From assembly GCF_015708085.1 (NCBI RefSeq), contig NZ_JADNYM010000006.1, positions 1 through 64,000 on the forward strand: a stretch of DNA of 64,000 bases, in the 5' to 3' direction. The stretch is from Arthrobacter terrae (GTDB lineage Bacteria; Actinomycetota; Actinomycetes; Actinomycetales; Micrococcaceae). The notes under the pieces are model-generated. The model did no database searches, was not told where the DNA came from, and saw only the letters and a program-made list of their open reading frames with translations. Shown here in pieces: positions 1-64,000 of this stretch. How positions within the stretch are numbered: the first letter of the stretch is position 1; each line of letters begins with the position of its first letter. Position numbers and translations under genes: made by a program.

Positions 1-459
1 CATCAAGAAAATCATCACACCTTTATTATCTCACATTATGGGCGTAATTAACAGTTTCCAGGCAAGAAAAACCGCGGAGAATCAACAAACCATCCAACGC
101 CCAGCCAGCTATGTCCAGAGCCCTGAGCACGGGGTTGCCTGACGGCTACAGCTACACCAGCCGAAAACGGCTTCAAATAGTGTCCCGTATAGCGGCCCTT
201 CACCAGACTGATCACCGAACGCCCTGTGCAGACACTTCATGAGCCACCATTTGCAAAACAGCACGTCAGCGGCTGATATGCCCCGTGGAGGGCCGGCATA
301 TGGGACGCAGGGAGCGGCCGGTGGGGACCGTAACCGGATGGCCCAACTGTTCCCGTGACCAGCGAAAAGGACTACCATCAGCCCAGGACTTCCCCAAGTC
401 CGGCGCGAGCCTGTCACAGGCCACCAGGATTTCGACGTTATCCGGAGGAGTGCAGGGCC
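1..459. other. Left-edge stretch without a recognisable gene
   Basis: Open frames here are short, overlap one another on both strands and look like shadows. The only clear signal is a purine-rich ribosome-binding site (cggaggag) just before the ATG at 460. I saw no motif A or B copy and no convincing terminator. Confidence 0.5.
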
Positions 460-1259
460 ATGGCTGATAAGTGCCCCGAGTGCGGTGCACCGCTCAGGAG
501 CGATGGGTTCTGCGATCTCTACTGCCATAAAATACCCAAAGACCCTCTACCACGATTCGCTTACGCAGACGATGGCGTCAGAATCGGAACCGGTCAGCGA
601 CCACTCCACCCCGTCAAGAGGATAAAGCTTTATCAGTTCATGCAGGAGTGGCGCGAACAATCGATTTCAGAGCAGGAGATACGCGACGAAATTCTTGCCA
701 CGCTGCGGGGCCGGAACGACGTCGATATCGAGCATATGGTAGAGCTGGTTCTGGAACTGCTGGAGAGCACAGAGGAAGTCACCTGTCTCGAGATCGAGCC
801 CACCGCATGGGACCGTGGCCCGGAGAAGAGTGCGGGAGTATTCCTCCGGGTTGGACCCGGTCAGTGGTTCGCGGCCGGCAATCTCACCCTCAAAAGTGTA
901 AGCCTCCTGGTTTCGCTGCTCCTAGCGACTCATGGCTTGCCGCACGGGATTCTCGCCGTAAAAGATTCCGTCAAAGCAGTGAAGCTTTCCAAAGCTCTAA
1001 CCAGGGCTTTGGTTACCCTTCCGGAAGGCTCGGTGGAGTGGGAGGTATTTGAGTCTCTTAACCTGTCATTGTCGATTATCCCGCTCATGAGCGCAAGGAC
1101 CACGCGAAGGCGTTCGGTTTCAGGCCTCCGGCAGCTGAGGATATTGCCCAGGCGATCCATCGTGACGAAATCGAGGTACATCGGGCCCTTGAAGGACTTC
1201 AAAGCAGAAACATGGTCAAATATGATCTACGTCGTCAAGTGTGGAGCATCTGTTTTTAA
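460..1259 (+). pseudogene. Zn-ribbon / winged-helix protein, apparently frameshifted near 1055
   Basis: An ATG at 460 follows a GGAGGAG ribosome-binding site and opens a protein with an N-terminal zinc ribbon (CPECG, then a CxxYC-type pair) and a charged helical middle. The same frame stays open to 1488, but its sequence turns arginine-rich and low in complexity after about 1060. From about 1060 to the TAA at 1257-1259 the -1 frame instead encodes a convincing winged helix (AEDIAQAIHRDEIE, RALEGLQSR, MVKYDLRRQVW). The simplest reading is one gene with a one-base deletion around 1052-1065, giving a protein of about 265 residues before the lesion. A programmed -1 shift or a sequence error would look the same. 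Function unknown; DNA binding is likely from the winged helix. The next gene, DUF4193, is on the same strand. Confidence 0.5.
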
Positions 1260-1477
1260 CACGACCACAAACGCCGCCCCGGGGGGGTGGATCGCTTTAA
1301 CACGACATAATCACGGTTATCGGCCCTTTAAAACAGTAGTCGAAATAGGGGAGCGGCGGGCCGGAAAGGGAGCAACTAACTCTGCGGTAGACCGTGCAGC
1401 CGTTCGTGACTATGCAACCGTGCCGGCGTCCGGTATGTTGCATATCGGACACCGTGACACACCAGGAAAGAGTCGAT

Positions 1478-1780
1478 GTGGCAACTGATTACGACGAGAT
1501 ACGCTCCGACGTCAAAGAATCCCAGGACAGCTCATTGGAGATCCTGCAGTCCGCGAACACCCCGGACGCCCGCGCCGTCGTATTGGACCTCGATGAGGCC
1601 GACGGGTTGGACCGTCTCGATATTCCCGGTGGCGAATTTATTGCCGAAGAACTGATCGTCCAGGTCATCCCGCAGGCGGAGGACGAGTTCACCTGCTACT
1701 CGTGTTTCCTGGTCCGGCACCGGTCCCAGATCGCCCGTCAGAAAGACGGCCACGCCTTCTGCTCCGACTGCGAAGGCTAA
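1478..1780 (+). CDS. DUF4193 family zinc-ribbon protein
   Basis: This 100-residue acidic protein has the hallmarks of the actinobacterial DUF4193 family: an N-terminal MATDYD-like start, a central acidic stretch with an ELIVQVIP segment, and a C-terminal zinc ribbon (CYSC, then RHRSQ, then FCSDC). The GTG at 1478 was chosen because it gives the family's N-terminus and has an AGGAAAG ribosome-binding site 8 bases upstream; an in-frame upstream ATG at 1394 would add an unrelated extension. The function of the family is not known. It is usually a chromosomal gene, so a copy beside a pilus and transfer island is either a paralogue or marks a boundary of the element. Confidence 0.85.
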   Translation: MATDYDEIRSDVKESQDSSLEILQSANTPDARAVVLDLDEADGLDRLDIPGGEFIAEELIVQVIPQAEDEFTCYSCFLVRHRSQIARQKDGHAFCSDCEG

Positions 1781-1813
1781 GCCGGTCTCGAAGGGTGTGC
1801 ACGATGGTGAGGC

Positions 1814-2287
1814 TCAACGGCAGATGACAGTACCTTGGAGAGGTTTGCCCATCCACACATTGGTGCTGCCGGGAACGCGGTAATCGCCGCGGATTTCGTA
1901 CGTCCATGCACCGGCGACGGCGCGGGAGTCCGAGTAACTTCTGCCGGCTTGGGTCGTCAGGTCCCCTTCCTGCTGGATCTCACCACTGGGGTCCCTGATG
2001 GTCAGACTGTGGTAGTTGGCGCCCGCGACGGATGCGAAAGCGTCTACCGATATGTCCAGATGGTGCTTCTTGTTTTTTCCGGTGCAGCTGGAGGCAACCT
2101 GCGTCCCGTACGACGCAGGTGCCTCCAAAAGCAAAGTGGAGGCTGAGACGGTCGCTCTCGCCGAAACGGAGAACATGGCCTGGGCGGAGGCGACGGGGAT
2201 GGCGAGCAGCCCTGTTCCGAGGACGACGACGGAGGTCGAGCGCAGGGCGCGCCGGAGTACGCATGATCTCCTGGCATGGCTGGCCAC
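1814..2287 (-). CDS. Secreted protein of the TasA/SipW cluster
   Basis: This protein of about 157 residues has a basic N-terminus, a hydrophobic segment (VVVLGTGLLAIPVASAQA) and a likely signal-peptidase site near AQA, so it should be exported. The mature part is small, polar and beta-rich, with two cysteines (SSCTG near the middle, VICR at the end) that could form a disulfide. The GTG at 2287 has an AAGGAG ribosome-binding site 6 bases upstream, while the longer in-frame start at 2419 would run into the signal peptidase gene. It follows the SipW-type peptidase and the TasA-like gene in the same direction, so it is probably the third gene of that operon and may be a second matrix or fibre subunit. 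I do not recognise a family. Confidence 0.65.
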   Translation of the reverse strand: MASHARRSCVLRRALRSTSVVVLGTGLLAIPVASAQAMFSVSARATVSASTLLLEAPASYGTQVASSCTGKNKKHHLDISVDAFASVAGANYHSLTIRDPSGEIQQEGDLTTQAGRSYSDSRAVAGAWTYEIRGDYRVPGSTNVWMGKPLQGTVICR

Positions 2288-2339
2288 GTCGTACTCCTTC
2301 CTTCGGCATCCGCAGGCGCGGGGGTGACTCGGCGCTCGG

Positions 2340-2936
2340 TCAGGCCGGTCGTGTTGTCGTGGTGACAGTTGTTGGGTCCGCTTTGTCAGGTTCTTTGCGC
2401 CAGATGGTGAGAAGCACACCGATGACCAGGATGGCTGGCACTCCGTACATGAGGATGGTGCTGACCACAGGTGCCCGGAGCGCCCGTATGGCCGCTCCCA
2501 GGTACGGGATGGTCCCGACGTGCCGGTAGATCGTCTGGCCCTGCAGGGTGGCCGTCCACGGGTCGATGCCCTGGTTGGCGTCCCCTTTGGTCCGGACAGC
2601 GGTCAGCCCATCGTCGCCGGTCTTGATTTCAACGACGCGGTGGGTTTCCACACGATGGTCCTCGATGGGGATGTGGTAGGTGATGACGTCACCGACTTTG
2701 ATGTCAGCGACGGGTACCTGGCCGGCGACCACGACGTCCCCGGGGTTGATGCCGGGGGACATCGAGCCGGTCAGCATGGTGGTGGTCTGGTAGCCCATCA
2801 ACCGTGGGCCAATAGCCAGCAGCAGGAACGCTGCAACAGCGATGACCACCAGGGCTGTTGTCACCCAGGATCCGATCCTACGGGCTGTGCTTCGGGTAGT
2901 GACAGACGGGATTGCCTGCACTGGGATGTTACTCAA
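2340..2936 (-). CDS. sipW: Signal peptidase I, SipW / ER type (S26B)
   Basis: This 198-residue membrane protein has an N-terminal transmembrane helix (about 22-46), the serine motif TGSMSPGI and the downstream ETHRVV motif, where His replaces the general-base Lys of ordinary bacterial leader peptidases. That pattern is the SipW/ER-type signal peptidase. A second transmembrane segment lies near residues 158-180, followed by a Thr-rich tail. SipW enzymes process TasA/CalY-like substrates, and such a substrate is encoded immediately upstream, so a dedicated processing role is likely. The start is a TTG at 2936 preceded by AAGGAAC. It sits between the TasA-like gene and another secreted protein, all on the minus strand. 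Confidence 0.85.
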   Translation of the reverse strand: MSNIPVQAIPSVTTRSTARRIGSWVTTALVVIAVAAFLLLAIGPRLMGYQTTTMLTGSMSPGINPGDVVVAGQVPVADIKVGDVITYHIPIEDHRVETHRVVEIKTGDDGLTAVRTKGDANQGIDPWTATLQGQTIYRHVGTIPYLGAAIRALRAPVVSTILMYGVPAILVIGVLLTIWRKEPDKADPTTVTTTTRPA

Positions 2937-2989
2937 GGGGATAGTTCCTTTCAGCCGTCACACCAGTGCAGGCGGAATCCGTAGGGTGG

Positions 2990-3592
2990 TTACTTGATCG
3001 CAGCTGTGCGCTGAGTGGAGTCGAACTGGAAACCGATCGCTGACTTCAAACCCTGGAAAGCGTTGTCAGCCGTGTTCGGCAGGGCGGCACTGACCTTGAG
3101 GTTGTCGCTCTTACCCTGGCTGAGGGAGGCGAGCGAGCTGAGCGTGTTCACACCGATCACCGGGGTAGCGGCAAGGACGGTGGATACGGAGCCGGGGCAG
3201 GTGTAGGGAGCTGCGGCGCCAACCCACGGCACAGAACAACCCTGGACGGTCAGCTGCAGACCTTTGGAGAGGTCGGAGGTCAGCGCCGTTGTGCTGGCCG
3301 TGGTGGTCGACAGGACGATGGATCCCAGGTCGGAGGATCCGGTGTTGGCGAGCGTCACCAGACGCTCCATCTTGTCTCCTGGCAGGAGTCCTTCGGCGGC
3401 GACGCTAAGGTTGTTGACACCGCCTGCACCTCCGAGGGCGATGTTCATTGTGCCGGCATTGACGGCGGCGCTGGCGGTCGTGGAGGACGTGAACGCACCG
3501 TACGTGCCCAAGCCCGCGACAGCAGCGGCTGTGCCGAGCAGTGCGGCGGAGGCGAGGATCTTGCCGGTGGTGGTCTTCAGGCTGATGCCCAT
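2990..3592 (-). CDS. TasA / CalY-like secreted fibre protein
   Basis: The 200-residue product begins with a signal sequence ending near GLGTYGAFTSS, typical of SipW-processed TasA/CalY proteins (hydrophobic core followed by TxGAxTS). The mature domain has the family's conserved patterns: an early NAGTMNIAL strand, LLPGDKMERLVTLANTGS resembling the 'pGd' and 'v.NtGs' segments, and a later SAALPNTADNAFQG helix. One cysteine pair (GCSVPW, YTCPGS) is visible. TasA proteins form extracellular matrix fibres in Bacillus; the role here is inferred. I chose the ATG at 3592 because it begins the signal peptide; the frame stays open back to 3736 and would overlap a motif B promoter. The next genes downstream are sipW and another secreted protein. 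Confidence 0.78.
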   Translation of the reverse strand: MGISLKTTTGKILASAALLGTAAAVAGLGTYGAFTSSTTASAAVNAGTMNIALGGAGGVNNLSVAAEGLLPGDKMERLVTLANTGSSDLGSIVLSTTTASTTALTSDLSKGLQLTVQGCSVPWVGAAAPYTCPGSVSTVLAATPVIGVNTLSSLASLSQGKSDNLKVSAALPNTADNAFQGLKSAIGFQFDSTQRTAAIK

Positions 3593-3734
3593 GGTCTGTT
3601 TTCCGTTCGTCGTTTGTCGGGCACAACCAATTCCGGCGATCCGGCGGTGTGCTTCATGGATTGCGGCTGCCAGATGGCGTCTCTGCCCTGGCTTCGTCCG
3701 TGCAGAAGGCACGGCTGACTCCGCTTCTGCCTTC

Positions 3735-3764
3735 ATGTGTGCGGTAAATAGGATCTCTCTCTCC
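3735..3764 (-). promoter_or_regulatory. Motif B promoter upstream of the TasA-like gene
   Basis: On the minus strand GGAGAG (3764-3759) is followed after 17 bp by CACACAT (3741-3735). This is one mismatch from the GGTGAG-17-CACACAT layout seen at other sites in the window. Unlike most copies it leaves about 140 bp to the start codon. The early transcribed region contains a possible GCAGAAG/CTTCTGC hairpin. Confidence 0.5.
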
Positions 3765-3923
3765 CCGGTGTGTCTTCAGCGGGTCCCGCTATGTCCATCC
3801 CGCGGGCAATTGCGGTTATCGGCGCTAACCAGCGGAGGCCGGCCAGGTATTGAAGCCCGTGCATCTGCCCTACTGAAACGCCCTGCGTGACTGATGCGTC
3901 TGGCGATAGGCAGTGAAGGTATG

Positions 3924-3945
3924 TCTACGCATGTTTCCCGGTAGG
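3924..3945 (+). promoter_or_regulatory. Motif A copy upstream of the FtsK-like translocase
   Basis: TCTACGCATGTT at 3924-3935 is followed by TCCCGGTAGG, so the outer TCTAC and GTAG(G) form an imperfect dyad. It lies 38 bp before the ATG at 3974, in the same orientation relative to its gene as the ten other copies. Confidence 0.7.
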
Positions 3946-3973
3946 GACATTGGCGAGACGAAAGGCCTACAGT

Positions 3974-5674
3974 ATGGCTTCCAGCACTGAACGCATCCGG
4001 GTGAGACTCCCCGAAAAGTTCGATCCTGCCCGGCACATGGTCCCGTTGATGAAAAAGATCACGGACACCCACGGTGAAGGCTTTGAGGTGGATTCCATCG
4101 AGGACGGCATGGCTGTGGCCACACGCCAGGTAGCTGTCACTGAGGTCAGCCACAACATCAAGAGCAAAACCAAAGAGGTCCGCCTCCCCCGATCCGTAAA
4201 GCCGACCGACGGCGAAAAGATGTCCGTGAAACTTGCCGACCAGCACGGTGACGGCTGGGAGATGACCAAATTCGAGCCGTACCTTGGCAAGGCGGTCCTA
4301 ACCCAGCTGAGCCCGGAAACAGCTCGCTGCCGTGGCGCCGCGGCGTTGGCACTGGGCGTGAAGCCCTGGGAGGTCCAGGTGACCCCGCGCAGGGACGGAG
4401 GCTTTGACCTGGAACTGCCGCGCACCTACATGCCTTCCAAGCATGACGCCAAACTTGAAGAAGTCGCCACCGGCGTTGTCGGCCGGGACGGCTGGTACGT
4501 GGCGGTAAACGCCCAGCAGCTCACAGCGTCCATCATCCCGTCCGCTCCCCCGACATTCCCGGAAGGCATTGCTTTCCCCCTTACCCGGCTTGGGAAGGGC
4601 AGCATCGACCGGACACCGTTCGGCATGGTCTTGCCGGATCCCGGCGCCGACGCAGGCGACGAAATCAGCATCGACTGGACCGCATCTGCGTGGGCGCTCG
4701 TTGCTGGTACTCCAGGATCTGGAAAAACAGTCACGCTGAATGCGATCATCGCCGACTCCCTGTCCAACGGATCAGCCCTCGCTATCGTCGACGACGTGTC
4801 AAAGGCTATCGACTTCGAGTGGGCTCGCCCGTTTTGCCGGCAGGGAGGCTGGGGTTGCGATTCACTGGAAGCCTCCGTCGGCACACTGGGTCTCATACGG
4901 GATGAAGGTGCCCGTCGAAGTAAAGTTCTCAAAGAATTGGGCATAAGCAACTGGCTGGACATGCCAGACGGGAGGCGCTTTCAGCCAATTCTTGTCATCA
5001 TTGATGAGGTGTCTGCCCTCGTTGTGCCGGACCCGGTCCCAAAGGGCATCCCGAAAGATCACCCCCTATTCCTGGAGATTGGCGAGCGGAATCTCGCCAG
5101 GGCGATGATCCAGTCATACATGCGAAAGATCATCGCCGAATTGCGTTTCGTCGGGGTTCGTATGGTTATCTCCACTCAGGCGACCAATGCCAACACAGGT
5201 GTAGATCCAGGCCTTCGCACGCTCATCGGGCACAAGATTCTGCAGGGCGTGAACCCATCTAAGGCGGCGCGTTCACAGATTTTTGCTGACGAGTCGGCCG
5301 TGCTCAACGTACCAGAAAATGTAAAGTCCGGCGGTAAACGCGCAAAGGGCGTGGGAGTAGCCGCACTGGAAGCAGACGCACCAGCTGTCTACAAGTCCTA
5401 CTACGCTACGACAGATGACTATCAGACGGCATTGAGGAAGCTCGGGATTGAAGAATCGTCGAATGCGGAGCCGAGCTCTAGAGATATCAACAAATACCTT
5501 CCCACGCTCGGAGACGAATCGGAAGCCACTGCCGCCCGCCGTGGAGCGATGAAAGACCCGATGGCGGAACTGATGGGCGATTCCGGCTACGACGAGAACG
5601 GCCGGCCACTGAAAGGTGCCGCACTGGCTGCGTCCCAGACCCGTGTGTTGTCAAACATGGCATCACGGGCCTAA
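3974..5674 (+). CDS. FtsK/SpoIIIE (TraB)-like DNA translocase
   Basis: This 566-residue ATPase carries a Walker A motif GTPGSGKT (about 245-252) and a Walker B ILVIIDE (about 339-345), with a later STQA sensor-like segment, as in FtsK/SpoIIIE-type translocases. In actinobacterial plasmids such proteins move double-stranded DNA during conjugation. The N-terminal 120 residues look like a tandem duplication: VRLPEKF/HGEGFEVDS is echoed by VRLPRSV/HGDGWEMTK. No transmembrane helix is evident, which is unusual for TraB-like proteins, so membrane anchoring may depend on a partner. The ATG at 3974 has GAAAGG upstream; a TTG at 3950 is less likely. A motif A copy precedes it. Its last 46 residues recur at the C-terminus of the next gene. 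A plasmid-partition role is possible. Confidence 0.75.
   Translation: MASSTERIRVRLPEKFDPARHMVPLMKKITDTHGEGFEVDSIEDGMAVATRQVAVTEVSHNIKSKTKEVRLPRSVKPTDGEKMSVKLADQHGDGWEMTKFEPYLGKAVLTQLSPETARCRGAAALALGVKPWEVQVTPRRDGGFDLELPRTYMPSKHDAKLEEVATGVVGRDGWYVAVNAQQLTASIIPSAPPTFPEGIAFPLTRLGKGSIDRTPFGMVLPDPGADAGDEISIDWTASAWALVAGTPGSGKTVTLNAIIADSLSNGSALAIVDDVSKAIDFEWARPFCRQGGWGCDSLEASVGTLGLIRDEGARRSKVLKELGISNWLDMPDGRRFQPILVIIDEVSALVVPDPVPKGIPKDHPLFLEIGERNLARAMIQSYMRKIIAELRFVGVRMVISTQATNANTGVDPGLRTLIGHKILQGVNPSKAARSQIFADESAVLNVPENVKSGGKRAKGVGVAALEADAPAVYKSYYATTDDYQTALRKLGIEESSNAEPSSRDINKYLPTLGDESEATAARRGAMKDPMAELMGDSGYDENGRPLKGAALAASQTRVLSNMASRA
5552..5638 (+). repeat. Tail repeat, copy 1 (end of translocase gene)
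   Basis: This 87-bp segment matches 6964-7050 with five differences read by eye. It encodes the KDPMA..LMGDSGYDENG..LKGAALAASQ part of the shared C-terminal tail, in frame in both genes. Confidence 0.9.
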
Positions 5675-5676
5675 TC

Positions 5677-7086
5677 GTGGATTCAGCGCGCAGCCCCGTA
5701 AAGCCAGGCGCTCCCCTCTCGATGAGGACCCCGGAGCAGCTGGAAGAGCGCACCGCAAAGTACAAAGCGCGGGCAGAGGTCGTTCACAGACGGCGCTACA
5801 TTTACGGCAACGAGATCTACGGGAAGATCAACGACCAAATAGCTGTGACCTGCAGAATTCACGGGTCGTTCTCACAACGCCTCGGTCATCATCTCAGAGG
5901 CGCGGGCTGTAGCCGATGCTCAACAGTCACCACGGCCCGGGCCAAGCGACGAGGAGCACGCGAAAGGTTTGCGGAGCGGTCCACCGCTCTCCATGGCGGC
6001 AGGTACGACTATTCGATGGTCAACTATTTCGACGCGCGAACAGAAGTAATAGTGCTCTGCCCTGTCCATGGGCAGTTCATGATTCAGCCAACCAATCATT
6101 TATCAGGCAGAGGTTGCCGAAAATGCGGTTACGAGTCTGTCAGTAGGGCTCAATCGGTGAGCCAAGACCACGTTACAGCCCGCTACAGAGCAGTACATGG
6201 TGATCGCTACGACTACTCCATGGTGCGATACAAAGATGCTCACAGCAAGGTAATTGTCCTTTGCTATTCCCACGGACCTTTTGAGACATCTTCCGCCATG
6301 CATGCGTCAGGCAACGGTTGCTCCCTGTGCAGTTGGGAAAGAATAGCAGCCGCACGCAGATTCACGACCGACGAGTTGGAAGCGCGGATACGGCAAGTAC
6401 ACGGCGACCTATACTCCTACAAAATCATCGACTACAAAAACAATCTGACCAAGCTGAGGATCACGTGTGCTACGCACGGCGAATTCCTCCAAGCGGCATC
6501 GTCACACATCACAGGTGCCGGATGCCCGCGATGCGCATCGTCGCGAGGTGAAAGGACCGTGGCAGCGGTACTGACAGCTGCCAGCCTCGATTTTGTCCAG
6601 CAGTTCATGCACGAGACTTGCCGCGGAAAATCCCGGCGGCTTCCGTTTGATTTCGCTATTCCTTCTCTGCGGATCCTTATCGAATTCGACGGAGTTCACC
6701 ACCGAGAGCCCGTTCGGTGGGCCTATTCGATTACTGAGGAAAGAGCGCAGGAGATTCTCAAGCACCGCCAGTTCCTTGACTGCGTCAAGACTCAGTGGGC
6801 TGCGAACAACGGATGGACTCTGGTACGCCTAACTGACAAAGCCTCCGTTGAAGATGACCTTCGCGCTCACGGCATCATCACCAAGGCACAGATGGCCCAA
6901 CTTGAGGACGCCTTCGAGGCACCGGAGGACCAGGACGACATCGCTACCCGGCGGGCGGCGATTAAAGACCCGATGGCGGATCTGATGGGCGATTCTGGCT
7001 ACGACGAGAACGGCCGGCCGCTGAAGGGCGCCGCACTGGCTGCGTCCCAGTCCCGGCAGCTGTCCGGTATGGCCGGCCGCGGCTGA
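5677..7086 (+). CDS. Vsr-like (homing-type) endonuclease with four zinc-finger repeats and a translocase tail
   Basis: The 469-residue product starts with a GTG two bases after the translocase stop. It has four repeats of about 54 residues (roughly 29-82, 96-150, 165-218, 230-285), each built as HGxxYxYS, then CxxHG, then HxxGxGCxxC, which would bind zinc and DNA. A nuclease domain with the Vsr/PD-(D/E)xK look follows (about 286-400): GERTVAAVL, FDFAIPS, LIEFDGVHH. Residues 424-469 are a near copy of the translocase's C-terminus. Base composition over most of the gene is more AT-rich than its neighbours. Architecture and position fit a selfish endonuclease that invaded the translocase gene near its 3' end. 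An effector or repair nuclease is the alternative. Confidence 0.7.
   Translation: MDSARSPVKPGAPLSMRTPEQLEERTAKYKARAEVVHRRRYIYGNEIYGKINDQIAVTCRIHGSFSQRLGHHLRGAGCSRCSTVTTARAKRRGARERFAERSTALHGGRYDYSMVNYFDARTEVIVLCPVHGQFMIQPTNHLSGRGCRKCGYESVSRAQSVSQDHVTARYRAVHGDRYDYSMVRYKDAHSKVIVLCYSHGPFETSSAMHASGNGCSLCSWERIAAARRFTTDELEARIRQVHGDLYSYKIIDYKNNLTKLRITCATHGEFLQAASSHITGAGCPRCASSRGERTVAAVLTAASLDFVQQFMHETCRGKSRRLPFDFAIPSLRILIEFDGVHHREPVRWAYSITEERAQEILKHRQFLDCVKTQWAANNGWTLVRLTDKASVEDDLRAHGIITKAQMAQLEDAFEAPEDQDDIATRRAAIKDPMADLMGDSGYDENGRPLKGAALAASQSRQLSGMAGRG
6964..7050 (+). repeat. Tail repeat, copy 2 (end of endonuclease gene)
   Basis: Second copy of the 87-bp tail segment, in frame at the end of the endonuclease ORF and placed just before the terminator at 7107. 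It is probably the original 3' end of the translocase gene. Confidence 0.9.
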
Positions 7087-7106
7087 CCTGCTCCGGACAC
7101 AGCAAA

Positions 7107-7136
7107 GCCCCGGCAGGGATTCTGCCGGGGCCTTTT
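7107..7136 (+). terminator. Rho-independent terminator after the endonuclease gene
   Basis: A perfect 10-bp stem (GCCCCGGCAG / CTGCCGGGGC, 7107-7116 and 7122-7131) is followed by a short T run. It ends the translocase-endonuclease transcript. Confidence 0.85.
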
Positions 7137-7160
7137 GTGCGGCAATGGAGCTTAGACGCT

Positions 7161-8297
7161 CTAATTTTCTTTCCTGAGACCGAATTGCCCGTAACCGGGC
7201 GTGGGTGCCTCGACCCGCCCATCAGTTGGTGCCGGGGACTGGACGGGTTCGCCGGCGGGTTCTTCCAGCGGCACCGGGGTGTCGAAGAAATGCGGGTCCA
7301 GGATCGCATCATCGCTCAGGTCCGGGGCCGGCAGTAGTACCTGGGTGAACGGTTCCGGGGCAGTTTCGGGTTCCGGCACCGGGAGGGTGGTGAAGAAATT
7401 CTCGGCTGTCGGCGCCGGGGCGGGGATCATCGAATCCCAGTCCGGTTCTGCGGGTGCCTGCAGATCTTGGGGTGGCGTGGTCAGCTCCGGTGCGGGAAGG
7501 GCCGCCAAGAAGTCTCCCACGGGCACCGGAGTGACCGGGTCCGGAACCGCACCCCGGGCCGCTCCGCCGTTATCGCACAAGGGTTCCGTCTCCGCAGGGA
7601 AGGCGACGGTGAACAGGTCCGCTGCTTCGGCGAGGGCCGGGTTGTCGGCGGCGATCGCTTCGATGATCCGGACCGCTTCGATGCGGATACCGGACTCCGC
7701 TGCGCGGACACCCGCTCCGAGGCGCTGCTCGAACGACTCCTGGGTCTCGCTGACATAGCGGGTGTGCGCCTCGGTGGCTTCCCGCAGGCTGTTCTCGACG
7801 TCACCGAGTCTGGAATACACGTCTGCCTTTGACGCCAGTTCTCCGCGCAGCCCGGCGCTGACGGCTTGCTCGGCTGCGAGGTCGGCGCGCAGGCCGGCGG
7901 AGATCCGCCGCTCCGCCTCCAGGGCGGATTGCAGCTCAGCGATTGTCCGGGCATCGCCAGCGGATCGGGTGGTGTCTTCGGTGTCCGGGATGATCTCCGT
8001 GTCGGGATCCTCCACGGCATCTGTGGCGGCATCTTCGGTCTCGTTCACCGGGCATACATGGCTGCGGGACGCTTCGAGTTCATTGGCCTGCTCCCCCACC
8101 AGAACCTCAAGGTCTGCCTTGGTCCGGAGTGCCTCTTCAAGTTCGGCGCCGGTGGTGCGCAGCAGCCCCCCGTGCTGGTACTGGAAGTCCAGGACCGAGG
8201 ATTCCAGCCCGGAGACGGCGTCCAGGACGACGGCGAGGAATTTGTCACGGCCGTGCTGATAGGTCTCCAGCGGGCTGGTGGTAGTGGCGGTGGTCAT
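7161..8297 (-). CDS. Coiled-coil protein with Pro-rich tail
   Basis: The 378-residue protein has no signal peptide. Residues of roughly 110-210 are rich in Ala, Glu, Leu and Arg with heptad-like spacing (ELQSALEAERRISAGLRADLAAEQ..), indicating a long coiled coil. The C-terminal third is Pro/Ala/Glu-rich with repeated LPAPE, PVPEPE and APAPT patterns and looks disordered. Start: ATG at 8297 with TTGGAG upstream. I do not recognise a family. It is the last gene of the minus-strand pilus block, separated from the upstream gene by a strong terminator at 8384-8421, so it probably has its own promoter. A structural or scaffold role near the pilus machinery is only a guess. Confidence 0.6.
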   Translation of the reverse strand: MTTATTTSPLETYQHGRDKFLAVVLDAVSGLESSVLDFQYQHGGLLRTTGAELEEALRTKADLEVLVGEQANELEASRSHVCPVNETEDAATDAVEDPDTEIIPDTEDTTRSAGDARTIAELQSALEAERRISAGLRADLAAEQAVSAGLRGELASKADVYSRLGDVENSLREATEAHTRYVSETQESFEQRLGAGVRAAESGIRIEAVRIIEAIAADNPALAEAADLFTVAFPAETEPLCDNGGAARGAVPDPVTPVPVGDFLAALPAPELTTPPQDLQAPAEPDWDSMIPAPAPTAENFFTTLPVPEPETAPEPFTQVLLPAPDLSDDAILDPHFFDTPVPLEEPAGEPVQSPAPTDGRVEAPTPGYGQFGLRKEN

Positions 8298-8383
8298 CGG
8301 GCTCCAAAGTCTGCGGCGGAAAAATCATTTACCATAACAGTCTAACCTCTTTACGCCAAACGAACAACGCCACAAACGGCAGG

Positions 8384-8421
8384 GAAAAGCCCCGCTGCAG
8401 CAACTCACAGCGGGGCTTTTC
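8384..8421 (-). terminator. Bidirectional-type terminator after the APAP-repeat protein
   Basis: A 14-bp stem (GAAAAGCCCCGCTG / CAGCGGGGCTTTTC) with A/T tails on both sides lies 12 bp past the stop of the gene ending at 8434. Confidence 0.85.
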
Positions 8422-8433
8422 GGCCAGGAAACC

Positions 8434-9267
8434 CTAGCGGGTTGCCCAGGCCTTGGCGACGGCGGCCTTGACGTTTTCCTTGATCGCGGCAGTCGCAGCG
8501 GCAGCCTTGACCTCCGCGGTCTTCTTAGCTTCGGCTGCCTTGGCCTCATCCGCCTTCGCGGCATCGGCCTTAGCCGCATCCGCAGCCGCTGCCTCTTCCG
8601 GAGACACAGAGGCAGCCTGGGCTTCAGCGGCGACCGAAGCATCAACCACAGCGCCTGTTGCGACATCAACCCAGCCGCCCTCCGCGTTCTTGGTGAGGGC
8701 CACTCCGGTATTCGGGTTGACGTAGGTCGGGGCGGCGCCGGCTGCCGGAGCCGTGTAGGTCGGTGCTACGTAGCCGCCACCACCCTGCGCTGCAGGCGCC
8801 TGGTAGGCAGGCGCAGGTGCCTGATAGGCAGGTGCCGGTGCCTGGTAAGCGGGGGCAGGAGCATGATATGCAGGAGCCGGAGCATGATATGCAGGAGCCG
8901 GAGCCTGGTATACCGGTGCAGGTGCCTGATAAACGGGGGCGGGTGCCTGATAGACCGGTGCGGGTGCCTGGACAGGGGCAGGGGCGGTCCCGCGGACCGG
9001 CGGGGCCTGGTAGACAGGAGCCGGGGCCTGGATAGGGGCGGGCGGCTGGTATGAGCCGCCGCCGCCGAAGTTACCGCCGGTATTGCCCCCGGTGCCTCCA
9101 CCGCTGGCGTCTTCTGAGCAGTATCCTGCGCCGCCGCCGAAGTCGTTCCAGTGCTGGCCAATCGGGCAGCTCGCGGCACTGGCCGCTCCGGCGCCAAACA
9201 GCAGCGAACCCCCAAGCAGGGCGGCCGTGCCGGCTCCTGCAATTACACGCTTAATATTCTTCTCCAT
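8434..9267 (-). CDS. Secreted protein with APAPxYQ repeats
   Basis: The 277-residue product has a signal peptide (MEKNIKRVIAG to GAASAAS) and a short mature N-terminus with two cysteines (SCPIGQHW, YCSED). A Gly-rich stretch follows, then about ten copies of a 7-residue unit APAPVYQ or APAPAYH. After that come a small folded-looking segment (TYVNPNTGVALTKNAEGGWVDVATG) and an Ala/Lys-rich helical tail with repeated AAKAD units. The repeats suggest a cell-wall-spanning rod. The ATG at 9267 starts the signal peptide; the upstream in-frame ATG at 9324 would overlap the previous gene. It follows the large prepilin and a membrane protein, so it is probably an accessory factor of the pilus. No known family recognised. 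Confidence 0.65.
   Translation of the reverse strand: MEKNIKRVIAGAGTAALLGGSLLFGAGAASAASCPIGQHWNDFGGGAGYCSEDASGGGTGGNTGGNFGGGGSYQPPAPIQAPAPVYQAPPVRGTAPAPVQAPAPVYQAPAPVYQAPAPVYQAPAPAYHAPAPAYHAPAPAYQAPAPAYQAPAPAYQAPAAQGGGGYVAPTYTAPAAGAAPTYVNPNTGVALTKNAEGGWVDVATGAVVDASVAAEAQAASVSPEEAAAADAAKADAAKADEAKAAEAKKTAEVKAAAATAAIKENVKAAVAKAWATR
8785..9030 (-). repeat. Short tandem coding repeats (APAPxYQ)
   Basis: Around ten 18-24-bp units encoding APAPVYQ/APAPAYH lie in tandem. Such repeats can expand or contract, so length polymorphism between strains is expected. Confidence 0.8.
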
Positions 9268-9320
9268 ATTCCCGAGATTACACGTGGTGTTGCGTTTCGT
9301 CAACAAGCTGTCTCTCACTT

Positions 9321-10469
9321 TCATTTAGGGGAAGCATAGACGAAGGATATGTTCATATCCGTGGTATTGGCCGAGAGGGAGCGGGTCAGCACACTCTCTG
9401 AGACAGCGAGATTTCCGGAGACCGCTCGGTCCCAGGCTGTGACATCGACCGCTGCGGTAACCTTCGCGTCCCGAACTGCCGGGACGGCATTGGAAGGCGG
9501 CCGGGCCCCAAGGGGGCTCGATTGCCCTGCCACACTGACGGAGGCTGCGGACAGCGCGGCGCTTACGCCGGGATCCACCACCTGGTAACTGGATTGAGAG
9601 TTTTTACCGTTCGCGTCTTTGGCTGAGGCAAGGACCTTTCGCTGGGACATCATGGCGCTGGTGGCTTGTGTGAAATCGATCTGGGCCGGATCGACCCCGC
9701 CGGTGGCAAATTTTCCACTCCACATGTCTCCGTCCCGGCTGGTCCCTGACCAGGCCGTCCCCGGAGTGAAGCCGAACCCTTTCTGCAGGTAAGTGCTCAG
9801 AGCCGTTGCTTTTTCGCTGTCGCCCGGCCCTGCCAGCGAAGCCACCTCGAGTTGCGGGCTGTACCACATGGCGGCCTGCTGATCGGTAACGGCAGGGTTG
9901 AAGGATGCTACCGACATCATTGACTTGGCGGGGACAGGGTAGTCCGGCACCCAGGCCTCCGTGATTACAAGGACCTTGCCTTCCTGATGGAGTATCCGGT
10001 GGTCGTAACCGGAGGCTCCACTCAGCCATTCACGGACCTTTCCCATTTCAGTCTCTGTGGTCGCTTCGATGTAGAAAACGCGCAGTGGCCCGGTGCCGCT
10101 GATGGCCCGCGGTGTGGTGTCCTGGCTGCGGGAGTAGCCGACCTGCTCGATTTTCAATCCGTCAGGAGGGGTGAGGCCTTGAAGCATCAGCTCCTGGGGT
10201 GCCATTGCGCTGACCTTGGCCCACCAGTTGGCCGAGAACGGAGCAATGACGAAGGTGTCCGAATCAGCCGGTGCGTACATGGGTATTTCAGTGGCCTGGA
10301 TCGGCGCAGAAGAATGGTTCTGTATTCCGAACAGGGTCACCCCGCCCGCGACGGCCACCACTGCGGCAGTTCCCGCAATCATGGCCGCCGCCGTGCGGCG
10401 CTTTCGCTGCTTACTTTGCTTCATGACATCACTATGCGTCGTGGACTGTGACGGCTGGTCTTTGCGCAT
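9321..10469 (-). CDS. Membrane-anchored extracellular protein of the pilus block
   Basis: The 382-residue protein has a basic N-terminus, one transmembrane helix (about 26-48: AAAMIAGTAAVVAVAGGVTLFG) and a long extracytoplasmic domain with no cysteines that I can see. Its ATG follows directly on the TAA of the large prepilin gene, so the two are translationally coupled. The C-terminal region (DVTAWDRAVSGNLAVSESV...MNISFVYASPK) looks beta-rich. I do not recognise the family. Co-transcription with minor prepilins suggests a role in pilus assembly or anchoring. Confidence 0.65.
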   Translation of the reverse strand: MRKDQPSQSTTHSDVMKQSKQRKRRTAAAMIAGTAAVVAVAGGVTLFGIQNHSSAPIQATEIPMYAPADSDTFVIAPFSANWWAKVSAMAPQELMLQGLTPPDGLKIEQVGYSRSQDTTPRAISGTGPLRVFYIEATTETEMGKVREWLSGASGYDHRILHQEGKVLVITEAWVPDYPVPAKSMMSVASFNPAVTDQQAAMWYSPQLEVASLAGPGDSEKATALSTYLQKGFGFTPGTAWSGTSRDGDMWSGKFATGGVDPAQIDFTQATSAMMSQRKVLASAKDANGKNSQSSYQVVDPGVSAALSAASVSVAGQSSPLGARPPSNAVPAVRDAKVTAAVDVTAWDRAVSGNLAVSESVLTRSLSANTTDMNISFVYASPK

Positions 10470-13400
10470 TTACTTGGTCTGCCATTTCGGGCGGTTCCAG
10501 TACGCATTGTCCTGGCACGCCGTACCGTCGAAGGCGTAGCAGGCATCGCCCGGCTCTGCCAGCTGGTGGCCGGTCTGTCCCTGCGGCGCGCACCCGTTCT
10601 GGTAGGTAGCCCACATCTCAATCATGGGTGTCACGTACCGTGAATCAGGTTCCACGTACTGCTGGAGACCTCCGGTGTCGGGGTTGGTCAGTGAGAAGCT
10701 GATACCGCGGGTGACCACATCGAAGCCGTTCAGGAGTCCCTGGTAATACCCAACACCCTGACCGGATGCGAAGTCACCGTTCCTGGATGTCCACTGGCCA
10801 TCCAGGTGATTGTTCCAGTTGGTGTAATAAAGATTCTTGGGGCTGCTGATGTTCGACCCCCAGCTTGCCAGTCCCAGATAGTCGGTACCGCGGGCGAGAC
10901 CGTACCGCGGTGAGCCGTCCAGGGATTGCGGGTGGGCGGCGTCCGACTGGACCATCTTGGCTCCGATCACCTGATTCGGGTAAGGAGATGAGTAGGCGCC
11001 GCTGAAGAACGAACCGGTGTGACTGTTCGTATCGGTGATAGTGCCGATCTGACCCGGAGTAAACCTGCGCGGGTCCGAACCGGAGCACGTTGTGACCATC
11101 GTCCCGGCCTTTGACGCATCCGCCGGCGTGAGGACAGGCTGTGACTTGATGGTGCGCTTGAGACCGTTAGGTGCCGTCGCTGTCACTTCATACTGGAAGA
11201 TGGCGCCAGGAGAAGCCAAGTCATCCCAAACGCCGGAGCTGCCGTTGTTCCACGAAGCCGTGCGAACAGCACTCCGCGACAAACCGGAGTTGTCTCCATC
11301 CGGGGAGACGGTGTCCCCCGCAATGGAGCGTCGGACTGCGTCGACCCGGGTGGCACCGGACGGCACACTCCATCGGACCGTGGTCGCCCCATTGGACATC
11401 GAACCGAGGTTGATGTTGGTGACGTCCAGGCGGTAGCGAGCAACCTGACCGCCATTTGCGTCGCCAACCTGGCCCATCACGGCAAACGTACCCGGATAGG
11501 TATTCACCGAAACGGTCGCCGGGTCGCTATAGCCGCCATTGGTGACTGCCACATTTTTGGACTTGGCGGTGAACGTCGTTGTTGATCCATCCGGGCTGCC
11601 GCCGGTCCATTTGACGGTGCTGCCGCTTTGAGTGTGCGGGGTGGTCAGCAGTGCTTTACCGGACCGGTACAGCACGTAGTCGCAGGTTGCCGAAGAGCAG
11701 AACTTACTGGCCCCCGTGTTCCCTGCATCGGCGTTCTGCACTACCTCGAAAGCGGCCGTGCTGTCAGTCAGGCTCGGATCGCGCGCCACCTTCATGGTCG
11801 GCACGTCGGGACGCTGAGTCAAGGTTTCTTTGAGGGAAAATTCGATGCTCAGGCCGGTGGCGTTGTATGCAATGACAGCGTAGTCGGATTGTGTGCCTTT
11901 CGCTGCCGTATCCTTCAGGGTCGTGGTGGTAATCCCGCCGTTGGTGGAACCGCATTCAGCAGTGATGCAGGTCTTGGTGCCGGTCTTATCGAACTTGGCC
12001 ACCTGATACCCGGTAGCCGAGAGCGTCGGGTTCCAGCTCAGCTGGTTGTACCCGTCATAGTCCCGGGACGGAGCCCCGGAAGGAATGGGAGGGAACTGCA
12101 GCTGGGTCGCCTTTATAGGTGCCGGTTGGATGTCAGGCTGCTTGACGGCAGCCGAGATGATCGCCGTCGTGTTTCCGGCCAGGAGCATCGTTGACGCTGA
12201 TGCCTTTCCGGCCGGCTCCCGGTAGGAGACGGTCGGCATGGTCCCTGTCGCGGCGGTGACGCCCGCTTCGGGGCTGGCGCTGGATGCTTTACCGTTGGCG
12301 GTGCCGCGGGGGCCGTCGTTGACGGCGGCGACGTAGTAGGTCCAACTCGTGCCGTACGGAACGGTGTCCTTGTAGGTGCGGGCCGCGGAAGCGCTGACGG
12401 TGGCGAGTTTGGTGACCGCACCGGTGCTGCCGCTGTTGTAGCGCCAGATGTCGTATTCGACGGCGGTGGGCGCGGCGCTCCACGTGAGGATGTTATCGCC
12501 CTTGGTCATCCGGTCCGCGCCCGTGCCGTACTGCGGGGTGATGTCGATATTCTGCGGCGCAGGCGGGTGGGTGAGGGTCGTGATGTGGGCGGACTCAGCG
12601 GACTGGCCCTGCCCGGCTCCGGCGTTCGCCTTGACGTACCACTCGTAGGAGGCGCCCCAACCGCCATCATCCCAGGTGAACGTTGTGGTTGCGGCAGGAA
12701 GCCCGGCCGCGGCCGAGTTGAACGCGGTCGTGAGCGGGTTGCCGGTGGCAGGATCCAGTTCACGGTACTTCAGGTCGTAGCTGGTTGCCCCGGGAACCGC
12801 AGCCCACTGCAGCAGGATGCGCGGCTTTTTGAGCCCGAGGGCCCCGTCGGCGCCGTCCGTCCATTCGTGGGCCTGGACAGCAGAGGGCAGCACGCCGGAA
12901 TTTTTGAAGACAGGCGCAGCGATCTGAGGTGACCAGGGCTTCGGCGTGCAGGCGATGGCGGCCATGGTGCCGTCAGCGTTCCGTGGCTGAACCCGGTAGT
13001 TGATGACCTCGACCGGGCCGGGTGTCACCGTGGCATCGGTGAAGGATTTCTGTGAATCCGACGCGGCCGCCGTGACGTTGGCGATCTGGGTGGCATTACG
13101 GAACACCACATAGGAGGTGTAGCCGGGCAGTGTGTTCCAGGTGATGACAGGCTTACCGGCCGCATCGGTGTCCACCCGGACAGCGGAGCAGGCTGCAGCG
13201 GCTGCGGCGGTATCAGCCTTGCCGGAGACGCTGCGGGGGGCCGCGGAGGTTTTGTTCTCGACGGTGCCGGTCTTGCCGCCGTCGGAGGAAGTGCCGGCCT
13301 TGATGGACATGCTGACCAGCGCAATATCGTAGGTCTTCTTGCCGTCGGCAGGTGTGGTCCGGGCTGTTTCTGTCAGGGCCTCTTTCGGGGCCTTCACATC

Positions 13401-13907
13401 CAGTGCGGAGCCGTCTTTGTCGGTGTAGGCAAAAAGATCACCGGTCAGCTGCAGCTGGTCAACGGAGACCCGTGTATTGAGGGTGGAGCTGCCCGCGGGA
13501 GCGGTCGGCAGTGCACTGCGGTCGTACGCGGCCACGCCGGCGTCCCCTGACCAGGACTGCTGGTACAGCTTGTCGCCGTTAACCACCCAGCGGTTGATGA
13601 CAGGGTTGTCCGCCTTGCCCGCTTCAACCTCGGTGGACCGGGTGACGAGCTCGTTGGCCCCGGCATACATGATCGTGTCCGATGCCTGGACGTTGGCAAC
13701 GGCTCGGTCAAGCGCCTCGGAGATCGCCGTGTTCTGCCCTTGCGTGGAGGCAGCACCGGCCGCGGCGTTGTTGATCGTGGTGAAGTAGAGGACCGGACCG
13801 CCGATGATGACGGCGGCGAGCCCGATGCCGACAACAGCGTCGACAAGCCCTACACCTGCGTCCCGGCGGCGTTTGTTGTACCTGTCAAACATGTTTTTCA
13901 AGGCCAT
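10470..13907 (-). CDS. Giant prepilin-like protein with fibronectin-type repeats
   Basis: The 1145-residue product starts with a short basic leader and a prepilin-type junction: RRRDAG, then VGLVDAVVGIGLAAVIIGG, so cleavage after Gly and a hydrophobic pilin helix are expected. Glu5 of classical type IV pilins is replaced by Asp (VGLVD). The rest is extracellular, with several fibronectin-III-like modules marked by repeated 'W...a..Y.v.....g' strands (WNTLPGYTSYVVFR, WAAVPGATSYDLKY, WSAAPTAVEYDIWR, WNPTLSATGYQVAK). A C-terminal domain of about 250 residues follows. It is likely a minor pilin carrying a tip adhesin. The ATG at 13907 lies 7 bp after CACACAG, as in motif B genes; the longer frame to 13961 would overlap the upstream gene. 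Confidence 0.72.
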   Translation of the reverse strand: MALKNMFDRYNKRRRDAGVGLVDAVVGIGLAAVIIGGPVLYFTTINNAAAGAASTQGQNTAISEALDRAVANVQASDTIMYAGANELVTRSTEVEAGKADNPVINRWVVNGDKLYQQSWSGDAGVAAYDRSALPTAPAGSSTLNTRVSVDQLQLTGDLFAYTDKDGSALDVKAPKEALTETARTTPADGKKTYDIALVSMSIKAGTSSDGGKTGTVENKTSAAPRSVSGKADTAAAAAACSAVRVDTDAAGKPVITWNTLPGYTSYVVFRNATQIANVTAAASDSQKSFTDATVTPGPVEVINYRVQPRNADGTMAAIACTPKPWSPQIAAPVFKNSGVLPSAVQAHEWTDGADGALGLKKPRILLQWAAVPGATSYDLKYRELDPATGNPLTTAFNSAAAGLPAATTTFTWDDGGWGASYEWYVKANAGAGQGQSAESAHITTLTHPPAPQNIDITPQYGTGADRMTKGDNILTWSAAPTAVEYDIWRYNSGSTGAVTKLATVSASAARTYKDTVPYGTSWTYYVAAVNDGPRGTANGKASSASPEAGVTAATGTMPTVSYREPAGKASASTMLLAGNTTAIISAAVKQPDIQPAPIKATQLQFPPIPSGAPSRDYDGYNQLSWNPTLSATGYQVAKFDKTGTKTCITAECGSTNGGITTTTLKDTAAKGTQSDYAVIAYNATGLSIEFSLKETLTQRPDVPTMKVARDPSLTDSTAAFEVVQNADAGNTGASKFCSSATCDYVLYRSGKALLTTPHTQSGSTVKWTGGSPDGSTTTFTAKSKNVAVTNGGYSDPATVSVNTYPGTFAVMGQVGDANGGQVARYRLDVTNINLGSMSNGATTVRWSVPSGATRVDAVRRSIAGDTVSPDGDNSGLSRSAVRTASWNNGSSGVWDDLASPGAIFQYEVTATAPNGLKRTIKSQPVLTPADASKAGTMVTTCSGSDPRRFTPGQIGTITDTNSHTGSFFSGAYSSPYPNQVIGAKMVQSDAAHPQSLDGSPRYGLARGTDYLGLASWGSNISSPKNLYYTNWNNHLDGQWTSRNGDFASGQGVGYYQGLLNGFDVVTRGISFSLTNPDTGGLQQYVEPDSRYVTPMIEMWATYQNGCAPQGQTGHQLAEPGDACYAFDGTACQDNAYWNRPKWQTK

Positions 13908-13914
13908 ACCTTTC

Positions 13915-13921
13915 CTGTGTG
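13915..13921 (-). promoter_or_regulatory. Degenerate motif B before the giant prepilin
   Basis: CACACAG ends exactly 7 bp before the ATG at 13907, as in other motif B copies. The sequence 17 bp upstream (TGTGGC) does not match GGTGAG, so it is a weak or inactive member. Confidence 0.35.
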
Positions 13922-13957
13922 CGGCTGAATCGTTTTCCGCCACACAAGTCCTGCCGT

Positions 13958-15238
13958 TCACTTGATGATCTTGCTGCCGGACGGCTGCTGGTAGTCGGCG
14001 AGATACCAGACAGTGTTATCGAAGATGCTGTCCCCGGTCGGGCCGATCGGTCCTTTGTGATTCGGATAATTGATGTCTGTGGTGTCTCCCTGGCGGAACT
14101 GCCCGGCAACACGGACGGTCATACAGGCCAGGGAGCCGGAGAAGTCCAGGCTTCTGGTTAGGGACCGGAAGCCGCCGGCCGCGGCGGTGGTCGTGGTGCA
14201 CAAACCTTTCGGTGCGTAGACGAAAACGTTCCGGACCGCCAGGGAACTGCTGCTGGCCTCGTCGGTCGGGAAAGTGACGTTACCGTTCGTGTAGATGTTC
14301 AGCCCCGTCCCGGTGGCAGCGCTGACGTTCTGCCGGATCGTGACACCGCCGGAGACGTAGGCGTTGAAGGAACCGTCCCCTTGAATGACCGTGGGGACAT
14401 CGAAGTCCATGGAGGCGTAGCAGCCGACGTTTCCGCCCGCCGTCAGTACCCCGCCGTTTCGGGAAGCTTTCCAGTCCTCCGGTCCGGCACCCCCGCAGGT
14501 GGCCATGTTATCGGTGATGAAGTTCGGATCCAGGGAGAGCCCTGCCGGGGTGCGCACAGCTCCTGACACTGACAAGGAGGTCGCGGCCGGACCGTACTGA
14601 AAATACGTGACGTCCGCTTTCGATGTCGTCCCGGAGGCCGCTTTGATGTCCATGGTGCTCCCGAGCAGCCCTACGGACCCGGTAAGGAAAGGGCTGGCGC
14701 CGGTGATGCCGTTGGTGGCTGTGACGGATTTGCCCATCAGCGTGTGGGTGAACGCCGTCGACGGTGCCACCTGGTAGGTGATTGATTTATCTGATTCTGC
14801 TTTGAAGCCTCCGACGCGGGTGCCCTGGGCGGTGGCCTGAACCTTGCGGATCGCACCCCGGAATGTGCCGGTTGCGTGCAGGACCGTTGACTTGCCGCCG
14901 GAACCCATGGTGACGGGGTCCGCATACCAAGTCCAGCTGCCGTCGTTGGCGGTTCCGCCTGTGCGCGGGGACTCCGGGCCCGGCAGGACCGCCGGCTGGG
15001 CCTCGTTCAGCTGGTACATGGCGTCCTGGATGGCCAGGTCCGCCAGCTGCCCGGACTGGACGAAGTCGGAGGTCTGCACGGAACTTGTCGTGGTCCGGTC
15101 AGTAGTTGAGATGAGCCAGTAAACGGTGCCGGAAACCATCACAAAAAGCATGATGGTGGAGACAAGGATGAAGCCCCTGTCCCGGACGCCCCTGCGGCGG
15201 ATGTCCTCGAAGCGGTCCCGGATCCAATCGCCCGTCAT
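13958..15238 (-). CDS. PilX-like minor pilin
   Basis: The 426-residue protein has a cytoplasmic basic start (DIRRRGVRDRG) followed by FILVSTIMLFVMVSGTVYWLI, the 'G-F-I-L-V' prepilin N-terminus of PilX/GspK-like proteins. A soluble region with a 'SGQLADLAIQDAMYQLNEA' helix follows. The remainder is a beta-rich extracellular domain with several Ser/Thr/Gly-rich strands and a few cysteines. Its ATG overlaps the stop of the upstream SLH prepilin (ATGA), indicating coupling. It is probably a minor pilin in a tip or initiation complex with the neighbouring prepilins. Confidence 0.7.
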   Translation of the reverse strand: MTGDWIRDRFEDIRRRGVRDRGFILVSTIMLFVMVSGTVYWLISTTDRTTTSSVQTSDFVQSGQLADLAIQDAMYQLNEAQPAVLPGPESPRTGGTANDGSWTWYADPVTMGSGGKSTVLHATGTFRGAIRKVQATAQGTRVGGFKAESDKSITYQVAPSTAFTHTLMGKSVTATNGITGASPFLTGSVGLLGSTMDIKAASGTTSKADVTYFQYGPAATSLSVSGAVRTPAGLSLDPNFITDNMATCGGAGPEDWKASRNGGVLTAGGNVGCYASMDFDVPTVIQGDGSFNAYVSGGVTIRQNVSAATGTGLNIYTNGNVTFPTDEASSSSLAVRNVFVYAPKGLCTTTTAAAGGFRSLTRSLDFSGSLACMTVRVAGQFRQGDTTDINYPNHKGPIGPTGDSIFDNTVWYLADYQQPSGSKIIK

Positions 15239-16431
15239 TTTCCGAACTTCCCGTCAAACCGGTAAAAGAATGCGGACATGCCGTCACGGGCCACCTGATC
15301 GGAAGGCTTGAACGTCCCGTCCGGGTATCCGGTGGAGATGCCGGTGGTGCGCATCCAGGTGATCTCCTTGTAGAACGGATACCCCGTGGACACATCGCTG
15401 AACGGCGACGCAGTGGGAGCGGTGAAGGCCGGTGAACCGGCCATGCGGTACATCATCGCTGCCATCTCGCTGCGGGTGACCGGTGTGAGGGGGCTGTAGG
15501 TTCCGGACCATCCGGGTGTGTACCCCGCGGCTTTCAGCCAGGTGATTTCCTTGTAGAACTGGGTTGCCGGGGTGATGTCCGTGTAAGGGGGGACAGCAGG
15601 CGCAGTGAAGGCAGGAGAACCCATTTCCCGGTAGATGAAGGCTGCCATGGCGTCACGGTTCGTGGTGCTCAGCGGCCGGTACGTCTTCTTGCCATCGGAT
15701 TCCGGGTAGCCGGTACTGATCCCGACCGATTCCATCCAGGTGATCTCCTTGTAGAACGCGTTGTCTGTCGCAACGTCTTTGAACGGTGAAACCGCCGGCG
15801 GAACGAAGAACGTCGATGAAGGGGCAGGAGGCGGCGGTGGAGGTGTGGGCGTCGGTGTCGGGGTTGGAGTGGGGGCCGGTGACGGCGCTGACTCCGTTGA
15901 ACTGCGGATACCGGCAGGCACTGCTTCCCCGATGCCGGGAGTGATGTAGATCTGCTGGGGTTTCCTATGCGCCGTCGTGGGATCGCCGGTTACGTCCTGC
16001 CAGGAGACCTCGACGATGACCAGTTTCGTGCCGAAAGCTGACGTGCCGGAAGGCTTTTTCTGCCATCCGACAGCGGTGCGGACCGTGACCGGAAGTCCGC
16101 GCACTTCGACGGGGGCGGCTGTGGAGGGAAGAACTCCTCCCAGGACCGGGGTCACGCCGGAAGGCAGTGCCACCGCAGAAGCGGTGTCGGTTCCGACCTT
16201 GCTCCAGCTGGTGGCTTTGGCTTTTTCCAGCGCGTCCTGGGCCGCCTGGACGGCAATCGACTCGTTCACGGCGGTACGCTGCGTGGTGGAGGCCTGGGCT
16301 GAGACGTTAGTGTACCCGAGGGTCAGGACGGAGATAATCCCCAGGCTGACAACGCCTTCAAGGATGATGGAGCCCCTGTCCTGCTTTATGAACCTTTTCA
16401 GGACCTGGCAGCGGGCCCATGCGTCGTTCAC
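15235..16431 (-). CDS. Prepilin with three SLH domains
   Basis: The 398-residue product begins with an atypical prepilin helix (KQDRGSIILEGVVSLGIISVLTLGYT; Glu at position 5 if cleaved after Gly). A pilin-like domain follows, then a Thr/Pro-rich linker (PTPTPTPTPPPPPP), then three S-layer-homology repeats. These have the pattern 'F.DV....FYKEITWM...GI..GYP.G.F.P...V.R..MAAF.YR' at roughly 215-275, 280-335 and 340-395. SLH domains bind pyruvylated cell-wall polymer, so this pilin could tether the pilus or its base to the cell wall. The GTG at 16431 overlaps the stop of the small upstream gene (GTGA) and gives the shortest basic leader. An SLH-pilin fusion is unusual. Confidence 0.72.
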   Translation of the reverse strand: MNDAWARCQVLKRFIKQDRGSIILEGVVSLGIISVLTLGYTNVSAQASTTQRTAVNESIAVQAAQDALEKAKATSWSKVGTDTASAVALPSGVTPVLGGVLPSTAAPVEVRGLPVTVRTAVGWQKKPSGTSAFGTKLVIVEVSWQDVTGDPTTAHRKPQQIYITPGIGEAVPAGIRSSTESAPSPAPTPTPTPTPTPPPPPPAPSSTFFVPPAVSPFKDVATDNAFYKEITWMESVGISTGYPESDGKKTYRPLSTTNRDAMAAFIYREMGSPAFTAPAVPPYTDITPATQFYKEITWLKAAGYTPGWSGTYSPLTPVTRSEMAAMMYRMAGSPAFTAPTASPFSDVSTGYPFYKEITWMRTTGISTGYPDGTFKPSDQVARDGMSAFFYRFDGKFGK

Positions 16432-16631
16432 GCTGTCATCTCCGCGAAATCGACAGTACGCGGGGCCGGGAGCCCGGTGTCGGTGGATTCGAACGATGCG
16501 AAATCCCCCCACGCTGCGGCGGAACGGTCGTGGACCCAGCGGCGGGACGGGAGTGTCTTCAGCAGAGCAGCCCCCATACTTGCCACGGCCTCGGGCAACG
16601 CGGTGTCCGTGGAGGATTCGTGCGCAGGCAT
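16428..16631 (-). CDS. Small protein between pilA and the SLH prepilin
   Basis: A 67-residue ORF starts at an ATG with GGAAAGG upstream and ends in a 4-base overlap with the GTG of the SLH prepilin, so it is probably translated. It is soluble, with an HESSTDTALPEAVASMG start and no recognised motif. Confidence 0.5.
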   Translation of the reverse strand: MPAHESSTDTALPEAVASMGAALLKTLPSRRWVHDRSAAAWGDFASFESTDTGLPAPRTVDFAEMTA

Positions 16632-16685
16632 GGGGGCCTTTCCGCTGAAGGTGGAGTTTTGGTGGACGGGGTGTGCAGGTTGCCT

Positions 16686-16732
16686 GGCTGAAGCAGCCGG
16701 TCCCGGCAGGGGTGCCGGCCGCTTCAGCTGTG
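16686..16732 (-). terminator. Hairpin after pilA
   Basis: GCTGAAGC and GCTTCAGC flank an internal GC-rich hairpin just past the pilin stop at 16737. There is no T run, so it may attenuate transcription or stabilise the abundant pilin mRNA rather than end it. Confidence 0.45.
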
Positions 16733-16736
16733 CGGG

Positions 16737-17213
16737 TTACGGGCAGGCCGCGGCACCCTTTGCCTGTACGTCCAGTCCGGCGGTCGGCCCCTGGCTGACG
16801 TACCTGACGCAGTAGTTGGTTACCGCATCGCTGGAGGCCTTGATGACGTAGCCGAAGCCGTTGGCGTCAACGGTGCCGACGAAAGGCTTCGTGTCCGGCC
16901 CCTTGTTGACGGTCAGGAGCGAAGCAGTGACGTTGGCTGCGACGTACTTGGACTTGCCGGTCAGGGAGTAGTCGGATTCGACGGTCAGGGCCGCGTTGGA
17001 GACCTCACCGGCGAGGTTCTGAACGGCTGCCCGCTCGAAGTACTTGGAGAACTGCGGCAGGATCGCCAGCGCGAGGATGGCGATGATCGCCATACCGGCC
17101 ATGATTTCAATCAGGGAGAAACCGGCGTCGCGGCGCTTACGCCCGGCCGGTTCCTTGCTGATAACACGGGAGCGGGCTTCCTGCGGATCCAGGATGCTTG
17201 CAATATTGCTCAA
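16737..17213 (-). CDS. pilA: Major type IV pilin
   Basis: The 158-residue prepilin has a basic leader ending RKRRDAG, then FSLIEIMAGMAIIAILALAILPQF: the classical type IV pilin N-terminus with Gly-1, Phe+1 and Glu+5. The globular part has a C-terminal cysteine pair (NYCVRYV, AAACP) consistent with a disulfide loop. The start is a TTG at 17213 with AAAGG 8 bases upstream; the frame is open further back but would include motif A. Two motif A copies lie 77 and 148 bp upstream, the only gene here with a tandem pair. The prepilin peptidase, PilB, PilC and PilMNO are encoded within 10 kb. Confidence 0.88.
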   Translation of the reverse strand: MSNIASILDPQEARSRVISKEPAGRKRRDAGFSLIEIMAGMAIIAILALAILPQFSKYFERAAVQNLAGEVSNAALTVESDYSLTGKSKYVAANVTASLLTVNKGPDTKPFVGTVDANGFGYVIKASSDAVTNYCVRYVSQGPTAGLDVQAKGAAACP

Positions 17214-17279
17214 GGTGGAGCCTTTCTCAAGTCGGGCGTCGGTGCCTGCCCGGATGACGAGTGGTGTCTGTGTGGTGCC

Positions 17280-17301
17280 TACACCTGGGAACATGCGTAG
17301 A
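17280..17301 (-). promoter_or_regulatory. Motif A copy, pilA-proximal
   Basis: On the minus strand, the TCTACGCATGTT core at 17301-17290 is followed by CCCAGGTGTA. It lies 76 bp upstream of the pilA start. Confidence 0.7.
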
Positions 17302-17350
17302 TTTAGCGGCTGCACTCCTCCGCCTGGGCTTTTTCGGAAAAATCACATCT

Positions 17351-17372
17351 GCTACCGGAGAACATGCGTAGA
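17351..17372 (-). promoter_or_regulatory. Motif A copy, pilA-distal
   Basis: On the minus strand, the TCTACGCATGTT core at 17372-17361 is followed by CTCCGGTAGC. It is 71 bp from the first copy, close to seven helical turns. Confidence 0.7.
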
Positions 17373-17421
17373 TTTCACCGTCTCTCGCCGCACCGGTGCG
17401 AACATTCGCCTCCGGGCACCG

Positions 17422-17457
17422 AAAAGCGCCCCGGCCGTGAATGGTCGGGGCGCTTTC
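17422..17457 (-). terminator. Rho-independent terminator after pilC
   Basis: AAAAGCGCCCCG / CGGGGCGCTTTC (17422-17433, 17446-17457) lies just past the pilC stop. On the minus strand the stem ends in a T run. It separates pilC from pilA. Confidence 0.8.
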
Positions 17458-17471
17458 TTTGCTGCGGCTGA

Positions 17472-18731
17472 TCAGTACGGGGAGATGACGTCACCGAGGC
17501 TGAAGTACGGGAGGTAGATGGCCAGGGCGATGATCAGCACCATTCCGGCGATCCCGATAAGGAAGACAGGCTGGACGTAGGCTTCCATATTGTTGGTCGT
17601 GTGGTCGACGTCGCGTTCGTAGAGCTTGCCGACCGCCCGGAGGGATTTGGCGGTTTCACCGGTGTTTTCGCCCAGGGCCAGGAACTTGAGCAGCATTTTT
17701 GGGAACAGCGGTTCCTCGCGCAGCGGCTCCATAATGGACTGTCCTTTGAGCTTTCCGTCCCGGGCTTTCAGGATGGCTTTCTCCATGACAATGTTGCCCA
17801 CCGACCCGGCGGTTATGGCCATCGCGTCGGTGATGTGGACGTTGTTTTCGGCCAGGGATGCCATGATGCGGCAGAATTTGGTCAGCGCAATATCCCGGAA
17901 CAGCTTCCCGAACACGGGAACTTTGAGTTTTAGCGGGTCCACGAATGCGCGGACATTTTCTTCTTTGGAGTTTCTCCGGTACCAGATGGTGCCGACGACT
18001 CCGACGACCGCCAGCAGCGGGACAGCCCAGGCCATCTGGGCGGACACCGCCATCACGACCTGGGTGAGGAAAGGCAGTGATGCCTTGCCGTGGCTGAGGT
18101 CTTTGTACATGGCGCCGAACTTGGGCACGACCCACATCATAAGGAACGCGAAGATGGCGGAGCTGAGGGCCAAAACGACCATCGGATAGGTGAGTGCCTT
18201 TTTGACTTTGGCGCGCTGCTCGTCTTCGTTTTCGAGGTCGTCAGCTACCTGATTGGCGGCGTCGGCCACGAACCCGCCCTCATCACCGGCTGCCAGAGTC
18301 TTTGTCATCAGATCAGGAAAAATGTACGGATGCCTGGCCATAGCCACGTGCATCTTGACGCCCTCGGAGCTCATGTCTTTCAGCACCTGCGTCAGCCCGT
18401 GCGCGAGGACGACGTCCCCGATTTCCCCGTCGTCGAGGATTTCGGTGATGGCTGCCCGTTCGTCGTAACCGACCTCCAGGTACATGGCCAGCTGCCGGCT
18501 GGAGGCGACCATGGCCCGTGCCTTAGGCCGGGACTTCTTTCCGACGACCGTTGTCCCGGTCTGGCGGACCGAAAGAATGGAGGTGTACTCAGGGTTCGCC
18601 GCCAGTTTGGCGATCGCCGCCTCACGGGTGGAGGCAACAGCTGTGCCGGACTTGGGTTTGCCGTCAAAGCCTTCGGCCCGGAACGCGAAGGTCTGGTTTT
18701 TCTTGGCCGGTGCTACCGCGGTGGTCGTCAA
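17472..18731 (-). CDS. pilC: Type IV pilus inner-membrane platform protein
   Basis: The 419-residue protein matches the PilC/GspF family: an N-terminal soluble region with FRAEGFDGKPKSGTAVASTREAAIAKL, two repeated GspF domains, and three hydrophobic segments (about 215-240, 260-285 and 395-415). Typical signatures are GDEGGFVADAANQVADDLE and ALGENTGETAKSLRAVGKLYERDVD. It forms the membrane platform on which PilB and PilT act. I chose the TTG at 18731, with CAGGAG upstream, over the ATG at 18794, because the latter would start inside the motif A region. Motif A lies 53-74 bp upstream of this TTG. Confidence 0.88.
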   Translation of the reverse strand: MTTTAVAPAKKNQTFAFRAEGFDGKPKSGTAVASTREAAIAKLAANPEYTSILSVRQTGTTVVGKKSRPKARAMVASSRQLAMYLEVGYDERAAITEILDDGEIGDVVLAHGLTQVLKDMSSEGVKMHVAMARHPYIFPDLMTKTLAAGDEGGFVADAANQVADDLENEDEQRAKVKKALTYPMVVLALSSAIFAFLMMWVVPKFGAMYKDLSHGKASLPFLTQVVMAVSAQMAWAVPLLAVVGVVGTIWYRRNSKEENVRAFVDPLKLKVPVFGKLFRDIALTKFCRIMASLAENNVHITDAMAITAGSVGNIVMEKAILKARDGKLKGQSIMEPLREEPLFPKMLLKFLALGENTGETAKSLRAVGKLYERDVDHTTNNMEAYVQPVFLIGIAGMVLIIALAIYLPYFSLGDVISPY

Positions 18732-18783
18732 AGGTGGCTCCTGGGGTCGTCGTGTCCCCGCGGCGTCGGGCCCCGGGCAGTCG

Positions 18784-18805
18784 TCTACCTGCAAACATGC
18801 GTAGA
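18784..18805 (-). promoter_or_regulatory. Motif A copy upstream of pilC
   Basis: TCTACGCATGTT followed by TGCAGGTAGA, read on the minus strand. This is the best dyad of the set: TCTAC and GTAGA pair perfectly around 12 bp. Confidence 0.75.
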
Positions 18806-18834
18806 CGCCGCGCGCACGGCCGGGAACCTGGTGC

Positions 18835-18966
18835 CTACCCTGCGAGGACTCCGGCCAGGGTGCCGCCGACCAGGGCGGCGAGGATACAGAGGGACACGAC
18901 GGCCGGCCCGCTCCGGCGCAGCCTGCGGCGTGTGGTGCGAACGGTGCGGTGGAGGGTAACGCTCAT
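18835..18966 (-). CDS. 43-residue membrane protein
   Basis: The ATG at 18966 is preceded by an AGGA ribosome-binding site and opens a 43-residue protein. It has an Arg-rich N-terminal half (RTVRTTRRRLRRSG) followed by one transmembrane helix (AVVSLCILAALVGGTLAGVLAG). Motif A sits only 16-37 bp upstream, the shortest spacing in the window, which argues that it is a real gene. It may be a small pilus accessory protein such as a platform stabiliser; function unknown. Confidence 0.55.
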   Translation of the reverse strand: MSVTLHRTVRTTRRRLRRSGPAVVSLCILAALVGGTLAGVLAG

Positions 18967-18981
18967 GGATGTAGTCCTGTT

Positions 18982-19003
18982 CATGCAAGGGAACATGCGT
19001 TGA
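18982..19003 (-). promoter_or_regulatory. Variant motif A copy upstream of the 43-residue gene
   Basis: TCAACGCATGTT followed by CCCTTGCATG, read on the minus strand. It differs from the core at one base and has lost the GTAGA half. Confidence 0.55.
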
Positions 19004-19019
19004 TAACGAGCTGACGGGT

Positions 19020-19207
19020 GTTGAGGCCGGCCGGTGCTGCCGTACACATCAGGGATGCGAAATCAGCACGGAAACCGCCGCCACCTGACCGGTGTAAACG
19101 GTGACGGGGACGACGGCTTCCGTACACATAAAAGAGGTGAAAAACGGTACGGAAAATCAGCGGAGGCGCCCTGAAACGGGTAGCGGAAAAGCTGATGCCG
19201 CACACAT
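19020..19207 (+). promoter_or_regulatory. Three tandem motif B-like elements
   Basis: On the plus strand GTTGAG-17-TACACAT (19020-19049), GGTGAC-17-TACACAT (19100-19129) and GGGTAG-17-CACACAT (19178-19207) recur about every 79 bp. The spacing between boxes is 17 bp each time. They point away from the 43-residue gene and into the 3' end of the convergent lipoprotein gene. GTG codons lie 7 bp after the second and third boxes, and an ATG opening a 39-residue ORF (19055-19174) lies 5 bp after the first. No convincing plus-strand protein follows, so antisense or small RNA production is possible. Confidence 0.45.
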
Positions 19208-19246
19208 TAGTGGTGTGACGGGGAACAGAGAAGGAGACGCTGTGGA

Positions 19247-19798
19247 CTACTTTGCAGTCGCGCTGGAGGTAGCAGCAGGTGACGCGGACGTAGAAGCGGA
19301 AGCCGGGAATGTAATGACCCAGGCACCGTCACGGAAAGCCATCGTGTGGAACGTCTCGGCCAGGGCATCACTGTTGGCCACCTTGTTGCCGCCGGCTTTG
19401 ATCGCCACAGCCTCCACGGGAACGGTAGCCTTCTGACCATCCACGACGATCTTGGACGCATCGACGTCCACGGTAACCGGTGACTTGGTATCGGACATTT
19501 TCAGCAGCACAAAATCGGAGATGGTGTTCTGCACCGTTTCGGTTGCCGTGTCCTTGTCCAGGAATTTCACCGCAGGTGCGAACGTCTCGGCGGTGGGGTT
19601 TTTGGCTACTGCTGCGGCTACTTCATCTGAGGTGCCGGCGGAGACGAAACCTTTGATCGCTTCAGATGCCTTGGCGCCTGTCAGCTGCGCGGAGTCCACG
19701 GCCGGGCCCGGTGCGCTGCCCTGGGAGCAGCCCGATGCGCCGAACGCGATTGCGGCGGTGAGTGCGAGTACGCCAAAGCCCTTAGTGAAGCTGTTCAT
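19247..19798 (-). CDS. Lipoprotein of the pilus block
   Basis: The 183-residue protein has a signal peptide ending in a lipobox (FGASGC), so it should be lipid-anchored outside the membrane. The mature domain has a helical first half (AKASEAIKGFVSAGTSDEVAAAVAKN) and a beta-rich second half ending HTMAFRDGAWVITFP, similar in shape to NTF2/SnoaL-like or DUF4878 lipoproteins. Start: ATG at 19798 with AGGAG upstream. It lies between pilO and pilC on the minus strand and could act as the secretin-independent outer component of the pilus in this monoderm, which is a guess. Confidence 0.7.
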   Translation of the reverse strand: MNSFTKGFGVLALTAAIAFGASGCSQGSAPGPAVDSAQLTGAKASEAIKGFVSAGTSDEVAAAVAKNPTAETFAPAVKFLDKDTATETVQNTISDFVLLKMSDTKSPVTVDVDASKIVVDGQKATVPVEAVAIKAGGNKVANSDALAETFHTMAFRDGAWVITFPASASTSASPAATSSATAK

Positions 19799-19892
19799 GT
19801 CAAATCTCCTGTTGTCAATAGTGAAAAACTCTTAGACGACAAACTACGTGAGAGATTTGACGTAAATCAAGTTGAAGTGTAACAACTTTGCG

Positions 19893-19926
19893 AGCCGGGC
19901 CCCCCTATTGTCGACGGGGCCCGGCT
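19893..19926 (-). terminator. Hairpin after pilO
   Basis: AGCCGGGCCCC and GGGGCCCGGCT form an 11-bp stem just past the pilO stop at 19935. A T run follows only on the plus-strand side, so termination of pilO is uncertain. Confidence 0.5.
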
Positions 19927-19934
19927 TTGTACGT

Positions 19935-20672
19935 TTACTTCGCAGCGCTCGGTGCGGCAGGCACAGACCCCTGGGCTGCATCCGCAGCACCCGCCTTAGG
20001 CTCCACCAGCGGAGCGGCCAGGAACGTTTCCCCGTTGAGGGTCACATGGTAGCTGTTTTCCAGCTTTTCGATCTGAACCTCATGGGCCAGCAGCGGCCGC
20101 TTCAGGTTTTCCACCTTGACGATGAAAGCCTGCACCGCATCCAGTGAACCTTCGCCGTCAATTTTCAACGACACGCTGCCCAGCTGTGCAGTCGCCGATT
20201 CGGCGGGAGCCGCATCAGAGGTAGGCACCGTCGCCAGGCCGGGAAGATCCGACCCTGACTGCTTCGACTGGTCCGCCGGGATCTTGGTGTCGGCGGCGGG
20301 CGCCGCGGTGTCGGCGGATTTGGCTGCAGGAGCGTTAGGGCTCAGCGTCTTCAGCGTCACCCCTGCGGCACCTGCGGCTTCATTGATCGCATCAATCATC
20401 TCCTGCTGCCGGGCGTCGGCCGGGAAAGATTTGGAAAAATCCACGATCTGGGCTTTCAGCGGGTCAAGGTTTTTGGAGATCCCTTCCAGCTTGTCCGCCC
20501 TGGCGGTTAGCGCCGCATTGTTTGCATGCGCGGTGGCAGCCTGGGAAACAAACTTCTTGGATTCGTCCATTTTGGGGACGAAAAACATCATGTACGCGAT
20601 GACGATCAGGAAGACCGACACGATCGCCGCAACGACGTACGGGCCTACGTTTTTTGAGGTGGTGCCGTTCAC
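19935..20672 (-). CDS. pilO: PilO-like pilus alignment protein
   Basis: The 245-residue protein has one N-terminal transmembrane helix (PYVVAAIVSVFLIVIAYMMFFVP), a coiled-coil region (about 35-85), and an extracytoplasmic ferredoxin-like domain marked by SVSLKIDGEGSLDAVQAFIVKVENLKRPLLAHEVQIEK. This is the PilO pattern. A Pro/Ala/Asp-rich insert (about 110-150) separates the two halves and the tail is Ala-rich. The GTG at 20672 overlaps the pilN stop (GTGA). PilM, PilN and PilO form the ring that links the cytoplasmic motors to the pilus base. Confidence 0.82.
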   Translation of the reverse strand: MNGTTSKNVGPYVVAAIVSVFLIVIAYMMFFVPKMDESKKFVSQAATAHANNAALTARADKLEGISKNLDPLKAQIVDFSKSFPADARQQEMIDAINEAAGAAGVTLKTLSPNAPAAKSADTAAPAADTKIPADQSKQSGSDLPGLATVPTSDAAPAESATAQLGSVSLKIDGEGSLDAVQAFIVKVENLKRPLLAHEVQIEKLENSYHVTLNGETFLAAPLVEPKAGAADAAQGSVPAAPSAAK

Positions 20673-21553
20673 TTGGATGCTCCCTGGGTGGCCGCGGCCG
20701 GGTTGGTCGAATCAGTCGCCGGGTCCGGCGCAGCGGCCGGGGCCTCAATGGATGACAGCTCATCGGGGGACGGTTTGAACTTGTCTCCCTTGGCGGAGAG
20801 CGCCTGGCCGGTGTATCCGACAGTGAGTTTGAAGTCGACACCAGCTCCTGAGGACACCGATTCCTTCAAATACGGTTCGCTCAGCATGGTCTTGTCCCTA
20901 TTCAGCGCAGCCACCAGCTGGGACACCGCCGCGATGCTCGGTGCATTACCGGAAATGTCCAGGCAGCCCAGCGACGACGATGCGGCAAACGGGCTCGACG
21001 ATGTGCACTGCGTACCGGGGGCGGCCGTCTTAATGGCGGTGAACACAGCGCCGGAGGTATTGGCCTGCTGGACGGCCTGAACCACCTTGGAATAGGACAC
21101 ATCGTTCTGGAGTGCATCGGAGGCTGCCGCTTTACGCTTCACGAACCCGGTCGCATAGTCCTGGACGTCTCTGTTCTGTGCCAGGTAATTGGTTGTCGTA
21201 GTCGTAATGGCTGCCTCTTTATTCACCTCGTTCTGCGCCCCGGCCACTCCTGCGAGGACAAAGATGTAGCCGACCGCGGTGACCCCCATCAGGCCCAGGC
21301 CGATGAACGCCGACTGGCGCACCGCTTTCCTGCGCGCTTTCAGCCCGCGTGCCTTCACCGGTAACAGGATCAGGGACGGCTTGACCGGGGAAGCCCAGAC
21401 AGGTGCCGGGGCCGCCTTCACTGCAGGGGTTTTCGGACCTTTACCCTGCTTGGCCGTTTTGTCGGGCTTGGCTTCACGTCGGGCTTTGGGCGCAGCCTCG
21501 GCCTCGGCCTTTTTCGTCTTCGCCGGCTTCGGCTCGGTGGTGGATATCGCCAT
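20669..21553 (-). CDS. pilN: PilN-like pilus assembly protein
   Basis: The 294-residue protein has an Ala/Lys-rich cytoplasmic N-terminus (about 1-75), one transmembrane helix (SAFIGLGLMGVTAVGYIFVLAGVA, about 81-105), and a periplasm-side coiled coil plus alpha/beta domain. The short motif INLLP, which binds PilM in diderms, is represented by LILLPVKARGLKARR. The gene starts at an ATG overlapping the pilM stop (TGATG) and overlaps pilO at its end, so the three are coupled. The long Lys-rich N-terminal extension is unusual for the family. Confidence 0.8.
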   Translation of the reverse strand: MAISTTEPKPAKTKKAEAEAAPKARREAKPDKTAKQGKGPKTPAVKAAPAPVWASPVKPSLILLPVKARGLKARRKAVRQSAFIGLGLMGVTAVGYIFVLAGVAGAQNEVNKEAAITTTTTNYLAQNRDVQDYATGFVKRKAAASDALQNDVSYSKVVQAVQQANTSGAVFTAIKTAAPGTQCTSSSPFAASSSLGCLDISGNAPSIAAVSQLVAALNRDKTMLSEPYLKESVSSGAGVDFKLTVGYTGQALSAKGDKFKPSPDELSSIEAPAAAPDPATDSTNPAAATQGASK

Positions 21554-22608
21554 CAGGCTCGTGCTCCCATCGCCAGGCCGACAGCGGCCATGTAGTCAGT
21601 GCTGAGGATTGGACCAAGGTGGTGCCGTTCCGGGTCTCCGGCGATGTCGATCGCGTATCGTCCGGTCATGGTCCGCCAGCCCGTTGATTCCTGCAAAGTG
21701 GCCGGCAGATTGTGCACCAGCGATCCTCCGCCGATCAGGGTCAGCCCCGCCGGTGGCATTGCCGGCTCCGGACGGGTCCGCTGGTAGCTGTCCACGGCGC
21801 CCTGGATGGTGGAGGTCAGCTTGAACGCGTACTGGTCCATAGCCTGCTGCACCCGGTAGTCGCGGCTGAAGCTGACTTTTTCCTTGATGACGCGCTCCTG
21901 CGCATCGTCCTGCAGTGCGGCGGCAATGAGCTTATCCAAATCCCCGCCGGCGGCTCCGCGGTGCAGGGTCAGGGCGTACGGCTTCCCGCCCTCATGGATC
22001 AGTACGGAGGTGACGTCCTGGCCGATGTCGATGAGGACATCGAGCATCCCCGGGGCGCGGCTGGCAATCCAGCTGGCCTTCAGGGAAGCCATTGCTGCCA
22101 GGTCCGCGCCGGCTGCGTTCAGGCCCGCCTTCTGCAAGACCTGCAGCTGGGTTTCTACGGTTTTCTGTCCGACCCCGATCAGCAGGGCGTCGATTTTGCG
22201 CCGGTTTTCAGCATCGGTGACCTCGTCGAAGATGACGGCGTCGATGATCACCTCAGGGGGCGCGCCCAGTAGCAGTGCTTCGTCGGCGATGATGTCGAAG
22301 CCCACGGCCGTCTGATAATTTTTCGGCTCGTGCCACGGGGTGAGGGCACGGTTGACGTACACGTCCGCGGCGGAGTTGATGCCCATGACGGCGTCTTTGG
22401 TGGTGAACCTGGTGGCTGCCAGGAATGCCTTCAACTCGGTGGCGACCAGTTCCGCGTTTTCGGGTTTGATACCGCCGCTGCTGATGATGCCGGGATCCAG
22501 CGGCATGAAAGCCTGCCGGGTGACGGTGACGGCCCCTTTTTCGATGCTCACTTCGGCGAATTTCAGGCCCGTGGACCCGAAGTCGATGCCAATGACTTTT
22601 TCAGCCAA
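21553..22608 (-). CDS. pilM: PilM, actin-like pilus protein
   Basis: The 351-residue protein is a PilM/FtsA-type actin fold: VIGIDFGSTGLKFAEV (phosphate-1), VLIDIGQDVTSVLIH (phosphate-2) and LTLIGGGSLVHNLP (adenosine motif). It also has the PilM-typical GFDIIADEALLLGAPPEVIIDAV region. It is cytoplasmic and binds the N-terminus of PilN. The start is a TTG at 22608 with CAGGAAAC upstream. Motif A lies 41-62 bp upstream, facing the copy that serves pilB. Confidence 0.88.
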   Translation of the reverse strand: MAEKVIGIDFGSTGLKFAEVSIEKGAVTVTRQAFMPLDPGIISSGGIKPENAELVATELKAFLAATRFTTKDAVMGINSAADVYVNRALTPWHEPKNYQTAVGFDIIADEALLLGAPPEVIIDAVIFDEVTDAENRRKIDALLIGVGQKTVETQLQVLQKAGLNAAGADLAAMASLKASWIASRAPGMLDVLIDIGQDVTSVLIHEGGKPYALTLHRGAAGGDLDKLIAAALQDDAQERVIKEKVSFSRDYRVQQAMDQYAFKLTSTIQGAVDSYQRTRPEPAMPPAGLTLIGGGSLVHNLPATLQESTGWRTMTGRYAIDIAGDPERHHLGPILSTDYMAAVGLAMGARA

Positions 22609-22648
22609 TGCAGGTTTCCTGCTTCCTTGTCGAAATCATTCAGGACTC

Positions 22649-22670
22649 TTCACCAGGGAACATGCGTAGA
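22649..22670 (-). promoter_or_regulatory. Motif A copy upstream of pilM
   Basis: TCTACGCATGTT followed by CCCTGGTGAA on the minus strand, 41 bp upstream of the pilM TTG. Its outer edge is 27 bp from the facing pilB copy. Confidence 0.75.
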
Positions 22671-22697
22671 TGCTGCGGGACGGCCCTGCGGTCCAGG

Positions 22698-22719
22698 TCT
22701 ACGCATGTTTGACGGTGAC
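22698..22719 (+). promoter_or_regulatory. Motif A copy upstream of pilB
   Basis: TCTACGCATGTT at 22698-22709 followed by TGACGGTGAC, 40 bp before the pilB ATG. With the pilM copy it makes a divergent, mirror-image arrangement. Confidence 0.75.
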
Positions 22720-22749
22720 ACCCCGAACAGTCAGGAATGCCGCCACCAG

Positions 22750-24459
22750 ATGAGCACCTCCACTACCAGCCGGCTAGAAACCCACTTCGTGCAGCAGGAC
22801 ATCCTCACCGCGCGGGAGTTCGAGACCGCCGAACAGCAGGCGGCCACGCAGGGCCTCAATGTTCTGGCCTTCCTCAAAAAGCAGGGCCGGATCAGCCACG
22901 AGCAGACCTGTGAAGCCTTTGCCTTCCTGAAAGGGTGGACGTACAAACCTCTCCGGGATGACACTGTCATCCCCGCCGACGTCATCGCCCTGATTGAATT
23001 CCAGCTGGCCCGCAAACTCAATATCGTCCCGGTGGCGTTGGACGGTGACGACCTGACCGTGGCGTGCGTGAACCCGTTTGACGTCAACGTCACCAAACAG
23101 CTGCAATCCAAGACCGGGAAAAACATTACGGCGGTCTACTCTTCAACCAACGAGCTCACCCGCGCCGTCGGGCGGTTCTACTCCGCGTCCATCCAGGCCC
23201 AGCAGGTCGGCAAGCTTGCCGCCATGGATGTGAGTTCCGAAGCAGCCAGAACAAAAAGGCCGTCCCTGGTTGTTGTCGGGGATGAAGGCAATATCGTCAA
23301 CACCCTGGACGCCATCATTGAAGGCGCCCTTGAGGTCGGCGCCTCCGACATTCATTTTGAGCCGGCCTCCACTCACCTGACCGTCCGGTACAGCGTCGAC
23401 GGCAAGCTCCGCAACGAACCCGACCAGCCAAAAGAACTCGCCCCGCGGCTGGCCGGCCTGATCAAAACCCGCGCAAGGCTGTCCTCCAGCGAACTCGTCA
23501 ACCAGGACGGCGCGATTACCCACGAATTCCGGGGCAAATCCTATGACCTGCGGGTGGCGGTCCTTCCGGCGGCGTGGGGCGAATCGATCACATTGCGCAT
23601 GGGCGCCTCGGAAGCCTGGAAGCTGGGCCAGATCGGTTTCTCCGAGGACACCGAAGCCCAATGGCGCCGATCCATCAACCAGCCCAACGGCATCTGCCTG
23701 GCGGTCGGGCCCATGGGGTCCGGTAAAACATCCCTCCATTACGCTTCCCTGGACGCGCTCATGGGTCAGGGCCGGAAAATCGTCTCCCTGGAAAACCCGG
23801 TCGAAATGAAACTTCCTAACGGTATGACGCAGGTCAGCATCAACGAACCCCAGGGCCTGACCTGGGACGGCGGCATGGAAACGGTGCTCCGGTCCGCGGC
23901 GTCCGTCCTGTTTGTCGGTGAAATCAACAAGGACGCCATCGCGCATACCGCCGTGACGGCCGCCATCACCGGTCACCTGGTGCTCTCCACCCTGCACACC
24001 AACGACGCCCCCGGCGCGGTGCTGCGGCTGCGCGAAATGGGGTTGCGGCCCTCGGTCCTGGCCGACTCGATGCGCGCCGTCTGCGCCCAGCGGCTCCCCC
24101 GACGGTTGTGCAAATGCAAGACTCCCACCCCTCCGGGCCAGGACATGATCCGGGACTTCAAGCTCACCGACGAAGACCTGCGGGCCGTTGACCCTGTGAC
24201 CGGGCTTTCCCTGTGGTACGGGCCCAAAGGCTGCCCGGAATGCAACGGGACCGGTTACAAGGGCCGGCTCCCGATCCATGAACTGATGACTTTCCCGCGC
24301 CACATCAGGGACCTCATCACGGACGATGTGCCCAACCGGGTCCTTGCCGACGCCGCCAAAGCCAACGGCATGCTCACTCTCCAGGACGACGGGCTGCTCA
24401 AAGTCCGTGCAGGGCTCACCAGCCTTGAAGAAGTCCGCAGCCATATTCTGATCGACTAG
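22750..24459 (+). CDS. pilB: Pilus extension ATPase
   Basis: The 569-residue protein belongs to the GspE/PilB family: an N-terminal MshE-like domain (about 1-150), Walker A GPMGSGKTS (about 320-328), an Asp box/Walker B FVGEINKD, and STLHTNDAPGAVLRL. It ends with the family's zinc-binding cysteines (CKCKTPTPP, CPECNGTGYKGR). It hydrolyses ATP to extend the pilus. The Walker B region carries GEINKD instead of the usual GE(I/M)RD. The ATG at 22750 fits the family N-terminus, although the frame is open far upstream. A motif A copy sits 40 bp before it and pilT follows after 13 bp. Confidence 0.9.
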   Translation: MSTSTTSRLETHFVQQDILTAREFETAEQQAATQGLNVLAFLKKQGRISHEQTCEAFAFLKGWTYKPLRDDTVIPADVIALIEFQLARKLNIVPVALDGDDLTVACVNPFDVNVTKQLQSKTGKNITAVYSSTNELTRAVGRFYSASIQAQQVGKLAAMDVSSEAARTKRPSLVVVGDEGNIVNTLDAIIEGALEVGASDIHFEPASTHLTVRYSVDGKLRNEPDQPKELAPRLAGLIKTRARLSSSELVNQDGAITHEFRGKSYDLRVAVLPAAWGESITLRMGASEAWKLGQIGFSEDTEAQWRRSINQPNGICLAVGPMGSGKTSLHYASLDALMGQGRKIVSLENPVEMKLPNGMTQVSINEPQGLTWDGGMETVLRSAASVLFVGEINKDAIAHTAVTAAITGHLVLSTLHTNDAPGAVLRLREMGLRPSVLADSMRAVCAQRLPRRLCKCKTPTPPGQDMIRDFKLTDEDLRAVDPVTGLSLWYGPKGCPECNGTGYKGRLPIHELMTFPRHIRDLITDDVPNRVLADAAKANGMLTLQDDGLLKVRAGLTSLEEVRSHILID

Positions 24460-24472
24460 GAAGGTAACCCCC

Positions 24473-25606
24473 ATGACCGCTACCGCCGTCGCCCCTGCCC
24501 CTGCAGCCCCCGCCCCTGAGAAGAAACCCGCGAACGCGGTGGATTTCTTGCTGTACCGGACCCTTGACATGAAAGGCTCCGACCTCCATCTGGTCGCAGG
24601 GACGACCCCGTGGGCCACCGTGCACGGTAAAACGGTCCGGATTGAAGGGCTCGCCCGTGAACTGGATCCGGCGACCCTGCGCTCCACTCTGCGCCAGATG
24701 GTTTCCGCGGATGAGTGGACAGAGTTCTGGGACAAGAAGCGCCTGGACTTCTCCTACTCGACGGAGCGCGCCAACTTCCGTGGCCATTTCGCCGTCGCCG
24801 GCGGTGAACCGATGGCGGTTTTCAGGACCATCCCGTCCATCGTGCCGGACTTCGATGACCTGGGCCTGCCGGAAATCATCCGGTCCTTCATCGATTCCGA
24901 GGCCGGCCTCTATCTGTTCATCGGCGTGACAGGGTCAGGTAAGTCAAGTTCCCTGGCGGCGCTGATCAAGCTGGCGAAAGAAAAGTACGCCAAAAAGATC
25001 ACCACCATCGAGGCGCCGATCGAATTCCGTCACACGAACGGCAAATCCCTTGTCGTCCAGCGCGAGGTCGGGAAAGGCCGGGACGTGGACTCTTTCGCCA
25101 TCGGCATCGAGGATGCGCTGCGTGAAAACCCGGACATCATCCTGGTCGGGGAAATGCGTGACCCGGAGACCATGTCCGCGGCCCTGTCCGCCACCAGCTC
25201 CGGACACCTGGTCTTTTCCACCCTGCACGCCGGATCCACCGCCGACGCCCCCGCCCGCATCCTGGAGGCCATGCCGGCGGACCGGGTGGCCGACACCCGC
25301 GCGCAGCTGGCCCGGTCATTGAAAGGTGTGGTCTACCAGAAGCTGCTCCCCCGCAAAGGCGGGCAGGGCCGGGTTGTTGCCACCGAGGTACTCATGATGA
25401 ACACGGCCATCTCCAACATGATCAAAAACAACAGCATTGAGGGGATCGCCGGTCAGCTGCTGGCCAAGGATTCTGGATCCATCCCGTTTGAAGTGTCCCT
25501 CGTCAACCTGGTCCTGGACGGGATCATCAATGAGAGCACCGCGCTGGATGCGGAACTGACCGAAGGATCGTACATGCGCCAGAAAGCTGCCGGGCGCCGC
25601 AGCTAA
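24473..25606 (+). CDS. pilT: Pilus retraction ATPase
   Basis: The 377-residue protein is PilT/PilU-like: Walker A GVTGSGKSSS (about 151-160), Asp box IEAPIEF, Walker B LVGEMRDPET, and the His box STLHAGSTADAPARI. It drives pilus retraction and so motility or DNA uptake. The ATG has AAGG upstream and lies 13 bp after pilB, in the same operon. The N-terminal 25 residues are Ala/Pro-rich and extra to the family. Confidence 0.9.
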   Translation: MTATAVAPAPAAPAPEKKPANAVDFLLYRTLDMKGSDLHLVAGTTPWATVHGKTVRIEGLARELDPATLRSTLRQMVSADEWTEFWDKKRLDFSYSTERANFRGHFAVAGGEPMAVFRTIPSIVPDFDDLGLPEIIRSFIDSEAGLYLFIGVTGSGKSSSLAALIKLAKEKYAKKITTIEAPIEFRHTNGKSLVVQREVGKGRDVDSFAIGIEDALRENPDIILVGEMRDPETMSAALSATSSGHLVFSTLHAGSTADAPARILEAMPADRVADTRAQLARSLKGVVYQKLLPRKGGQGRVVATEVLMMNTAISNMIKNNSIEGIAGQLLAKDSGSIPFEVSLVNLVLDGIINESTALDAELTEGSYMRQKAAGRRS

Positions 25607-25610
25607 CGCA

Positions 25611-25643
25611 ATGGGCCCCGTCCGTCACGCGGGTGGGGCCCAT
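25611..25643 (+). terminator. Hairpin after pilT
   Basis: ATGGGCCCC and GGGGCCCAT form a 9-bp perfect stem 4 bp after the pilT stop. It lies between convergent genes and has no T run. Confidence 0.5.
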
Positions 25644-25656
25644 GTCGCATGACGTC

Positions 25657-26397
25657 TTAGGACAGGAAGGAGATTGTTTCCCAGTGAATGGCCTTGTCAG
25701 TGAGGTTGGCTGCGTCATGGGCCGCTCTCGCGTGCCGGCAAACCGCGGCGACGTCCAGGTTCCCGCCTTCTGCGCCGAGGGTATCTTCTGCCAGGAGCAT
25801 GCCGGTGCGCAGCGCCGCCAGATGGGTATCACCGACAACTGCAGCTTCCGCGCCGTAATGCGCGGCCAGAACCGACCGGTCAGCGGCCGCGGCACTACGG
25901 GCTGCGGCCTGGTACTCCCCCGCTGTGTACAACCGGTCAGCCAGCGCTGCGAGCCGACCGGCGCGGGCCGCTTCCGCGGAAGCGAAGGTGCGCAGGTCCC
26001 GGCCGCCCAGCAAGGCCTCGGCGAAGGCACCGGACTCGGCCGGATCCAGGGGAACATCAGTGAGGGTAATCGCGGGAAGGGCCGCTCCTACGGTGCCGGC
26101 GATCCCCCAGCTGTCCAGACCTTGCAGGAGCTGTCGGCGGAAGGCATCGGCCACGGCGGGCAATCCGTTGCCGGGCAAGGACAGGGACCAGAGCGGGCTG
26201 AGGTCCAACAGCGCCCTCGGGGACTTTTCCATCTCGGCGGTGATGGTCAGCGTGTCACCGGCAAGCTGGGCGTTCAGGGCATCCCACCCGCGGCCTTCAG
26301 CGGCTTTGCGGCCGGCAATTCTGTACAGGGTCTCCGCGGTGGCATTGCCCATAGTCGCTGCAGCTCTTTTCCTGCCGGATCTTGTTCCGGCGCTCAT
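25657..26397 (-). CDS. Protein of unknown function, convergent with pilT
   Basis: The 246-residue protein is soluble and mostly helical. The second half is very Ala-rich with repeated helices (SAEAARAGRLAALADRLYTAGEYQAAARSAAAADRS), resembling TPR-like packing. I recognise no catalytic motif. The start could be the ATG at 26397 or at 26352 (MGNATAE). It lies between pilT and pilD and is transcribed against them. Confidence 0.55.
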   Translation of the reverse strand: MSAGTRSGRKRAAATMGNATAETLYRIAGRKAAEGRGWDALNAQLAGDTLTITAEMEKSPRALLDLSPLWSLSLPGNGLPAVADAFRRQLLQGLDSWGIAGTVGAALPAITLTDVPLDPAESGAFAEALLGGRDLRTFASAEAARAGRLAALADRLYTAGEYQAAARSAAAADRSVLAAHYGAEAAVVGDTHLAALRTGMLLAEDTLGAEGGNLDVAAVCRHARAAHDAANLTDKAIHWETISFLS

Positions 26398-26516
26398 CTG
26401 GCCGGCACAGACACCGGCACCCTTAGTGTAACAGTTGAGAGATTTACCGCCAACGCTGCGTTACCACCATGGAGCGTTCCGGAAGCCTCCGGCGCGCCAC
26501 TGCCAGAGGAGCTCCC

Positions 26517-27203
26517 TTGACCGTCCAGACCACACCTGCGGGCACACCGATGCCGGACACTATGGAGCCGGAAGACGATGACGTCAAGATCATCGCAGAC
26601 ATCGACGAACCATGGCTGCCGTCCATACTGACCATTGAGACAGGCCTGCCCACTATGGGTGTTGCACTTGGCGCCGGCCTGCTGGGCGTGTCGGTGAACT
26701 CAGGCCGAGGACCGCTGGTGGCCTTCATGATCGGGCTGTTCTCCGCCGTACTGGTGTTCCTGGCAGTGATCGACTGGAAAACCTACCGGCTGCCCGACGC
26801 CATTGTGCTGCCTTTGTACCCTGCTCTCGGCCTGGCTGTCGCCGCCGGCGTGGCCGTCGGGGCCATCACCCCCACAGCGGCGCTGACCGCGGTCATCTCG
26901 ATGACCGCTGTGTTCGTCATTTTGTGGCTGATCGCGTTCTTCACCGGAGGGCTCGGGTTCGGGGATGTGAAACTTGGCGGGCTGCTCGCTCTGGTCTGCG
27001 GACTTGAATCCGGCTACGCCGCGGCTCTCGGCGCCCTGATACTCCCGATGATCCTGGGCGGGCTGGTTGCGCTGCCGTTACTGTTCGCCGGACGGCGAAA
27101 ACACGAGTTCGCGTTCGGGCCCTACATGGTCGCCGGCGCCCTGTTGATCCTGCTGCTGCCGAACGTGCTCGTACCGATCAGCCGCGGGTCGCTGTTTCAT
27201 TGA
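26517..27203 (+). CDS. pilD: Prepilin peptidase (A24), lacking the N-methylase domain
   Basis: The 228-residue polytopic membrane protein has the two aspartates of A24 prepilin peptidases: one in AVIDWKTYRLPD and one in the signature GFGDVKLGG (about 147). About six hydrophobic segments follow the acidic N-terminus. The cytoplasmic N-methylase domain with its CxxC motifs, found in PilD, is missing, as in TadV-like peptidases. It should process PilA and the unusual prepilins here. I chose a TTG at 26517 with AGAGGAG upstream over the ATG at 26469, which lacks a ribosome-binding site. Confidence 0.85.
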   Translation: MTVQTTPAGTPMPDTMEPEDDDVKIIADIDEPWLPSILTIETGLPTMGVALGAGLLGVSVNSGRGPLVAFMIGLFSAVLVFLAVIDWKTYRLPDAIVLPLYPALGLAVAAGVAVGAITPTAALTAVISMTAVFVILWLIAFFTGGLGFGDVKLGGLLALVCGLESGYAAALGALILPMILGGLVALPLLFAGRRKHEFAFGPYMVAGALLILLLPNVLVPISRGSLFH

Positions 27204-27219
27204 CGCAGCTGGAGTGTGC

Positions 27220-27253
27220 AAAGGCCCCGCCTGGAATTCCGGGCGGGGCCTTT
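27220..27253 (+). terminator. Bidirectional terminator between pilD and a small gene
   Basis: AAAGGCCCCGCC / GGCGGGGCCTTT is a perfect 12-bp stem between convergent genes. Confidence 0.85.
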
Positions 27254-27266
27254 GACTCGGGATGCT

Positions 27267-27428
27267 TTAGCCCTTTTTGGTGGGCGTAATCCCCGTCTGG
27301 ACGGGGGAAAAGTCGATGACACCCGTCACGGACAGCGCCATGAAAATCAGGGCAACGCCGAGGATGACCCCGAGGATGATGCGGCTCTTGGTGGACGTGT
27401 TGGCCCATTCACTGCGAAGGCGATCCAT
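27267..27428 (-). CDS. 53-residue membrane protein under motif A
   Basis: The ATG at 27428 has GGAGAAA upstream and opens a 53-residue protein. It has a charged N-terminus (DRLRSEWANTSTKSR), one transmembrane helix (IILGVILGVALIFMALSVTGVI) and a short outside tail. Motif A lies 102-123 bp upstream. It may be a small pilus accessory protein like the 43-residue one at 18.8 kb. The in-frame extension to 27572 would include motif A and is unlikely. Confidence 0.6.
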   Translation of the reverse strand: MDRLRSEWANTSTKSRIILGVILGVALIFMALSVTGVIDFSPVQTGITPTKKG

Positions 27429-27529
27429 GGTTTCTCCATTTGTTCGGAGGTCCGGTTGTAGACCGGGCCTGGTGTTAGGTGTGCAAAACGTTGTACCTGC
27501 TATCGGCAGGAACCGATCCGGTGCATGCC

Positions 27530-27551
27530 TCTGCCAAGGAACATGCGTAGA
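27530..27551 (-). promoter_or_regulatory. Motif A copy upstream of the 53-residue gene
   Basis: TCTACGCATGTT followed by CCTTGGCAGA on the minus strand, between the genes ending at 27562 and starting at 27428. Confidence 0.7.
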
Positions 27552-27561
27552 CATCGCCAGG

Positions 27562-27969
27562 TCAGCTGCCACGGGCGTGCAGCGTCTCCCCGCCGCAGAC
27601 CACAGACTGCGGAAGGGTCACCGTGCACTCGACGCTTTCGCCGTTGACGATGGCCGCGAACGGCACACCGCCCACAAACCCCTGTTCCGCGATCGCCGAC
27701 TGGACACCGTACTCTTTGGCCAGCAACGACCAGATGGCCACGTTGTAGTTCCGGTCATGGGTGGCGAGGATGTTCACCAGCAACGTCGATGAGACGATAC
27801 CCAGCAGGGCTGCGACGGCGGCAGTCATCAGGGTACGGCGCCATGCTTTCGTCCCCCGGTCCGAGCGCGCGGTTCCCCTGCCGGCCAGGAAGGCGGCATA
27901 GAAAAAGACCCCCGCCACGGCCACCAGGATGGCTGCGACCGGAAAGACCGGTACGGGAGCCGGGATCAT
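27562..27969 (-). CDS. Two-helix membrane protein
   Basis: The 135-residue protein has two hydrophobic segments (VFPVAAILVAVAGVFFYAAFLA and TAAVAALLGIVSSTLLVNIL) and an extracytoplasmic C-terminal domain with a cysteine pair (VECTVTL, VVCGGE). This C-terminus resembles DUF4333-type domains seen in actinobacterial membrane proteins. The ATG at 27969 has CCGGAG upstream. It is the first gene of a minus-strand pair with the 53-residue protein, although motif A lies between them. Confidence 0.6.
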   Translation of the reverse strand: MIPAPVPVFPVAAILVAVAGVFFYAAFLAGRGTARSDRGTKAWRRTLMTAAVAALLGIVSSTLLVNILATHDRNYNVAIWSLLAKEYGVQSAIAEQGFVGGVPFAAIVNGESVECTVTLPQSVVCGGETLHARGS

Positions 27970-28060
27970 GCCCGGGCTCCGGAAAATTCCTGCTTCATGC
28001 CTAGCCCTATGCGCCTCGTGCGCCGGCGGCCGTTTTCTTCGGCCGCCGCGGTCTCTCACG

Positions 28061-28066
28061 TAGCGT
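28061..28066 (+). promoter_or_regulatory. Leaderless -10 box
   Basis: TAGCGT fits the TANNNT -10 consensus and is followed by exactly 7 bp and an ATG with no ribosome-binding site, the usual leaderless spacing in actinobacteria. Confidence 0.5.
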
Positions 28067-28073
28067 GGACGCC

Positions 28074-28295
28074 ATGACCACCACGACCCCTGCAGGTGCG
28101 CCCGCGCGCGAGGCGACTCTGGAAGATGCGCTGCTGGCTGTCGAGCTGGAACTGATGCGCACCCCGGCCCTGGCCCGGCTGAACGGTGCCCGCCGCCGGG
28201 AAATCTCCCGCGGCATCCTCGATGCGCTGAACGCCCGCGGCGTCCTTGCCGGCATCACCGACCCGCAGGTACAACCTCTACTGCTCGCCGCTTGA
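28074..28295 (+). CDS. Small helical protein, probably leaderless
   Basis: The 73-residue product is soluble and helical (EATLEDALLAVELELMRTPALARLNGARRREISRGILDALNARGVL). The ATG at 28074 has no ribosome-binding site but sits 7 bp after a -10-like TAGCGT. Codon use favours this strand over the overlapping reverse frames. Function unknown. Confidence 0.55.
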   Translation: MTTTTPAGAPAREATLEDALLAVELELMRTPALARLNGARRREISRGILDALNARGVLAGITDPQVQPLLLAA

Positions 28296-28299
28296 CGCT

Positions 28300-29169
28300 T
28301 TAGCTCTCCGGAAGCTGTACGAGTTCAGGCTCCACTGCGCCGCACTCGTACTCCGGAACGCTCGCCCCCACCATTTTTCCCAGTTTTTGGTGCATCGGGC
28401 AGTCGAAGCGCTGGTAATCACCTCCGTCGTAGGACACCATGAAGGCCGCCGGTTCAGCCATGGCTGCTTTGATGGCCGGCCAGTCTTTTTCGGGGAACGC
28501 GGCCATACCGGCAGTGAGGTTACCGCTCTGGTCACCTTTGAAAGTCTTCAAGGTGCTGGTGGCTCCGACCGCAGTAGGGGTGTCGGCGTCACCGTAACCC
28601 AGAAGAATCGCGCAGGCCTCTGGCGCCTTGTTCTGAGCCGCCGCTACGGGAGCGCAGACGGGGCTGTCCCCCTTCCATAACGCGCTGACCAGGAACTTGG
28701 GGTTGCCGACCGGTTTGGAGACCATGTCTACGCCTTTGAAGGCAATCGTCCGGCCGGGGGTGGTGTTGACCAGCTGCATTTTCAGTCCCAGCGTGAACAG
28801 GGCGCTCATGAAGCCGGGTTTGTCATTGGCGACCGTTTCGCCCAAGTTGCTGGTGTTTACGGTGACGTCCAGATCGAACGTATAACCGTCAACGTCTTTG
28901 ATCTTGGAGACAAAACTGCCTGACGGACCGACGCCGGAGGGAGCCTGCGGCGCCTGAGACGCAGCCGGCGCCGGCGAGGCCAGGGGCTGCTCAGTGGTCG
29001 GTTCGGGGCTCGGCGCTGCCACGGTTACCACCTGGCTCGGAGCGGCAGTAGTGTTCATCGGAACCTGCGTTAGCCCTGACGATGCGGCAGGACTTTGGGC
29101 GCAGGCGGCCAGCGACAGTACAGCGGCAACGGCCAGCCCGGTCTTCAGTTTCTTTGTAGAACGCCCCAT
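28300..29169 (-). CDS. Lipoprotein, unknown function
   Basis: The 289-residue protein has a signal peptide with a lipobox (SLAAC) and a disordered Pro/Ala/Ser/Thr-rich linker (about 25-85). A folded domain of about 200 residues follows; it starts with a DUF4352-like beta strand pattern and has a cysteine pair (SPVCAPV, EACAIL) and a late FDCP..YECG pair. It would be anchored to the outer face of the membrane. ATG at 29169 with GGAG upstream; a GTG directly before it is the alternative start. Convergent with the 28074 gene. Confidence 0.7.
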   Translation of the reverse strand: MGRSTKKLKTGLAVAAVLSLAACAQSPAASSGLTQVPMNTTAAPSQVVTVAAPSPEPTTEQPLASPAPAASQAPQAPSGVGPSGSFVSKIKDVDGYTFDLDVTVNTSNLGETVANDKPGFMSALFTLGLKMQLVNTTPGRTIAFKGVDMVSKPVGNPKFLVSALWKGDSPVCAPVAAAQNKAPEACAILLGYGDADTPTAVGATSTLKTFKGDQSGNLTAGMAAFPEKDWPAIKAAMAEPAAFMVSYDGGDYQRFDCPMHQKLGKMVGASVPEYECGAVEPELVQLPES

Positions 29170-29362
29170 CACAGCTCCATGCCTGTTCGCGCAGCCGTGA
29201 CTGGCCGCTGAACAGAATCTAATGTGGACCGGGTCGGAAAACCAGAAAATAGGCTACTCGTTAATCGGCCGCAGATACTTGCTTGGGTACTGCCGTTTGT
29301 CGTCAAAATATTGGTGGCATACAGTAAGTGGATACTTTCAGCAGATACGGGCAGGGGCCGTT

Positions 29363-30283
29363 GTGGCAAAACCGAAAGACCACGTCCCGATGCCTGCGTC
29401 CCAGGCGGAAACGCTGGCAGCTTCCTACGCCGCTTTCCGGCAGGCACTGGATCCCCACGACCCGTGGGCGAACGGCCGGCTAGCCATCGTGATCCGCGCC
29501 GCGGACGCAGCCGGTTGGTCCCGGCGCAGCACAGCATCAGCATTGGGCCTGTCCCGGCTCCGTACTGACAGGGTCGCCGCTTTCCCCGCAACCGCGTCGT
29601 ACCGGATACGAAGGTTTGAGCCCGGAGCGGTGTTCCCGGCTGCCGCGGTCGCCGCCTTCCGCAGGTACGAGGACGAAGTCAGCCTGCGCCGGATCCGCAC
29701 CGAACGTACCCTGATAGCCACTATCCGGTCCGCGCACCATAACGCCGGCTGGCCGTACACCGCCTTGGCAGCCATTGTCGGTGCCAGCAGTGAACGGCTC
29801 CGCCAGATCGCCGAGATCGACCTGGATGTCAGTGCAGAACCGGCCCCGCCTTTCACAGAGTTCACCCGTGTGCTCAAAGATCGGAAAAGCCCGCCCCCAC
29901 GGGCGACGCGGCCACTGGCTGACACAGAAACTGAGCGCCTGGCCCGCCTCGCCGAGCGGGCCAAACGGGCCACCAAAAACGTCGGTAAACGCCTCGGCTC
30001 CAGTCCCCGCCCGGAGAAGGTCCGCGAGTTGGAGGTGTCCCTGGAGGACCGGCTCGCCTCCGAGGAGCTCAGCGCCCTGCTCATCAGCCTCAAAAATGAC
30101 AATGTCTCCTGGCTGGAACTGGACACCGCCTGCGGTTACCGCCCCGGCAGCGCCCGGGCCCGGGCACTGCGCCACGGCTACGCTCAGACGCCCCCCAGCA
30201 TGGCTCCCTACACCCCAACACCGCTGCCTGGCTGGCCCCAGCAGAATCCCGTCTCTCAGTTGACAGATCGTTCCAGCGTGTAA
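29363..30283 (+). CDS. Protein with three helix-turn-helix-like repeats (first of two)
   Basis: The 306-residue protein contains three segments of the same form, roughly 'L..ai..a...gWs...La..lG.s..rlr': AADAAGWSRRSTASALGLSRLR, AHHNAGWPYTALAAIVGASSERLR and NDNVSWLELDTACGYRPGSAR. They are spread along the chain. This suggests DNA binding through several HTH units. Residues around 170-230 are Arg-rich and coiled-coil-like. The GTG at 29363 is a guess, and an ATG at 29390 is possible. The next gene has the same layout. They could be plasmid replication, segregation or regulatory proteins. Confidence 0.55.
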   Translation: MAKPKDHVPMPASQAETLAASYAAFRQALDPHDPWANGRLAIVIRAADAAGWSRRSTASALGLSRLRTDRVAAFPATASYRIRRFEPGAVFPAAAVAAFRRYEDEVSLRRIRTERTLIATIRSAHHNAGWPYTALAAIVGASSERLRQIAEIDLDVSAEPAPPFTEFTRVLKDRKSPPPRATRPLADTETERLARLAERAKRATKNVGKRLGSSPRPEKVRELEVSLEDRLASEELSALLISLKNDNVSWLELDTACGYRPGSARARALRHGYAQTPPSMAPYTPTPLPGWPQQNPVSQLTDRSSV

Positions 30284-30322
30284 CGTGGCGTTCATCATGC
30301 CCCACAGAGAAAGGTGTTAGCC

Positions 30323-31150
30323 ATGATAAATCCGCATATGGCGACCGATCCCTGGGCACAGCTCTCCGAACTCAGGATCAAAGCCCACGACGACAGCGCC
30401 AGCCGGATCCTTTTCGGCGCCGCGCTGCGCGACTTTCATGAAGCAGGCTGGACCTACCGGCAACTGGGGAAAGCCAACGGAGTCTCCCATGAATACATCC
30501 GGCTCGCCATCCTTGACCTGCCTGACGACGTTCCTGTGCCCTCGGGTATCGCCGTTCCGCCCCGGCCCAAGCGCCTGGACGTCATACCATTGCGCGAGCT
30601 CGACCCCGACATCAGAAAGACCCTGAAAAACTGCCTTGCGGCGGCAGTGGAAGCGGACCCCGCGGAACGGACCCCTTCGGGAATCAGCACCGCCGTTGCC
30701 GACTACTTCGCAGCTCTGCACAGCGCCTCACACGCCGGATGGGACGCCTACTCTCTGGCGCATGCCCTCGGCTCGCACCCGAAAGCCGTCTTCAAATTCG
30801 TTGCCCAGCAGGACCGCTACGGGGAAGGGCACGCCCCCGCTTTTCCCGTCGCCCCACACCGGGACGAACAAACACTTTGGCGTGCGAGTCGACCCACCCT
30901 CCCCCTGGTGCAGGTCCCGGATGAGGACGTCGCGGAGCTGCAGAGGCTAGAGGAACACGCTTGGACTGACGATACCGTCCACGCCGCGGAAACCACCCGA
31001 TATCTGGCATTGCTGGGCGCCTGGTACCTGCTCGGGGCGAACCGCAATGAACTCGAACAGGCGACCGGTCACAACTGGGAAACCATCCGGAAACGCCTTG
31101 TCCGCGGCGGCTACATGTCAGGCCAGCACAGGGCTCTGAAGCGGAGATAA
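30323..31150 (+). CDS. Protein with three helix-turn-helix-like repeats (second of two)
   Basis: The 275-residue protein repeats the layout of the gene before it: FHEAGWTYRQLGKANGVSHEYIR, SHAGWDAYSLAHALGSHPKAVFK and LLGANRNELEQATGHNWETIRKRL are three HTH-like units separated by about 100 residues. The ATG at 30323 has AAAGGTG upstream. The two genes are 39 bp apart and end at a strong terminator, so they are probably co-expressed. They lie just ahead of the sigma-like gene and the RCC1 pilin. Confidence 0.55.
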   Translation: MINPHMATDPWAQLSELRIKAHDDSASRILFGAALRDFHEAGWTYRQLGKANGVSHEYIRLAILDLPDDVPVPSGIAVPPRPKRLDVIPLRELDPDIRKTLKNCLAAAVEADPAERTPSGISTAVADYFAALHSASHAGWDAYSLAHALGSHPKAVFKFVAQQDRYGEGHAPAFPVAPHRDEQTLWRASRPTLPLVQVPDEDVAELQRLEEHAWTDDTVHAAETTRYLALLGAWYLLGANRNELEQATGHNWETIRKRLVRGGYMSGQHRALKRR

Positions 31151-31169
31151 CACCGCATGAACCACCGGT

Positions 31170-31207
31170 TCCCGGTCGGAGTCCCCACGACACCGACCGG
31201 GATTTTT
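31170..31207 (+). terminator. Rho-independent terminator after the HTH-repeat genes
   Basis: TCCCGGTCGG / CCGACCGGGA (31170-31179, 31193-31202) followed by TTTTT. Confidence 0.85.
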
Positions 31208-31388
31208 CATGCCCAGAACGGACCGCCCAAAACCTTTAGCCGTCGCGGCTCGTACCCGCTGGCCGTCAGTGGACAGCAGATTTCCCGCCAGCCAGCCACC
31301 TGACAGTGTGTCCCGAAATATAGCGTCCACAACGTAGAAGTCGGCGGCCGCGCAAATCTGATCACGCCCGGATAGCGACGATCAAAAA

Positions 31389-31410
31389 TCTACGCATGTT
31401 TCTTGATGGG
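31389..31410 (+). promoter_or_regulatory. Motif A copy upstream of the sigma-like gene
   Basis: TCTACGCATGTT at 31389-31400 followed by TCTTGATGGG, 50 bp before the TTG start at 31451. Confidence 0.7.
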
Positions 31411-31450
31411 CCGGAGGGATGGTCGCAAAAACACTGCTGAAGGGAATGAA

Positions 31451-32182
31451 TTGTCCGTCGCAACCACACCGGGTCTCATGCCGCCTGTCACGAGCGAATC
31501 CACAGAGCTGCTGCAGGTCCTGGCATCCATGCCAATGTCCGATCCGGCATACGGCACCTGGTGGAGCACCGCCGAAGGCCGTTGGCTGTACAACGAGATC
31601 AGCATACGGGTCGGATCCCCGCTGGCCGCATCGCTCCAGCACAAATTCGGCGTCCACTACGAGCCCGCCGATGTCGCCAACACCGCGTTCATGGTCCTTC
31701 GCCAGGATTTCGTCTACGCGTACGTCCTGCGGGCAGACGACCCGTGGGCGTACCTGTCCCAGATGCTCAAACGGGAGATGCTCTCCGCTGCCGGTGCCTA
31801 CTTCCGGGTCGAGCTCACCGACGACGCGATATTCGATTCCACCATCCCTCCGGCCGAGCAGGCCGCCGTATCAGTCCATGACGCCGCTGATCTGACATAC
31901 AAGGTACTGGCACCATCCGCGCCCGAACACCTGCACTCCAGCTTGAAAGACGCCATCCTCTACTTCGCCGAACTCGGCGGCGCGCGTCTGAGCCACCTTT
32001 ACACCCATGCGAGTTCGGACACTGAGCTCACCAGTCTGGGTCTGGTCCGTGATGAGATCCTCGCGAAAATTACCCGTTTTTTGCGCGGTACGGCACTTCT
32101 GTATGTGAGCCCGAAAGAAAAGGCCGCCGGCCCTGCCGTCCTCGATCCCGCCAGCATCATGATTTACGAGGCCCCGAAATGA
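31451..32182 (+). CDS. Sigma-factor-like protein
   Basis: The 243-residue protein resembles an ECF sigma factor. A region-2-like segment (SPLAASLQHKFGVHY, then EPADVANTAFMVLRQDF, then DPWAYLSQMLKREML) lies near 60-120. A later segment (LHSSLKDAILYFAELG, then LGLVRDEILAKITRFLRG) has the look of region 4. The match is distant and the C-terminus is longer than usual. The TTG at 31451 has AAGGGA upstream. Motif A precedes it, and its stop overlaps the ATG of the RCC1 pilin (ATGA). If real, it could direct RNA polymerase to motif A or B. Confidence 0.45.
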   Translation: MSVATTPGLMPPVTSESTELLQVLASMPMSDPAYGTWWSTAEGRWLYNEISIRVGSPLAASLQHKFGVHYEPADVANTAFMVLRQDFVYAYVLRADDPWAYLSQMLKREMLSAAGAYFRVELTDDAIFDSTIPPAEQAAVSVHDAADLTYKVLAPSAPEHLHSSLKDAILYFAELGGARLSHLYTHASSDTELTSLGLVRDEILAKITRFLRGTALLYVSPKEKAAGPAVLDPASIMIYEAPK

Positions 32183-33912
32183 CACCTATCCTTCGCCGGC
32201 TCAAACACGTTGCAGCTGGACAGCTCCGTAATGAGCGCGGCTCCGTCGCCGCGTCCGTAGCCTTCACGGTCTTCACCGCCCTGATGATTCTCACCGTGGT
32301 TGCCGCCGTCATCGCGTCCCTGGGCACGACGACGATCATGAACAATCAGAGCGCCGTCAATGCGGGCTCCTCCCAGCAGCAGGACGCCTACCTGAACGCG
32401 GTCGTTCACGGCATAGCCGCTCCCACGGGCCAGAGCTGCGTCGGGGTCATCTGCTCCCAGATCACCGGCACCACCGACGCTGACGGCGTCCGCAGCGTCA
32501 CCGTCGAAGGCAAAGTCGGTGACAAAGCACCTTCGACCAGGATCCAGACGCTCCGCCAGATCAGCCCGAACATGATCACCGGCTACGACGACCTGGGTAA
32601 CCCGGTCTGGGCCAGTCAGAAGGACACCACCCCGTACAGGTTCACCAGCCTCATCTCCCGCGGTAACTCGAGCTGCGCAATCGATGCCGACAAGACTGCC
32701 TGGTGCTGGGGCGCCAACGACCACGGACAGCTCGGCGACGGCACCACAACGAACCGTTCTGTGCCCGTCAAAGTGCACGGCACCGCAAAATTCACCGCCC
32801 TGACAGGTGCCACCGGCGACACGTTCTGCGGGCTCGACACTGACGGTAAGGCCTGGTGCTGGGGAGATAACACCGCCGGTCAGCTCGGGACCGGCGCCAC
32901 CACCATCGGCACCAGCTCCTCCACCCCCGTTGCCCCGACCGGGGACCACAAATTCACCGCCCTCTTCACCGGGCCGACCACGACCTGTGGGATCGACACC
33001 GACAAGAAGACCTGGTGCTGGGGCGCCAACCCCGGCAACGGAACATCCGACCCAGCGCCAGACCCGGCCGCTGTCCTTGGAAGTCACGACTTCACCACCC
33101 TGACCATGGACGCCAGCACCGCGTGCGGACTCGAGACAGGCGGGAAGGTCTTCTGCTGGGCAACGGCAGCCACCGGCCGGACCGGGACTGACCCAGCCCC
33201 CGGCAAAGGCACCCCCGTCGAGGTCGCCGGCGGCCGCACGTACACGCATATCCAAACCGCCAACGAGGTGCGCACCGATACGCCCTCCGTACTTTGCGCC
33301 ATCGACACCGGCTCCAAAGCGTGGTGCTGGGGCACCAACGGCGCCGGCCAGCTCGGGAACGGCACCACCACCGACTCCCTGGTCCCGACGGCAGTTACCG
33401 GAGACCACGACTTCAAAGCTTTGACGGTTTCTCCGTCCGCAGTCTGCGGAATCGACAGCTCCAGCCACACCTGGTGCTGGGGTGACAACTCGGCAGGCCA
33501 GCTCGGCATCGGGTCGATGACCTCCACGAAGGACCCTGCCGCAGTTGATCCGGGAACGGAATATTCAGCCATCACTCCAGCCACGAACAACGGCAAGTCG
33601 TTCTGTGCCATAGTCACCGACGGCGCAGCAAAATGCTGGGGCGAAAACAACCTCGGACAGGCCCAGGAAGGCACTACAACGCCCGTCACCTCCCCGGCTT
33701 CGCTGGGAGCTTTCAAGGGCCTCAGAAGCCTCTCCGCGGGCGCTGCGTTCTCCTGTGTCACTGACGCCCGGAGCGAAACATCATGCTGGGGCCGCAACGA
33801 CGCCGGACAGACCGGAAACGGTGCGTTCACGCCGACTAACGCACCCCTGCCGGCAGCGCGCAAAGACCTTTCCCCGCCCCCGTTCACCGGATACCTGAAA
33901 GGCGGCAAATAA
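32179..33912 (+). CDS. Pilin-like protein with an RCC1-type beta-propeller
   Basis: The 577-residue product starts with a prepilin-like N-terminus (LRNERGSVAASVAFTVFTALMILTVVAAVIASLG). The rest consists of seven or eight RCC1 repeats, recognisable by 'CaID....aWCWG.N..GQLG.GT' (GNSSCAIDADKTAWCWGAND, FCGLDTDGKAWCWGDN, TTCGIDTDKKTWCWGAN and so on), roughly residues 150-570. Each blade has two cysteines, probably disulfide-bonded. A secreted propeller on a pilin helix would be an adhesin or recognition head at the pilus tip. It is translationally coupled to the sigma-like gene and to the pilin-like gene downstream. Confidence 0.75.
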   Translation: MTPILRRLKHVAAGQLRNERGSVAASVAFTVFTALMILTVVAAVIASLGTTTIMNNQSAVNAGSSQQQDAYLNAVVHGIAAPTGQSCVGVICSQITGTTDADGVRSVTVEGKVGDKAPSTRIQTLRQISPNMITGYDDLGNPVWASQKDTTPYRFTSLISRGNSSCAIDADKTAWCWGANDHGQLGDGTTTNRSVPVKVHGTAKFTALTGATGDTFCGLDTDGKAWCWGDNTAGQLGTGATTIGTSSSTPVAPTGDHKFTALFTGPTTTCGIDTDKKTWCWGANPGNGTSDPAPDPAAVLGSHDFTTLTMDASTACGLETGGKVFCWATAATGRTGTDPAPGKGTPVEVAGGRTYTHIQTANEVRTDTPSVLCAIDTGSKAWCWGTNGAGQLGNGTTTDSLVPTAVTGDHDFKALTVSPSAVCGIDSSSHTWCWGDNSAGQLGIGSMTSTKDPAAVDPGTEYSAITPATNNGKSFCAIVTDGAAKCWGENNLGQAQEGTTTPVTSPASLGAFKGLRSLSAGAAFSCVTDARSETSCWGRNDAGQTGNGAFTPTNAPLPAARKDLSPPPFTGYLKGGK

Positions 33913-34640
33913 TGCTCCGCCGTGCACGACAGCACCTCCGCAACGAGTCCGGTGACTTCATGATCTCCACCATCATCGGCTCCATCATCATGATGGTCGT
34001 CATCGGTGCCATCGCTGCCGGCGTCCTGGGCATTGCCCTGTTCCAGAAGGTTGTCACCGAAAAATCCGATGTCACCAGCGAAGCAGCGATGGCCGATTCA
34101 ACGCTGCGCTCCGACATCCTGTGGGCTTCCTCCATCACCGCCACCGACAATAAAAAGGTGGAACTCACCGTACCCGGCCGGGCAGGGGCATGCCGGGTCG
34201 CGACCTGGACAATCAGCCCCGGCGACGAAGGTAAGACCGCTGTCGGCGTCAGCGTCGTCAGCTACCCCACCACGGACGCCACAGTGAACCCGGTACGGTG
34301 CTCAGGAACGCCTACCGCGCCGTCCGTGCAGACGTTCATCAGCGACGCCGACCCGGCCAGTGCCTTCACATACGCCAATACCGGCGGCCGCGACCTGACC
34401 TACACTGCCGGCACCGCCACCGTGGCAGGACCTTCAGCTGTCCCGGCCGGGGTCACCGCCAAAGCGTGGGAGTCCGCGAACTTGTCCGAGGTCGCCCTCA
34501 ACACCGCCGTGGCGAGCTCCACCGACCGGAAAACTTCTTATCGTTTCGCCCAGACGGCTGACAACCTCAGCATTATCCAGACAGCAGCGGACGCGCCTTC
34601 GCATTTCGTCCCCGAAGGAGACCTCACTGCCCTGCCCTAG
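33912..34640 (+). CDS. Pilin-like protein
   Basis: The 242-residue protein has a basic start and a hydrophobic helix in a prepilin-like context (NESGDFMISTIIGSIIMMVVIGAIAAGVLGIALFQ). A beta-rich extracellular domain with one cysteine pair follows (GACRVATW, NPVRCSGT). Its ATG overlaps the stop of the RCC1 pilin (TAATG), so they are coupled. It may pair with the propeller pilin in the same tip complex. The pilin helix resembles those of the 36.3 and 46.8 kb adhesins (GAFDLPSI) more than PilA. Confidence 0.65.
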   Translation: MLRRARQHLRNESGDFMISTIIGSIIMMVVIGAIAAGVLGIALFQKVVTEKSDVTSEAAMADSTLRSDILWASSITATDNKKVELTVPGRAGACRVATWTISPGDEGKTAVGVSVVSYPTTDATVNPVRCSGTPTAPSVQTFISDADPASAFTYANTGGRDLTYTAGTATVAGPSAVPAGVTAKAWESANLSEVALNTAVASSTDRKTSYRFAQTADNLSIIQTAADAPSHFVPEGDLTALP

Positions 34641-34692
34641 ACAGGTCCGCCGCGGAGATTTCCTGGCAGTCAGCCCCTGACGAAGCACAGCG

Positions 34693-34727
34693 AGAAGCCC
34701 CGGCTGCATGGAGCGGCCGGGGCTTCT
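34693..34727 (+). terminator. Terminator between convergent genes
   Basis: AGAAGCCCCGGC / GCCGGGGCTTCT is a perfect 12-bp stem between the pilin-like gene and a minus-strand gene. Confidence 0.8.
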
Positions 34728-34745
34728 GTGTCGAACTTGGTGGAT

Positions 34746-35273
34746 CTAGCTCTGCTCGTTGACGAACAGTTCCACGAGACCGAGCTCTGAGAGGGTGCTC
34801 AGGAAGGTCGTTTCGGTGAACGGGTCGACCCACAGGACGTTACCGGTCGGCTTGGTCGCAGTGCTGTATGGTGCGTACTCGGTGGCGACCAGCACCAGGG
34901 GGACGTCCTTGTTGGTCCATTCGGTGATCTCGTCGATCTTCTCGGACCGGTCGGTGAAAATGGTGGTCAGGACGTCCTCAGATTGCGTGGACGGGTCGAA
35001 GGTGCCTTCCTCGGTGGCGTTGGCTGCCAGGACCTGCTGGAGGGTGTTCGCGATCTGCACGGCGGTCCGGTAGCGGGCGTACAGGGCATCCGTATCCCCT
35101 TCTTCCGTCTCAGGCAGCTCGGCGTAGCCGTCGATGAGCTCAGCGGTCAGCTCAGTGCGGGTTTCGGCCAGGATGGCGCGGTCCTCCCAGGCCAGGGCGA
35201 ACGGGAACTGGGTGCCGTCTTCCCGGACCGGCAGGGTCTCGGGCAGCGCGCCGTCGATGATGATAGATGCCAT
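34746..35273 (-). CDS. Acidic protein of unknown function
   Basis: The 175-residue protein is strongly acidic, with no membrane segment or signal peptide. It has a helical middle (EDRAILAETRTELTAELIDGYAELPETEEG) and a C-terminal alpha/beta part (DVPLVLVATEYAPY, GNVLWVDPFTETTFLSTLSELGLVELF). ATG at 35273 with AAGGAG upstream. It precedes no obvious partner. Acidity and size would suit a DNA-mimic or virion-type protein, but there is no specific evidence. Confidence 0.6.
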   Translation of the reverse strand: MASIIIDGALPETLPVREDGTQFPFALAWEDRAILAETRTELTAELIDGYAELPETEEGDTDALYARYRTAVQIANTLQQVLAANATEEGTFDPSTQSEDVLTTIFTDRSEKIDEITEWTNKDVPLVLVATEYAPYSTATKPTGNVLWVDPFTETTFLSTLSELGLVELFVNEQS

Positions 35274-35322
35274 AGTGATAATTCTCCTTGATAAACGTTC
35301 GGGGCTGAGCTTCTGGGAGGCT

Positions 35323-36099
35323 CTATGCTGCGGCCAGGACGGCGGGTGTCAGTTCCAGCGCATCATCGAGGGCGTCATACAGGTCGTCAACCGTTCCGTG
35401 ATTGCTGATCGTGTGCGCGATGTACCTCCGGCTGATGCCGGCCTCGGAAATATGGCCGTTGACGGCGGCGATGCCGGGACGGGTGATCTCGACGATGGTG
35501 CCGCCGTTGGCGGTGATCCAGGCGGCTTCCTCGTTGAACCGGACGTCAGTGATGACAACAGCTGCGGGGCGTTCCTCGGCGATGCGGCGGGCCAGCAGCT
35601 GCACCCAGATGTCCTGGCCGAAATTGTCGCGGCAGACCTCCGTAGCGTAGATCTGCAGGTGCCGGCGGACTTCGGTGCCGTGGAAGCGGTGGTACTTCGC
35701 GGACTCCCAGTCACCGACCACAGAATCCAGCAGGGTCCGCATGGAGACGTCACCGTCCAGGAACGGATCCAGGGTCAGCAGATCCTCGCGGAGCTCGTCA
35801 GCGCTGCGGTCGAAATGGCCGAACACGCTGTGAACGAGCTGGTCCCGGTAGGCGGCCAGGGTCCGTTTGATCTCGGGCCCGTAAACGCGGTGGTTCTCGG
35901 CCTTGTCCCAGTCATGGTCAAGCCGGTCCAACAGCATGCTCAGCGTGATCGTACCGTTGAGCCGGACGTCCAGAAGGTACGCGTGCTCCTTGACGGGGTC
36001 CGCGCAGCCGTAACGGGTGTAGCCGTGGTTGTCGATAAGGTGCGCGCCGGCGGTGTCCTTGCCGGTATGGGCGAATCCGTGGATTCCTGTGATTTTCAT
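35323..36099 (-). CDS. Deoxynucleoside monophosphate kinase-like protein
   Basis: The 258-residue protein begins with a P-loop variant (GIHGFAHTGKDTAG, residues 5-18) as in phage and plasmid dNMP kinases. A YGCADPVKEHAYLLDV segment and a later VVITDVRFNEEAAWI strand typical of the family follow. It would phosphorylate dNMPs to dNDPs, raising precursor pools for replication. The middle contains two similar segments (LLDRLDHDWDKAENHRVYGPEIKRTLAAY and LLDSVVGDWESAKYHRFHGTEVRRHLQIY), a tandem duplication. ATG at 36099 with GGAAGG upstream. Confidence 0.75.
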   Translation of the reverse strand: MKITGIHGFAHTGKDTAGAHLIDNHGYTRYGCADPVKEHAYLLDVRLNGTITLSMLLDRLDHDWDKAENHRVYGPEIKRTLAAYRDQLVHSVFGHFDRSADELREDLLTLDPFLDGDVSMRTLLDSVVGDWESAKYHRFHGTEVRRHLQIYATEVCRDNFGQDIWVQLLARRIAEERPAAVVITDVRFNEEAAWITANGGTIVEITRPGIAAVNGHISEAGISRRYIAHTISNHGTVDDLYDALDDALELTPAVLAAA

Positions 36100-36211
36100 G
36101 ATGCCTTCCGTGCCCTGTTCTGCTGTCACTGACCCCTATGCGGCCCGGTCGGCTGCGGGTGTCACTTCGGGTGAGCTAGCTGCGTGCAGGGCGGCGGTGC
36201 TTGGCCGTTCA

Positions 36212-36272
36212 GGAACGGCAAAGGCCGGGAGTGCGCACTTTTGAGATGCATTCTCCCGGTCTTTGCCGTTCC
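36212..36272 (-). terminator. Long imperfect hairpin after the FN3/CBM-type pilin
   Basis: GGAACGGCAAAGGCCGGGAG (36212-36231) and its near complement at 36253-36272 make a 20-bp stem with one mismatch and a 21-base loop, just downstream of the minus-strand gene ending at 36287. Confidence 0.7.
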
Positions 36273-36286
36273 CCGGCTGCAGCTTG

Positions 36287-37477
36287 CTAGCGCCAGATGA
36301 ACAGTTGGAAGTTGTCCGTCATGGCGGTGTTCACACCTGTCACCATGGTCACGGTTACCCTCGCAGTTCCTGCCGGTGCCGTTACTTCAGGGGTATTTAT
36401 GGCGTGCATGGAGCCCTTGGCAATGAAGGTGTCCTGGGTACCGCCGGTGATCTCCGCCCCGGAAGAATCCAGGAAGCGCATGTACAAGTGCGTGTCATCG
36501 GTTTGTGACTCAACCATGACGGACGCATGCATACTCTCCCCCACGGAAGCGGCAACTGACTGGCTGATTGTGACGGTGCTCCCGCGCTGTGCAGAGACAA
36601 CGTTGCCGAAACCGCCAAGCCACGCTTCGGGCGCTATGGTGTGGGGACCCGTTATTGTCCACCCTTCCTCGCCCTGATCGAAGGTGCTGTTCGCGAAGAC
36701 ATTGATGCTCCCGGTTCTGTGAACGGTGACGGTGTTGCTTGCCGGCGACTCGCCGGAAGGGTTGCGAGCGTAAACCCGGTACTTGAAGGTGTCGCCCTCG
36801 AAGAGGAAAGCAGGGGAATTTCTCAGATTGGTGGTGTCGGCGACAGTTGTCCAGCCCCGACCGTCATTGCTTTCCACACGGTAGCTGGTGGCCCGGTCCG
36901 CTTCTGTCCATGACACGTGGGACCAGTTGTCGGAGCCCAGCTGGGCCGCCAGGACCGGAGCGGCCGGTACCACCTGTGGTCGACTGCTGCTGTCTCCTCC
37001 TGCCCGGTCGATGAGGGAGCGCAGTACAGTATCCGAGACGCATGCTGGCATTTCGGAGTTGGTCAGCTCCCGCGCCGACGGGGAGGTGCTCTCGGCGTAG
37101 AACAGTCTGCCGCTGCCTGAAAGTGCCACAGCTGTGTAGCAGGAGCCACCAGCGTCAGTCTCCGCGGCGATCTTGTCGGAAGCGGGAAGATACGACGACC
37201 AGACCAGGGAACTGCTGGTGACGAAGGCGGAGTCTTTCGCTTTGGCGACCCCTTCGGCCGTGCGGACGGCGGCGAGGTCCTGCATGGCGCCCTTATCCTG
37301 GGCGAACGGGATGACCCCGAAGACTGAGGTGAGCACTCCCGCAGTCAGGACACCCACAACAACGACGCCTGTCAGGATCGACGGCAGGTCGAAGGCGCCG
37401 GATTCACTGCGAAAAGTGCTGACGACACGCGGCAGGCTGCTTAAACGAATGGAGGGCGGGATCGGGTGTGGATTCAT
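36287..37477 (-). CDS. Pilin-like adhesin with FN3 and carbohydrate-binding-like domains
   Basis: The 396-residue product has a cytoplasmic start and a prepilin-like segment (RSESGAFDLPSILTGVVVVGVLTAGVLTSVFGVIPF). A DUF-like domain with a cysteine pair (GGSCYTAVAL, MPACVSD) follows. Next come a fibronectin-III-like module (SHVSWTEADRATSYRVESND, FKYRVYARNPSGESPASN, near 185-270) and a C-terminal jelly-roll-like domain (NSTFDQGEEGWTITGP, about 280-396). Its first 100 residues are close to those of the 46.8 kb adhesin. ATG at 37477 with AAGGGA upstream. It would be displayed on the pilus; the ligand is unknown. Confidence 0.68.
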   Translation of the reverse strand: MNPHPIPPSIRLSSLPRVVSTFRSESGAFDLPSILTGVVVVGVLTAGVLTSVFGVIPFAQDKGAMQDLAAVRTAEGVAKAKDSAFVTSSSLVWSSYLPASDKIAAETDAGGSCYTAVALSGSGRLFYAESTSPSARELTNSEMPACVSDTVLRSLIDRAGGDSSSRPQVVPAAPVLAAQLGSDNWSHVSWTEADRATSYRVESNDGRGWTTVADTTNLRNSPAFLFEGDTFKYRVYARNPSGESPASNTVTVHRTGSINVFANSTFDQGEEGWTITGPHTIAPEAWLGGFGNVVSAQRGSTVTISQSVAASVGESMHASVMVESQTDDTHLYMRFLDSSGAEITGGTQDTFIAKGSMHAINTPEVTAPAGTARVTVTMVTGVNTAMTDNFQLFIWR

Positions 37478-37546
37478 GGGAGAAGTCCCTTCATGGGCTG
37501 GTGCAAAGCGGAATAGCAGGTCACCCATAGAAGCGTCAGAGCGCGC

Positions 37547-37585
37547 AAAAACGGCCGTTCACCCTCAGAGGGAAACGGCCGTTTT
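37547..37585 (-). terminator. Bidirectional terminator
   Basis: AAAAACGGCCGTT / AACGGCCGTTTTT is a perfect 13-bp stem with A and T tails just past the gene ending at 37597. Confidence 0.88.
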
Positions 37586-37596
37586 TCGTTGTGCTG

Positions 37597-38811
37597 CTAG
37601 AACGCCTCGGGATCCAGATAGCGGGGGCTAGCCGGGTCATTTTTTTCCGGCACGGTCGGTGCCGGAGCGTGCACGTCCACCCGGCGGGCAGCGGGCAGGC
37701 CGGTCTTCCTGGTTGGGACCGGTTGGGCGTTCCGGGATGGGGCTGTGTTCACCGGCGCCGGAGCGGGAGCGACATTCACGACCGGGCTCACCCCGGCGGA
37801 TCGGGAGGAGGCCACTGCTTCGGCGCGCATACGGGCGCGTTCCACGTGTCCCTGACCGATACCGGATTCCGGCTTGTGGCCGGTCGGGCAGGTGTGGGCC
37901 ACCAGTGCAGAGGTGAAGCGGAGGCATTTGCCGCACTGGACGACAGCTGCCCGCTGGTGGGCGCGGACGAGCTTGTTGAAGACCTGGCCGGGACGCTCCG
38001 AGACTTTCACGGCTTCGAAGAACTGCTTGGAGACTTTGTGGCCGTACAGCTTGTTACCGATCCGGGTGGCCATCGTGTTCGTGTTCTCGTCGAAGCCGAC
38101 TTCATCAATCCAGGACGAGGAAACCGGGGACAGTTCGGCGCCCTTCGCTGCCTCCCGGGCTTTGCGTGCCGCCAGCAGATCCGGGACCCTTGCCAGGGCC
38201 ATGGTCACGCGGCGGGATTCCAGGACGGCCGCAACGGCTTCGGCGACCTGCTCGCCGGCGGGGCCGCCGTTACCGCCCAGTGTGGTGGTCTCCCAGGAAT
38301 GCGGACCGCTCTTGGTGACACGTACCCAGCCCTGGACGGGGGCGCCGCCCTTCAGCGCCACGGACACCGGCACATCAAAGGTGGGGTTGCCGTTGTCGCC
38401 GGAGAAGCGGCGGATGGCCGTTGCGGACGGCATGCGCAGCTGGATGTCCTCGTTGCCGTAGTTCATCCGGTGCGTGCGCCGCTTACCTGACATGGCCTGA
38501 CCGGTGTGCATGGATGGGGTGTCGTCGTCGGGCATCTGCGGGTACGACTTGCCTTCGGCACGGTACTCGGCGGCGACGAAGTTACGGTTCCACCATTCCT
38601 CACGGTGCTCGGTCGTGGTGGGTGCGTTCATCGCCTGCATGGTGGCTGCGGGGACAAATCCATGGGTGCGCAGCAGGTCGCGCCGAATAGCCATGGCCTG
38701 GCGGTGCCGGGCAACAGCCAGGACGGCCCCGGGCTCGGCGTGTGCGTATGCGGCGTACTGTCCGCCGACGGGGATGCCTTTAGGCTGACGGGGTGTGGGA
38801 TCGTTGCTCAT
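37597..38811 (-). CDS. KTSC-domain protein with a zinc knuckle
   Basis: The 404-residue protein contains a KTSC domain (about residues 228-290: SSWIDEVGFDENTNTMATR, YGHKVSKQFFEAVK, PGQVFNKLVR), a small fold found at the C-terminus of some lysyl-tRNA synthetases and in phage proteins. A zinc knuckle (CGKCLRF...HTCP) and a Pro/Ala-rich tail follow. The N-terminal half is unrecognised. The ATG at 38811 sits exactly 7 bp after CACACAG, with no ribosome-binding site, so the gene is probably leaderless. The function of KTSC in such proteins is unknown; nucleic-acid binding is likely. Confidence 0.65.
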   Translation of the reverse strand: MSNDPTPRQPKGIPVGGQYAAYAHAEPGAVLAVARHRQAMAIRRDLLRTHGFVPAATMQAMNAPTTTEHREEWWNRNFVAAEYRAEGKSYPQMPDDDTPSMHTGQAMSGKRRTHRMNYGNEDIQLRMPSATAIRRFSGDNGNPTFDVPVSVALKGGAPVQGWVRVTKSGPHSWETTTLGGNGGPAGEQVAEAVAAVLESRRVTMALARVPDLLAARKAREAAKGAELSPVSSSWIDEVGFDENTNTMATRIGNKLYGHKVSKQFFEAVKVSERPGQVFNKLVRAHQRAAVVQCGKCLRFTSALVAHTCPTGHKPESGIGQGHVERARMRAEAVASSRSAGVSPVVNVAPAPAPVNTAPSRNAQPVPTRKTGLPAARRVDVHAPAPTVPEKNDPASPRYLDPEAF

Positions 38812-38818
38812 ACTTAGC

Positions 38819-38825
38819 CTGTGTG
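38819..38825 (-). promoter_or_regulatory. Degenerate motif B before the KTSC gene
   Basis: CACACAG lies 7 bp before the ATG. No GGTGAG occurs at 17 bp; the nearest GGTGAG (38857-38852) is 26 bp upstream. It is a weaker or diverged member. Confidence 0.4.
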
Positions 38826-38988
38826 CGGCTGCGGCACCGAAGTGACAGCTGCTCACCGACTTTTTGTTCTGGTGTACGCGTGTCCCGGCGGTAGCGGCTC
38901 GTACTCGTCAGATCTTCAGATCCGCGGCACCGCGTGTACGAACCACAGGCGACGTATTACATGCCGCCTGTGGCGTTTAGCGCTCCCG

Positions 38989-39201
38989 CTAGGGCAGGCC
39001 ACCCTTGTGCTGAAGTTTCCTGCGCTTGTTGCTAAGCGCTCCTTGGACCGCTATGCACGAGAATACAATCACCACAAAGACGATCCACAGCGGCATGCTG
39101 ATGTTCTGGTGGAACACCTCGGCCAGGATGAACCAGAGCGCGAACATGCCAACCACCACTACGCGTAGCGCAAAGATCCAGATTTGCAGACGTTCCCTCA
39201 T
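38989..39201 (-). CDS. Small two-helix membrane protein
   Basis: The 70-residue protein has two hydrophobic segments (IWIFALRVVVVGMFALWFILAEVF and PLWIVFVVIVFSCIAVQGA) with short charged ends (MRERLQ; SNKRRKLQHK). ATG at 39201 with GAAGGG upstream, and a GTG at 39210 possible. It lies 10 bp downstream of the secreted protein gene and probably belongs to the same operon. It could be an immunity-like or accessory membrane protein. Confidence 0.6.
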   Translation of the reverse strand: MRERLQIWIFALRVVVVGMFALWFILAEVFHQNISMPLWIVFVVIVFSCIAVQGALSNKRRKLQHKGGLP

Positions 39202-39211
39202 TGCGTCCACT

Positions 39212-39787
39212 TTACCCTTCGCAGTGTTTGGTGGTGATGGGCATCCAGAAGTACCGGGGAGTAATCACCGGTACTGCCAGTGTTACGGGGCACCGCCCAT
39301 TCTCCAATATCCACACCGTTACACCCGCCATAACAGCTGAGGCTGCCACACACCCGACCGTACCGATGCCGCTGGCGCACACAGACGCTGCAATTGCGGC
39401 ACTACCACCGCCGGCCACTATGCCCTGCTCGGTGTAGTTGAGGTAGAGCCAGAGGGTGGCGGGCTCCTTCCATGTGGCGTACCAGTCAGGACGGACCTGC
39501 ATGCCTTCGATGACGGCCGCTGCAGGTGTTTTCACAACGTCCAGCTTCACTCCGGAGTCCAGGGTGTAGGTCGTCGTTGCCCCGCTCTCGGTCCGGGGAA
39601 GGTTAGATGACTGTAGGCCGGTGACCATGGTTTCAATGTCGGCTTGTGTCGCCGTGCTTGGGGACGAGGTTTGCTCCGAAGCCGAAGCTTGGGGGGCAAG
39701 GGTTGCCGCTTGGGCTATTCCGCCGCCGCCTGCGACAAGGGTTGCGCTTACCGCGGCCCCTACGAGTAGTCTGCTGAGCTTGTTCAT
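39212..39787 (-). CDS. Secreted protein with a hydrophobic, cysteine-bearing C-terminus
   Basis: The 191-residue protein has a signal peptide (MNKLSRLLVGAAVSATLVAGGGGIAQAA) and a Thr/Ser-rich region. Its hydrophobic C-terminal segment has conserved-looking cysteines (IAASVCASGIGTVGCVAASAVMAGVTVWILENGRCP), reminiscent of small secreted bacteriocin-like or membrane-active proteins. ATG at 39787 with GGAGG upstream. The gene after it encodes a small two-helix membrane protein, which would fit a secreted toxin with its immunity protein; this is a guess. Confidence 0.6.
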   Translation of the reverse strand: MNKLSRLLVGAAVSATLVAGGGGIAQAATLAPQASASEQTSSPSTATQADIETMVTGLQSSNLPRTESGATTTYTLDSGVKLDVVKTPAAAVIEGMQVRPDWYATWKEPATLWLYLNYTEQGIVAGGGSAAIAASVCASGIGTVGCVAASAVMAGVTVWILENGRCPVTLAVPVITPRYFWMPITTKHCEG

Positions 39788-39954
39788 CGTTCCTCCAGAT
39801 ACTGGTGGTTCTCTGATCTTGCTTGGCGTACCCCTTCAGCCTACGCTCAAGTGTGATGAATATAACGGATTGATAACAACTATAGGATTACCGCCCGGGT
39901 TAACCCGATGGTTGACGGTGGATGCCCTTGGGTACCTTCCGGGGACGCGAAAAG

Positions 39955-39986
39955 CCGGGACCCTCCGCAATGGGAAGGTCCCGGCC
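39955..39986 (-). terminator. Terminator after the MoxR-type gene
   Basis: GCCGGGACC / GGTCCCGGC (39955-39963, 39978-39986) lies just past the stop at 40001, followed on the minus strand by TTTTCG. Confidence 0.75.
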
Positions 39987-40000
39987 CTAGCCGTTCGAGC

Positions 40001-41140
40001 CTACTTGGCGGCGACGGCCACCTTGTACTTGGTGTTGCCGAACAGTTCCATGAAAGCGTCCGCGAAGCGCTGCGGCAAACCCTTCACGCCCTTGGGCAGG
40101 TTGTTCGCGAGCTTCTGCGCGGAAGGGAACGCCACATCCGGCTTGCCACCCTCAGCGCACTTGGCGAGGACGATAGCGGCCTTGCGCCACAGTTCGCCAT
40201 CACCGGAGAGGCCCAGCGCCGTCACACCCTGCACGAGGGCGAACAGGCGGTCGGCGCGCTCATTCTTCCAGTCCACCGATACGGTCCCGTCAATTACTTC
40301 GCGCGGGTCATGCAGATCGGCAGCAGCCAGCCACTTGAAATATTCGGTCGCTGCACCCTCACCGACAAGGCCCTCCACGACCAGGAACGCGGCTTCATCG
40401 TCGTATCGGTCCAGGTGGGCCAGGACGTTGATGACGTTCGTCCAGGAGCGCGGGGACGGCCACGCGCCACCGGCCTTGATCGGGTCCGTCGGCACCGCCG
40501 GGGTCATGAACTTGGAGTTGACCTTAAGGAACGTGGTCACGGCGGCGGCAACAGCAGCCTTGCGGGAGACCGGGTCAGCGGCCAGTATATCCGCCAGCGG
40601 GATCGGGTTCATGTTCTGGAAACCGGTGGCAACGTTTTCGAGCCAGTTGTTCGTGTCGAAAACCCACTTGAGGTGCATCATGCGGTTAGCCATCGGGGCC
40701 GGAAGGTCATAGGCGTCCACAGCGGTTTCGATCGGGTTCATCAGCGCCACAATGGAGACGGAGTCTTTGAGCTTCGTGTCACCGACGTAGCGTTCCTGCA
40801 CGACACGGAGCATGCCCTTCATCGTGGACGGTGCTGACGTGTTGAACTCGTCGAGCAGGAGCAGACCCTTCGCGGCGTTGTTCAGGTTCTGGACCCACTG
40901 GAAGGAGGAGTACTTGATGGCACCCTCATCTTCGATCATCACGCCCAGGAAGTCGGTTGCTTCACGGTTGGAACCGATCACGGTTTCGCAGTGACGGCCC
41001 CAGCCGGACGTTGAGGATTCCATCGTTGTGGTCTTGCCCTGGCCGGGCTCACCGATGACACCGGTCGGGACGTTGGCCTGGACGCCAGCGGCAAGGGCGC
41101 GCTGGAACGGGGAGCCGGGGAAAGTGTTGATCGTAGCCAT
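40001..41140 (-). CDS. MoxR-type AAA ATPase
   Basis: The 379-residue protein has Walker A GEPGQGKTT (30-38), Walker B LLLLDEF (93-99), a sensor-1-like VALMNP, and a small C-terminal AAA lid. MoxR-type ATPases act as chaperones for VWA-domain partners. A protein combining a HECSH metallopeptidase-like motif with a VWA MIDAS motif is encoded at 58-59 kb with the same type of promoter, so the two are likely partners even though they are 17 kb apart. ATG at 41140 with AGGAGA upstream. The leader contains a strong nested hairpin. Confidence 0.8.
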   Translation of the reverse strand: MATINTFPGSPFQRALAAGVQANVPTGVIGEPGQGKTTTMESSTSGWGRHCETVIGSNREATDFLGVMIEDEGAIKYSSFQWVQNLNNAAKGLLLLDEFNTSAPSTMKGMLRVVQERYVGDTKLKDSVSIVALMNPIETAVDAYDLPAPMANRMMHLKWVFDTNNWLENVATGFQNMNPIPLADILAADPVSRKAAVAAAVTTFLKVNSKFMTPAVPTDPIKAGGAWPSPRSWTNVINVLAHLDRYDDEAAFLVVEGLVGEGAATEYFKWLAAADLHDPREVIDGTVSVDWKNERADRLFALVQGVTALGLSGDGELWRKAAIVLAKCAEGGKPDVAFPSAQKLANNLPKGVKGLPQRFADAFMELFGNTKYKVAVAAK

Positions 41141-41145
41141 GATGT

Positions 41146-41192
41146 TCTCCTGAGAGGTAAGGGAGGCGGTTGCCTCGTTTTGCTTACCTCTC
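41146..41192 (-). promoter_or_regulatory. Nested hairpin in the MoxR-gene leader
   Basis: GAGAGGTAAG pairs with CTTACCTCTC (41192-41183 with 41161-41152), enclosing a second stem GAGGC/GCCTC (41176-41172 with 41167-41163). The AGGAGA ribosome-binding site (41151-41146) abuts the outer stem. This suits translational control or protection of the 5' end. Confidence 0.6.
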
Positions 41193-41222
41193 ATGTGTGC
41201 GGAGTCCTGAAACCCTCTCACC
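41193..41222 (-). promoter_or_regulatory. Motif B promoter of the MoxR-type gene
   Basis: GGTGAG (41222-41217), 17 bp, CACACAT (41199-41193), read on the minus strand. Here the start codon is 52 bp further on, so this copy is not leaderless. Confidence 0.65.
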
Positions 41223-41242
41223 GCTCTGCTGGCCGTTTCGGG

Positions 41243-41797
41243 TCAGCTGAGCGTTCTTCGGATTATGGAAGCTGCGTCCTGGACTGCCGCGTGACCTAAA
41301 GTAAGGGGCTCCGGGGCGCCGTCCACTGTCAGGCCCGTGATGTCCCACAACCCGAAGCTTGCCCAGATCGGGTCATAGTACGACCACCAGGACAGACCTG
41401 CGTAGTCGCCCGTTTCGTACATAGAGCGCGCCCACTGCTGAGTTGATGGCCGATCCTTGGAAACAACGCTACTGGGACGCAACGACCAGTCCTGGAGGGC
41501 CTGCGGGTCATCGAGGTTCAAGATGACCGGGTTACCCGTGTACTTCACGAGAGCCTTCACCGTGCCGACCGGGGCCCCAGGCGGCGGGTCAAGGACTTCC
41601 GGCTTCCAAACCGAAAATCCGCCGAGGGCTTCAGCTATGGCACCTGCCGGTGAATCGCCAACATAGAGCACCAGATAGTCTCGGTCCGGGTCATCGATCC
41701 GGCCGAAACCCTGCCTGGGCCAAATGTAGAGCGGGTGGCCGTTCGCAGTGGAGTCAGCGGCGGCGGGGTGATAGTTCAGTACTCGCCAGAATTCCAC
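41243..41797 (-). CDS. RES-domain toxin
   Basis: The 184-residue protein has the RES fold signatures: an N-terminal W-R-V segment (EFWRVLNYH), a YVGDSPAGAIAEAL motif (the invariant Glu) and a later SWWSYYDPIWASFGLWD. RES toxins degrade or modify NAD+ (ParT/MbcT/Res). The GTG start overlaps the stop of the antitoxin gene by one base (TAGTG). It forms a pair with the upstream Xre-like gene. Confidence 0.78.
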   Translation of the reverse strand: MEFWRVLNYHPAAADSTANGHPLYIWPRQGFGRIDDPDRDYLVLYVGDSPAGAIAEALGGFSVWKPEVLDPPPGAPVGTVKALVKYTGNPVILNLDDPQALQDWSLRPSSVVSKDRPSTQQWARSMYETGDYAGLSWWSYYDPIWASFGLWDITGLTVDGAPEPLTLGHAAVQDAASIIRRTLS

Positions 41798-42333
41798 TAG
41801 GCGAAGGTCCCCTGCTCGTGGGCACGGATCGCCTCAATCACCGGGCCTGCACCCTCGAGCCGGTAGACGTCGACGGGTCGGGCATCAAGATACGCGTTAT
41901 GCCCTTCCAGCCACAGGATGGCCTGAGCCGGGGTGAATGCGCTGTGGAGGTGGCCTACCAGTGCGTCCAGGTCGGCAAGGAGGGCACGGTTCTCTTCGTT
42001 CGGTGCGTCCTGACCGGACGCCCACCGGTTCGGGCGGTCCTTGCTGACACCCAGGAGAGCGGCAACAGTGTTGTTCCCCAGGGCGCTGACGAGCCGCTTC
42101 GTCACGGCGCTCGGGCTGTAGCCCGGAGCGTTCTTTTTCAACCCGCCAAAACTGATGGCGGCCGTCCCTCCCAGGACCCTGGTGCTCAGGTTCCGCTGTA
42201 TATAGCGGCGTTTGATTCCCTGAGTGAGATCTTTAGGTGCCAGGCCGACACCGTTGCGGAAGCTCACAGAAAAAGTACGGCCGCCACTTTTCAGGAGGAA
42301 CGTTTGGTCAGGTGTCGTGTTCTTTGCCTCCAT
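41797..42333 (-). CDS. Xre/MbcA-type antitoxin of the RES pair
   Basis: The 178-residue protein contains a helix-turn-helix (SPSAVTKRLVSALGNNTVAALLGVSKDRPNRWASGQ) and a C-terminal part (DLDALVGHLHSAFTPAQAILWLEGHN) typical of the MbcA/ParS antitoxin C-terminal domain that binds the RES toxin. The gene order, antitoxin first with the toxin overlapping, is the usual one. The N-terminal 60 residues are additional. Confidence 0.78.
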   Translation of the reverse strand: MEAKNTTPDQTFLLKSGGRTFSVSFRNGVGLAPKDLTQGIKRRYIQRNLSTRVLGGTAAISFGGLKKNAPGYSPSAVTKRLVSALGNNTVAALLGVSKDRPNRWASGQDAPNEENRALLADLDALVGHLHSAFTPAQAILWLEGHNAYLDARPVDVYRLEGAGPVIEAIRAHEQGTFA

Positions 42334-42416
42334 AGCCCAACATTATCGGTTGGGCTGTGGAATAGAAAGGTCCGGATGCCGCATGATGGGCTACGGTCCG
42401 CAGGTTCCTGTGGGCC

Positions 42417-43331
42417 TTAGTGGTGCGCGGTCCAGGTGTCGGAGCGCCGGGCCACGCCGTACACGACGTCGACCCACTCAGGCGGAAAGACAGGAGCCGC
42501 GCCGTTGATGGTGCCCACCAGATCCACTCCTACCACCAGCCCCTCATAATTGCTGGCGACGCTCATTGTTGACCAGATGGCCACCAGCGGCCGGCACTGC
42601 AGGTCCATCCTGGCGGCTACAGACAGATGCTCCCCCGCTACGGTTGCGTCCCGGATAATCGACTCGACCCATTTCTGCCGGTACCCGTCCGAATACACCG
42701 CACCGTCAGCTTTGGCCGTGACGTCATACGTGGTGGACTTCGTATTGATCGCCCACAAACCGGTCGGGCCGATCACCAGGTGGTCGATGTCTTTCCGCGG
42801 GCTTAGCGGTACCGAATGCAGTATCCGGTAACCGGTCCGTTCCAGGCCGGCCAGGACCCCGGCTGTGCGCTGCTCGCCGGCGACCCCGGCCCGGTAGGAG
42901 GCGTCTTCATGACCGTCGATCAGTTGCCCTGGCCGATGGGCGGCAAGATCAGTCCATGGCAGGACATCCACGGCGGGAGGTGATGGCAACAGGTGGGTCT
43001 CGCCGGACTGCGCTGCGTGGATAAAGTGCCGTGCAGCGGTGAGTGGTGACAGGCCAGCGAGTGCACGCTGCAGCAGATCTCCGGTCCCTGCCGAATCCGG
43101 GACGGCATCGAGGGTGGCCAGGTCCAGGTAGCCGACCTTCGTCCCGTCAGACAAGTTGATGTACAGCCGGCGGAGGTCTTTCAGCTTCCACGGGTTGTAG
43201 ACGAACTCGACCACGGGCTTGGCCAGCGGCACTGGAGGCGCCGCAGGTGCCGGAGGTTCAGCGACCGCCAGTGCACCGCCGACCGTCTCGGCTGTCCCGG
43301 ATCTGGACTTCATCCACGCGAACTCGACCAT
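42417..43331 (-). CDS. NERD-domain nuclease-related protein
   Basis: The 304-residue protein has a NERD domain around 145-265: AGVAGEQRTAGVLAGLERTGYRILHSVPLSPRKDIDHLVIGPTGLWAINTKS, with the catalytic-type E, D-H and NTK (in place of EVK/DSK) residues. Such proteins are thought to cut or process DNA. The N-terminal 140 residues have an Ala/Pro-rich section and an unrecognised part. ATG at 43331 with AAAGGGAG upstream. Motif A lies 24-45 bp upstream. Confidence 0.78.
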   Translation of the reverse strand: MVEFAWMKSRSGTAETVGGALAVAEPPAPAAPPVPLAKPVVEFVYNPWKLKDLRRLYINLSDGTKVGYLDLATLDAVPDSAGTGDLLQRALAGLSPLTAARHFIHAAQSGETHLLPSPPAVDVLPWTDLAAHRPGQLIDGHEDASYRAGVAGEQRTAGVLAGLERTGYRILHSVPLSPRKDIDHLVIGPTGLWAINTKSTTYDVTAKADGAVYSDGYRQKWVESIIRDATVAGEHLSVAARMDLQCRPLVAIWSTMSVASNYEGLVVGVDLVGTINGAAPVFPPEWVDVVYGVARRSDTWTAHH

Positions 43332-43354
43332 AGTGCATCTCCCTTTGTCTGGCT

Positions 43355-43376
43355 TCTACCAGGGAACATGCGCAGA
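43355..43376 (-). promoter_or_regulatory. Motif A copy upstream of the NERD gene
   Basis: TCTGCGCATGTT followed by CCCTGGTAGA on the minus strand, a one-base core variant that keeps both dyad halves. Confidence 0.7.
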
Positions 43377-43378
43377 CA

Positions 43379-44047
43379 TCAGTCCCGGACCGGTAACGGC
43401 TTGCCGTTCGCGTATTGGGACCTCCCCCTGCCAAGAGCAACAGGCAGCTCCGGTGCTACCGGCTGTTCGGCACCTCGCTCCTTCAAATACCGGTACAGGG
43501 TGGCCCTGGACCAGCCCACCGTATCGGCGGCACGGCTGGCCGTCTTCCCCTGGGACAGCAGTTGACGGGCGACCTCCAGCTTGGCTTCCACCGTTTCCTG
43601 ATTCACCGGTTTCTGGCCGAACTTCACGCCCCTGGCTTTGGCGGCCATGACCCCGGCACGGACCCTTTCGTTGATGAGCTCGCGTTCGTATTCGGCCAAG
43701 GTAGCGAACAAACCGAGCTGTAGGCGGCCAGACGCTGTGCTCGGGTCAATTCCATCGACAAGGGAGCGCAAACCGATCCCGCGTTTTTGCATGTCGGCAA
43801 CAGTATTCAGCACATCGATCAGGCTTCTTCCGAGCCTGTCGATTCGATAAACCAGCACAGTATCCTCCCTGCGCGCATAGCCCAGAAGCGCGGTCAGACC
43901 CGGTCTTTCCTTCGCCGCTTTCGCCCCCGAGAGCTGGTCAAAGTAAATCTGCTCCTCCGGGACACCCGCTTCGATGAGCGCATCAAACTGCATCCTGCCG
44001 TGCTGATCCGTGGTTGAAACCCTGACATACCCCAATAAAAGTCCCAT
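43379..44047 (-). CDS. Serine recombinase (resolvase/invertase family)
   Basis: The 222-residue protein has the small serine recombinase layout: YVRVSTTDQ with the catalytic Ser11, DQLSGAKAAKERPGL, VYRIDRLGRS, and a LFATLAEYERELINERVRAG segment. A C-terminal helix-turn-helix (TASRAADTVGWSRATLYRYL) follows. It probably resolves plasmid multimers. The ATG at 44047 starts at the typical MGLLLGYVRVS. Upstream lies a set of evenly spaced GTGAGAC repeats, a possible res site. Confidence 0.85.
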   Translation of the reverse strand: MGLLLGYVRVSTTDQHGRMQFDALIEAGVPEEQIYFDQLSGAKAAKERPGLTALLGYARREDTVLVYRIDRLGRSLIDVLNTVADMQKRGIGLRSLVDGIDPSTASGRLQLGLFATLAEYERELINERVRAGVMAAKARGVKFGQKPVNQETVEAKLEVARQLLSQGKTASRAADTVGWSRATLYRYLKERGAEQPVAPELPVALGRGRSQYANGKPLPVRD

Positions 44048-44093
44048 GCCGCACATACTAGGACCCGAGTGTGTCATTCTCCCTCGAGGAATC

Positions 44094-44198
44094 GTGAGAC
44101 AGCCGCAGTGAGACGGACCCGGTGAGACACTCGCTGCCCCAAAGGGGCTCAAAAACAGCGTTTAGGGAAGTTCCTCACCAAGCTAGAGTTCGTGAGAC
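44094..44198. repeat. Phased GTGAGAC repeats, candidate res site
   Basis: GTGAGAC occurs at 44094, 44108 and 44122 (14-bp period) and again at 44192, five periods later. The set lies between the resolvase and the PIN-domain gene. This may be the resolvase's recombination site or an operator. Confidence 0.5.
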
Positions 44199-44204
44199 CC
44201 TCCG

Positions 44205-44855
44205 CTAGCCGTTTGCGGGGATCCCTGGGGCTGCCTTCGACTTTGGCTTTTGGGCCCACAGCGCGGGTTTGAGAAGGGCGGTCTGGTCGATATGAACTAG
44301 GCCCGAATCGTACTTCCTGAGTGCATCGTAGGTCTTCTTCATCTCTCCGCGGTCCGCGATCAGGCCGCGTACGACCGCACTGCTCAAAATCCATGCTGTG
44401 TCGATGACCTTGATCCCGAATTTGCTCGCCAGCTGTTGACCCCTCCACTCGTCGATGACGACGAACACGACCTCACCCCGATCCTTGCGCACCATGGCGT
44501 GAGCGATGACCAAAATTTCTCCGAGGTCCTGACTCTCTGTGAGCCTTTCTGCAAGAGGTGTCCCTGTGAGCTTCTTCACCGCAACTGAGAGTGCTTCCGC
44601 ATCTTCAGACGATACCGACGAGTCGACAACCTCGATGCGGTCATGCTCGACTAACCACGCCCAGTTGAGGACTGTTATCGGTGGGAAGTCTCGCCGGTTT
44701 GACCCGCGATTCGAAACCTCGTCGTTAACTACATCCGGAACGCGGATCTGATTAGAACCCCGCTGTAGGACTTCAACCAGCAAGCTCTGCTTGGCAGCGG
44801 CACAGAAGGTGATGCACGGTCCTGCGTCCAGAATAGTTATCTGTTCGGCCGCCAC
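44205..44855 (-). CDS. PIN-domain protein
   Basis: The 216-residue protein has PIN-domain features: ITILDAGPCITFCAA (first Asp), VVNDEVSNRG (acidic residue), SSEDAEALSVAVK, and GEVVFVVIDEWRGQQLASKFGIKVIDTAWIL (late acidic residues). PIN proteins are usually RNases. The GTG at 44855 is chosen because the family start should lie shortly before ITILDAG; an ATG at 44879 overlapping the upstream gene is possible. It is the third gene of an Xre-ImmA-PIN operon. Confidence 0.7.
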   Translation of the reverse strand: MAAEQITILDAGPCITFCAAAKQSLLVEVLQRGSNQIRVPDVVNDEVSNRGSNRRDFPPITVLNWAWLVEHDRIEVVDSSVSSEDAEALSVAVKKLTGTPLAERLTESQDLGEILVIAHAMVRKDRGEVVFVVIDEWRGQQLASKFGIKVIDTAWILSSAVVRGLIADRGEMKKTYDALRKYDSGLVHIDQTALLKPALWAQKPKSKAAPGIPANG

Positions 44856-44859
44856 AGAG

Positions 44860-45690
44860 TCAGTCCGCCCCGAAGGCATCAAGGTCAGCCCATGCGACCT
44901 CAATTGTCTCTGGCGTTATGCCCGCCTCTTCAAGTTCGTGGAGCTGACGTTCCGGGTCCACACCGCTGAGCGCCGCAAGGCCCTGGACGGAGACAAAGTT
45001 TCGGATGTATCCCTCGGTGGTGTTTTCGATGAGCCGTTGCGGCGGCCTTGGCGTGCTACTCTCGGCGGCCATGGCCCGGTAGTCTCCGATCCATCCGTAT
45101 CGCAGAGCAAGGCTCTGGGCGGACTCCCGCCACTCTTCCTTTTGTTTCGCGGTGATCCAGCCGTCGGAATGCATCTGGATGATCGCGATAGCGGGCGATA
45201 CCTGGAAGTGGCGCACGACAGACGAGACATGCCGGGGGTTCAATTCGCCACGCACCGCGCCCAGGTCGTCAAGAAAGTCTGCCATACCCTCGACGGGAGC
45301 CAGAAGGTGGCGCGCGAAGGTGTCCGCACGGGTTTCTTCCGGAGTCCTCGCTGCCGGGTCGTGCCGCAGCCCCGCCTCGTAATCTGCAAACACGATGTGG
45401 CCGAGCTCGTGTCCCATCGACGATCGCTGCCGCTCCGGGACTCCGGTGGTAGCGACTCCGATGATCGACTTTCCCCGGACCGGGTCGGTCAGCACCATCC
45501 CGTCCATCCCCGAGGGCATGTCCAGGATTGCGACGTCGACGCTGGGAGCCACGAGTCCGATGAGTTCGTGGAGGTCCGCGATCGGGCCTGTCCCAAGGCC
45601 CTGGTCGCGCCGGATCTTCATGGCCGCGAGGCAGGCGGTCCGTTCACTGGCGCCGATGGCCGCAGGGATGACCGGATCTTCAGGCATCAT
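44860..45690 (-). CDS. ImmA/IrrE-type metallopeptidase
   Basis: The 276-residue protein contains the zinc-binding HELGH motif (94-98) followed by FADYEAGL and ADTFARHLLAP, as in ImmA/IrrE proteases that cleave or inactivate Xre-type repressors. A middle helical segment resembles an HTH (RHVSSVVRHFQVSPAIAIIQM). Its ATG overlaps the stop of the Xre gene (ATGA), so repressor and protease are coupled. Confidence 0.82.
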   Translation of the reverse strand: MMPEDPVIPAAIGASERTACLAAMKIRRDQGLGTGPIADLHELIGLVAPSVDVAILDMPSGMDGMVLTDPVRGKSIIGVATTGVPERQRSSMGHELGHIVFADYEAGLRHDPAARTPEETRADTFARHLLAPVEGMADFLDDLGAVRGELNPRHVSSVVRHFQVSPAIAIIQMHSDGWITAKQKEEWRESAQSLALRYGWIGDYRAMAAESSTPRPPQRLIENTTEGYIRNFVSVQGLAALSGVDPERQLHELEEAGITPETIEVAWADLDAFGAD

Positions 45691-46019
45691 GCACCGATGC
45701 CGTGCAGCGCCAGATAGGCGTCCATCTCGAGGAACAGCGTCAGTTTCCTCTTCACAGCCGCAGCGTCTGCCGTGGACGTGTTGGCCCGGCTGGCGACGAG
45801 AACGCGGTCCCGGACAGGGTTCTCGTCCAGGATGGCCTCGACAGGGCAGCCCAAGGCCCAAGCAATGGAGATGATGTCATCCATCCGAGCCGCGCGGCTG
45901 CCGTTCTCGATCCGGCACAACGTGGACTGAGAGATTCCCGTAAGGTTTTCCAGGTCCCGCTGGTTGAGGCCCGCTTCATTGCGCCGCTCGGCGATCCGGC
46001 GCCCAATATCTACAGCCAC
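45687..46019 (-). CDS. Xre-type repressor
   Basis: The 110-residue protein starts with a standard Xre helix-turn-helix (GRRIAERRNEAGLNQRDLENLTGISQSTLCRIENGSR), then a helical tail. It is the first gene of the Xre-ImmA-PIN operon. A dyad of TGATTCAAT half-sites lies 15-48 bp upstream and probably binds it. GTG start at 46019. Confidence 0.8.
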   Translation of the reverse strand: MAVDIGRRIAERRNEAGLNQRDLENLTGISQSTLCRIENGSRAARMDDIISIAWALGCPVEAILDENPVRDRVLVASRANTSTADAAAVKRKLTLFLEMDAYLALHGIGA

Positions 46020-46033
46020 GACACAATCCCATC

Positions 46034-46067
46034 ATTGAATCAGCATTTTCAAACCTTGATTCAATCA
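46034..46067. promoter_or_regulatory. Operator-like dyad upstream of the Xre gene
   Basis: ATTGAATCA (46034-46042) and TGATTCAAT (46057-46065) are perfect inverted half-sites 14 bp apart. They lie between the divergently oriented Xre and GIY-YIG genes. Confidence 0.65.
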
Positions 46068-46169
46068 TAGCGGACCAGCGGCTGGACACCTCCACAATCT
46101 CTCACCCCCCGATTGCTCCTAATATGGCGCCCATGGACCCCACCTGCAGGACACCTCAGTCCCCGGGAA

Positions 46170-46808
46170 ATGTACAGCGACGAGCGATGGGCTGCCCTAG
46201 CCGGGGTCCACGAGGATGAGGGTCACACCCGCCTCTCGGATGATTTCTGCCGGCTCCAACGTGAGGCTGCCCTCGAAAACTTCGACCTGAACATGGTGTT
46301 CTTCGCGCAGATCTCGCAGCAGTCTTTCGGGGACGCACTGGCGGAGATGCTTGGGAAGCACAAGCGCCTGCGGCCTGTCACCGATCTGCGATCCCTGGAC
46401 GGGGCCGAGGGGGTCTACGTGCTGGTGCTGGACAATTACCGGCAGGCCTACATCGGGCAGTCGTATGACATGCGTGCGCGCATCAGGAAGCACTGGACTG
46501 GAACGAAGCAGTTCGACCGGCTGCTGTGGGGCGGCGTCGATGAGTCTGTGCTGTCCATCGACTCGTTCCGTGCCCTGGATACCACTCGTATTTTTGCCGC
46601 GCGGACCATCTTTGCGAACAGGTTGGAAGCCAGGCTCGTGAAAACTTTCCCGCCAGACTACCTGCTCAACCGTATCGGCGGCGGGGCGTTAACGGGCTTA
46701 CGCGGGAGCTTCATCGCCGCCGAGATGAAGCGGCGGAAACTGGCCCGGACTTATTTGGTGGTGACTTTGACGTTGTCGACGTACGCTTGCGACGGCCAGG
46801 AGGCGTAA
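46170..46808 (+). CDS. GIY-YIG domain protein
   Basis: The 212-residue protein has a GIY-YIG nuclease core (about 82-165): EGVYVLVLDNYRQAYIGQSYDMRARIRKHW with the GVY...AYIG variation, then the catalytic Arg helix and a later Glu (NRLEARLVKTFPPDYLLN). The ATG at 46170 is a guess. Its last 19 codons overlap, in reverse, the final codons of the repeat-containing adhesin gene on the other strand, so the C-terminus may have been replaced by that repeat. Confidence 0.62.
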   Translation: MYSDERWAALAGVHEDEGHTRLSDDFCRLQREAALENFDLNMVFFAQISQQSFGDALAEMLGKHKRLRPVTDLRSLDGAEGVYVLVLDNYRQAYIGQSYDMRARIRKHWTGTKQFDRLLWGGVDESVLSIDSFRALDTTRIFAARTIFANRLEARLVKTFPPDYLLNRIGGGALTGLRGSFIAAEMKRRKLARTYLVVTLTLSTYACDGQEA

Positions 46809-48688
46809 CCCCCGCCGGTTTGGATAAAGCTCAGTTTCACGTTCTGGCCCAGGTAAGGGGTCAGGTCAACGGTCATGGTTCTCATGGCCGTGACTGTGGA
46901 GGTGGACAGGACTGCCTTTGCGGAATTTCCGTCGGTGCCCTGGACCTGGACCTGGAAAGTCCCGGGGTAGGAGGAGCTAGGGGATGTCTGGTAGGAAAAG
47001 GACAGCAGTGTCGTGCCCTGAGCCGGTACCGAAACCGTTTGGGACATCGTGGACCCACCGGCGTTCGAATACAGGTAAGCTACCTGCTTCCCGTCCGTAG
47101 CGGAGCTCGAGCTCATCGAGGACGGTGCATTGCCGCTGGTCGTCCATCCGGTCATCCCCGACTCAAAACTGCCGTTAGCAACCCCGTTGGGGTTGACTGT
47201 GTAGGCAGGCGAGGGAGCGGATTCGGGAGAAGATCCCAAGGGGTTCGTGGACCGTACCGTGAAGGTGTACACGGTTCCGTTGGTGAGCCCTGTGATCACA
47301 GCCGTGGCAGCCGGTGGGTTTCCGGTGACGGTGACAGATGCCAGAGCTGTGGCCCCTTGGTATGGCGTGATGGTGTAGGCCGTGACTCCGGCACTACCAA
47401 GGGTCGGAGGCGTCCACTGCACAGTTGCCGTGGAGTCATTAGTCCACGCCGCTACACTGACTGGCGCATCTGGTGCTCCGGTGGTGACTTTGACGTTGTC
47501 GACGTACGCTTGCGACGGCCAGGAGGCGTAACCCCCGCCGGTTTGGATAAAGCTCAGTTTCACGTTCTGGCCCAGGTAAGGGGTCAGGTCAACGGTCATG
47601 GTTCTCATGGCCGTGACTGTGGAGGTGGACAGGACTGCCTTTGCGGAATTTCCGTCGGTGCCCTGGACCTGGACCTGGAAAGTCCCGGGGTAGGAGGAGC
47701 TAGGGGATGTCTGGTAGGAAAAGGACAGCAGTGTCGTGCCCTGAGCCGGTACCGAAACCGTTTGGGACATCGTGGACCCACCGGCGTTCGAATACAGGTA
47801 AGCTACCTGCTTCCCGTCCGTAGCGGAGGTCGAGCTCATCGAGGACGGTGCATTGCCGCTGGTCGTCCATCCGGTCATCCCCGACTCAAAACTCCCGTTT
47901 TCCAGCCCGGACAGTGCGATGACAGACGTACCGTACGGCGAATCGCCGGAGGCGTTCGTGGCAGCAACCCGGACGTAAAGTGTGTCACCTTTATTCACGT
48001 CGATGTTGACCGTGGTTTCCTTCTGGGCGGTCGTCTTAGACGCCCAGGACCCGGTATTGACCATGTATTCGACCTTGTATGTTTCGGCGTCCGCCACTGC
48101 CGGCCAGGTGAACTTTGCCCTAGTAGCCATCTCTACGGCAGATGAGACCACCGGCGCAGCGGGTGCCTGGATGCCGGAAAACCCGCCAACCCCGTCAACG
48201 AGGGCTTTGAGTGCATCAGCGGAAAGGCAACCGGTGTCTTTGTCACGTTCCAAGACCTGCGGGTCAGTCTGTGCATCGGTTCCGTAGAAAATAGTGCCGG
48301 TTCCTGATTTAGCCAGGGCGACGTAGCAGTGCCCGGAACTGTCGGTCTCGACGGAGGCGGTATGGGGAAGGCTGGGGAGGTAGCCGGCGGCGACGATGGG
48401 TCCGGATCCTAGAAAGCGGTTGTCTTTGGTCCTGGCAACACCTTCGGCCGTGCGCACCGCGGAGAGATCCTGCTTTGCGCCGTTGTCCTGGGCAAACGGA
48501 ATGACTCCGAAGATCGCAGCAAGAACGCCTGCTGTCAGGATGGCCACTACGACGACTGCCGTGATGATCGAGGGAAGATCAAATGCACCCACCGAAGATC
48601 GCAAGTTGTCCAGTGCAACCCTGAGTCGCTGTCGGGGTCCGTTGTGCAAGGTAGAGAGCGTCAAAACCAGTCCATCCACGTCAGCCAA
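46751..48688 (-). CDS. Pilin-like adhesin with two near-identical jelly-roll domains
   Basis: The 645-residue product has the same pilin-like N-terminus as the 36.3 kb adhesin (SSVGAFDLPSIITAVVVVAILTAGVL). A cysteine-pair domain and a fibronectin-III-like module (TKFTWPAVADAETYKVEYMV region) follow. Next come a jelly-roll-like domain (NGSFESGMTGWTTSGN...), a second fibronectin-III module (PDAPVSVAAWTNDSTATVQW) and a second copy of the jelly-roll domain. The two copies differ by one residue in 138. The start is a TTG at 48688 with GAAGGA upstream. Confidence 0.72.
   Translation of the reverse strand: MADVDGLVLTLSTLHNGPRQRLRVALDNLRSSVGAFDLPSIITAVVVVAILTAGVLAAIFGVIPFAQDNGAKQDLSAVRTAEGVARTKDNRFLGSGPIVAAGYLPSLPHTASVETDSSGHCYVALAKSGTGTIFYGTDAQTDPQVLERDKDTGCLSADALKALVDGVGGFSGIQAPAAPVVSSAVEMATRAKFTWPAVADAETYKVEYMVNTGSWASKTTAQKETTVNIDVNKGDTLYVRVAATNASGDSPYGTSVIALSGLENGSFESGMTGWTTSGNAPSSMSSTSATDGKQVAYLYSNAGGSTMSQTVSVPAQGTTLLSFSYQTSPSSSYPGTFQVQVQGTDGNSAKAVLSTSTVTAMRTMTVDLTPYLGQNVKLSFIQTGGGYASWPSQAYVDNVKVTTGAPDAPVSVAAWTNDSTATVQWTPPTLGSAGVTAYTITPYQGATALASVTVTGNPPAATAVITGLTNGTVYTFTVRSTNPLGSSPESAPSPAYTVNPNGVANGSFESGMTGWTTSGNAPSSMSSSSATDGKQVAYLYSNAGGSTMSQTVSVPAQGTTLLSFSYQTSPSSSYPGTFQVQVQGTDGNSAKAVLSTSTVTAMRTMTVDLTPYLGQNVKLSFIQTGGGYASWPSQAYVDNVKVTTK
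46757..47170 (-). repeat. 414-bp coding repeat, copy 1
   Basis: Nearly identical to 47480-47893; by eye one base differs. Encodes the C-terminal jelly-roll domain. Confidence 0.92.
47480..47893 (-). repeat. 414-bp coding repeat, copy 2
   Basis: Second copy, offset by exactly 723 bp (241 codons), so the frame is kept. It marks very recent duplication or active gene conversion. Confidence 0.92.
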
Positions 48689-48799
48689 AAATCCTTCTCA
48701 CCTACAGAAGGGGGCGACCGCGCAAAAATTGTGGCTGCCAGACCGTTATCTTCGATCGCCACTTTCTGCGGCTTTGAGAGCCAGCATGCGGTCTCTCCG

Positions 48800-49474
48800 C
48801 TAGCGTCGGAACGTGACGGTATATCGCTGCGTGGTGTTCTCTGCGATTACCTTCGAGTCAGCGGATCCCCTCGGATTCCAACCGGGCAGGTGGACAGTCA
48901 GCGCACGCGCTTTGGCGGACGGCAGAATATTCCGGGCACTTTTTTGGCGCTGTTCGTGGAGCCAGACCCCTAGAACCCGTTCATGTTCATCAGCAGCGGT
49001 CTTCCACTGTGGCCAGGAACCGGGTTCGCGCAGGTAATCGGTGACCTCTTCCAGTCGGGTCCACCACCGTTTCTCATCGGCCAGGGCACGGCTGCTGTAC
49101 CGCCACGGTCCGGCGTCGTCCAGCTTTTCGATCCGGTCCGCGCTGAGCTCCCCGCGGCGATGACGCCGGCGCTGCTCGGCAAGCCAGCGGGCCAGGAATG
49201 CCTCGCCGTCCTCTCCGGCGGGGTTTGGCCAGCGGCCCGTATCGGCGGTGAACGTCATCAGGTCCGTGGATACCCGGTGCCAGGCCCGGGCTGCCGGCTC
49301 CACGGAATGCTCCTCATGATTCCGGCTCAGCATCGGGTCCAGCACCGTTCGCTTGCGGAAGTACGCGAACACCGTGGAGCGCGGGGCGTGGCATAGCCGG
49401 GCGATCCGGTCGCAGCTAAGACCTGCGGCATACATCAGGTCCCATTCAGTGTGGCTGCTAACCCGGACAGCCAT
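48800..49474 (-). CDS. HTH plus helicase-associated-type repeat protein
   Basis: The 224-residue protein begins with an HTH (LMYAAGLSCDRIARLCHAPRSTVFAYFRKR). Two helicase-associated-like units follow with the W...W spacing (TADTGRWPNPAGEDGEAFLARWLAEQRR; REPGSWPQWKTAADEHERVLGVWLHEQRQ). These units occur in actinobacterial plasmid proteins and probably bind DNA. ATG at 49474 or GTG at 49477. Function unknown. Confidence 0.65.
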   Translation of the reverse strand: MAVRVSSHTEWDLMYAAGLSCDRIARLCHAPRSTVFAYFRKRTVLDPMLSRNHEEHSVEPAARAWHRVSTDLMTFTADTGRWPNPAGEDGEAFLARWLAEQRRRHRRGELSADRIEKLDDAGPWRYSSRALADEKRWWTRLEEVTDYLREPGSWPQWKTAADEHERVLGVWLHEQRQKSARNILPSAKARALTVHLPGWNPRGSADSKVIAENTTQRYTVTFRR

Positions 49475-49477
49475 CAC

Positions 49478-49747
49478 GTTGGCCCGGACAAAGCTGACAT
49501 GCCACCATGCTAGCTGTAGGCATCAGCACGCGCCCGCGACGGTGAACCGTTCGTCTATGGCTGTCCCGTTGACGACCAAGGTGACACCAAGATGTAGATC
49601 AACGTCCTACCACGGCACCTATTTGCCTTGGCCGCGGTCGTAGTTCTTCCGCAGACGTCTTTGGCGCCCTGGCGCAGTGCAGTGATCAGAAAATCTGCGT
49701 TACGCAGCATGATTGAGAAGACTACGAGCGTCCGGTGAGTGTGGAGC
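49478..49747. other. No supported gene
   Basis: Only short frames that overlap each other are present. I see no repeat, hairpin or motif A/B copy. Confidence 0.5.
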
Positions 49748-50110
49748 TCACACTTGGCTGGAGCCGGGGTTGCGAACAACGGCGTGACCCTCATTATCCG
49801 CTTCCACCCAGGGCTGACCGGCTTCTTGCAGGTGGTCTTCGAAATTCAGTCCCGTGATCTTTGCCGAGATCTGTCCACTCCAGGCCACCCGAATTACGGC
49901 CTGTGCGGAGTCTGGACGACTGTCATCGGACGCCTGTCCTGTCAGCACTTTGACAATCGCCCGGTGAGTGATCATCGGTGGCGCTTCCAGTTCGCGGCCT
50001 ATGCGGGCCCAGTGGTCCAACTGCTGCGCAGCGCTGCGGCTCTGAATTTCGCCGGCGACTTTCGCGGCCGCGAAAAGTTCTCCATCGATGCGCGTCGGCT
50101 TCGTCTTCAT
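49748..50110 (-). CDS. ParD-like antitoxin family protein
   Basis: The 120-residue protein matches the ParD-like family by its N-terminus (KTKPTRIDGELFAAAKVAGEIQSRSAAQQLDHWARIGRELE), a ribbon-helix-helix-type DNA-binding start. A C-terminal part follows. The ATG at 50110 comes 6 bp after a TACGCT box and has no ribosome-binding site, so it is probably leaderless. A palindrome overlaps this box. No adjacent toxin gene is visible, so this looks like an orphan. Confidence 0.68.
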   Translation of the reverse strand: MKTKPTRIDGELFAAAKVAGEIQSRSAAQQLDHWARIGRELEAPPMITHRAIVKVLTGQASDDSRPDSAQAVIRVAWSGQISAKITGLNFEDHLQEAGQPWVEADNEGHAVVRNPGSSQV

Positions 50111-50132
50111 AACTGGAGCGTAGCGTCCAGTT
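50111..50132. promoter_or_regulatory. Operator overlapping the ParD-like gene's promoter
   Basis: AACTGGA and TCCAGTT are 7-bp inverted arms around GCGTAGCG. The centre contains the -10-like TACGCT on the minus strand, so binding would block the promoter. Confidence 0.6.
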
Positions 50133-50240
50133 ACACCCGACACGATGGCCCTGCGCGAAACGGGTACATTTGCCACCACGCCCGTGTACGGACCTTAACC
50201 GGGAACTGTGTTCTGGCTTTGATCGAGATGCCGAGGTAGG

Positions 50241-50285
50241 TTAAACGACGGCCCCGCCACCGTCGAGGATGATTTGTTCTTTCAT
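50241..50285 (-). CDS. Possible 14-codon ORF after hsdR
   Basis: MKEQIILDGGGAVV begins 6 bp after a CACACAT (50298-50292) just downstream of the hsdR stop. The box lacks the upstream GGTGAG. It may be chance. Confidence 0.2.
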   Translation of the reverse strand: MKEQIILDGGGAVV

Positions 50286-50301
50286 TCCGCCATGTGTGCG
50301 G

Positions 50302-53300
50302 CTAATAGTTTTCGGAGACGTAAGCGTAGGCGTGGTCGAAGAGGTCCCCGGAAGCCGGCAGCCCGTAGCGGACGAGGACTTTGCGAATCGCGATACGGAC
50401 CGCCTTGTCGCCTTCCTTGGTGTTGTTCCACCCGTCCCAGCGGACTTCCTTAACGATGGCGTCGATGTCGGCGACGACCTTTCCGACGATGACCGGAACA
50501 CCCTCGGGCCTATATTCTTCGAAGATCTGAGTCAGGGCTCCGGTGTTCGGGTCGGGCAGGAGATCCAAGCCCGGGACACCGGATTCGTCTTCGGCCTTTT
50601 CAGCGGCGGCCACGTCGCGGGCCAGGTCGAGAAGGTCACGGAGGAAGTCCACAGACTCCTGGGCTTTAGCGAGTTGGCGTTCGCGTAGGCGCTCCAGCCT
50701 TTCAGACAGTGTCTTATAAACGGGGTGGTCTCCGTTGGTACCTTCCAACCTTTTACGCAACCGGGAGGCGATGTTGTCGACCACCTCGGCCGCTGTCGTG
50801 ACCTGAGTTTCTCCGCTGCCGGCGTCGGGGTCGATGACGCCAGCTTCAATGAGCCGTTTGATGGTGCCTTCGTCAGCGATCACGACGTCTACCCCGGTGT
50901 CTCTGACCGTGACTTCGCCGATGTGCCCGTGGACGAGCTCCAACGTTTTTGCGCCGAGACGGTGCCAGAGCAGGTCCCGTGTGTCGTCAGCAGGTGCGAC
51001 GGAGGCGTACACCTTGGACAACCATTTGTAGTCGGACCGGTGGTTCTCTAGCCGCAGGTCCGGATATGCGGCTTCCCAAATGCCCTGGAGCATGCCGTAC
51101 TGGGCGGCAAAACGCTCCAGGGCTTTGTCGTCCGGCAGTCGGTCGTGGGCTGCCTGGAGGGCTTCAAATCCGGTGTTGTTCCGGTCGATGCCGGCGAACC
51201 GGTCAAGGACGTTGGCAATCTCGATTTCGAACTGCTCCAGCAGGGAGCCGATTTCAATCTCCTTCCGGGCGTGCTCCGGGTTGGCCGGGGACATCGCGCG
51301 GGCGAAGCCGTCGCCGAGCCCGACGTAGTCGACGATGAGTCCGTAGCGTTTCTCCTGCCCGGTCAGCGGGTTCTTCCAGTTCCGGTTGGTCCGGGTGATC
51401 GTCTGGTAGAGGGTATGCAACTTCATAGGTTTGTCCAGGTACATCACACCCTCGATGGGTGCATCGAACCCGGTGCCCAGCTTGGCGGTGACGACGATGA
51501 ATTTCAACGGATCACCTAGTTGGCGAAACCGGTTCAAGATGTTCTCCTCACCGAGATCGGTGAGTTTGTGCTCCTGCCACCCAGGCTCGTCCTTTGACTG
51601 GACGGACATAACGATGACCGCCTCATCAGGGGTACCGCCGCCGGCACGGGCCTTCAGTTGACGGGCGAGCTCCTCCTGATAAGCCACGCATAAGGCCCGG
51701 TCGTAGGCGACCACCTGCGCTTTCATACCCAACGGGTCGATGATCGAGTAGAAATGGTCGATGATGTCGGCACAGACCTTCTCCACGCGTTCCAGGTTCG
51801 CGAAGAACGTGCGGGTGTCCGTGGCTTTCGCCGCCACATATTCCTGCTCGTCCTCGGTCAGGCCTTCCTCTGCGGCCAGTTCGTCGAATGCTTTATCCAG
51901 ATCCGTCTTGCGGATGTGGAAGTCCACCAAGCGCGGGGAAACATGCATGGGGACGGTGGTGCCATCAGCGATGGAACGGTCCGAATCGTAGGTGTTCATC
52001 GCATGGTTCGGGTCATCCGGGTCACCGAACAGCTCGTACGTGTTGCGGTCCTCATCGGCGATCGGGGTGCCAGTGAAACCGAAGAAACGGGCGTTCGGGA
52101 AGGCGGCGCGCAGGAACTTGCCCAGCTGCCCTTCCTGGGTGCGGTGCGCCTCATCGACCAGGACGATGATGTTCTCCCGGGTGTTCAGCACCCCGGCGTT
52201 CTTGAATTTGTGCACCGTGGTGAAGATGATTCCGCGCCGGTCCTCTCCCAGAATGCGACGGAGGTCGGCAGCATTCTCGGGGGCCTCGAGGGAGGGCATG
52301 CCGGCGCGAAGAAACTGGCGATACATCTGAGTGACCAGCTGGACGCGGTCCGCGATCAAGACGATCGACGGGTTTTTCAGCCGTGGTTCGTTGACCAGCT
52401 TGACCGCGGCGAACAGCATGGCGAGGGTCTTGCCCGAACCCTGGGTGTGGTGAATCAGGCCCTGTCTCTTGGTGCTGTGCAAGGCGCGGGTGTGAATGGC
52501 GCGGACGGCTTCGACCTGCGGGTACCGGGGCACAATCTTGTTCAGCCGTGGCACCCCGGAATGCTTAGCCTTCAACTCGAAGACAGTGAAGTCCGCGACG
52601 ACTGACAGGACTGTCTCGGGGTTCAGCAGCAGTTCGACGCTACGCTTTACGCGTGGCCAGCCTGCTGGGAGAATCTCTTCCTCCGTGTTCCCCCAGACAC
52701 CCCATGATTCGATGTCCTGGCCGGCGGCGCCGTAATGGAAGTCCTTGCCGTCGGTCGCTACCGAAAACGCATTCGGAACGAAGAATTCCGCCCAGCCCGG
52801 TTCGTAGATGGTGTGGATCTCATGGGCAGCTTTCAGCCACGTGATTCGGGCGTCCAGGCGCGTCTTGGTTTCGATAACCACCAGCGGGATGCCGTTCACG
52901 AACAGCACGAGATCGAACCGACAAAAATGGCCTTGGGTGCCGAACGTGACCTCATCGGAGACGACCAGGATATTCGCGGCCGGGTTGGTGAAGTCGATCA
53001 GCTGGACCGGATCGAAGACGTCGCGGCCAGTGAAGCGGTGAGTTTTCTGGCCCCGCAGCCACTCCAGGAAGTGCTGGTTGGTCGGAACCAGTCCATCCTC
53101 CCGGGCTGAGAGCATCAGGCTGCGCAACGGAGACAGCAGCTCCGCGGCGCGCTCCGGGGCCTCGGCAACGGCGGGATTGAGCCGGGCAAGCGCCGTCAAC
53201 AGATCAGCCTCGATCAGCACGTCCTCGGTGTGCCGGTCGAGCTGATAACCCGGAATATGCTTCCATCCGGCGCCCACCAGCAAATCCAAGATCGGCCGCT

Positions 53301-53331
53301 GTACCGTATTCGACTCGTTGAACCCCGCCAT
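50302..53331 (-). CDS. hsdR: Type I restriction enzyme, R subunit
   Basis: The 1009-residue protein has a PD-(D/E)xK nuclease core near the N-terminus (FD140LVLFVNGIPLVVIE154TK156). The SF2 motor follows: Walker A HHTQGSGKT (294-302), DEAH (393-396), GFTGTP, and motif VI-like QTITRTNR. It translocates and cuts DNA when the HsdM/HsdS complex finds an unmodified site. The ATG lies 4 bp after the hsdS stop, so the subunits are co-expressed. It is full length for the family. Confidence 0.93.
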   Translation of the reverse strand: MAGFNESNTVQRPILDLLVGAGWKHIPGYQLDRHTEDVLIEADLLTALARLNPAVAEAPERAAELLSPLRSLMLSAREDGLVPTNQHFLEWLRGQKTHRFTGRDVFDPVQLIDFTNPAANILVVSDEVTFGTQGHFCRFDLVLFVNGIPLVVIETKTRLDARITWLKAAHEIHTIYEPGWAEFFVPNAFSVATDGKDFHYGAAGQDIESWGVWGNTEEEILPAGWPRVKRSVELLLNPETVLSVVADFTVFELKAKHSGVPRLNKIVPRYPQVEAVRAIHTRALHSTKRQGLIHHTQGSGKTLAMLFAAVKLVNEPRLKNPSIVLIADRVQLVTQMYRQFLRAGMPSLEAPENAADLRRILGEDRRGIIFTTVHKFKNAGVLNTRENIIVLVDEAHRTQEGQLGKFLRAAFPNARFFGFTGTPIADEDRNTYELFGDPDDPNHAMNTYDSDRSIADGTTVPMHVSPRLVDFHIRKTDLDKAFDELAAEEGLTEDEQEYVAAKATDTRTFFANLERVEKVCADIIDHFYSIIDPLGMKAQVVAYDRALCVAYQEELARQLKARAGGGTPDEAVIVMSVQSKDEPGWQEHKLTDLGEENILNRFRQLGDPLKFIVVTAKLGTGFDAPIEGVMYLDKPMKLHTLYQTITRTNRNWKNPLTGQEKRYGLIVDYVGLGDGFARAMSPANPEHARKEIEIGSLLEQFEIEIANVLDRFAGIDRNNTGFEALQAAHDRLPDDKALERFAAQYGMLQGIWEAAYPDLRLENHRSDYKWLSKVYASVAPADDTRDLLWHRLGAKTLELVHGHIGEVTVRDTGVDVVIADEGTIKRLIEAGVIDPDAGSGETQVTTAAEVVDNIASRLRKRLEGTNGDHPVYKTLSERLERLRERQLAKAQESVDFLRDLLDLARDVAAAEKAEDESGVPGLDLLPDPNTGALTQIFEEYRPEGVPVIVGKVVADIDAIVKEVRWDGWNNTKEGDKAVRIAIRKVLVRYGLPASGDLFDHAYAYVSENY

Positions 53332-53335
53332 GAAA

Positions 53336-54556
53336 TTACGCCCCCATTAGTTCGTCATACGTCTCAGGCATTCTATGTGCACCCGATAGCAGGGCAGAAA
53401 GTAGTTCGGCCCGGAGGGAGCGAAGTGACTGTGCATGACTTTCCTGCTCGTTCGAGACTGAGAGGAACGATTCCGCCAACTCACAGAACGCCGACTGGTC
53501 TTCTCGTGAAACCGGAAGAATGATCTTGGTGTGAGTCAAGTACTGAGGAATGTTGAGGTTGCGGATGCCGGTAGTGAACTTCTGAAACGGCAGCGGGGCG
53601 TCTTGCTTGTACATCAGCCACATCACCCAGAACACGTAGGACGGATCGACGATGGCAGTGTCCGGTCTCAGAAGGCGCATGAAGTCCGACGGAACAACAT
53701 TTGGTGGTGTGTTGCGGCCACGAATTACGCGCCCCACAGGTTGAGTTGGTGAGCCACCGGACCGCTCAAGGACAACGTCACCAGCTTGGATGGTTCGGAC
53801 TGCGGCACGCTTGAAAGAAAGACTTCTGCGGCTACCCAGCGCCGCGTCAACTTCCGTATGCCCATTGGCGTAGGCACTCGGACCGATTGCGACAACGTCC
53901 GTGTCCTCGGCGCCTGGCTCGCTTCCCCATGATCCACCGATGACGTGGCTGAACACCGACTCCAGAGGGAGAGGTGTGCCAACCATTCCGGCGTACGCCG
54001 AGGCCAGACTGCGGACGCTAACAGAATCAAGGGTCTGCCGATTGGCATTGGCTGATTCGATGGCATCGTCCACGGCGCCGATCAGGTCAACGATGCGCCG
54101 CTGCTCGTCCAGAGATGGGACCGTCAGCTTAAGTTCCAAGAATCGATGGACATCGAGCCGAACCCGGTTCGTTGTGCCAGCTGAGACTTTGTCGCACAGG
54201 TCGGCGAATGCCGCACTCCGGACAATGATGCTGAAGTACTTCTTTGAGACCACGGCTTCATCGACGACATAGGACAGGAAATCGCCTGTGACTACGGCGC
54301 CGTCCAGCTCCGGTGGAAGGAGCGAATTCGAGCCTTTGCGTGCATCGATCTTGGAGATCATTAGGTCTCCCGTGCGCACCTCGAACCGGGCAGTCCCGAG
54401 TTCTGAGCCAAAGCAAACCTTTCTGAGCCTGGCCCCTTTCCCGTAGAGCGGAAGCGTGACCATTTTGTAGGAGGCCTCGGGGTCGATCGTGGCCTTTCTT
54501 CGAATCGGCGAGAGGAAGTCCGAGAATCTCATGCCTACCCGCGCTTCAGAAGTCAA
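53336..54556 (-). CDS. hsdS: Type I restriction-modification specificity subunit
   Basis: The 406-residue protein has the two-target-domain architecture: a first target-recognition domain (about 10-125), a conserved helix (VPSLDEQRRIVDLIGAVDDAIESANANRQTL), a second target domain (about 165-340), and a second conserved helix (PVSREDQSAFCELAESFLSVSNEQE). The two domains should recognise a bipartite sequence. It overlaps the end of hsdM by 11 bp, with a TTG start and AAGGCGG upstream. Confidence 0.88.
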   Translation of the reverse strand: MTSEARVGMRFSDFLSPIRRKATIDPEASYKMVTLPLYGKGARLRKVCFGSELGTARFEVRTGDLMISKIDARKGSNSLLPPELDGAVVTGDFLSYVVDEAVVSKKYFSIIVRSAAFADLCDKVSAGTTNRVRLDVHRFLELKLTVPSLDEQRRIVDLIGAVDDAIESANANRQTLDSVSVRSLASAYAGMVGTPLPLESVFSHVIGGSWGSEPGAEDTDVVAIGPSAYANGHTEVDAALGSRRSLSFKRAAVRTIQAGDVVLERSGGSPTQPVGRVIRGRNTPPNVVPSDFMRLLRPDTAIVDPSYVFWVMWLMYKQDAPLPFQKFTTGIRNLNIPQYLTHTKIILPVSREDQSAFCELAESFLSVSNEQESHAQSLRSLRAELLSALLSGAHRMPETYDELMGA

Positions 54557-56063
54557 AGCCAGCCGCCTTCAGCTTGTCCGCCAGCACTTCTTCGACCGCT
54601 GCGAGCCGTTCGCGGCTTTCCTGGTAGGCGATGAGGGCTTCCTCAACATTGGCTTCGCCGACACTCTCGGTCTTGATGTAACGGCCAATGTTCAGATCGA
54701 AACCGTTCTCCTCAAGCTCCTCCATGCCGACCAGACGGAGGCTCAGCCCGCCTTCACCGTCGATGTCTTTGCCTTGCTTGTAGGCCGCGTCGATGACCTC
54801 GATGTCCTCATCCGACATGGTGTTCTGGTTCTTGCCCGAGACGAACCGTTTGGACGCGTCGATGAACAGGACCTTGTCCCGGCGTTCGGCCGGTTTCTGC
54901 CTCCGGAAGATGAGCAGACACACCGGGATGGACGTCGAGTAGAAGAGGTTGTTAGGCAGGCCAATGACGGCCTCGAGCAGGTCCTTGCGGATCAGGCATT
55001 CCCGGATGGCGCCTTCTTTGCCACCGCGGAACAGCACGCCGTGCGGCATGACGACGCCGACCCGGCCGGTGTCTTCCTTCATGGAGGCAACCATGTGCTG
55101 GATCCAGGCGTAGTCGCCGTTCTTGGCTGGCGGGACACCGCAGATGACCCGGCTATAGGGGTCGTTGGTCCAACCTTCGGCACCCCAGTTCTGCAGCGAG
55201 AACGGCGGGTTGGCGATGACGACGTCGAATTTCTGCAGACCGTCGCCGTCCAGAAGCTTCGGTTCCCGGAACGAGTCACCCCGGACGATTTTGAACTCCT
55301 TGAGCCCATGCAGGTACAGGTTCATCTTCGCGATGGCGCTGGTGGTCAGGTTGATTTCCTGCCCGTGCAGGTGAAGGGTCCGGGCGTCCCCACCGGCCTC
55401 CTTCACCGCCGTGACCGTCTCGACGAGCATGCCACCGGAACCGCAGGCAGGGTCCGCGATGGTGTCCCCCGGCTTCGGGGCCAAGATCTTCACCAGAAGG
55501 TGCACCACATGGCGCGGTGTGAAGAATTCGCCGGCCTTCTTCCCAGACGCTTCGGCGAACTCCCGCAGCAGATACTCATACGCGGAGCCGAGCATGTCGC
55601 CGTTGACGCTGTCCGGGTCTAGCCGGACCGAATGGAACGAGTTGAGCAGCGCGGCCAGCGCGGTTTGGGGAAGGCGTTCCTGGTTGGCCCACTGCACGTC
55701 GCCGAAGACGCCGGCGAGGGCGTCCGGGTTAGCCTGCTGGATGCGCTGCATGGCGTTGTCCAGCTTCACCCCGGTCTGGTGCGCGGTCTCGATGACATCA
55801 ACCCAGTGGCAACCGTCCGGGATGGCGAACGTATGGTAATCCGCCTCAATCTCATCCGTCAGGGCATCCCCGAAGTCTTCGATTGCGCGGACCCGCTCGT
55901 GGTCCCAACTGTCGCTGATCCACTTGAAGAACATCACCGGGAAGACATAGGCCTTGAAGTCTCCAGGATCAACGGGCCCCCGCAGGGCGTTGGCAGCCGA
56001 CCACAGGGTCGATTCCAACTGTCGCTGGGACAGGTGTCCGGGCTCGGTGGTGGAGAGCGTCAA
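54546..56063 (-). CDS. hsdM: Type I DNA methyltransferase subunit
   Basis: The 505-residue protein is an N6-adenine methyltransferase: an HsdM N-terminal helical domain, motif I DPACGSGG (204-211), motif IV NPPF (283-286), and a C-terminal part with the typical RRDKVLFIDASK segment. The start is a TTG at 56063 with GAGGA upstream. A motif A copy lies 35-56 bp upstream, so the restriction system shares a regulatory signature with the pilus genes. Confidence 0.92.
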   Translation of the reverse strand: MTLSTTEPGHLSQRQLESTLWSAANALRGPVDPGDFKAYVFPVMFFKWISDSWDHERVRAIEDFGDALTDEIEADYHTFAIPDGCHWVDVIETAHQTGVKLDNAMQRIQQANPDALAGVFGDVQWANQERLPQTALAALLNSFHSVRLDPDSVNGDMLGSAYEYLLREFAEASGKKAGEFFTPRHVVHLLVKILAPKPGDTIADPACGSGGMLVETVTAVKEAGGDARTLHLHGQEINLTTSAIAKMNLYLHGLKEFKIVRGDSFREPKLLDGDGLQKFDVVIANPPFSLQNWGAEGWTNDPYSRVICGVPPAKNGDYAWIQHMVASMKEDTGRVGVVMPHGVLFRGGKEGAIRECLIRKDLLEAVIGLPNNLFYSTSIPVCLLIFRRQKPAERRDKVLFIDASKRFVSGKNQNTMSDEDIEVIDAAYKQGKDIDGEGGLSLRLVGMEELEENGFDLNIGRYIKTESVGEANVEEALIAYQESRERLAAVEEVLADKLKAAGFDF

Positions 56064-56097
56064 GATGATCCTCGTTCAGTCGTCAATGGGCTGTGTC

Positions 56098-56119
56098 TCT
56101 ATCCGTAAACATGCGTAGA
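56098..56119 (-). promoter_or_regulatory. Motif A copy upstream of hsdM
   Basis: TCTACGCATGTT followed by TACGGATAGA on the minus strand. The dyad is kept as TCTAC and ATAGA. Confidence 0.7.
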
Positions 56120-56392
56120 CACGGCGGGTAGGGATGTAGTCCCCCAAGGCCACCATGGCAAGCATATGTCCGGCCGGGTATTTGCGCCGTCCAGGACAGC
56201 GCATGTGGCGACCGATTGCCGAGTACGGGACTGAGCAATTCTGAATAGTGGCGTCCTGCGCGCTAGTTACGCCGCCCAGAGGAGGCAGTCGCCCGTATCG
56301 GCCAAAACAGGAATGCCCTGACCACCGAGGCGGTGCCCACGACGATCACTTCTACGACCGCCCGAGCGGCTCCGGACACAGGGCGTTGGGCT
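56120..56392. other. Intergenic, nothing recognised
   Basis: Apart from the hsdM motif A copy at its edge, I see no gene, clear hairpin or repeat. Confidence 0.5.
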
Positions 56393-57358
56393 TCATGCCG
56401 CCTTTGCAGCGCGCTGGGCGGCGAGCCATTTCCCCATCTGGATGTCTTTGGTGTCCTGGCGGATCGTGGCGATCATCCGGGCGTTCGTTATGTCGTCAAC
56501 ACCCATTTCCCGGTTCCGGCGGGCCAAGACCGCCAGACGGTCAGCCAGTTCGTTCAGCGGGTGCCCGTTATGGCCGCGGACCCATTCGTAGGAGATATTC
56601 ACCCCGCGGGCCGACCCGAGGATCCGTTTGCATTCGTTGACCGAGTCGGTGTCATCACATGGCTGCAGGGCGCCGGTGGAGACCCGGTCCAAGACCTCCA
56701 GTGCGGCCTTGGAGTCGGTGAGGACTTTCAGGTCTCCGACACCTTCGCGCAGGACCGGGTGGTGACCCAGGGTGGATTGGAGCCCGCGGCGGATCGCTGC
56801 CAGTTCCCCGGCACGGATGCCGCCATGGGTGCTGACGGACGTGTACGCGCCCAGGATCGGATCAGCGCCGTTAGAGTACGCCAGGACGTAGCCACAGCCG
56901 TTGACGGTCCTGCCGCGGCCACGGGATGAGTCACAGGCCAGGACCAGGCCGGAGACAAGGCCGCGTTCAACTTCGGCCACAGCGTCCCGTGCCGCGGCCA
57001 GAGCGGCCGGCGGGGCTGTCAGGTCGGTGACGGGCAGGTCGGTTTTGGCGCGCAGCAGTTCCGCTGTCGCCCAGTCGCCGGTGAAAACCTGGGAGGGCAT
57101 TTCCCCGGTGCGTTTGACGACACGGCCGACGGCCTGGGTGATCTGGGCTGCCAGTTCCCTGTTGGACGGGTTGGTTGACTGACCATGGCCGGGTCCGGAG
57201 ATGATGAAATCTTTGCCGTCAACAATGGTGTGGACAGCCCAGCGGCACAGGTTCGGCTGCCGGTCCACCAGGACTGTCACGCCATGGCGTTCACTCACCG
57301 CAACCAGGGCCGGAACGAACCGGGCCGCCGGCGGGGCCGGCATCGGAACGGCGGTCAC
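56393..57358 (-). CDS. RNase HI-domain protein
   Basis: The 321-residue protein has an RNase HI fold in its second half: ACD143SS, GE185LAAIRRGL, LTD215SKAAL and WVRGH263NGHPLNELAD273RLA, covering the four metal-binding residues and the catalytic His. The N-terminal 130 residues contain a related-looking segment (CRWAVHTIVDGKDFIISG, NRELAAQITQAVGRV), perhaps a degenerate second copy. It would cleave RNA in RNA-DNA hybrids. Its GTG overlaps the stop of the upstream gene (GTGA). Confidence 0.82.
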   Translation of the reverse strand: MTAVPMPAPPAARFVPALVAVSERHGVTVLVDRQPNLCRWAVHTIVDGKDFIISGPGHGQSTNPSNRELAAQITQAVGRVVKRTGEMPSQVFTGDWATAELLRAKTDLPVTDLTAPPAALAAARDAVAEVERGLVSGLVLACDSSRGRGRTVNGCGYVLAYSNGADPILGAYTSVSTHGGIRAGELAAIRRGLQSTLGHHPVLREGVGDLKVLTDSKAALEVLDRVSTGALQPCDDTDSVNECKRILGSARGVNISYEWVRGHNGHPLNELADRLAVLARRNREMGVDDITNARMIATIRQDTKDIQMGKWLAAQRAAKAA

Positions 57359-58119
57359 CGGACACCCCCGGCGATGTCTTCAAGCGTGATCGGTTTCAGA
57401 CCGGCCTCGATGCGCTGCTGGTGTTCGGGCATGGCGTTCACGAACGCCATCAGCTCCGACGGGGAATCGAACTCCTGCCTGTTCTGCAGCTCGTGCAAGG
57501 CATGATGAATGCGGTCCTCGATGGAGGGCATGGCAGCGAAAACGTCGGCGGCACGGTTGATCAGGTCAGCGTCCGGGTAGACGTTGCCGACATCAATCCT
57601 GAACATCCCGGTCGGGTCCCACGGGTCGGTGCCGCGCAGCACCCGTGTCCACGTCTCAGCCCGGCGTTCCCATTCGGCGGCGGAAACCCCGGTGGGCCGC
57701 TGCTGCTCGGTGTCCGCTTCATTCCAATACGGGTAGTAGTCGCCGAGTTCCAGTTCATCCAGCTCGGCTGCGAACGCCGGATGCTTGGGGAACATCAGCG
57801 CGTACAGCAGCCCGGTTTCCGGGTCATCGGAGACAGCGACCGTGACGGTGTTCAGGTGGCAGGAATGCTCTCCGGCCAGGATCTGCCCGACATGGACGGC
57901 CTGGGCCTGGACTGCGTCGAAGATGACCGATTCCGGCCGGGGCGTCCCGGCCAGGTCGGCGGTATCTAGCGCTTTGGCCGCGAATTCGGCGACCTGAACG
58001 ATTTCGGCGCGGTCCCGGACCGGGGCCATCGCTTCGCGGAGGCGCTCGGCCAGGTCCAGCAGGTCAGTGCCCGGGCGCAGCCGGTAGCCGTGCGGGACGC
58101 TCCGGTCCGGACTACGCAT
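57355..58119 (-). CDS. Unknown protein in the VWA/RNase HI operon
   Basis: The 254-residue protein is soluble and acidic, with a helical N-terminus (TDLLDLAERLREAMAPVRDRAEIVQVAEF), a central alpha/beta region and a C-terminal helix. I recognise no motif. Its ATG overlaps the VWA gene by 8 bp, and its end overlaps the RNase HI gene, so it is translated with them. It may be an adaptor for the AAA/VWA pair. Confidence 0.6.
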   Translation of the reverse strand: MRSPDRSVPHGYRLRPGTDLLDLAERLREAMAPVRDRAEIVQVAEFAAKALDTADLAGTPRPESVIFDAVQAQAVHVGQILAGEHSCHLNTVTVAVSDDPETGLLYALMFPKHPAFAAELDELELGDYYPYWNEADTEQQRPTGVSAAEWERRAETWTRVLRGTDPWDPTGMFRIDVGNVYPDADLINRAADVFAAMPSIEDRIHHALHELQNRQEFDSPSELMAFVNAMPEHQQRIEAGLKPITLEDIAGGVR

Positions 58120-59485
58120 TGTCTTTCACCTCCACCAGGTGAGCCCATTCCGGGACGCTGTCGATCCAGTGCTGGGAGGTCACGTTGATCAGCAGGACGA
58201 TCACCGGAACGGACGGGCGTTCGGTCGGCCACCAGGTTTCACCGTCGGTCGCGATAATGATGGCGGACGGCTTTTTCGGCAGGGACAGGGCATGCACAAT
58301 CGCTTCACCCATATCGGTGCCGCCGCGGCCGGCAATCTCCGTGATGGAGTCTTTGCCGGTGAACTTCACTGACTGATGGACCATCGTGTCAATGTCCGAG
58401 ACGATCAGGTCGTCACCTTTGATGCCCAGCTTCCGGGCGATGGCGTAAACCTCATTGGTCGCCATGGCAAGGTCATGGTCGTTGACGGAGCCGGACGTGT
58501 CCCGGTAAAAGTGGATCGACGGGATTGGTTTGATGTAACCGGGCGCGATCACGCGGCCGAGGACGCGGCCCTTCCCATCAGACATTGTTTCGTTCATCCG
58601 GCGGCGGTTCCGGCGCTTGTACGTCGCGTCGTGGTATCCGGCCTTGTGGGCGACGGCGCGGCGGACATGCGAGGCCAGGACCCGCTCCCACGGTGTCTTG
58701 GACGGTGTGAGGATTTCATCGATGATCTGGGCGATACCACCGGGGACAGAACCGATGCCGTGCTGTTCCTGATGCTGGCGGACAGCGGACGCCGTCGCAA
58801 TGCGGACCAGGTTCTTTTCGATAGCGGACGCCGCTTCGGCCTGACCGCCCATCGTTTCATCGTCACCAAGTTCATGACCACCTTTACGGCCACCGGCACC
58901 GGAACCGCAGCCCTTCATCGGGGTCGGCTGGCCCTGGCCGGGGGCGTTGCCGGAACCGGCCTGCGGCTGTCCGTCCTGGCCGGGCTGGCCCTGGCCTCCC
59001 TGCTGGCCCTGCTGAGGCTTGGGCTTGTTGGCCTGCTTCTGGCGCAGAACTTCCATGTAGTGCAGCGGTGTCTGGTAGTCGGGCTCCCCGATGTGCGCAG
59101 CGAACACACCATGCTTGGCGAGGGCGTCACACCCGGCGTCCCGCAGATCATCATTAATGCTCATATCAGCGGCTGCGTTCCAGGTTTCGTGCTCATCATT
59201 GGAGACACCGGCCAGCTCGGCCAGCCAGGAATGCTCGGCCAGCAGATGCGAGCACTCATGCAGCAGGGCTTCGGCCCCGAACTGGGCACCCATAGGAATG
59301 ACCTTGTCGAAGTTGATGTAGCAGCGGTGGCCGGGGTCCACACCGAAGGTGTCCACAGCGTCGGAGTTGACCGGGCGGAGCGAAAACATCAGCGAGCCCA
59401 TGTAGGGCATGATCTGCAAAGCGGTGGCACGCCAGGCCTGAAAATGCAGCATCTGATCGTCTGTGGGAGTGGTGAGGTTTCTCAT
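58112..59485 (-). CDS. VWA-domain protein with metallopeptidase motif (MoxR partner)
   Basis: The 457-residue protein contains a HECSH zinc motif (76-80) in a DUF2201-like N-terminal domain and a long Gln/Gly/Pro-rich linker (about 150-205). A VWA-like domain with MIDAS motif DTSGS (329-333) and a later GGTDMGEA follow. The combination is typical of proteins paired with MoxR ATPases; one is encoded at 40.0-41.1 kb. The ATG at 59485 is exactly 7 bp after the CACACAT of motif B. Confidence 0.8.
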   Translation of the reverse strand: MRNLTTPTDDQMLHFQAWRATALQIMPYMGSLMFSLRPVNSDAVDTFGVDPGHRCYINFDKVIPMGAQFGAEALLHECSHLLAEHSWLAELAGVSNDEHETWNAAADMSINDDLRDAGCDALAKHGVFAAHIGEPDYQTPLHYMEVLRQKQANKPKPQQGQQGGQGQPGQDGQPQAGSGNAPGQGQPTPMKGCGSGAGGRKGGHELGDDETMGGQAEAASAIEKNLVRIATASAVRQHQEQHGIGSVPGGIAQIIDEILTPSKTPWERVLASHVRRAVAHKAGYHDATYKRRNRRRMNETMSDGKGRVLGRVIAPGYIKPIPSIHFYRDTSGSVNDHDLAMATNEVYAIARKLGIKGDDLIVSDIDTMVHQSVKFTGKDSITEIAGRGGTDMGEAIVHALSLPKKPSAIIIATDGETWWPTERPSVPVIVLLINVTSQHWIDSVPEWAHLVEVKDNA

Positions 59486-59492
59486 GCCCATT

Positions 59493-59522
59493 ATGTGTGC
59501 GGCGTCCCCGGTCCTGCTCACC
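59493..59522 (-). promoter_or_regulatory. Motif B promoter of the VWA gene
   Basis: GGTGAG (59522-59517), 17 bp, CACACAT (59499-59493), 7 bp, ATG. This is the full consensus, with no ribosome-binding site. Confidence 0.7.
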
Positions 59523-59539
59523 GTCTCCGGAAAAAGCCC

Positions 59540-59579
59540 CGCCCCTGCCGGTGGGTTATGACAGCCGGTGGCAGGGGCG
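59540..59579 (-). terminator. Terminator after the unknown 368-residue gene
   Basis: CGCCCCTGC / GCAGGGGCG arms (59540-59548, 59571-59579), followed on the minus strand by GGGGCTTTTT. Confidence 0.75.
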
Positions 59580-59595
59580 AGGTGGTCAGGTGGGC

Positions 59596-60702
59596 TTAGT
59601 CGGTGGTCGGTGCACCGGCAAGCATGACGTCCAAGGGGACTTCGCGGCCGGTGACTTTCTGCACGTCGTCGCTGAGCCAGCGCTTGTTTTTAGGTCCGGA
59701 ACCGAAGCTTTCAAAGACCCCGTCCACGGCGTAGAGCTTCGCTTCCAGTTTCCGGGCGCGGGTGACCATGAGCAGACCGGCGCCGCGGGCGGACGGCTGG
59801 GCGAACACCGCATGCAATGCCCCGGCGCCGAAGCGCAGGGCGCGGAGGTCGACTTCGGCGATTTCTTTGCCGTCGGTGAGCCGGACCTTCTTGCCTTCTT
59901 TGAGCTTGAACGGGGAAGACACCGACGCGGAAAACTCACGGGAATCGGAGTTCATCGGCACGATCCGGCACGCCTGACCGTCGATCACATGCATTTCCAG
60001 CAAACCCGGGTCGATGGTGCGCAGACCGTTCGCCTTCGCGGAGAAACCTTCGAGCATGGAATACACGTAGCAGTCATTGGAGATACCGCCCCACGCCGCC
60101 TGTTCCATGATCTTGCGTTCCATGTCCTCCATTGCTTTGACCGCGACCTCATATTTGAGGGCGGTCGGCCGCGTACCGGCCTGGGCCAGTGCAATCAGCG
60201 ACCGCATTGTGAACGCGACGGACGGGCCTTTGACGTTGAACGCCTCAGCCCAGTCATCAAAGCTTGTTTCCGTCAGTGTGTCCGGCAGCCAGTAGCGGTA
60301 GCTCAGCGCCTCGGTCAGGATCGGAAGTTTCAGCGACACGGGCAGTCCCCTGCTGATGCGCAGGCGACGTCCCAGTGCTTTGAAATCGGTGGAGGGCATG
60401 TTGTCGGCCATGACGAGCACCTTGGCCCAGGTCTTGGCGTCAGGGACGACCGTGGAGGCCAGCGGTTCAATGAGGGCTTTCTCGAGCACGTCCGGGGTCA
60501 GCGGGACGGCGGGTGCGTTGAGGGCGTGATACTGGAGGCCTTTGCCTCGGGAGTAAATCATCCCGGTCGGTGCGATGCCCAGACCGGGGAACAGTGAACG
60601 ATCACCGGGCACGTTGGCGAAGGCCGCTGCGGCTCGCGCTTCGGCACGGTAAGCGACGAGGATGTCTTTAGGGGAAGCGGGGGCTATCGCAATGGCTGTC
60701 AT
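59596..60702 (-). CDS. Unknown protein upstream of the VWA operon
   Basis: The 368-residue protein is soluble. It has a helical N-terminus (MTAIAIAPASPKDILVAYRAEARAAAAF) and a C-terminal beta-rich region with ADGRPLDG-like loops. I recognise no family. The ATG at 60702 is exactly 7 bp after CACACAT (motif B), and there is no ribosome-binding site. A terminator separates it from the VWA gene downstream, which has its own motif B copy. Confidence 0.62.
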   Translation of the reverse strand: MTAIAIAPASPKDILVAYRAEARAAAAFANVPGDRSLFPGLGIAPTGMIYSRGKGLQYHALNAPAVPLTPDVLEKALIEPLASTVVPDAKTWAKVLVMADNMPSTDFKALGRRLRISRGLPVSLKLPILTEALSYRYWLPDTLTETSFDDWAEAFNVKGPSVAFTMRSLIALAQAGTRPTALKYEVAVKAMEDMERKIMEQAAWGGISNDCYVYSMLEGFSAKANGLRTIDPGLLEMHVIDGQACRIVPMNSDSREFSASVSSPFKLKEGKKVRLTDGKEIAEVDLRALRFGAGALHAVFAQPSARGAGLLMVTRARKLEAKLYAVDGVFESFGSGPKNKRWLSDDVQKVTGREVPLDVMLAGAPTTD

Positions 60703-60709
60703 GTCTCTT

Positions 60710-60739
60710 ATGTGTGCGGCGCCGGCCGCCCCGCTCACC
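60710..60739 (-). promoter_or_regulatory. Motif B promoter of the 368-residue protein
   Basis: GGTGAG (60739-60734), 17 bp, CACACAT (60716-60710), 7 bp, ATG. This is a full consensus copy. Confidence 0.7.
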
Positions 60740-61242
60740 GGACAAAAGGCCTTGCTGCGGTGCGTCCGGCGCCAATTCCCGCCCTACCGGCCGTTCCCAC
60801 CAAACGACCGTCACCCTACCACTTGGTCGAGTGGGAAAATCCCCGGAACGGCGGGGAATATAGGGCCCCTACTACTACTACTCTACTTAAACGACCTTAA
60901 GAGATATATATATATAGGGGCCCCCTTGCTCTCTACCCTTCAGCCCCTCCCTCTTATAAGAGAGTACTTTTCTCTCCATATATATGTCCCTCCCCAGGTA
61001 GGTTTGGTCGAGTGAGGGTCCGGCACCGGGCAAAATCCGCGCCAGCACTGGGATGCAGGCCTGTCCGGTGTTACGAGTGGCGGTAGGTTGGGCCATGTTT
61101 GGGGTGTTTTTGCGGTGGAGTGGGTTCACGGATAGAACCAGTGAGAGACCGCGGATTTGAAGCCACGTGATAACCTGAGGAACGATACCGACCCCTAGAG
61201 ACGAGGGTTATCACGTGAGGTCCTGACCAGGACCCGTGACAC
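60740..61242. other. AT-rich, repeat-filled intergenic region; candidate replication or transfer origin
   Basis: This 500-bp stretch has no gene and is far more AT-rich than the rest, with runs of TA repeats near 60905-60917 and 60979-60986. It holds GGGCCCCTA / TAGGGGCCC arms flanking an ACTACTACT run, a perfect 12-bp palindrome CTCTTATAAGAG (near 60951), a direct repeat TTGGTCGAGTG (near 60823 and 61004), and the long inverted repeat at 61164-61217. It lies between divergent motif B genes. An origin of replication, an oriT or a centromere-like site are all possible. Confidence 0.5.
61164..61217. repeat. 12-bp inverted repeat with E-box-like ends
   Basis: CACGTGATAACC (61164-61175) and GGTTATCACGTG (61206-61217) are perfect inverse copies about 30 bp apart, upstream of the helicase promoter. 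Confidence 0.8.
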
Positions 61243-61272
61243 GGTGAGGGCTAGCATCGGCGCCGCACACAT
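61243..61272 (+). promoter_or_regulatory. Motif B promoter of the helicase gene
   Basis: GGTGAG (61243-61248), 17 bp, CACACAT (61266-61272), 7 bp, ATG at 61280. This is a full consensus copy. Confidence 0.7.
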
Positions 61273-61279
61273 AAAGGCC

Positions 61280-62572
61280 ATGACTTCCCTTGGAATTGAC
61301 CTCGCAGACCTCGGCTTCGCGCCAATCATCGACGTACCCGAGCAGGCACTGGCCGAACCCGTCAACGACGGACGTACCCTCATCGTCGGGTCCACCCTCG
61401 CCAAAGCGCTGTACAGCGTGTGGTCAGGTGCTCCCATCACGATCGTTGACTCCCCTCCCGGGGCCGGAAAGACCACCTTGGTCGCCCAGGCCGTCGCTTA
61501 CCTGCGGGAACGGTCCAACCTGAAAATCATCGTCGCGTGCGCCACCCGCCGCGCCGCGTATGACATTGCGGAACGGATTGCTGCAGAGCTCGGTCCGGAC
61601 AAAGACGGCAACCCGCAGGTTGCCTTGTCGGTCTCCAACATGGAACCGCCCATCGGCGTCTCCCGAGGCGGTGCCTCCGCCGGGGGCAAAAACATTCCGG
61701 TTGTGCGCACCATCGCATCCTGCAAAACGTCCAACCGTCCGACCTGTGATCTGATGATCATTGACGAGGCCTACCAGGCGACATTCGCTGACGTGTCCAA
61801 CGCCTCCGACGAAGCCCAGCAGCTTCTCATGGTGGGTGATCCCGGCCAGATCGGACCGGTCGTGACAGCCGACGTGTCCGCGTTCCGTGGGCGCGAAACG
61901 GCTCCCCAGATGCGCGCCCCGGAAGTGTTCGCCAGGATGGTGAACGCTGAAATCCATTCCCTGGACACCACGTACCGGCTCGGCCAGGAAACCGTTGACG
62001 CTATCGCGCCACTGTACGATTTTCCGTTCTCATCCTCCCGCCCGGACCGGTACCTGACCGACGCGGACGGTGAGCGGGTCTCCGAAATCGTGCCGCTGCT
62101 GCTGGACCCGTCCCCGACGTTTGACCACCTGCCGACGCTGGTCCGGGTTGCTGAATACGCGGCTGGTCTCATCGGGGTTGAGCTGGTCGAATTTGACGAC
62201 GATGATCAGCCGTTCAACCGTGCGCTGGTCGCATCCGACATCGCCGTTGTGGTCGCCCACAATGCCCAGGCATCCGGCATCACCGCGATCCTGCGGACGC
62301 TGAAAGCGGACGGCATCCATGTCGGCACGGCCGATAAGATGCAGGGCGGCCAGTGGCACGCGGTGGTCGCCATGGACCCGTTCATCGGTTACACCTCCGC
62401 CGGTTCCCATCAGCTCTCCCCCGGCCGCCTGTGCGTTATGGCTTCCAGGCATCAAACCCACTTGTCATGGGCCCATGATGGCGACTGGGAGACAGCCCTG
62501 ATGGACCCGGACATCGACCAGAACGAAGCGCGGCTCGGCCGTCGCGTCCGCATCGCGCTGACCGCCGAATAG
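61280..62572 (+). CDS. SF1-type DNA helicase
   Basis: The 430-residue protein has Walker A SPPGAGKTT (58-66), Walker B MIIDEAYQ (159-166), motif III-like GDPGQIGPV, and late motifs TADKMQGGQWHAVVAMD and PGRLCVMASRHQTHLSW, as in SF1 (UvrD/RecD/Pif1-like) helicases. It is short for a UvrD, more like plasmid or phage helicases. The ATG at 61280 fits the 7-bp rule after CACACAT. It stands next to the AT-rich repeat region, so replication or transfer initiation is plausible. Confidence 0.8.
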   Translation: MTSLGIDLADLGFAPIIDVPEQALAEPVNDGRTLIVGSTLAKALYSVWSGAPITIVDSPPGAGKTTLVAQAVAYLRERSNLKIIVACATRRAAYDIAERIAAELGPDKDGNPQVALSVSNMEPPIGVSRGGASAGGKNIPVVRTIASCKTSNRPTCDLMIIDEAYQATFADVSNASDEAQQLLMVGDPGQIGPVVTADVSAFRGRETAPQMRAPEVFARMVNAEIHSLDTTYRLGQETVDAIAPLYDFPFSSSRPDRYLTDADGERVSEIVPLLLDPSPTFDHLPTLVRVAEYAAGLIGVELVEFDDDDQPFNRALVASDIAVVVAHNAQASGITAILRTLKADGIHVGTADKMQGGQWHAVVAMDPFIGYTSAGSHQLSPGRLCVMASRHQTHLSWAHDGDWETALMDPDIDQNEARLGRRVRIALTAE

Positions 62573-62606
62573 CGGGTCAGTACGGCTGGTCCCTGTCTGC
62601 ACCAGC

Positions 62607-62636
62607 GGGCAGGGACCAAGCCGTCTCCGCACACAT
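62607..62636 (+). promoter_or_regulatory. Motif B-like promoter of the 62-residue gene
   Basis: GGGCAG (62607-62612), 17 bp, CACACAT (62630-62636), 7 bp, ATG at 62644. The -35-like box is diverged; the rest is consensus. Confidence 0.55.
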
Positions 62637-62643
62637 AGGGTTC

Positions 62644-62832
62644 ATGACAACGACGAAGCATCTGTGGGACCACGAGCACCCGCACTATTGCGAGCACGGC
62701 AACTTTTACTCCCGTGGTTTGGCTACCGGGTATGAGTCCTGGGCTGAATTTTCCCGTCCGGTCACGTATGACCGGAGCGGCCCGCAACTCATCCAGGACG
62801 GACGTTGCTCTATGACGGGGATCCGGATATGA
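62644..62832 (+). CDS. Small His/Cys-containing protein
   Basis: The 62-residue protein starts with MTTTKHLWDHEHPHYCEHGNF, in which several His and one Cys could bind zinc. It is unrecognised. The ATG follows CACACAT by 7 bp and has no ribosome-binding site. Its stop overlaps the ATG of the next gene (ATGA). Confidence 0.6.
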   Translation: MTTTKHLWDHEHPHYCEHGNFYSRGLATGYESWAEFSRPVTYDRSGPQLIQDGRCSMTGIRI

Positions 62833-63059
62833 ACTGTCTGTTCCGCTGGGATTGGCGGGCTATGCACCTTGAATTTCCGGAGGACTACCCTAACGGGCAG
62901 GAGCTGTACTACCTCGACCTGTTTTTCATGATGCAGGGCAAACCGTATAACCAGTCTGTCCGGGTTACCGTCACCCCGGCGGACGAGCCGGCCATCCGGG
63001 AATGGCTGGCAGAGCGGGCCAAAACCATGCGCGCCATGTGGGAGCCTTTTCTGGCCTGA
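62829..63059 (+). CDS. Small soluble protein coupled to the previous gene
   Basis: The 76-residue protein has an N-terminal beta-rich part (LFRWDWRAMHLEFPEDYPNG) and a C-terminal helix (EPAIREWLAERAKTMRAMWEPF). It is unrecognised. The ATG at 62829 overlaps the upstream stop; a terminator follows 15 bp after the stop. Confidence 0.6.
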   Translation: MNCLFRWDWRAMHLEFPEDYPNGQELYYLDLFFMMQGKPYNQSVRVTVTPADEPAIREWLAERAKTMRAMWEPFLA

Positions 63060-63073
63060 CCTGCCCGTACAAA

Positions 63074-63112
63074 CCCGAAAGCCCCTCCGCCAGAAACGGA
63101 GGGGCTTTCGGG
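63074..63112 (+). terminator. Strong bidirectional terminator
   Basis: CCCGAAAGCCCCTCCG / CGGAGGGGCTTTCGGG form a 16-bp perfect stem between convergent genes. Confidence 0.9.
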
Positions 63113-63144
63113 TCCGGGGACGTTTAGGCAGTCCAGGTATCTGC

Positions 63145-63603
63145 TTACTGGCCGTGCGCGTCGAAGCGCTGCCCTTCAGACTTGGGTCCCATCAAAGTCA
63201 AGACCAGAAGGACGAGGGAGCCGATAAACGGGACCAGACCTATCAGCACCATCCAGCCACTGACGTTCACGTCGTGGAGCCTCCGGACCAACAGCGCCAA
63301 GGATGGCACGATGACCGCCAGGAACCAGATTCCGGCCAGCACCACGGCAACAACAGTAATTGGTCCGGGGCTGCTGTTCGTACCGGAGCTGGCGCCGGCA
63401 GAAATGATGAGGTTCAGCACGATCGACACCACTGCGGAGACGAGTGTCCACCACCAGTATTCACTCCGGCTGGCCCGGCCGGTGAACGTCGCATATTTCT
63501 TGAAAAACCTGGACACTGCTTCCGGCAGTGTGGCGCCGTAGAGCGGTGCCGAAAGCGGCGCTGTGCCGGCCGTGTGAACCGGCTGGTGTGGTGTGTACGT
63601 CAT
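63145..63603 (-). CDS. DUF805 membrane protein
   Basis: The 152-residue protein has the DUF805 features: an N-terminal segment FKKYATFTGRASRSEYWWW, several hydrophobic helices, and VRRLHDVNVSGWMVLIGLVPFIGSL. It is a small polytopic membrane protein of unknown role. ATG at 63603 with AAGGAG upstream. Confidence 0.85.
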   Translation of the reverse strand: MTYTPHQPVHTAGTAPLSAPLYGATLPEAVSRFFKKYATFTGRASRSEYWWWTLVSAVVSIVLNLIISAGASSGTNSSPGPITVVAVVLAGIWFLAVIVPSLALLVRRLHDVNVSGWMVLIGLVPFIGSLVLLVLTLMGPKSEGQRFDAHGQ

Positions 63604-63759
63604 GTGGATCTCCTTCTGTAGGTGACGCAGGGTTGGTTCAGCTGCCGCCGGCCGTCGTCAGTGGGGCCAAGCAATCAGCGCAGGTCGTCGATATCGTACA
63701 GGCGCTGGTTGCTGAACGCACTAGGTGGTCACGGACGTTTACGCAGGTCAGGGCATAGA

Positions 63760-63789
63760 AAAGGGCGGCACCAGACGGTGCCGCCCTTT
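63760..63789 (-). terminator. Terminator after the 52-residue gene
   Basis: AAAGGGCGGCACC / GGTGCCGCCCTTT is a perfect 13-bp stem with a 4-base loop, 12 bp past the stop at 63802. Confidence 0.85.
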
Positions 63790-63801
63790 GGGGATCAGGG
63801 T

Positions 63802-63960
63802 CTATTTGAGGAGGCGGACCATGACGCCCGGCTGGAGGAGGAAAACGGTCGGCAGGGCCATGATGGCCAGCAGGGACAACCCGTTGAACGTCGGCTGAGC
63901 GATACCAATGACGAAGGCGGCGGCGAGGATGCTGATCTGGAGTGCTTTACGTGTTCTCAT
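63802..63960 (-). CDS. 52-residue membrane protein under motif B
   Basis: MRTRKALQ is followed by two hydrophobic segments (ISILAAAFVIGIAQ and LSLLAIMALPTVFLLQPG). The ATG at 63960 lies exactly 7 bp after CACACAT with a full GGTGAC box 17 bp further up. Function unknown. Confidence 0.62.
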   Translation of the reverse strand: MRTRKALQISILAAAFVIGIAQPTFNGLSLLAIMALPTVFLLQPGVMVRLLK

Positions 63961-63967
63961 GCCTTTC

Positions 63968-63997
63968 ATGTGTGCGGCGTTCGGTGACCTCGTCACC
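63968..63997 (-). promoter_or_regulatory. Motif B promoter of the 52-residue gene
   Basis: GGTGAC (63997-63992), 17 bp, CACACAT (63974-63968), 7 bp, ATG. This is a full consensus copy. Confidence 0.7.
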
Positions 63998-64000
63998 GGT

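Follow-up and report, generated by a model that had tools for sequence, protein, structure and literature searches.

We describe a short directional DNA element, class A, that precedes type IV pilus and DNA-transfer genes on a family of large plasmids of soil bacteria. Our best explanation, to which as a whole we give a probability of roughly 0.55, is that class A is a promoter private to Micrococcaceae plasmids of about 375–440 kb. It is most likely read by sigmaB-cand, a divergent sigma-70-family protein encoded on the same plasmids and itself expressed, on this view, from a promoter of a second private class, B. SigmaB-cand would then direct host RNA polymerase to the pilus and DNA-transfer genes.

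Results

Class A sites in the window

The original prediction listed eleven copies of one motif in the window (the whole 64,000-nucleotide stretch of DNA that was analysed), all upstream of genes. All eleven coordinates were correct, and every copy reads toward the next gene start, three on the forward and eight on the reverse strand. Nine copies are exact; those at 18992 (TCAACGCATGTT) and 43365 (TCTGCGCATGTT) each carry one mismatch. The copies at 17290 and 17361 share a single pilin target. Sites and targets are as follows.

3924..3935, +, class A core, exact; inferred start 3943; target FtsK-like gene
3974..5674, +, FtsK/SpoIIIE-like gene (Pfam E 6.9e-05, slightly below cut-off)
17290..17301, −, class A core, exact; inferred start 17282; target pilin
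17361..17372, −, class A core, exact; inferred start 17353; same pilin
16737..17222, −, pilin gene (N_methyl)
18794..18805, −, class A core, exact; inferred start 18786; target pilC
17472..18731, −, pilC-like gene (T2SSF)
18992..19003, −, class A core, one mismatch; inferred start 18984; target tiny ORF
22659..22670, −, class A core, exact; inferred start 22651; target pilM
21553..22608, −, pilM-like gene
22698..22709, +, class A core, exact; inferred start 22717; target pilB, divergent from pilM
22750..24459, +, pilB-like gene (T2SSE, MshEN; start assigned by eye)
27540..27551, −, class A core, exact; inferred start 27532; site shared with W01 and W02
27267..27428, −, gene for a 53-aa small protein, behind the 27540 site
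31389..31400, +, class A core, exact; inferred start 31408; target A2, the sigma-like gene of the original prediction
31478..32182, +, A2, weakly sigma-like protein
43365..43376, −, class A core, one mismatch; inferred start 43357; target NERD
42417..43331, −, NERD-domain gene, accessory target
56108..56119, −, class A core, exact; inferred start 56100; target hsdM
54546..56063, −, hsdM, accessory target

With up to two mismatches allowed, the motif occurred 11 times in the window versus a mean of 2.66 and a maximum of 9 in 100 shuffles, and a weight matrix built on the extended site returned the same 11 sites at ≥15 bits and none besides. We rejected a chance origin on the basis of these shuffles, the genome-wide confinement and the 395-genome survey described below. 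A mobile repeat was also rejected; the flanks of the copies are dissimilar outside the element.

Class A has a promoter-like architecture

Class A is one-sided. The core TCTACGCATGTT, spanning about −19 to −8 relative to the inferred start, is followed by a seven-base spacer and then by a pyrimidine-purine start. Transcription would begin 19 bases past the first T, at the purine after the pyrimidine, and at some genes this position would be the start codon itself. Among 205 class A sites, 192 have the pyrimidine-purine step at the inferred start. A gene start lies within 150 nt on the strand pointed to in 164, versus 43 on the other strand and 8.5% of random points, and 11 sites fall inside called genes versus 78% of random points. 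ATG or GTG stands exactly at +1 (position 19) in 50 sites, a count due in part to the class A consensus itself; the 44 occurrences of GTG at position 17 arise because GGTG belongs to that consensus. No conserved −35 element was found: from −40 to −4 of the first T, no column exceeds 0.27 bits, with 0.34 at −3. Class A is distinguished by its confinement, orientation, position, conservation and start-site signature, and the case from sequence that it is a promoter is strong; it would presumably work as one in vivo.

The original prediction also saw an imperfect TCTAC-N12-GTAGA dyad, which was not supported. GTAGA is present in 19/205 sites, and the arms do not covary: at the five arm pairs, complementary bases occur in 82, 80, 105, 114 and 135 of 205 sites, versus 74.0, 80.9, 110.4, 107.6 and 135.5 if the columns were independent. 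The word could in principle be an operator at which an activator or repressor acts on ordinary promoters, and its consensus is slightly dyad-like (mean complementarity 0.40 at the dyad centre, the highest of 14 centres tested; next 0.35). However, the fixed orientation and the fixed distance to the pyrimidine-purine step, together with the absence of covariation, make an operator quite unlikely, and class A is better described as an asymmetric promoter-like element than as a dyad operator. An RNA-level leader element would also sit before gene starts, but the start codon falls exactly at position 19 in the 50 sites noted above while distances to other starts vary, and we regard this idea as highly improbable.

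Class A occurs almost exclusively on one plasmid family

The window is part of a ~387-kb plasmid split over two contigs, C45 and C56, which together account for 386,691 of 4,434,392 genome bases. All 25 exact class A copies in the genome lie on these two contigs, as do 42 of 49 copies when one mismatch is allowed (7 elsewhere; reversed-pattern control, 5). Among 395 genomes of the family, just three hold more than three copies of TCTACGCATGTY (27, 13 and 12), and they are the three with full-length sigmaB-cand; a comparable density is absent from the other 392. One of the three, G339, is by its coordinates the related plasmid W04. The distribution indicates a promoter class confined to the plasmid, as in a private regulon of the SigN kind (see Discussion). 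A phage origin was rejected: positions 32000–56000 of the window have no near match in phage records, and sigmaB-cand has no protein-level match there and none confirmed in viral contigs. We found no paper on the motif, or on how these plasmids are transcribed, in the literature searched, which lay mostly outside subscription journals.

Class A is conserved at pilus and DNA-transfer genes

We compared four related plasmids, W01–W04, of 375–440 kb. The site is kept at 72/90 orthologs of marked genes versus 6/800 orthologs of unmarked genes, and not distributed at random in relatives, the outcome that the original prediction had named as telling against it. A held-out fifth plasmid contained 29 class A sites, with 0 for the reversed control. 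Spacing from site to gene is similar among orthologs (55, 53, 55, 51 and 55 nt for pilC). The 3924 site is present at the FtsK-like ortholog in all of W01–W04, and the 18992 site has a counterpart before the tiny ORF annotated in W01.

Type IV pilus and DNA-transfer genes make up most of the conserved targets, and these comparisons strongly support one shared cis-element before them. The proposed single regulon joining pili, DNA transfer and defence is partly supported: its first two parts share the element, kept at orthologs in four relatives, and the defence part is weak. No reciprocal-best ortholog of hsdM was found in W01–W04, and the NERD gene of the window has one ortholog there, in W02, without an assigned site; a different NERD-like gene sits in a conserved marked operon. 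By this comparison hsdM and the window NERD gene are accessory targets.

SigmaB-cand is the most likely reader of class A

Two further plasmid genes bear on how class A is read.

C45:51935–52960, sigmaB-cand, divergent sigma-70-family protein, 341 aa
C45:32641–35616, sigmaA-like protein fused behind an SF2 (XPB-like) helicase, 991 aa

On pACHL01 of Pseudarthrobacter chlorophenolicus A6 (NC_011879.1), sigmaB-cand is encoded at 357317–358354 and the helicase-sigma protein at 377249–380221.

SigmaB-cand was present on every plasmid examined (5/5 elements compared, plus G344), and distant homologues occur on three Curtobacterium plasmids; co-occurrence with class A does not set it apart from the other genes that these plasmids carry. 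It matches nine NCBIfam families, all nine of them sigma factors (best E 6.3e-05, below curated cut-offs), and Sigma70_r2 is found in 4/5 sigmaB-cand proteins (best 0.0042, below the curated cut-off), and only 6/9 homologues match any single sigma family. A profile alignment to sigma-70 extends over regions 2–3 (E 3.1e-04), and region 2 appears recognisable as that of the sigma-70 family. No region 4 match was listed, though one could be missed in so divergent a protein. Against an ECF family, hhalign gave a probability of 44% (E 2.3e-04) versus ≤5.3% for controls (60 of 83 eligible families), in a setting where the method is insensitive, a true sigmaA-like alignment scoring just 0.43%. No PDB sequence matched significantly. 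The fold model of the ISL-65 homologue is poor (pLDDT 45.9), and its 53 Foldseek matches include many sigma chains, none reaching E 0.001 (best 0.084). PHROGs and Pfam also return single non-sigma matches, such as phrog_448 at 0.004, with one member. We infer that sigmaB-cand reads class A. No class A site lies within 1500 nt before its gene in six plasmids, so no autoregulation is seen, and SigN-like autoactivation is not indicated.

The best-surviving alternative reader, itself unlikely, is the sigmaA-like protein, a bona fide sigma factor whose regions 2, 3 and 4 score above Pfam cut-off. It occurs in all five elements, fused to the helicase in the plasmid studied here, W01 and W02 and free in W03 and W04. 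However, its regions 2.4 and 4.2, which by eye we take to resemble those of the housekeeping factor, would predict a −35, which class B has and class A lacks; and the protein was not found in Curtobacterium W05–W07, although W06, at least, retains a class A-like word. That A2 reads class A and controls itself is still less probable. Its gene lies behind class A in 4/4 plasmids having it, and one ortholog matches Sigma70_r2 weakly (E 0.0099), but W03 and W06, both with the motif or a variant, have no reciprocal-best ortholog, and the A2 of the window has neither a Pfam match at E 0.1 nor one to an NCBIfam sigma family; its structure model has a pLDDT of 37.8. A plasmid-encoded single-subunit (phage-type) RNA polymerase would fit a contiguous promoter of ~20 bases without a −35, as class A is, but we consider it a very unlikely reader. 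PF00940 had no match in the genome or W01–W04, and none in control genomes either.

A second private class of putative promoters precedes sigmaB-cand

Class B, also private to the plasmid, has about 177 sites on the plasmid studied here. Its predicted +1 lies 17 bases past the first C of CCGCACACA and is often the ATG; unlike class A, it has a −35. The sigmaB-cand gene itself lies behind a class B promoter. Sites of the two classes are little segregated on C56 (35 switches versus 40.9, s.d. 3.8, shuffled) and C45 (28 versus 30.2, s.d. 2.9), and more segregated in W04 (34 versus 46.7, s.d. 3.3). Both classes appear to be kept, with altered letters, on the distant Curtobacterium plasmids. In W06, YCGCCGCAT is missing within 110 nt of 3/8 class A orthologs (pilB, pilC and DnaJ-like), and a class B-like word stands at 1/8.

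Discussion

These plasmids probably carry a private, two-step transcription programme, in which B followed by A would form a cascade. We speculate, tentatively and at less than even odds, that both tiers are barely tied to host promoters. Class B, which is often leaderless, would be read by the plasmid sigma, and the XPB-like helicase fused to it on some plasmids could open GC-rich promoters with ATP. Class B activity would turn on a gp55-like, −10-only sigma, which would fire class A and with it the pili and the DNA-transfer machine. The split would have lasted in two bacterial families even as the promoter letters changed, presumably with their readers.

The closest precedent is SigN (ZpdN) of Bacillus subtilis pBS32. 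This plasmid sigma drives a regulon on its own plasmid through a distinct consensus with −35 and −10 elements, and the authors' analysis found none of its promoters in the chromosome; sigN activates itself and is repressed by LexA (PMC6751061). The systems share a distinct promoter class confined to the plasmid and a (here candidate) sigma gene on the same plasmid. Unlike SigN, ours lacks a −35 and a class A site upstream of the candidate sigma gene, has a second private promoter class and pilus and transfer targets, and is predicted from sequence.

Late promoters of phage T4 consist of a contiguous −10-type element without a −35, read by the divergent small sigma gp55. Class A likewise lacks a −35, but differs in sequence and GC content, and the one sign of homology between sigmaB-cand and gp55 is a non-significant Foldseek match (E 2.6). 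SigmaB-cand and ECF factors are alike in region 2. However, ECF promoters have a −35, unlike class A, and ECF factors lack region 3, over which sigmaB-cand aligns, weakly.

Current software types this plasmid family as non-mobilizable in 8/8 records. If our reading is true, large plasmids so typed own a switch dedicated to pilus and transfer genes, and deleting or inducing it could show whether and how such plasmids move. The two classes would also give Actinobacteria a pair of orthogonal promoters, and the sigma-helicase fusion would offer a system for testing ATP-driven promoter opening.

Distribution of the class A word

The original prediction placed eleven copies of a 12-base word (class A) in the window, and all eleven positions proved correct: nine copies are exact, two carry one mismatch, and each reads toward the next gene start, as claimed. 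At up to two mismatches the window holds 11 matches, compared with a mean of 2.66 and a maximum of 9 in 100 shuffles. When the whole genome (4.43 Mb, 63 contigs) was searched, all 25 exact copies fell on two contigs, C56 (191,881 bases), whose first 64 kb are the window, and C45 (194,810 bases). With one mismatch allowed, 42 of 49 copies lay on these contigs and the remaining seven were single and scattered; the reversed control gave five. Among the first 59 genomes searched, own excluded, two held a single exact copy each.

Because genes from C45 and genes from C56 correspond to separate regions of a related plasmid, W01, we infer that the two contigs form one circular plasmid of ~387 kb. W01 and its three companions were drawn from complete plasmids; a Deinococcus record with just a 63-base match was left out.

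Class A copies at up to one mismatch in related Micrococcaceae plasmids
W01, Paenarthrobacter sp. YJN-5 pYJN5-1, 440 kb: 36 (reversed control 1)
W02, P. chlorophenolicus A6 pACHL01, 427 kb: 37 (reversed control 0)
W03, Pseudarthrobacter sp. BIM B-2242, 418 kb: 26 (reversed control 0)
W04, Arthrobacter caoxuetaonis, 375 kb: 18 (reversed control 1)

At window 17290-17372, two class A sites stand 71 bp apart with one pilin downstream. Since the corresponding sites in W01 precede two pilins, a pilin gene between them may have been lost. C56 also carries, at ~148.4-157.2 kb (L015:8425-17245), a cluster of 24 tRNA-like genes plus tmRNA, one anticodon being unclear, with one tRNA apart from it (L017:824-898). 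Intein or homing-endonuclease domains lie within an SNF2-like protein (L020:15791-18553) and an AAA_10 (VirB4-like) protein (L021:9882-13769). In pYJN5-1 (NZ_CP053545.1 261890-292593), aph(6)-Id and aph(3'')-Ib are annotated in two copies with IS1133, one copy adjoining a Tn3-family transposase.

Position and structure of class A sites

A 26-position matrix, trained on seeds from among the sites it recovered, found 176 class A sites of at least 15 bits in the five plasmids; reversed sequence yielded none. In a sixth plasmid held out of training (G344 contig 2), it found 29, with a control of 0. According to our simple in-house gene caller, 164 of 205 sites had a start no more than 150 nt away on the strand to which they point, compared with 43 on the other strand and 8.5% of random points; 11 of 205 lay inside called genes, against 78% of random points.

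In an alignment of 42 copies, the 12-mer is preceded mostly by A or G and followed by Y and C, then two unconstrained positions, then G, G, Y and R. The Y-R step keeps a constant distance from the word in every relative, with different intervening letters in W03 and W04. Across the six plasmids it occupies -1/+1 at 192 of 205 sites, and ATG or GTG falls exactly at +1 in 50 of the 205. In C45_154055, a coupling-protein gene, and four orthologs of it, the common protein sequence begins at the +1 ATG, and the residues ahead of it match what the promoter letters would spell, so some class A transcripts are probably leaderless. No -35 element was seen in the alignment, since no block upstream of the word is conserved. 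The proposed imperfect dyad was not borne out: its arms do not covary, though the consensus is slightly dyad-like. We put at roughly 0.9 the probability that the class A word belongs to a promoter private to the plasmid.

Conservation and targets

Twenty-seven own class A-marked genes have an ortholog in W01-W04; for 24 of these, one or more relatives retain the site. The site was present at 72 of 90 ortholog instances of marked genes vs 6 of 800 for unmarked own genes. Part of this conservation is short divergence, because the own plasmid is closely related to W01 and W02; W03 and W04, whose proteins are 42-73% identical for the targets that all four retain, also keep sites. Ten own genes have a site in every relative.

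Genes with a class A site also in all of W01-W04
C56_3974, FtsK-like gene
pilC
C45_154055, TraD/VirD4-like gene (TraG-D_C only at E 0.0015)
55-aa protein gene, followed in W01 by genes annotated NERD-like and FtsK
HNH gene
CHAP-hydrolase gene
gene leading to the AAA_10 (VirB4-like) gene
gene divergent from the helicase-sigma gene
113-aa gene adjoining sigmaB-cand
C56_170049

By our own assignment, pilin, pilB and C56_145311 keep the site in three relatives. It precedes pilM in the three relatives where our caller recognised that gene; W02 has both the pilM and the pilB site, but gene calling failed there. A DNA methylase gene carries the site in each of the three relatives that possess this gene. 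The predicted regulon had joined pili, DNA transfer and defence. Pili and DNA transfer stand; defence is weakly supported, as the sites at hsdM and the window NERD gene have no conserved counterpart, nor do several further own sites. Taken together, the targets revolve around pili and the transfer of DNA across the envelope.

A second, probable promoter class

Class B, [GT]CCGCACACAT, is likewise plasmid-private and, by word counts upstream of genes, larger than class A; 92 of 93 genome copies of KCCGCACACATR lie on C45/C56. A matrix trained on these same plasmids found 177 class B sites at 12 bits on the own contigs, with a reversed control of 0 (1 in W01). A block near CGGGGA precedes the seed by 16-21 bases, and for 419 of 959 seeds the inferred +1 is the first base of an ATG. 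By our gene calls, class A stands just upstream of 36 of 402 own genes and class B of a further 127.

Class B sites in the window
41185, 59485, 60702, 61280, 62644, 63960

Three consecutive class B-like sites (window 19057, 19137 and 19215, plus strand) have no called start within 200 nt.

Candidate readers

Sigma-like genes
C45:32641-35616 (L019:12641-15616), minus strand: helicase-sigma, 991 aa, SF2 helicase domains followed by sigma-70 regions and last a helicase-associated domain
C45:51935-52960: sigmaB-cand, divergent sigma-70-family candidate, 341 aa
window 31478-32182: A2, weakly sigma-like

Helicase-sigma joins an XPB-like SF2 helicase to a sigmaA-like factor in own, W01 and W02; the sigma is free in W03 and W04. 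A2 is a weak candidate reader. SigmaB-cand occurs in all five plasmids (47.8-86% identity to own) and in G344. Against NCBIfam, the own protein matched nine families, all sigma factors and all below cut-offs; for nine homologues, 18 of 20 matched families were sigma factors, below cut-offs, with any single family matching at most six of the nine. Full-length sigmaB-cand was found in 3 of 395 family genomes, exactly those with many class A copies; in a fourth genome the match was partial and distant, and 12 further matches span only the N-terminal tag of sigmaB-cand. On balance we lean toward sigmaB-cand as the reader of class A. Among the published cases found, the closest is SigN of pBS32 (PMC6751061).

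The N-terminal tag of sigmaB-cand, like RQPKGVPVGGQFAATTHAEP, is common to 32 of 402 predicted C45/C56 proteins that are otherwise unlike (e.g. window 37597-38811); by a simple pattern it occurs in 28/471, 33/503, 23/519 and 19/428 proteins of W01-W04. Our guess is a translocation or sorting signal. The G413 genome, without full sigmaB-cand, has three class A sites inside 6.5 kb, two of them strong and the third weak (G413:C45:46001-66000, L136), perhaps the remnant of a class A-bearing plasmid.

The class B +1 coincides with the sigmaB-cand start in five of six Micrococcaceae plasmids (one base off in W03) and lies at or one base from the helicase-sigma start in four of five (none in W03), and class A precedes A2 in 4/4 plasmids. 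Because of these placements, the sequences suggest an order from class B through sigmaB-cand to class A, a cascade that we propose tentatively. At the sigmaB-cand promoter, CTGCGCRTTT ~25 bases upstream replaces the CGGGGA block (L020:12960-13070 and orthologs; 6/6 Micrococcaceae plasmids by eye), a possible control site.

Comparison with Curtobacterium

Three Curtobacterium plasmids of 546-608 kb encode sigmaB-cand homologues at 28-32%. TCTACGCATGTT at up to one mismatch is absent from all three, and their sigma matches reach only 38-45 bits. The sigma match in one of them, W06 (pS16), resembles the W03 and W04 counterparts, and a sigmaA-like ortholog was not found in W06. Words enriched upstream of W06 genes were CCGCGCATAG, CGCCGCAT and CCGCGCACA. 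YCGCCGCAT stood at 5 of 8 W06 counterparts of the conserved own genes marked by class A vs 10 of 79 other orthologs (p 0.003), and CCGCGCATA or CCGCRCACA at 11 of 24 class B gene orthologs vs 7 of 63 others (p 0.0008), p values that are optimistic because the words were chosen after many of those upstream sequences had been viewed. TC..CGCAT is common to class A of the Micrococcaceae plasmids and its apparent Curtobacterium version. Because W06 words are enriched at orthologs of both classes, classes A and B both seem to persist in Curtobacterium, with drifted letters.

Follow-up and report, generated by a model that had tools for sequence, protein, structure and literature searches.

The gene-free stretch that an earlier note flagged as a candidate oriV or oriT is one copy of a dispersed noncoding element of about 440 bp, of which five complete Micrococcaceae plasmids (375-440 kb) carry four or five copies each and which very probably acts as a cis-acting nucleoprotein site of the plasmid. 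Sequence comparison points to an undescribed DNA-maintenance system, most likely a set of extra replication start sites, and the best explanation, with a probability of roughly 0.45, is that the copies are auxiliary replication origins separate from the oriV of the rep/par locus. What the sequences themselves show is the syntenic positions of the copies, their homogenisation within each plasmid, the fixed geometry of their repeats, the replacement of the repeat word between plasmids and, for one plasmid, an orientation independent of how the adjacent genes run. The open-access literature searched contained no description of the element.

The window, that is the whole stretch of 64,000 nucleotides from Arthrobacter terrae that was analysed (contig C56, positions 1-64000), holds the copy at locus A. 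Three further copies are found among the 63 contigs of this genome, one on C56 (192 kb) and two on C45 (195 kb; Table 1), and these three are 99% identical among themselves. The end of C56 and the start of C45 carry parts of one RtcB-family gene, and hence the two contigs probably form one plasmid of about 390 kb with the copies in the order A, B, C, D'. A search for the same repeats in related plasmids, proposed in the earlier note, recovered elements of the same geometry on all five complete plasmids. BLASTN found four copies each in pACHL01 (NC_011879.1; complete circular, 426,858 bp) and pYJN5-1 (complete circular, 440,465 bp), and weaker but clear matches at four places in the plasmids of Arthrobacter sp. 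zg-Y1110 (400,603 bp) and A. caoxuetaonis (genome G317; 374,851 bp). The fifth plasmid, pPA-B-2242, gave no BLASTN match to the element and carries five copies around the plasmid with 94-95% identity. The spacing of the copies is more even than random in three of the five plasmids (P about 0.003-0.011; the plasmids are not independent). A single copy is present on a contig of another genome (G097, C17), while a diverged element in G085 (C27) lies beyond the reach of BLASTN and was reached via the hairpin described below and a covariance model. The hairpin also led to two diverged copies 14 kb apart on the chromosome of G170 (C1:1221039-1221559 and 1235310-1235770), in a region with fragments of plasmid-family genes, which are probably the remains of a decayed integrated plasmid. 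A phage origin was rejected, as the element and the adjoining helicase had no match in 50,697 phage records and the hairpin was absent from viral contigs.

Most of what had been noticed in the window copy holds. The stretch is free of genes and lies between divergent genes that each start with motif B, and its plus-strand neighbour is indeed a helicase gene, of superfamily 1. The TA runs (60904-60916), perfect 12-bp palindromes (TATATATATATA at 60905 and CTCTTATAAGAG at 60951), the arms around the ACT-triplet run (GGGCCCC at 60863-60869 and GGGGCCCC at 60917-60925) and the direct repeat (TTGGTCGAGTG, both copies on the same strand) are all present. The description as AT-rich applies to 60860-61000, which at 44.7% GC belongs to the lowest 0.06% of 140-bp windows, but not to the stretch as a whole, which has 56% GC (window overall 62%). 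Similarly, the 12-bp inverted repeat exists (CACGTGATAACC/GGTTATCACGTG), but with arms 30 bp apart it is not long-range.

Each copy of the element contains 5-bp iterons, CNACC on the left and the reverse complement GGTNG on the right, in a fixed layout. The left cluster is followed by a central site next to the AT-rich/GGGCCCC core, then by a right pair spaced by 9 bp and a right array. With zero set at the inverted site of the left cluster, the sites of the window copy are at offsets -41, -28, -20, -9, 0, +67, +172, +181, +257, +261 and +289. The window copy has 13 CNACC/GGTNG sites against 6.8 in shuffled sequence (at least 13 in 4 of 200 shuffles). The four genomic copies, this excess and a geometry common to copies of unrelated sequence together indicate more than chance. 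Phased short repeats and an AT-rich tract suited to unwinding, although a short one, are both features of an oriV.

Table 1. Coordinates of the element copies and associated features; positions without a contig name refer to the window
Feature	Position	Strand	Remarks
Copy A	C56 60780-61217	+	91% identity to the other three copies of the genome
Second C56 copy	C56 171099-171527	+	
First C45 copy	C45 78092-78521	+	
Second C45 copy	C45 167116-167545	-	inverted
Left-side flanking gene	59596-60702	-	368-aa family; no Pfam match
Motif B, left gene start	60700-60718	-	CGCACACAT-N7-ATG
Left iteron cluster	60784-60829	+	CNACC at 60784, 60797, 60805, 60816; inverted GGTNG at 60825
TTGGTCGAGTG direct repeat, copy 1	60823-60833	+	
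Most conserved block	60842-60896	+	includes GGAATATAGGGCCCCTACTACTACTACTCTACTTAAACGAC; nearly invariant in 13 copies
Central iteron CGACC	60892	+	offset +67
(TA)n tract, then GGGGCCCCC palindrome	60904-60925		candidate unwinding region
Perfect palindrome CTCTTATAAGAG	60951-60962		unconserved in relatives
Right inverted iteron pair, 9 bp apart	60997-61014	-	GGTAG 60997, GGTCG 61006; TTGGTCGAGTG copy 2 at 61004
Right inverted iteron array	61082-61118	-	GGTNG at 61082, 61086, 61114
Hairpin module	61142-61217	+	TGAGAGAC box; 12-bp stem 61164-61175/61206-61217; conserved loop TGAGGAACG...AGAGACGA
Motif B, right gene	61264-61282	+	
SF1 helicase gene	61280-62572	+	ATG 61280; Pfam AAA_30 3.6e-11; PHROG Dda-like
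rep/par cluster	C45 185-192 kb; pACHL01 193-199 kb		at or near GC-skew minimum

The offsets of the left cluster (-41, -28, -20, -9, 0) are found again in lineages that use other iteron words. These words are ACGACC/CTACC, CCAACCGG/GCCGACC, GTCCCACC (the word of G170), GTTCCACC (that of the G085 contig) and GACCGACC, and the spacing is unchanged. For instance, the elements of G085 and zg-Y1110 have nine coincident sites (null mean 0.58, maximum 4). Moreover, TraD and one flanking protein of G085 are 74-82% identical to those of pACHL01, yet the iteron word differs and the two elements have only the hairpin and short patches in common. Recognition words are replaced faster than flanking genes, as would suit incompatibility determinants. 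A swap of the word at kept spacing, alongside conserved backbone genes, is as expected if the site evolves together with one binding protein, and the element may set incompatibility.

Homogenisation within plasmids is evident when the copies are compared with their surroundings. The ORFs are syntenic between plasmids, with the order A-D and the positions conserved; loci B, C and D have orthologous neighbours throughout, and locus A is orthologous in our plasmid, pACHL01, pYJN5-1 and pPA-B-2242 and lies elsewhere in zg-Y1110. Despite this, the copies group by plasmid and not by locus, which shows that they are homogenised within each plasmid by concerted evolution. Identity within a plasmid is 91-99% in our plasmid, 83-96% in pACHL01 and 70-95% in pYJN5-1, against about 65-76% between the plasmids of this clade. 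In the tree, the copies of our plasmid, pACHL01, zg-Y1110 and G317 form one group each (support 98/100, 97/98, 86/74 and 100/99, respectively), while those of pYJN5-1 are resolved only in part. Copies C and D are nearest neighbours in most plasmids.

Upstream of locus C lies a gene for a 1050-aa protein that combines a TOPRIM-like part (DUF3854, sub-threshold) with a Walker-A ATPase part whose motifs were read by eye, and on these grounds the protein is a putative TOPRIM-like replicative helicase. TBLASTN found this protein on exactly eight plasmids, five of Arthrobacter type and three from Curtobacterium, and in the former one element copy always adjoins its gene. An element was accordingly predicted at the syntenic locus C of pPA-B-2242, and the prediction held: a new word occurs there in the same left geometry (offsets -29, -20, -9 and 0; P < 0.004 in every comparison). 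The Curtobacterium plasmids (546-608 kb) carry related genes, and the two that were checked have related AT- and triplet-rich intergenic sequence upstream of the 1050-aa gene, with two recognisable copies in pS16 and one in D40. Their membership of the element family is tentative, since no iteron word can be assigned. A gene for a ParA-like 694-aa protein is also found upstream, at locus C only.

The 12-bp inverted repeat belongs to a separate hairpin module that covaries, with five of the 12 stem pairs changed on both sides (score 0.167 versus 0.069 in shuffles, 0/500). A hairpin resembling an intrinsic terminator then follows in G170 and, except at locus A, in most copies of clade 1; the window copy has no scored terminator. 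The module was detected in Micrococcaceae only, in 8 of 395 genomes (one match being weak), and nowhere else among 396 genomes drawn from the order. In zg-Y1110 and A. caoxuetaonis it is found in copy A and is missing from the other three of four copies. A plus-strand small RNA may plausibly end at the hairpin. An RNA formed by the whole element was rejected, as the element folds no better than shuffles and matches no Rfam covariance model at gathering score.

A separate rep/par cluster consists of a rep-like gene of 614-661 aa, a conserved small gene with upstream repeats, parA and species-specific repeat arrays (Table 1); the rep and par readings follow from position, ParA annotation and sequence resemblance. 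The rep-like protein has no Pfam, NCBIfam or PDB match, and PDB profile searches with the helicase were likewise negative. The arrays between the rep-like gene and parA (CACTAGTACTG; AATGG...CCATTTGCG; C45 about 186.9-187.5 kb, pACHL01 196.5-198.1 kb) appear centromere-like and differ in each plasmid. This locus at the GC-skew minimum makes a canonical oriV role of the element unlikely. A sole oriV is rejected, as there are four or five equivalent copies and the rep-like gene, with its own repeats, stands elsewhere and not beside the element. The idea of an origin in the earlier note consequently survives as to anatomy (phased iterons round an AT-rich centre, one copy beside a TOPRIM-like helicase gene) and fails as to a single oriV. 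GC skew, which it had suggested as a check, lacks a step of the origin type at loci B and C, and the steps at A and D are weak; it does not change sign at the site and is dominated by the coding strand. Locating origins in this way was given up, as analysis of third codon positions revealed mostly a coding-strand effect, without a consistent step where the elements lie. It is hence unlikely that every copy fires constitutively in both directions. All 16 copies in our plasmid, pACHL01, pYJN5-1 and zg-Y1110 have the same orientation relative to a fork leaving rep/par. Should replication begin at that locus, the transcription of most genes would run head-on into the fork, an unusual arrangement.

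We favour auxiliary origins because facing arrays surround an AT-rich core and the element is constantly associated with a helicase-type gene. One plasmid-encoded protein would bind the CNACC iterons, working inwards from each arm, the AT-rich/GGGCCCC core enclosed by the facing arrays would be distorted or opened, and the replication proteins of the plasmid (the TOPRIM-like helicase beside locus C, DnaE, SSB and ligases) would load there. The copies would then be auxiliary origins about 50-130 kb apart, perhaps used in one phase of plasmid life only, and their use may be conditional or unidirectional. The weak or missing skew steps, the separate rep/par locus and the short AT-rich core count against this reading. 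More tentative is the fuller proposal of a megaplasmid family in which dispersed copies of one iteron origin, four or five per plasmid, would serve replication in one phase at least; gene conversion would homogenise them, and their word would be replaced wholesale between plasmids.

The main rival, which we consider unlikely, is a dispersed centromere made up of several partition or DNA-organisation sites under a centromere-binding protein; the copies would then be comparable to the four IR sites of N15, or be giant relatives of the split parC/tubC centromeres. Two facing iteron clusters with near-helical spacing resemble the split parC/tubC (PMC5016525), SopB of N15 uses IR1-4 (PMC7205306), the copies are evenly spaced, a ParA-like protein is encoded near locus C, and turnover of the word suits incompatibility. 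However, the rep locus already has a conventional parA with adjacent repeat arrays of different words, centromeres do not typically have an AT-rich core between their clusters, and no ParB, ParR or TubR match was found among the subset of proteins scanned. It is improbable that the copies are sites of recombination, dimer resolution or replication-fork control, with their homogeneity as a direct trace of exchange among them. Such sites would suit the concerted evolution, in which gene conversion is frequent, the nuclease genes beside B and C and the uniform orientation to a fork from rep/par, but no recombinase gene is tied to the element, inverted and direct copies coexist, and frequent crossover would hardly have left the order and direction of A-D conserved. 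An oriT or clt-type transfer site is very improbable: inverted repeats are present, but nothing was found in support of the transfer function that the earlier note had considered. TraD-like and FtsK-like genes lie near locus D and not near the window copy, there are four or five dispersed equivalents, no nic-type sequence was recognised, and MOB-suite typing (PLSDB) gave "non-mobilizable" for all matches.

Transcription control, by long operator/promoter regions of a four-operon regulon, seemed attractive at first and is now rather doubtful. In our plasmid, pACHL01, pYJN5-1 and zg-Y1110, each of the 16 copies has a gene start within about 150 bp in front of its left-array side, and two of these genes encode nucleases. 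However, two copies in pPA-B-2242 break the pattern, as the one at C is turned round relative to the nuclease gene and the one at 160 kb has no gene start in front of it, the A copy of zg-Y1110 precedes an unrelated gene, and no ORF of at least 150 aa starts near the G170 copies, so that coupling to genes is not a fixed property of the element. The window copy also has no sigma-70-type promoter, and the downstream proteins are mutually unrelated; paralogy of the four was sought by profile comparison and rejected. Hardly credible is a multicopy structured RNA gene with a plus-strand transcript up to the hairpin and terminator. The hairpin covaries, is followed by a terminator in several copies and also occurs apart, but only this module behaves so, and its absence from most copies in two plasmids and the lack of folding excess and Rfam matches for the whole element speak against it.

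Other features of these plasmids were recorded in passing. Further motif B sites in the window are at 62628-62646, 63958-63976 and 59483-59501, and 66 of the 67 matches in the genome fall on C56 and C45; relative plasmids have 127-142 occurrences of CGCACACAT each, versus 3-4 in shuffled sequence. The start position of the motif is a purine in about 90-97% of cases and the preceding base a pyrimidine in about 75-90%. Though only about half of these positions are start codons, this looks like a plasmid-specific promoter for leaderless mRNAs. A candidate reader is a 295-aa sigma-70-like protein with weak Sigma70_r3 and HTH matches (C45 84448-85356, minus strand; pACHL01 330755-331642), encoded upstream of the 1050-aa gene in Arthrobacter-type plasmids and also on the three Curtobacterium plasmids. 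Another protein of about 1000 aa fuses an SF2 helicase, a complete sigma-70 (regions 1.2-4) and a helicase-associated domain (C45 32641-35700, minus strand; pACHL01 377249-380221), with only a shorter partial match in zg-Y1110. In relatives, VWA-like and RNase H genes come after the gene of the 368-aa family. Adjacent genes at 53336-56063 of the window (minus strand) resemble HsdS and HsdM of type I restriction-modification, as read by eye. pACHL01 encodes DnaE, SSB, two ligases, NrdIEF, SecY/SecG/SecE, RtcB, a Thg1-like protein, Lsr2 and HU, and a CDS-free gap with a locus-tag jump at 27.3-32.7 kb looks like a tRNA array.

The usual assumption for bacterial plasmids is a single origin and a single partition locus. 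A large replicon whose four or five interchangeable nucleoprotein sites are evenly spaced and evolve in concert would be a natural multi-origin bacterial replicon, or else a dispersed-centromere plasmid. Either way, pACHL01 and the related plasmids provide a model open to testing, with specificity variants at hand in the form of five iteron words in one geometry. Iteron plasmid origins have several short direct or inverted repeats beside an AT-rich tract, and their plasmid-specific words can define incompatibility. The element is similar in all these respects; however, a single circular plasmid carries it at four or five dispersed places, well away from the apparent rep gene, and it shows concerted evolution and facing arrays. 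The IR sites of N15 are dispersed, and the origins of phage T4 are not known to be copies of one element. N15, a prophage-plasmid, resembles our plasmids in having four sites of one kind on one extrachromosomal element, but its centromere sites IR1-4 are single short palindromes bound by SopB (PMC7205306), whereas the element has about ten sites in some 440 bp. T4 has several replication origins (PMC3016281) and is likewise a large element that brings its own replication proteins and starts replication at more than one place, but uses R-loop primers. The split iteron centromeres parC of plasmid R1 and tubC of pBtoxis also have two near-helically spaced iteron clusters that flank a central stretch, but they are single loci upstream of a par operon (PMC5016525), whereas the copies of the element, four or five in number and dispersed, have no par operon next to them.
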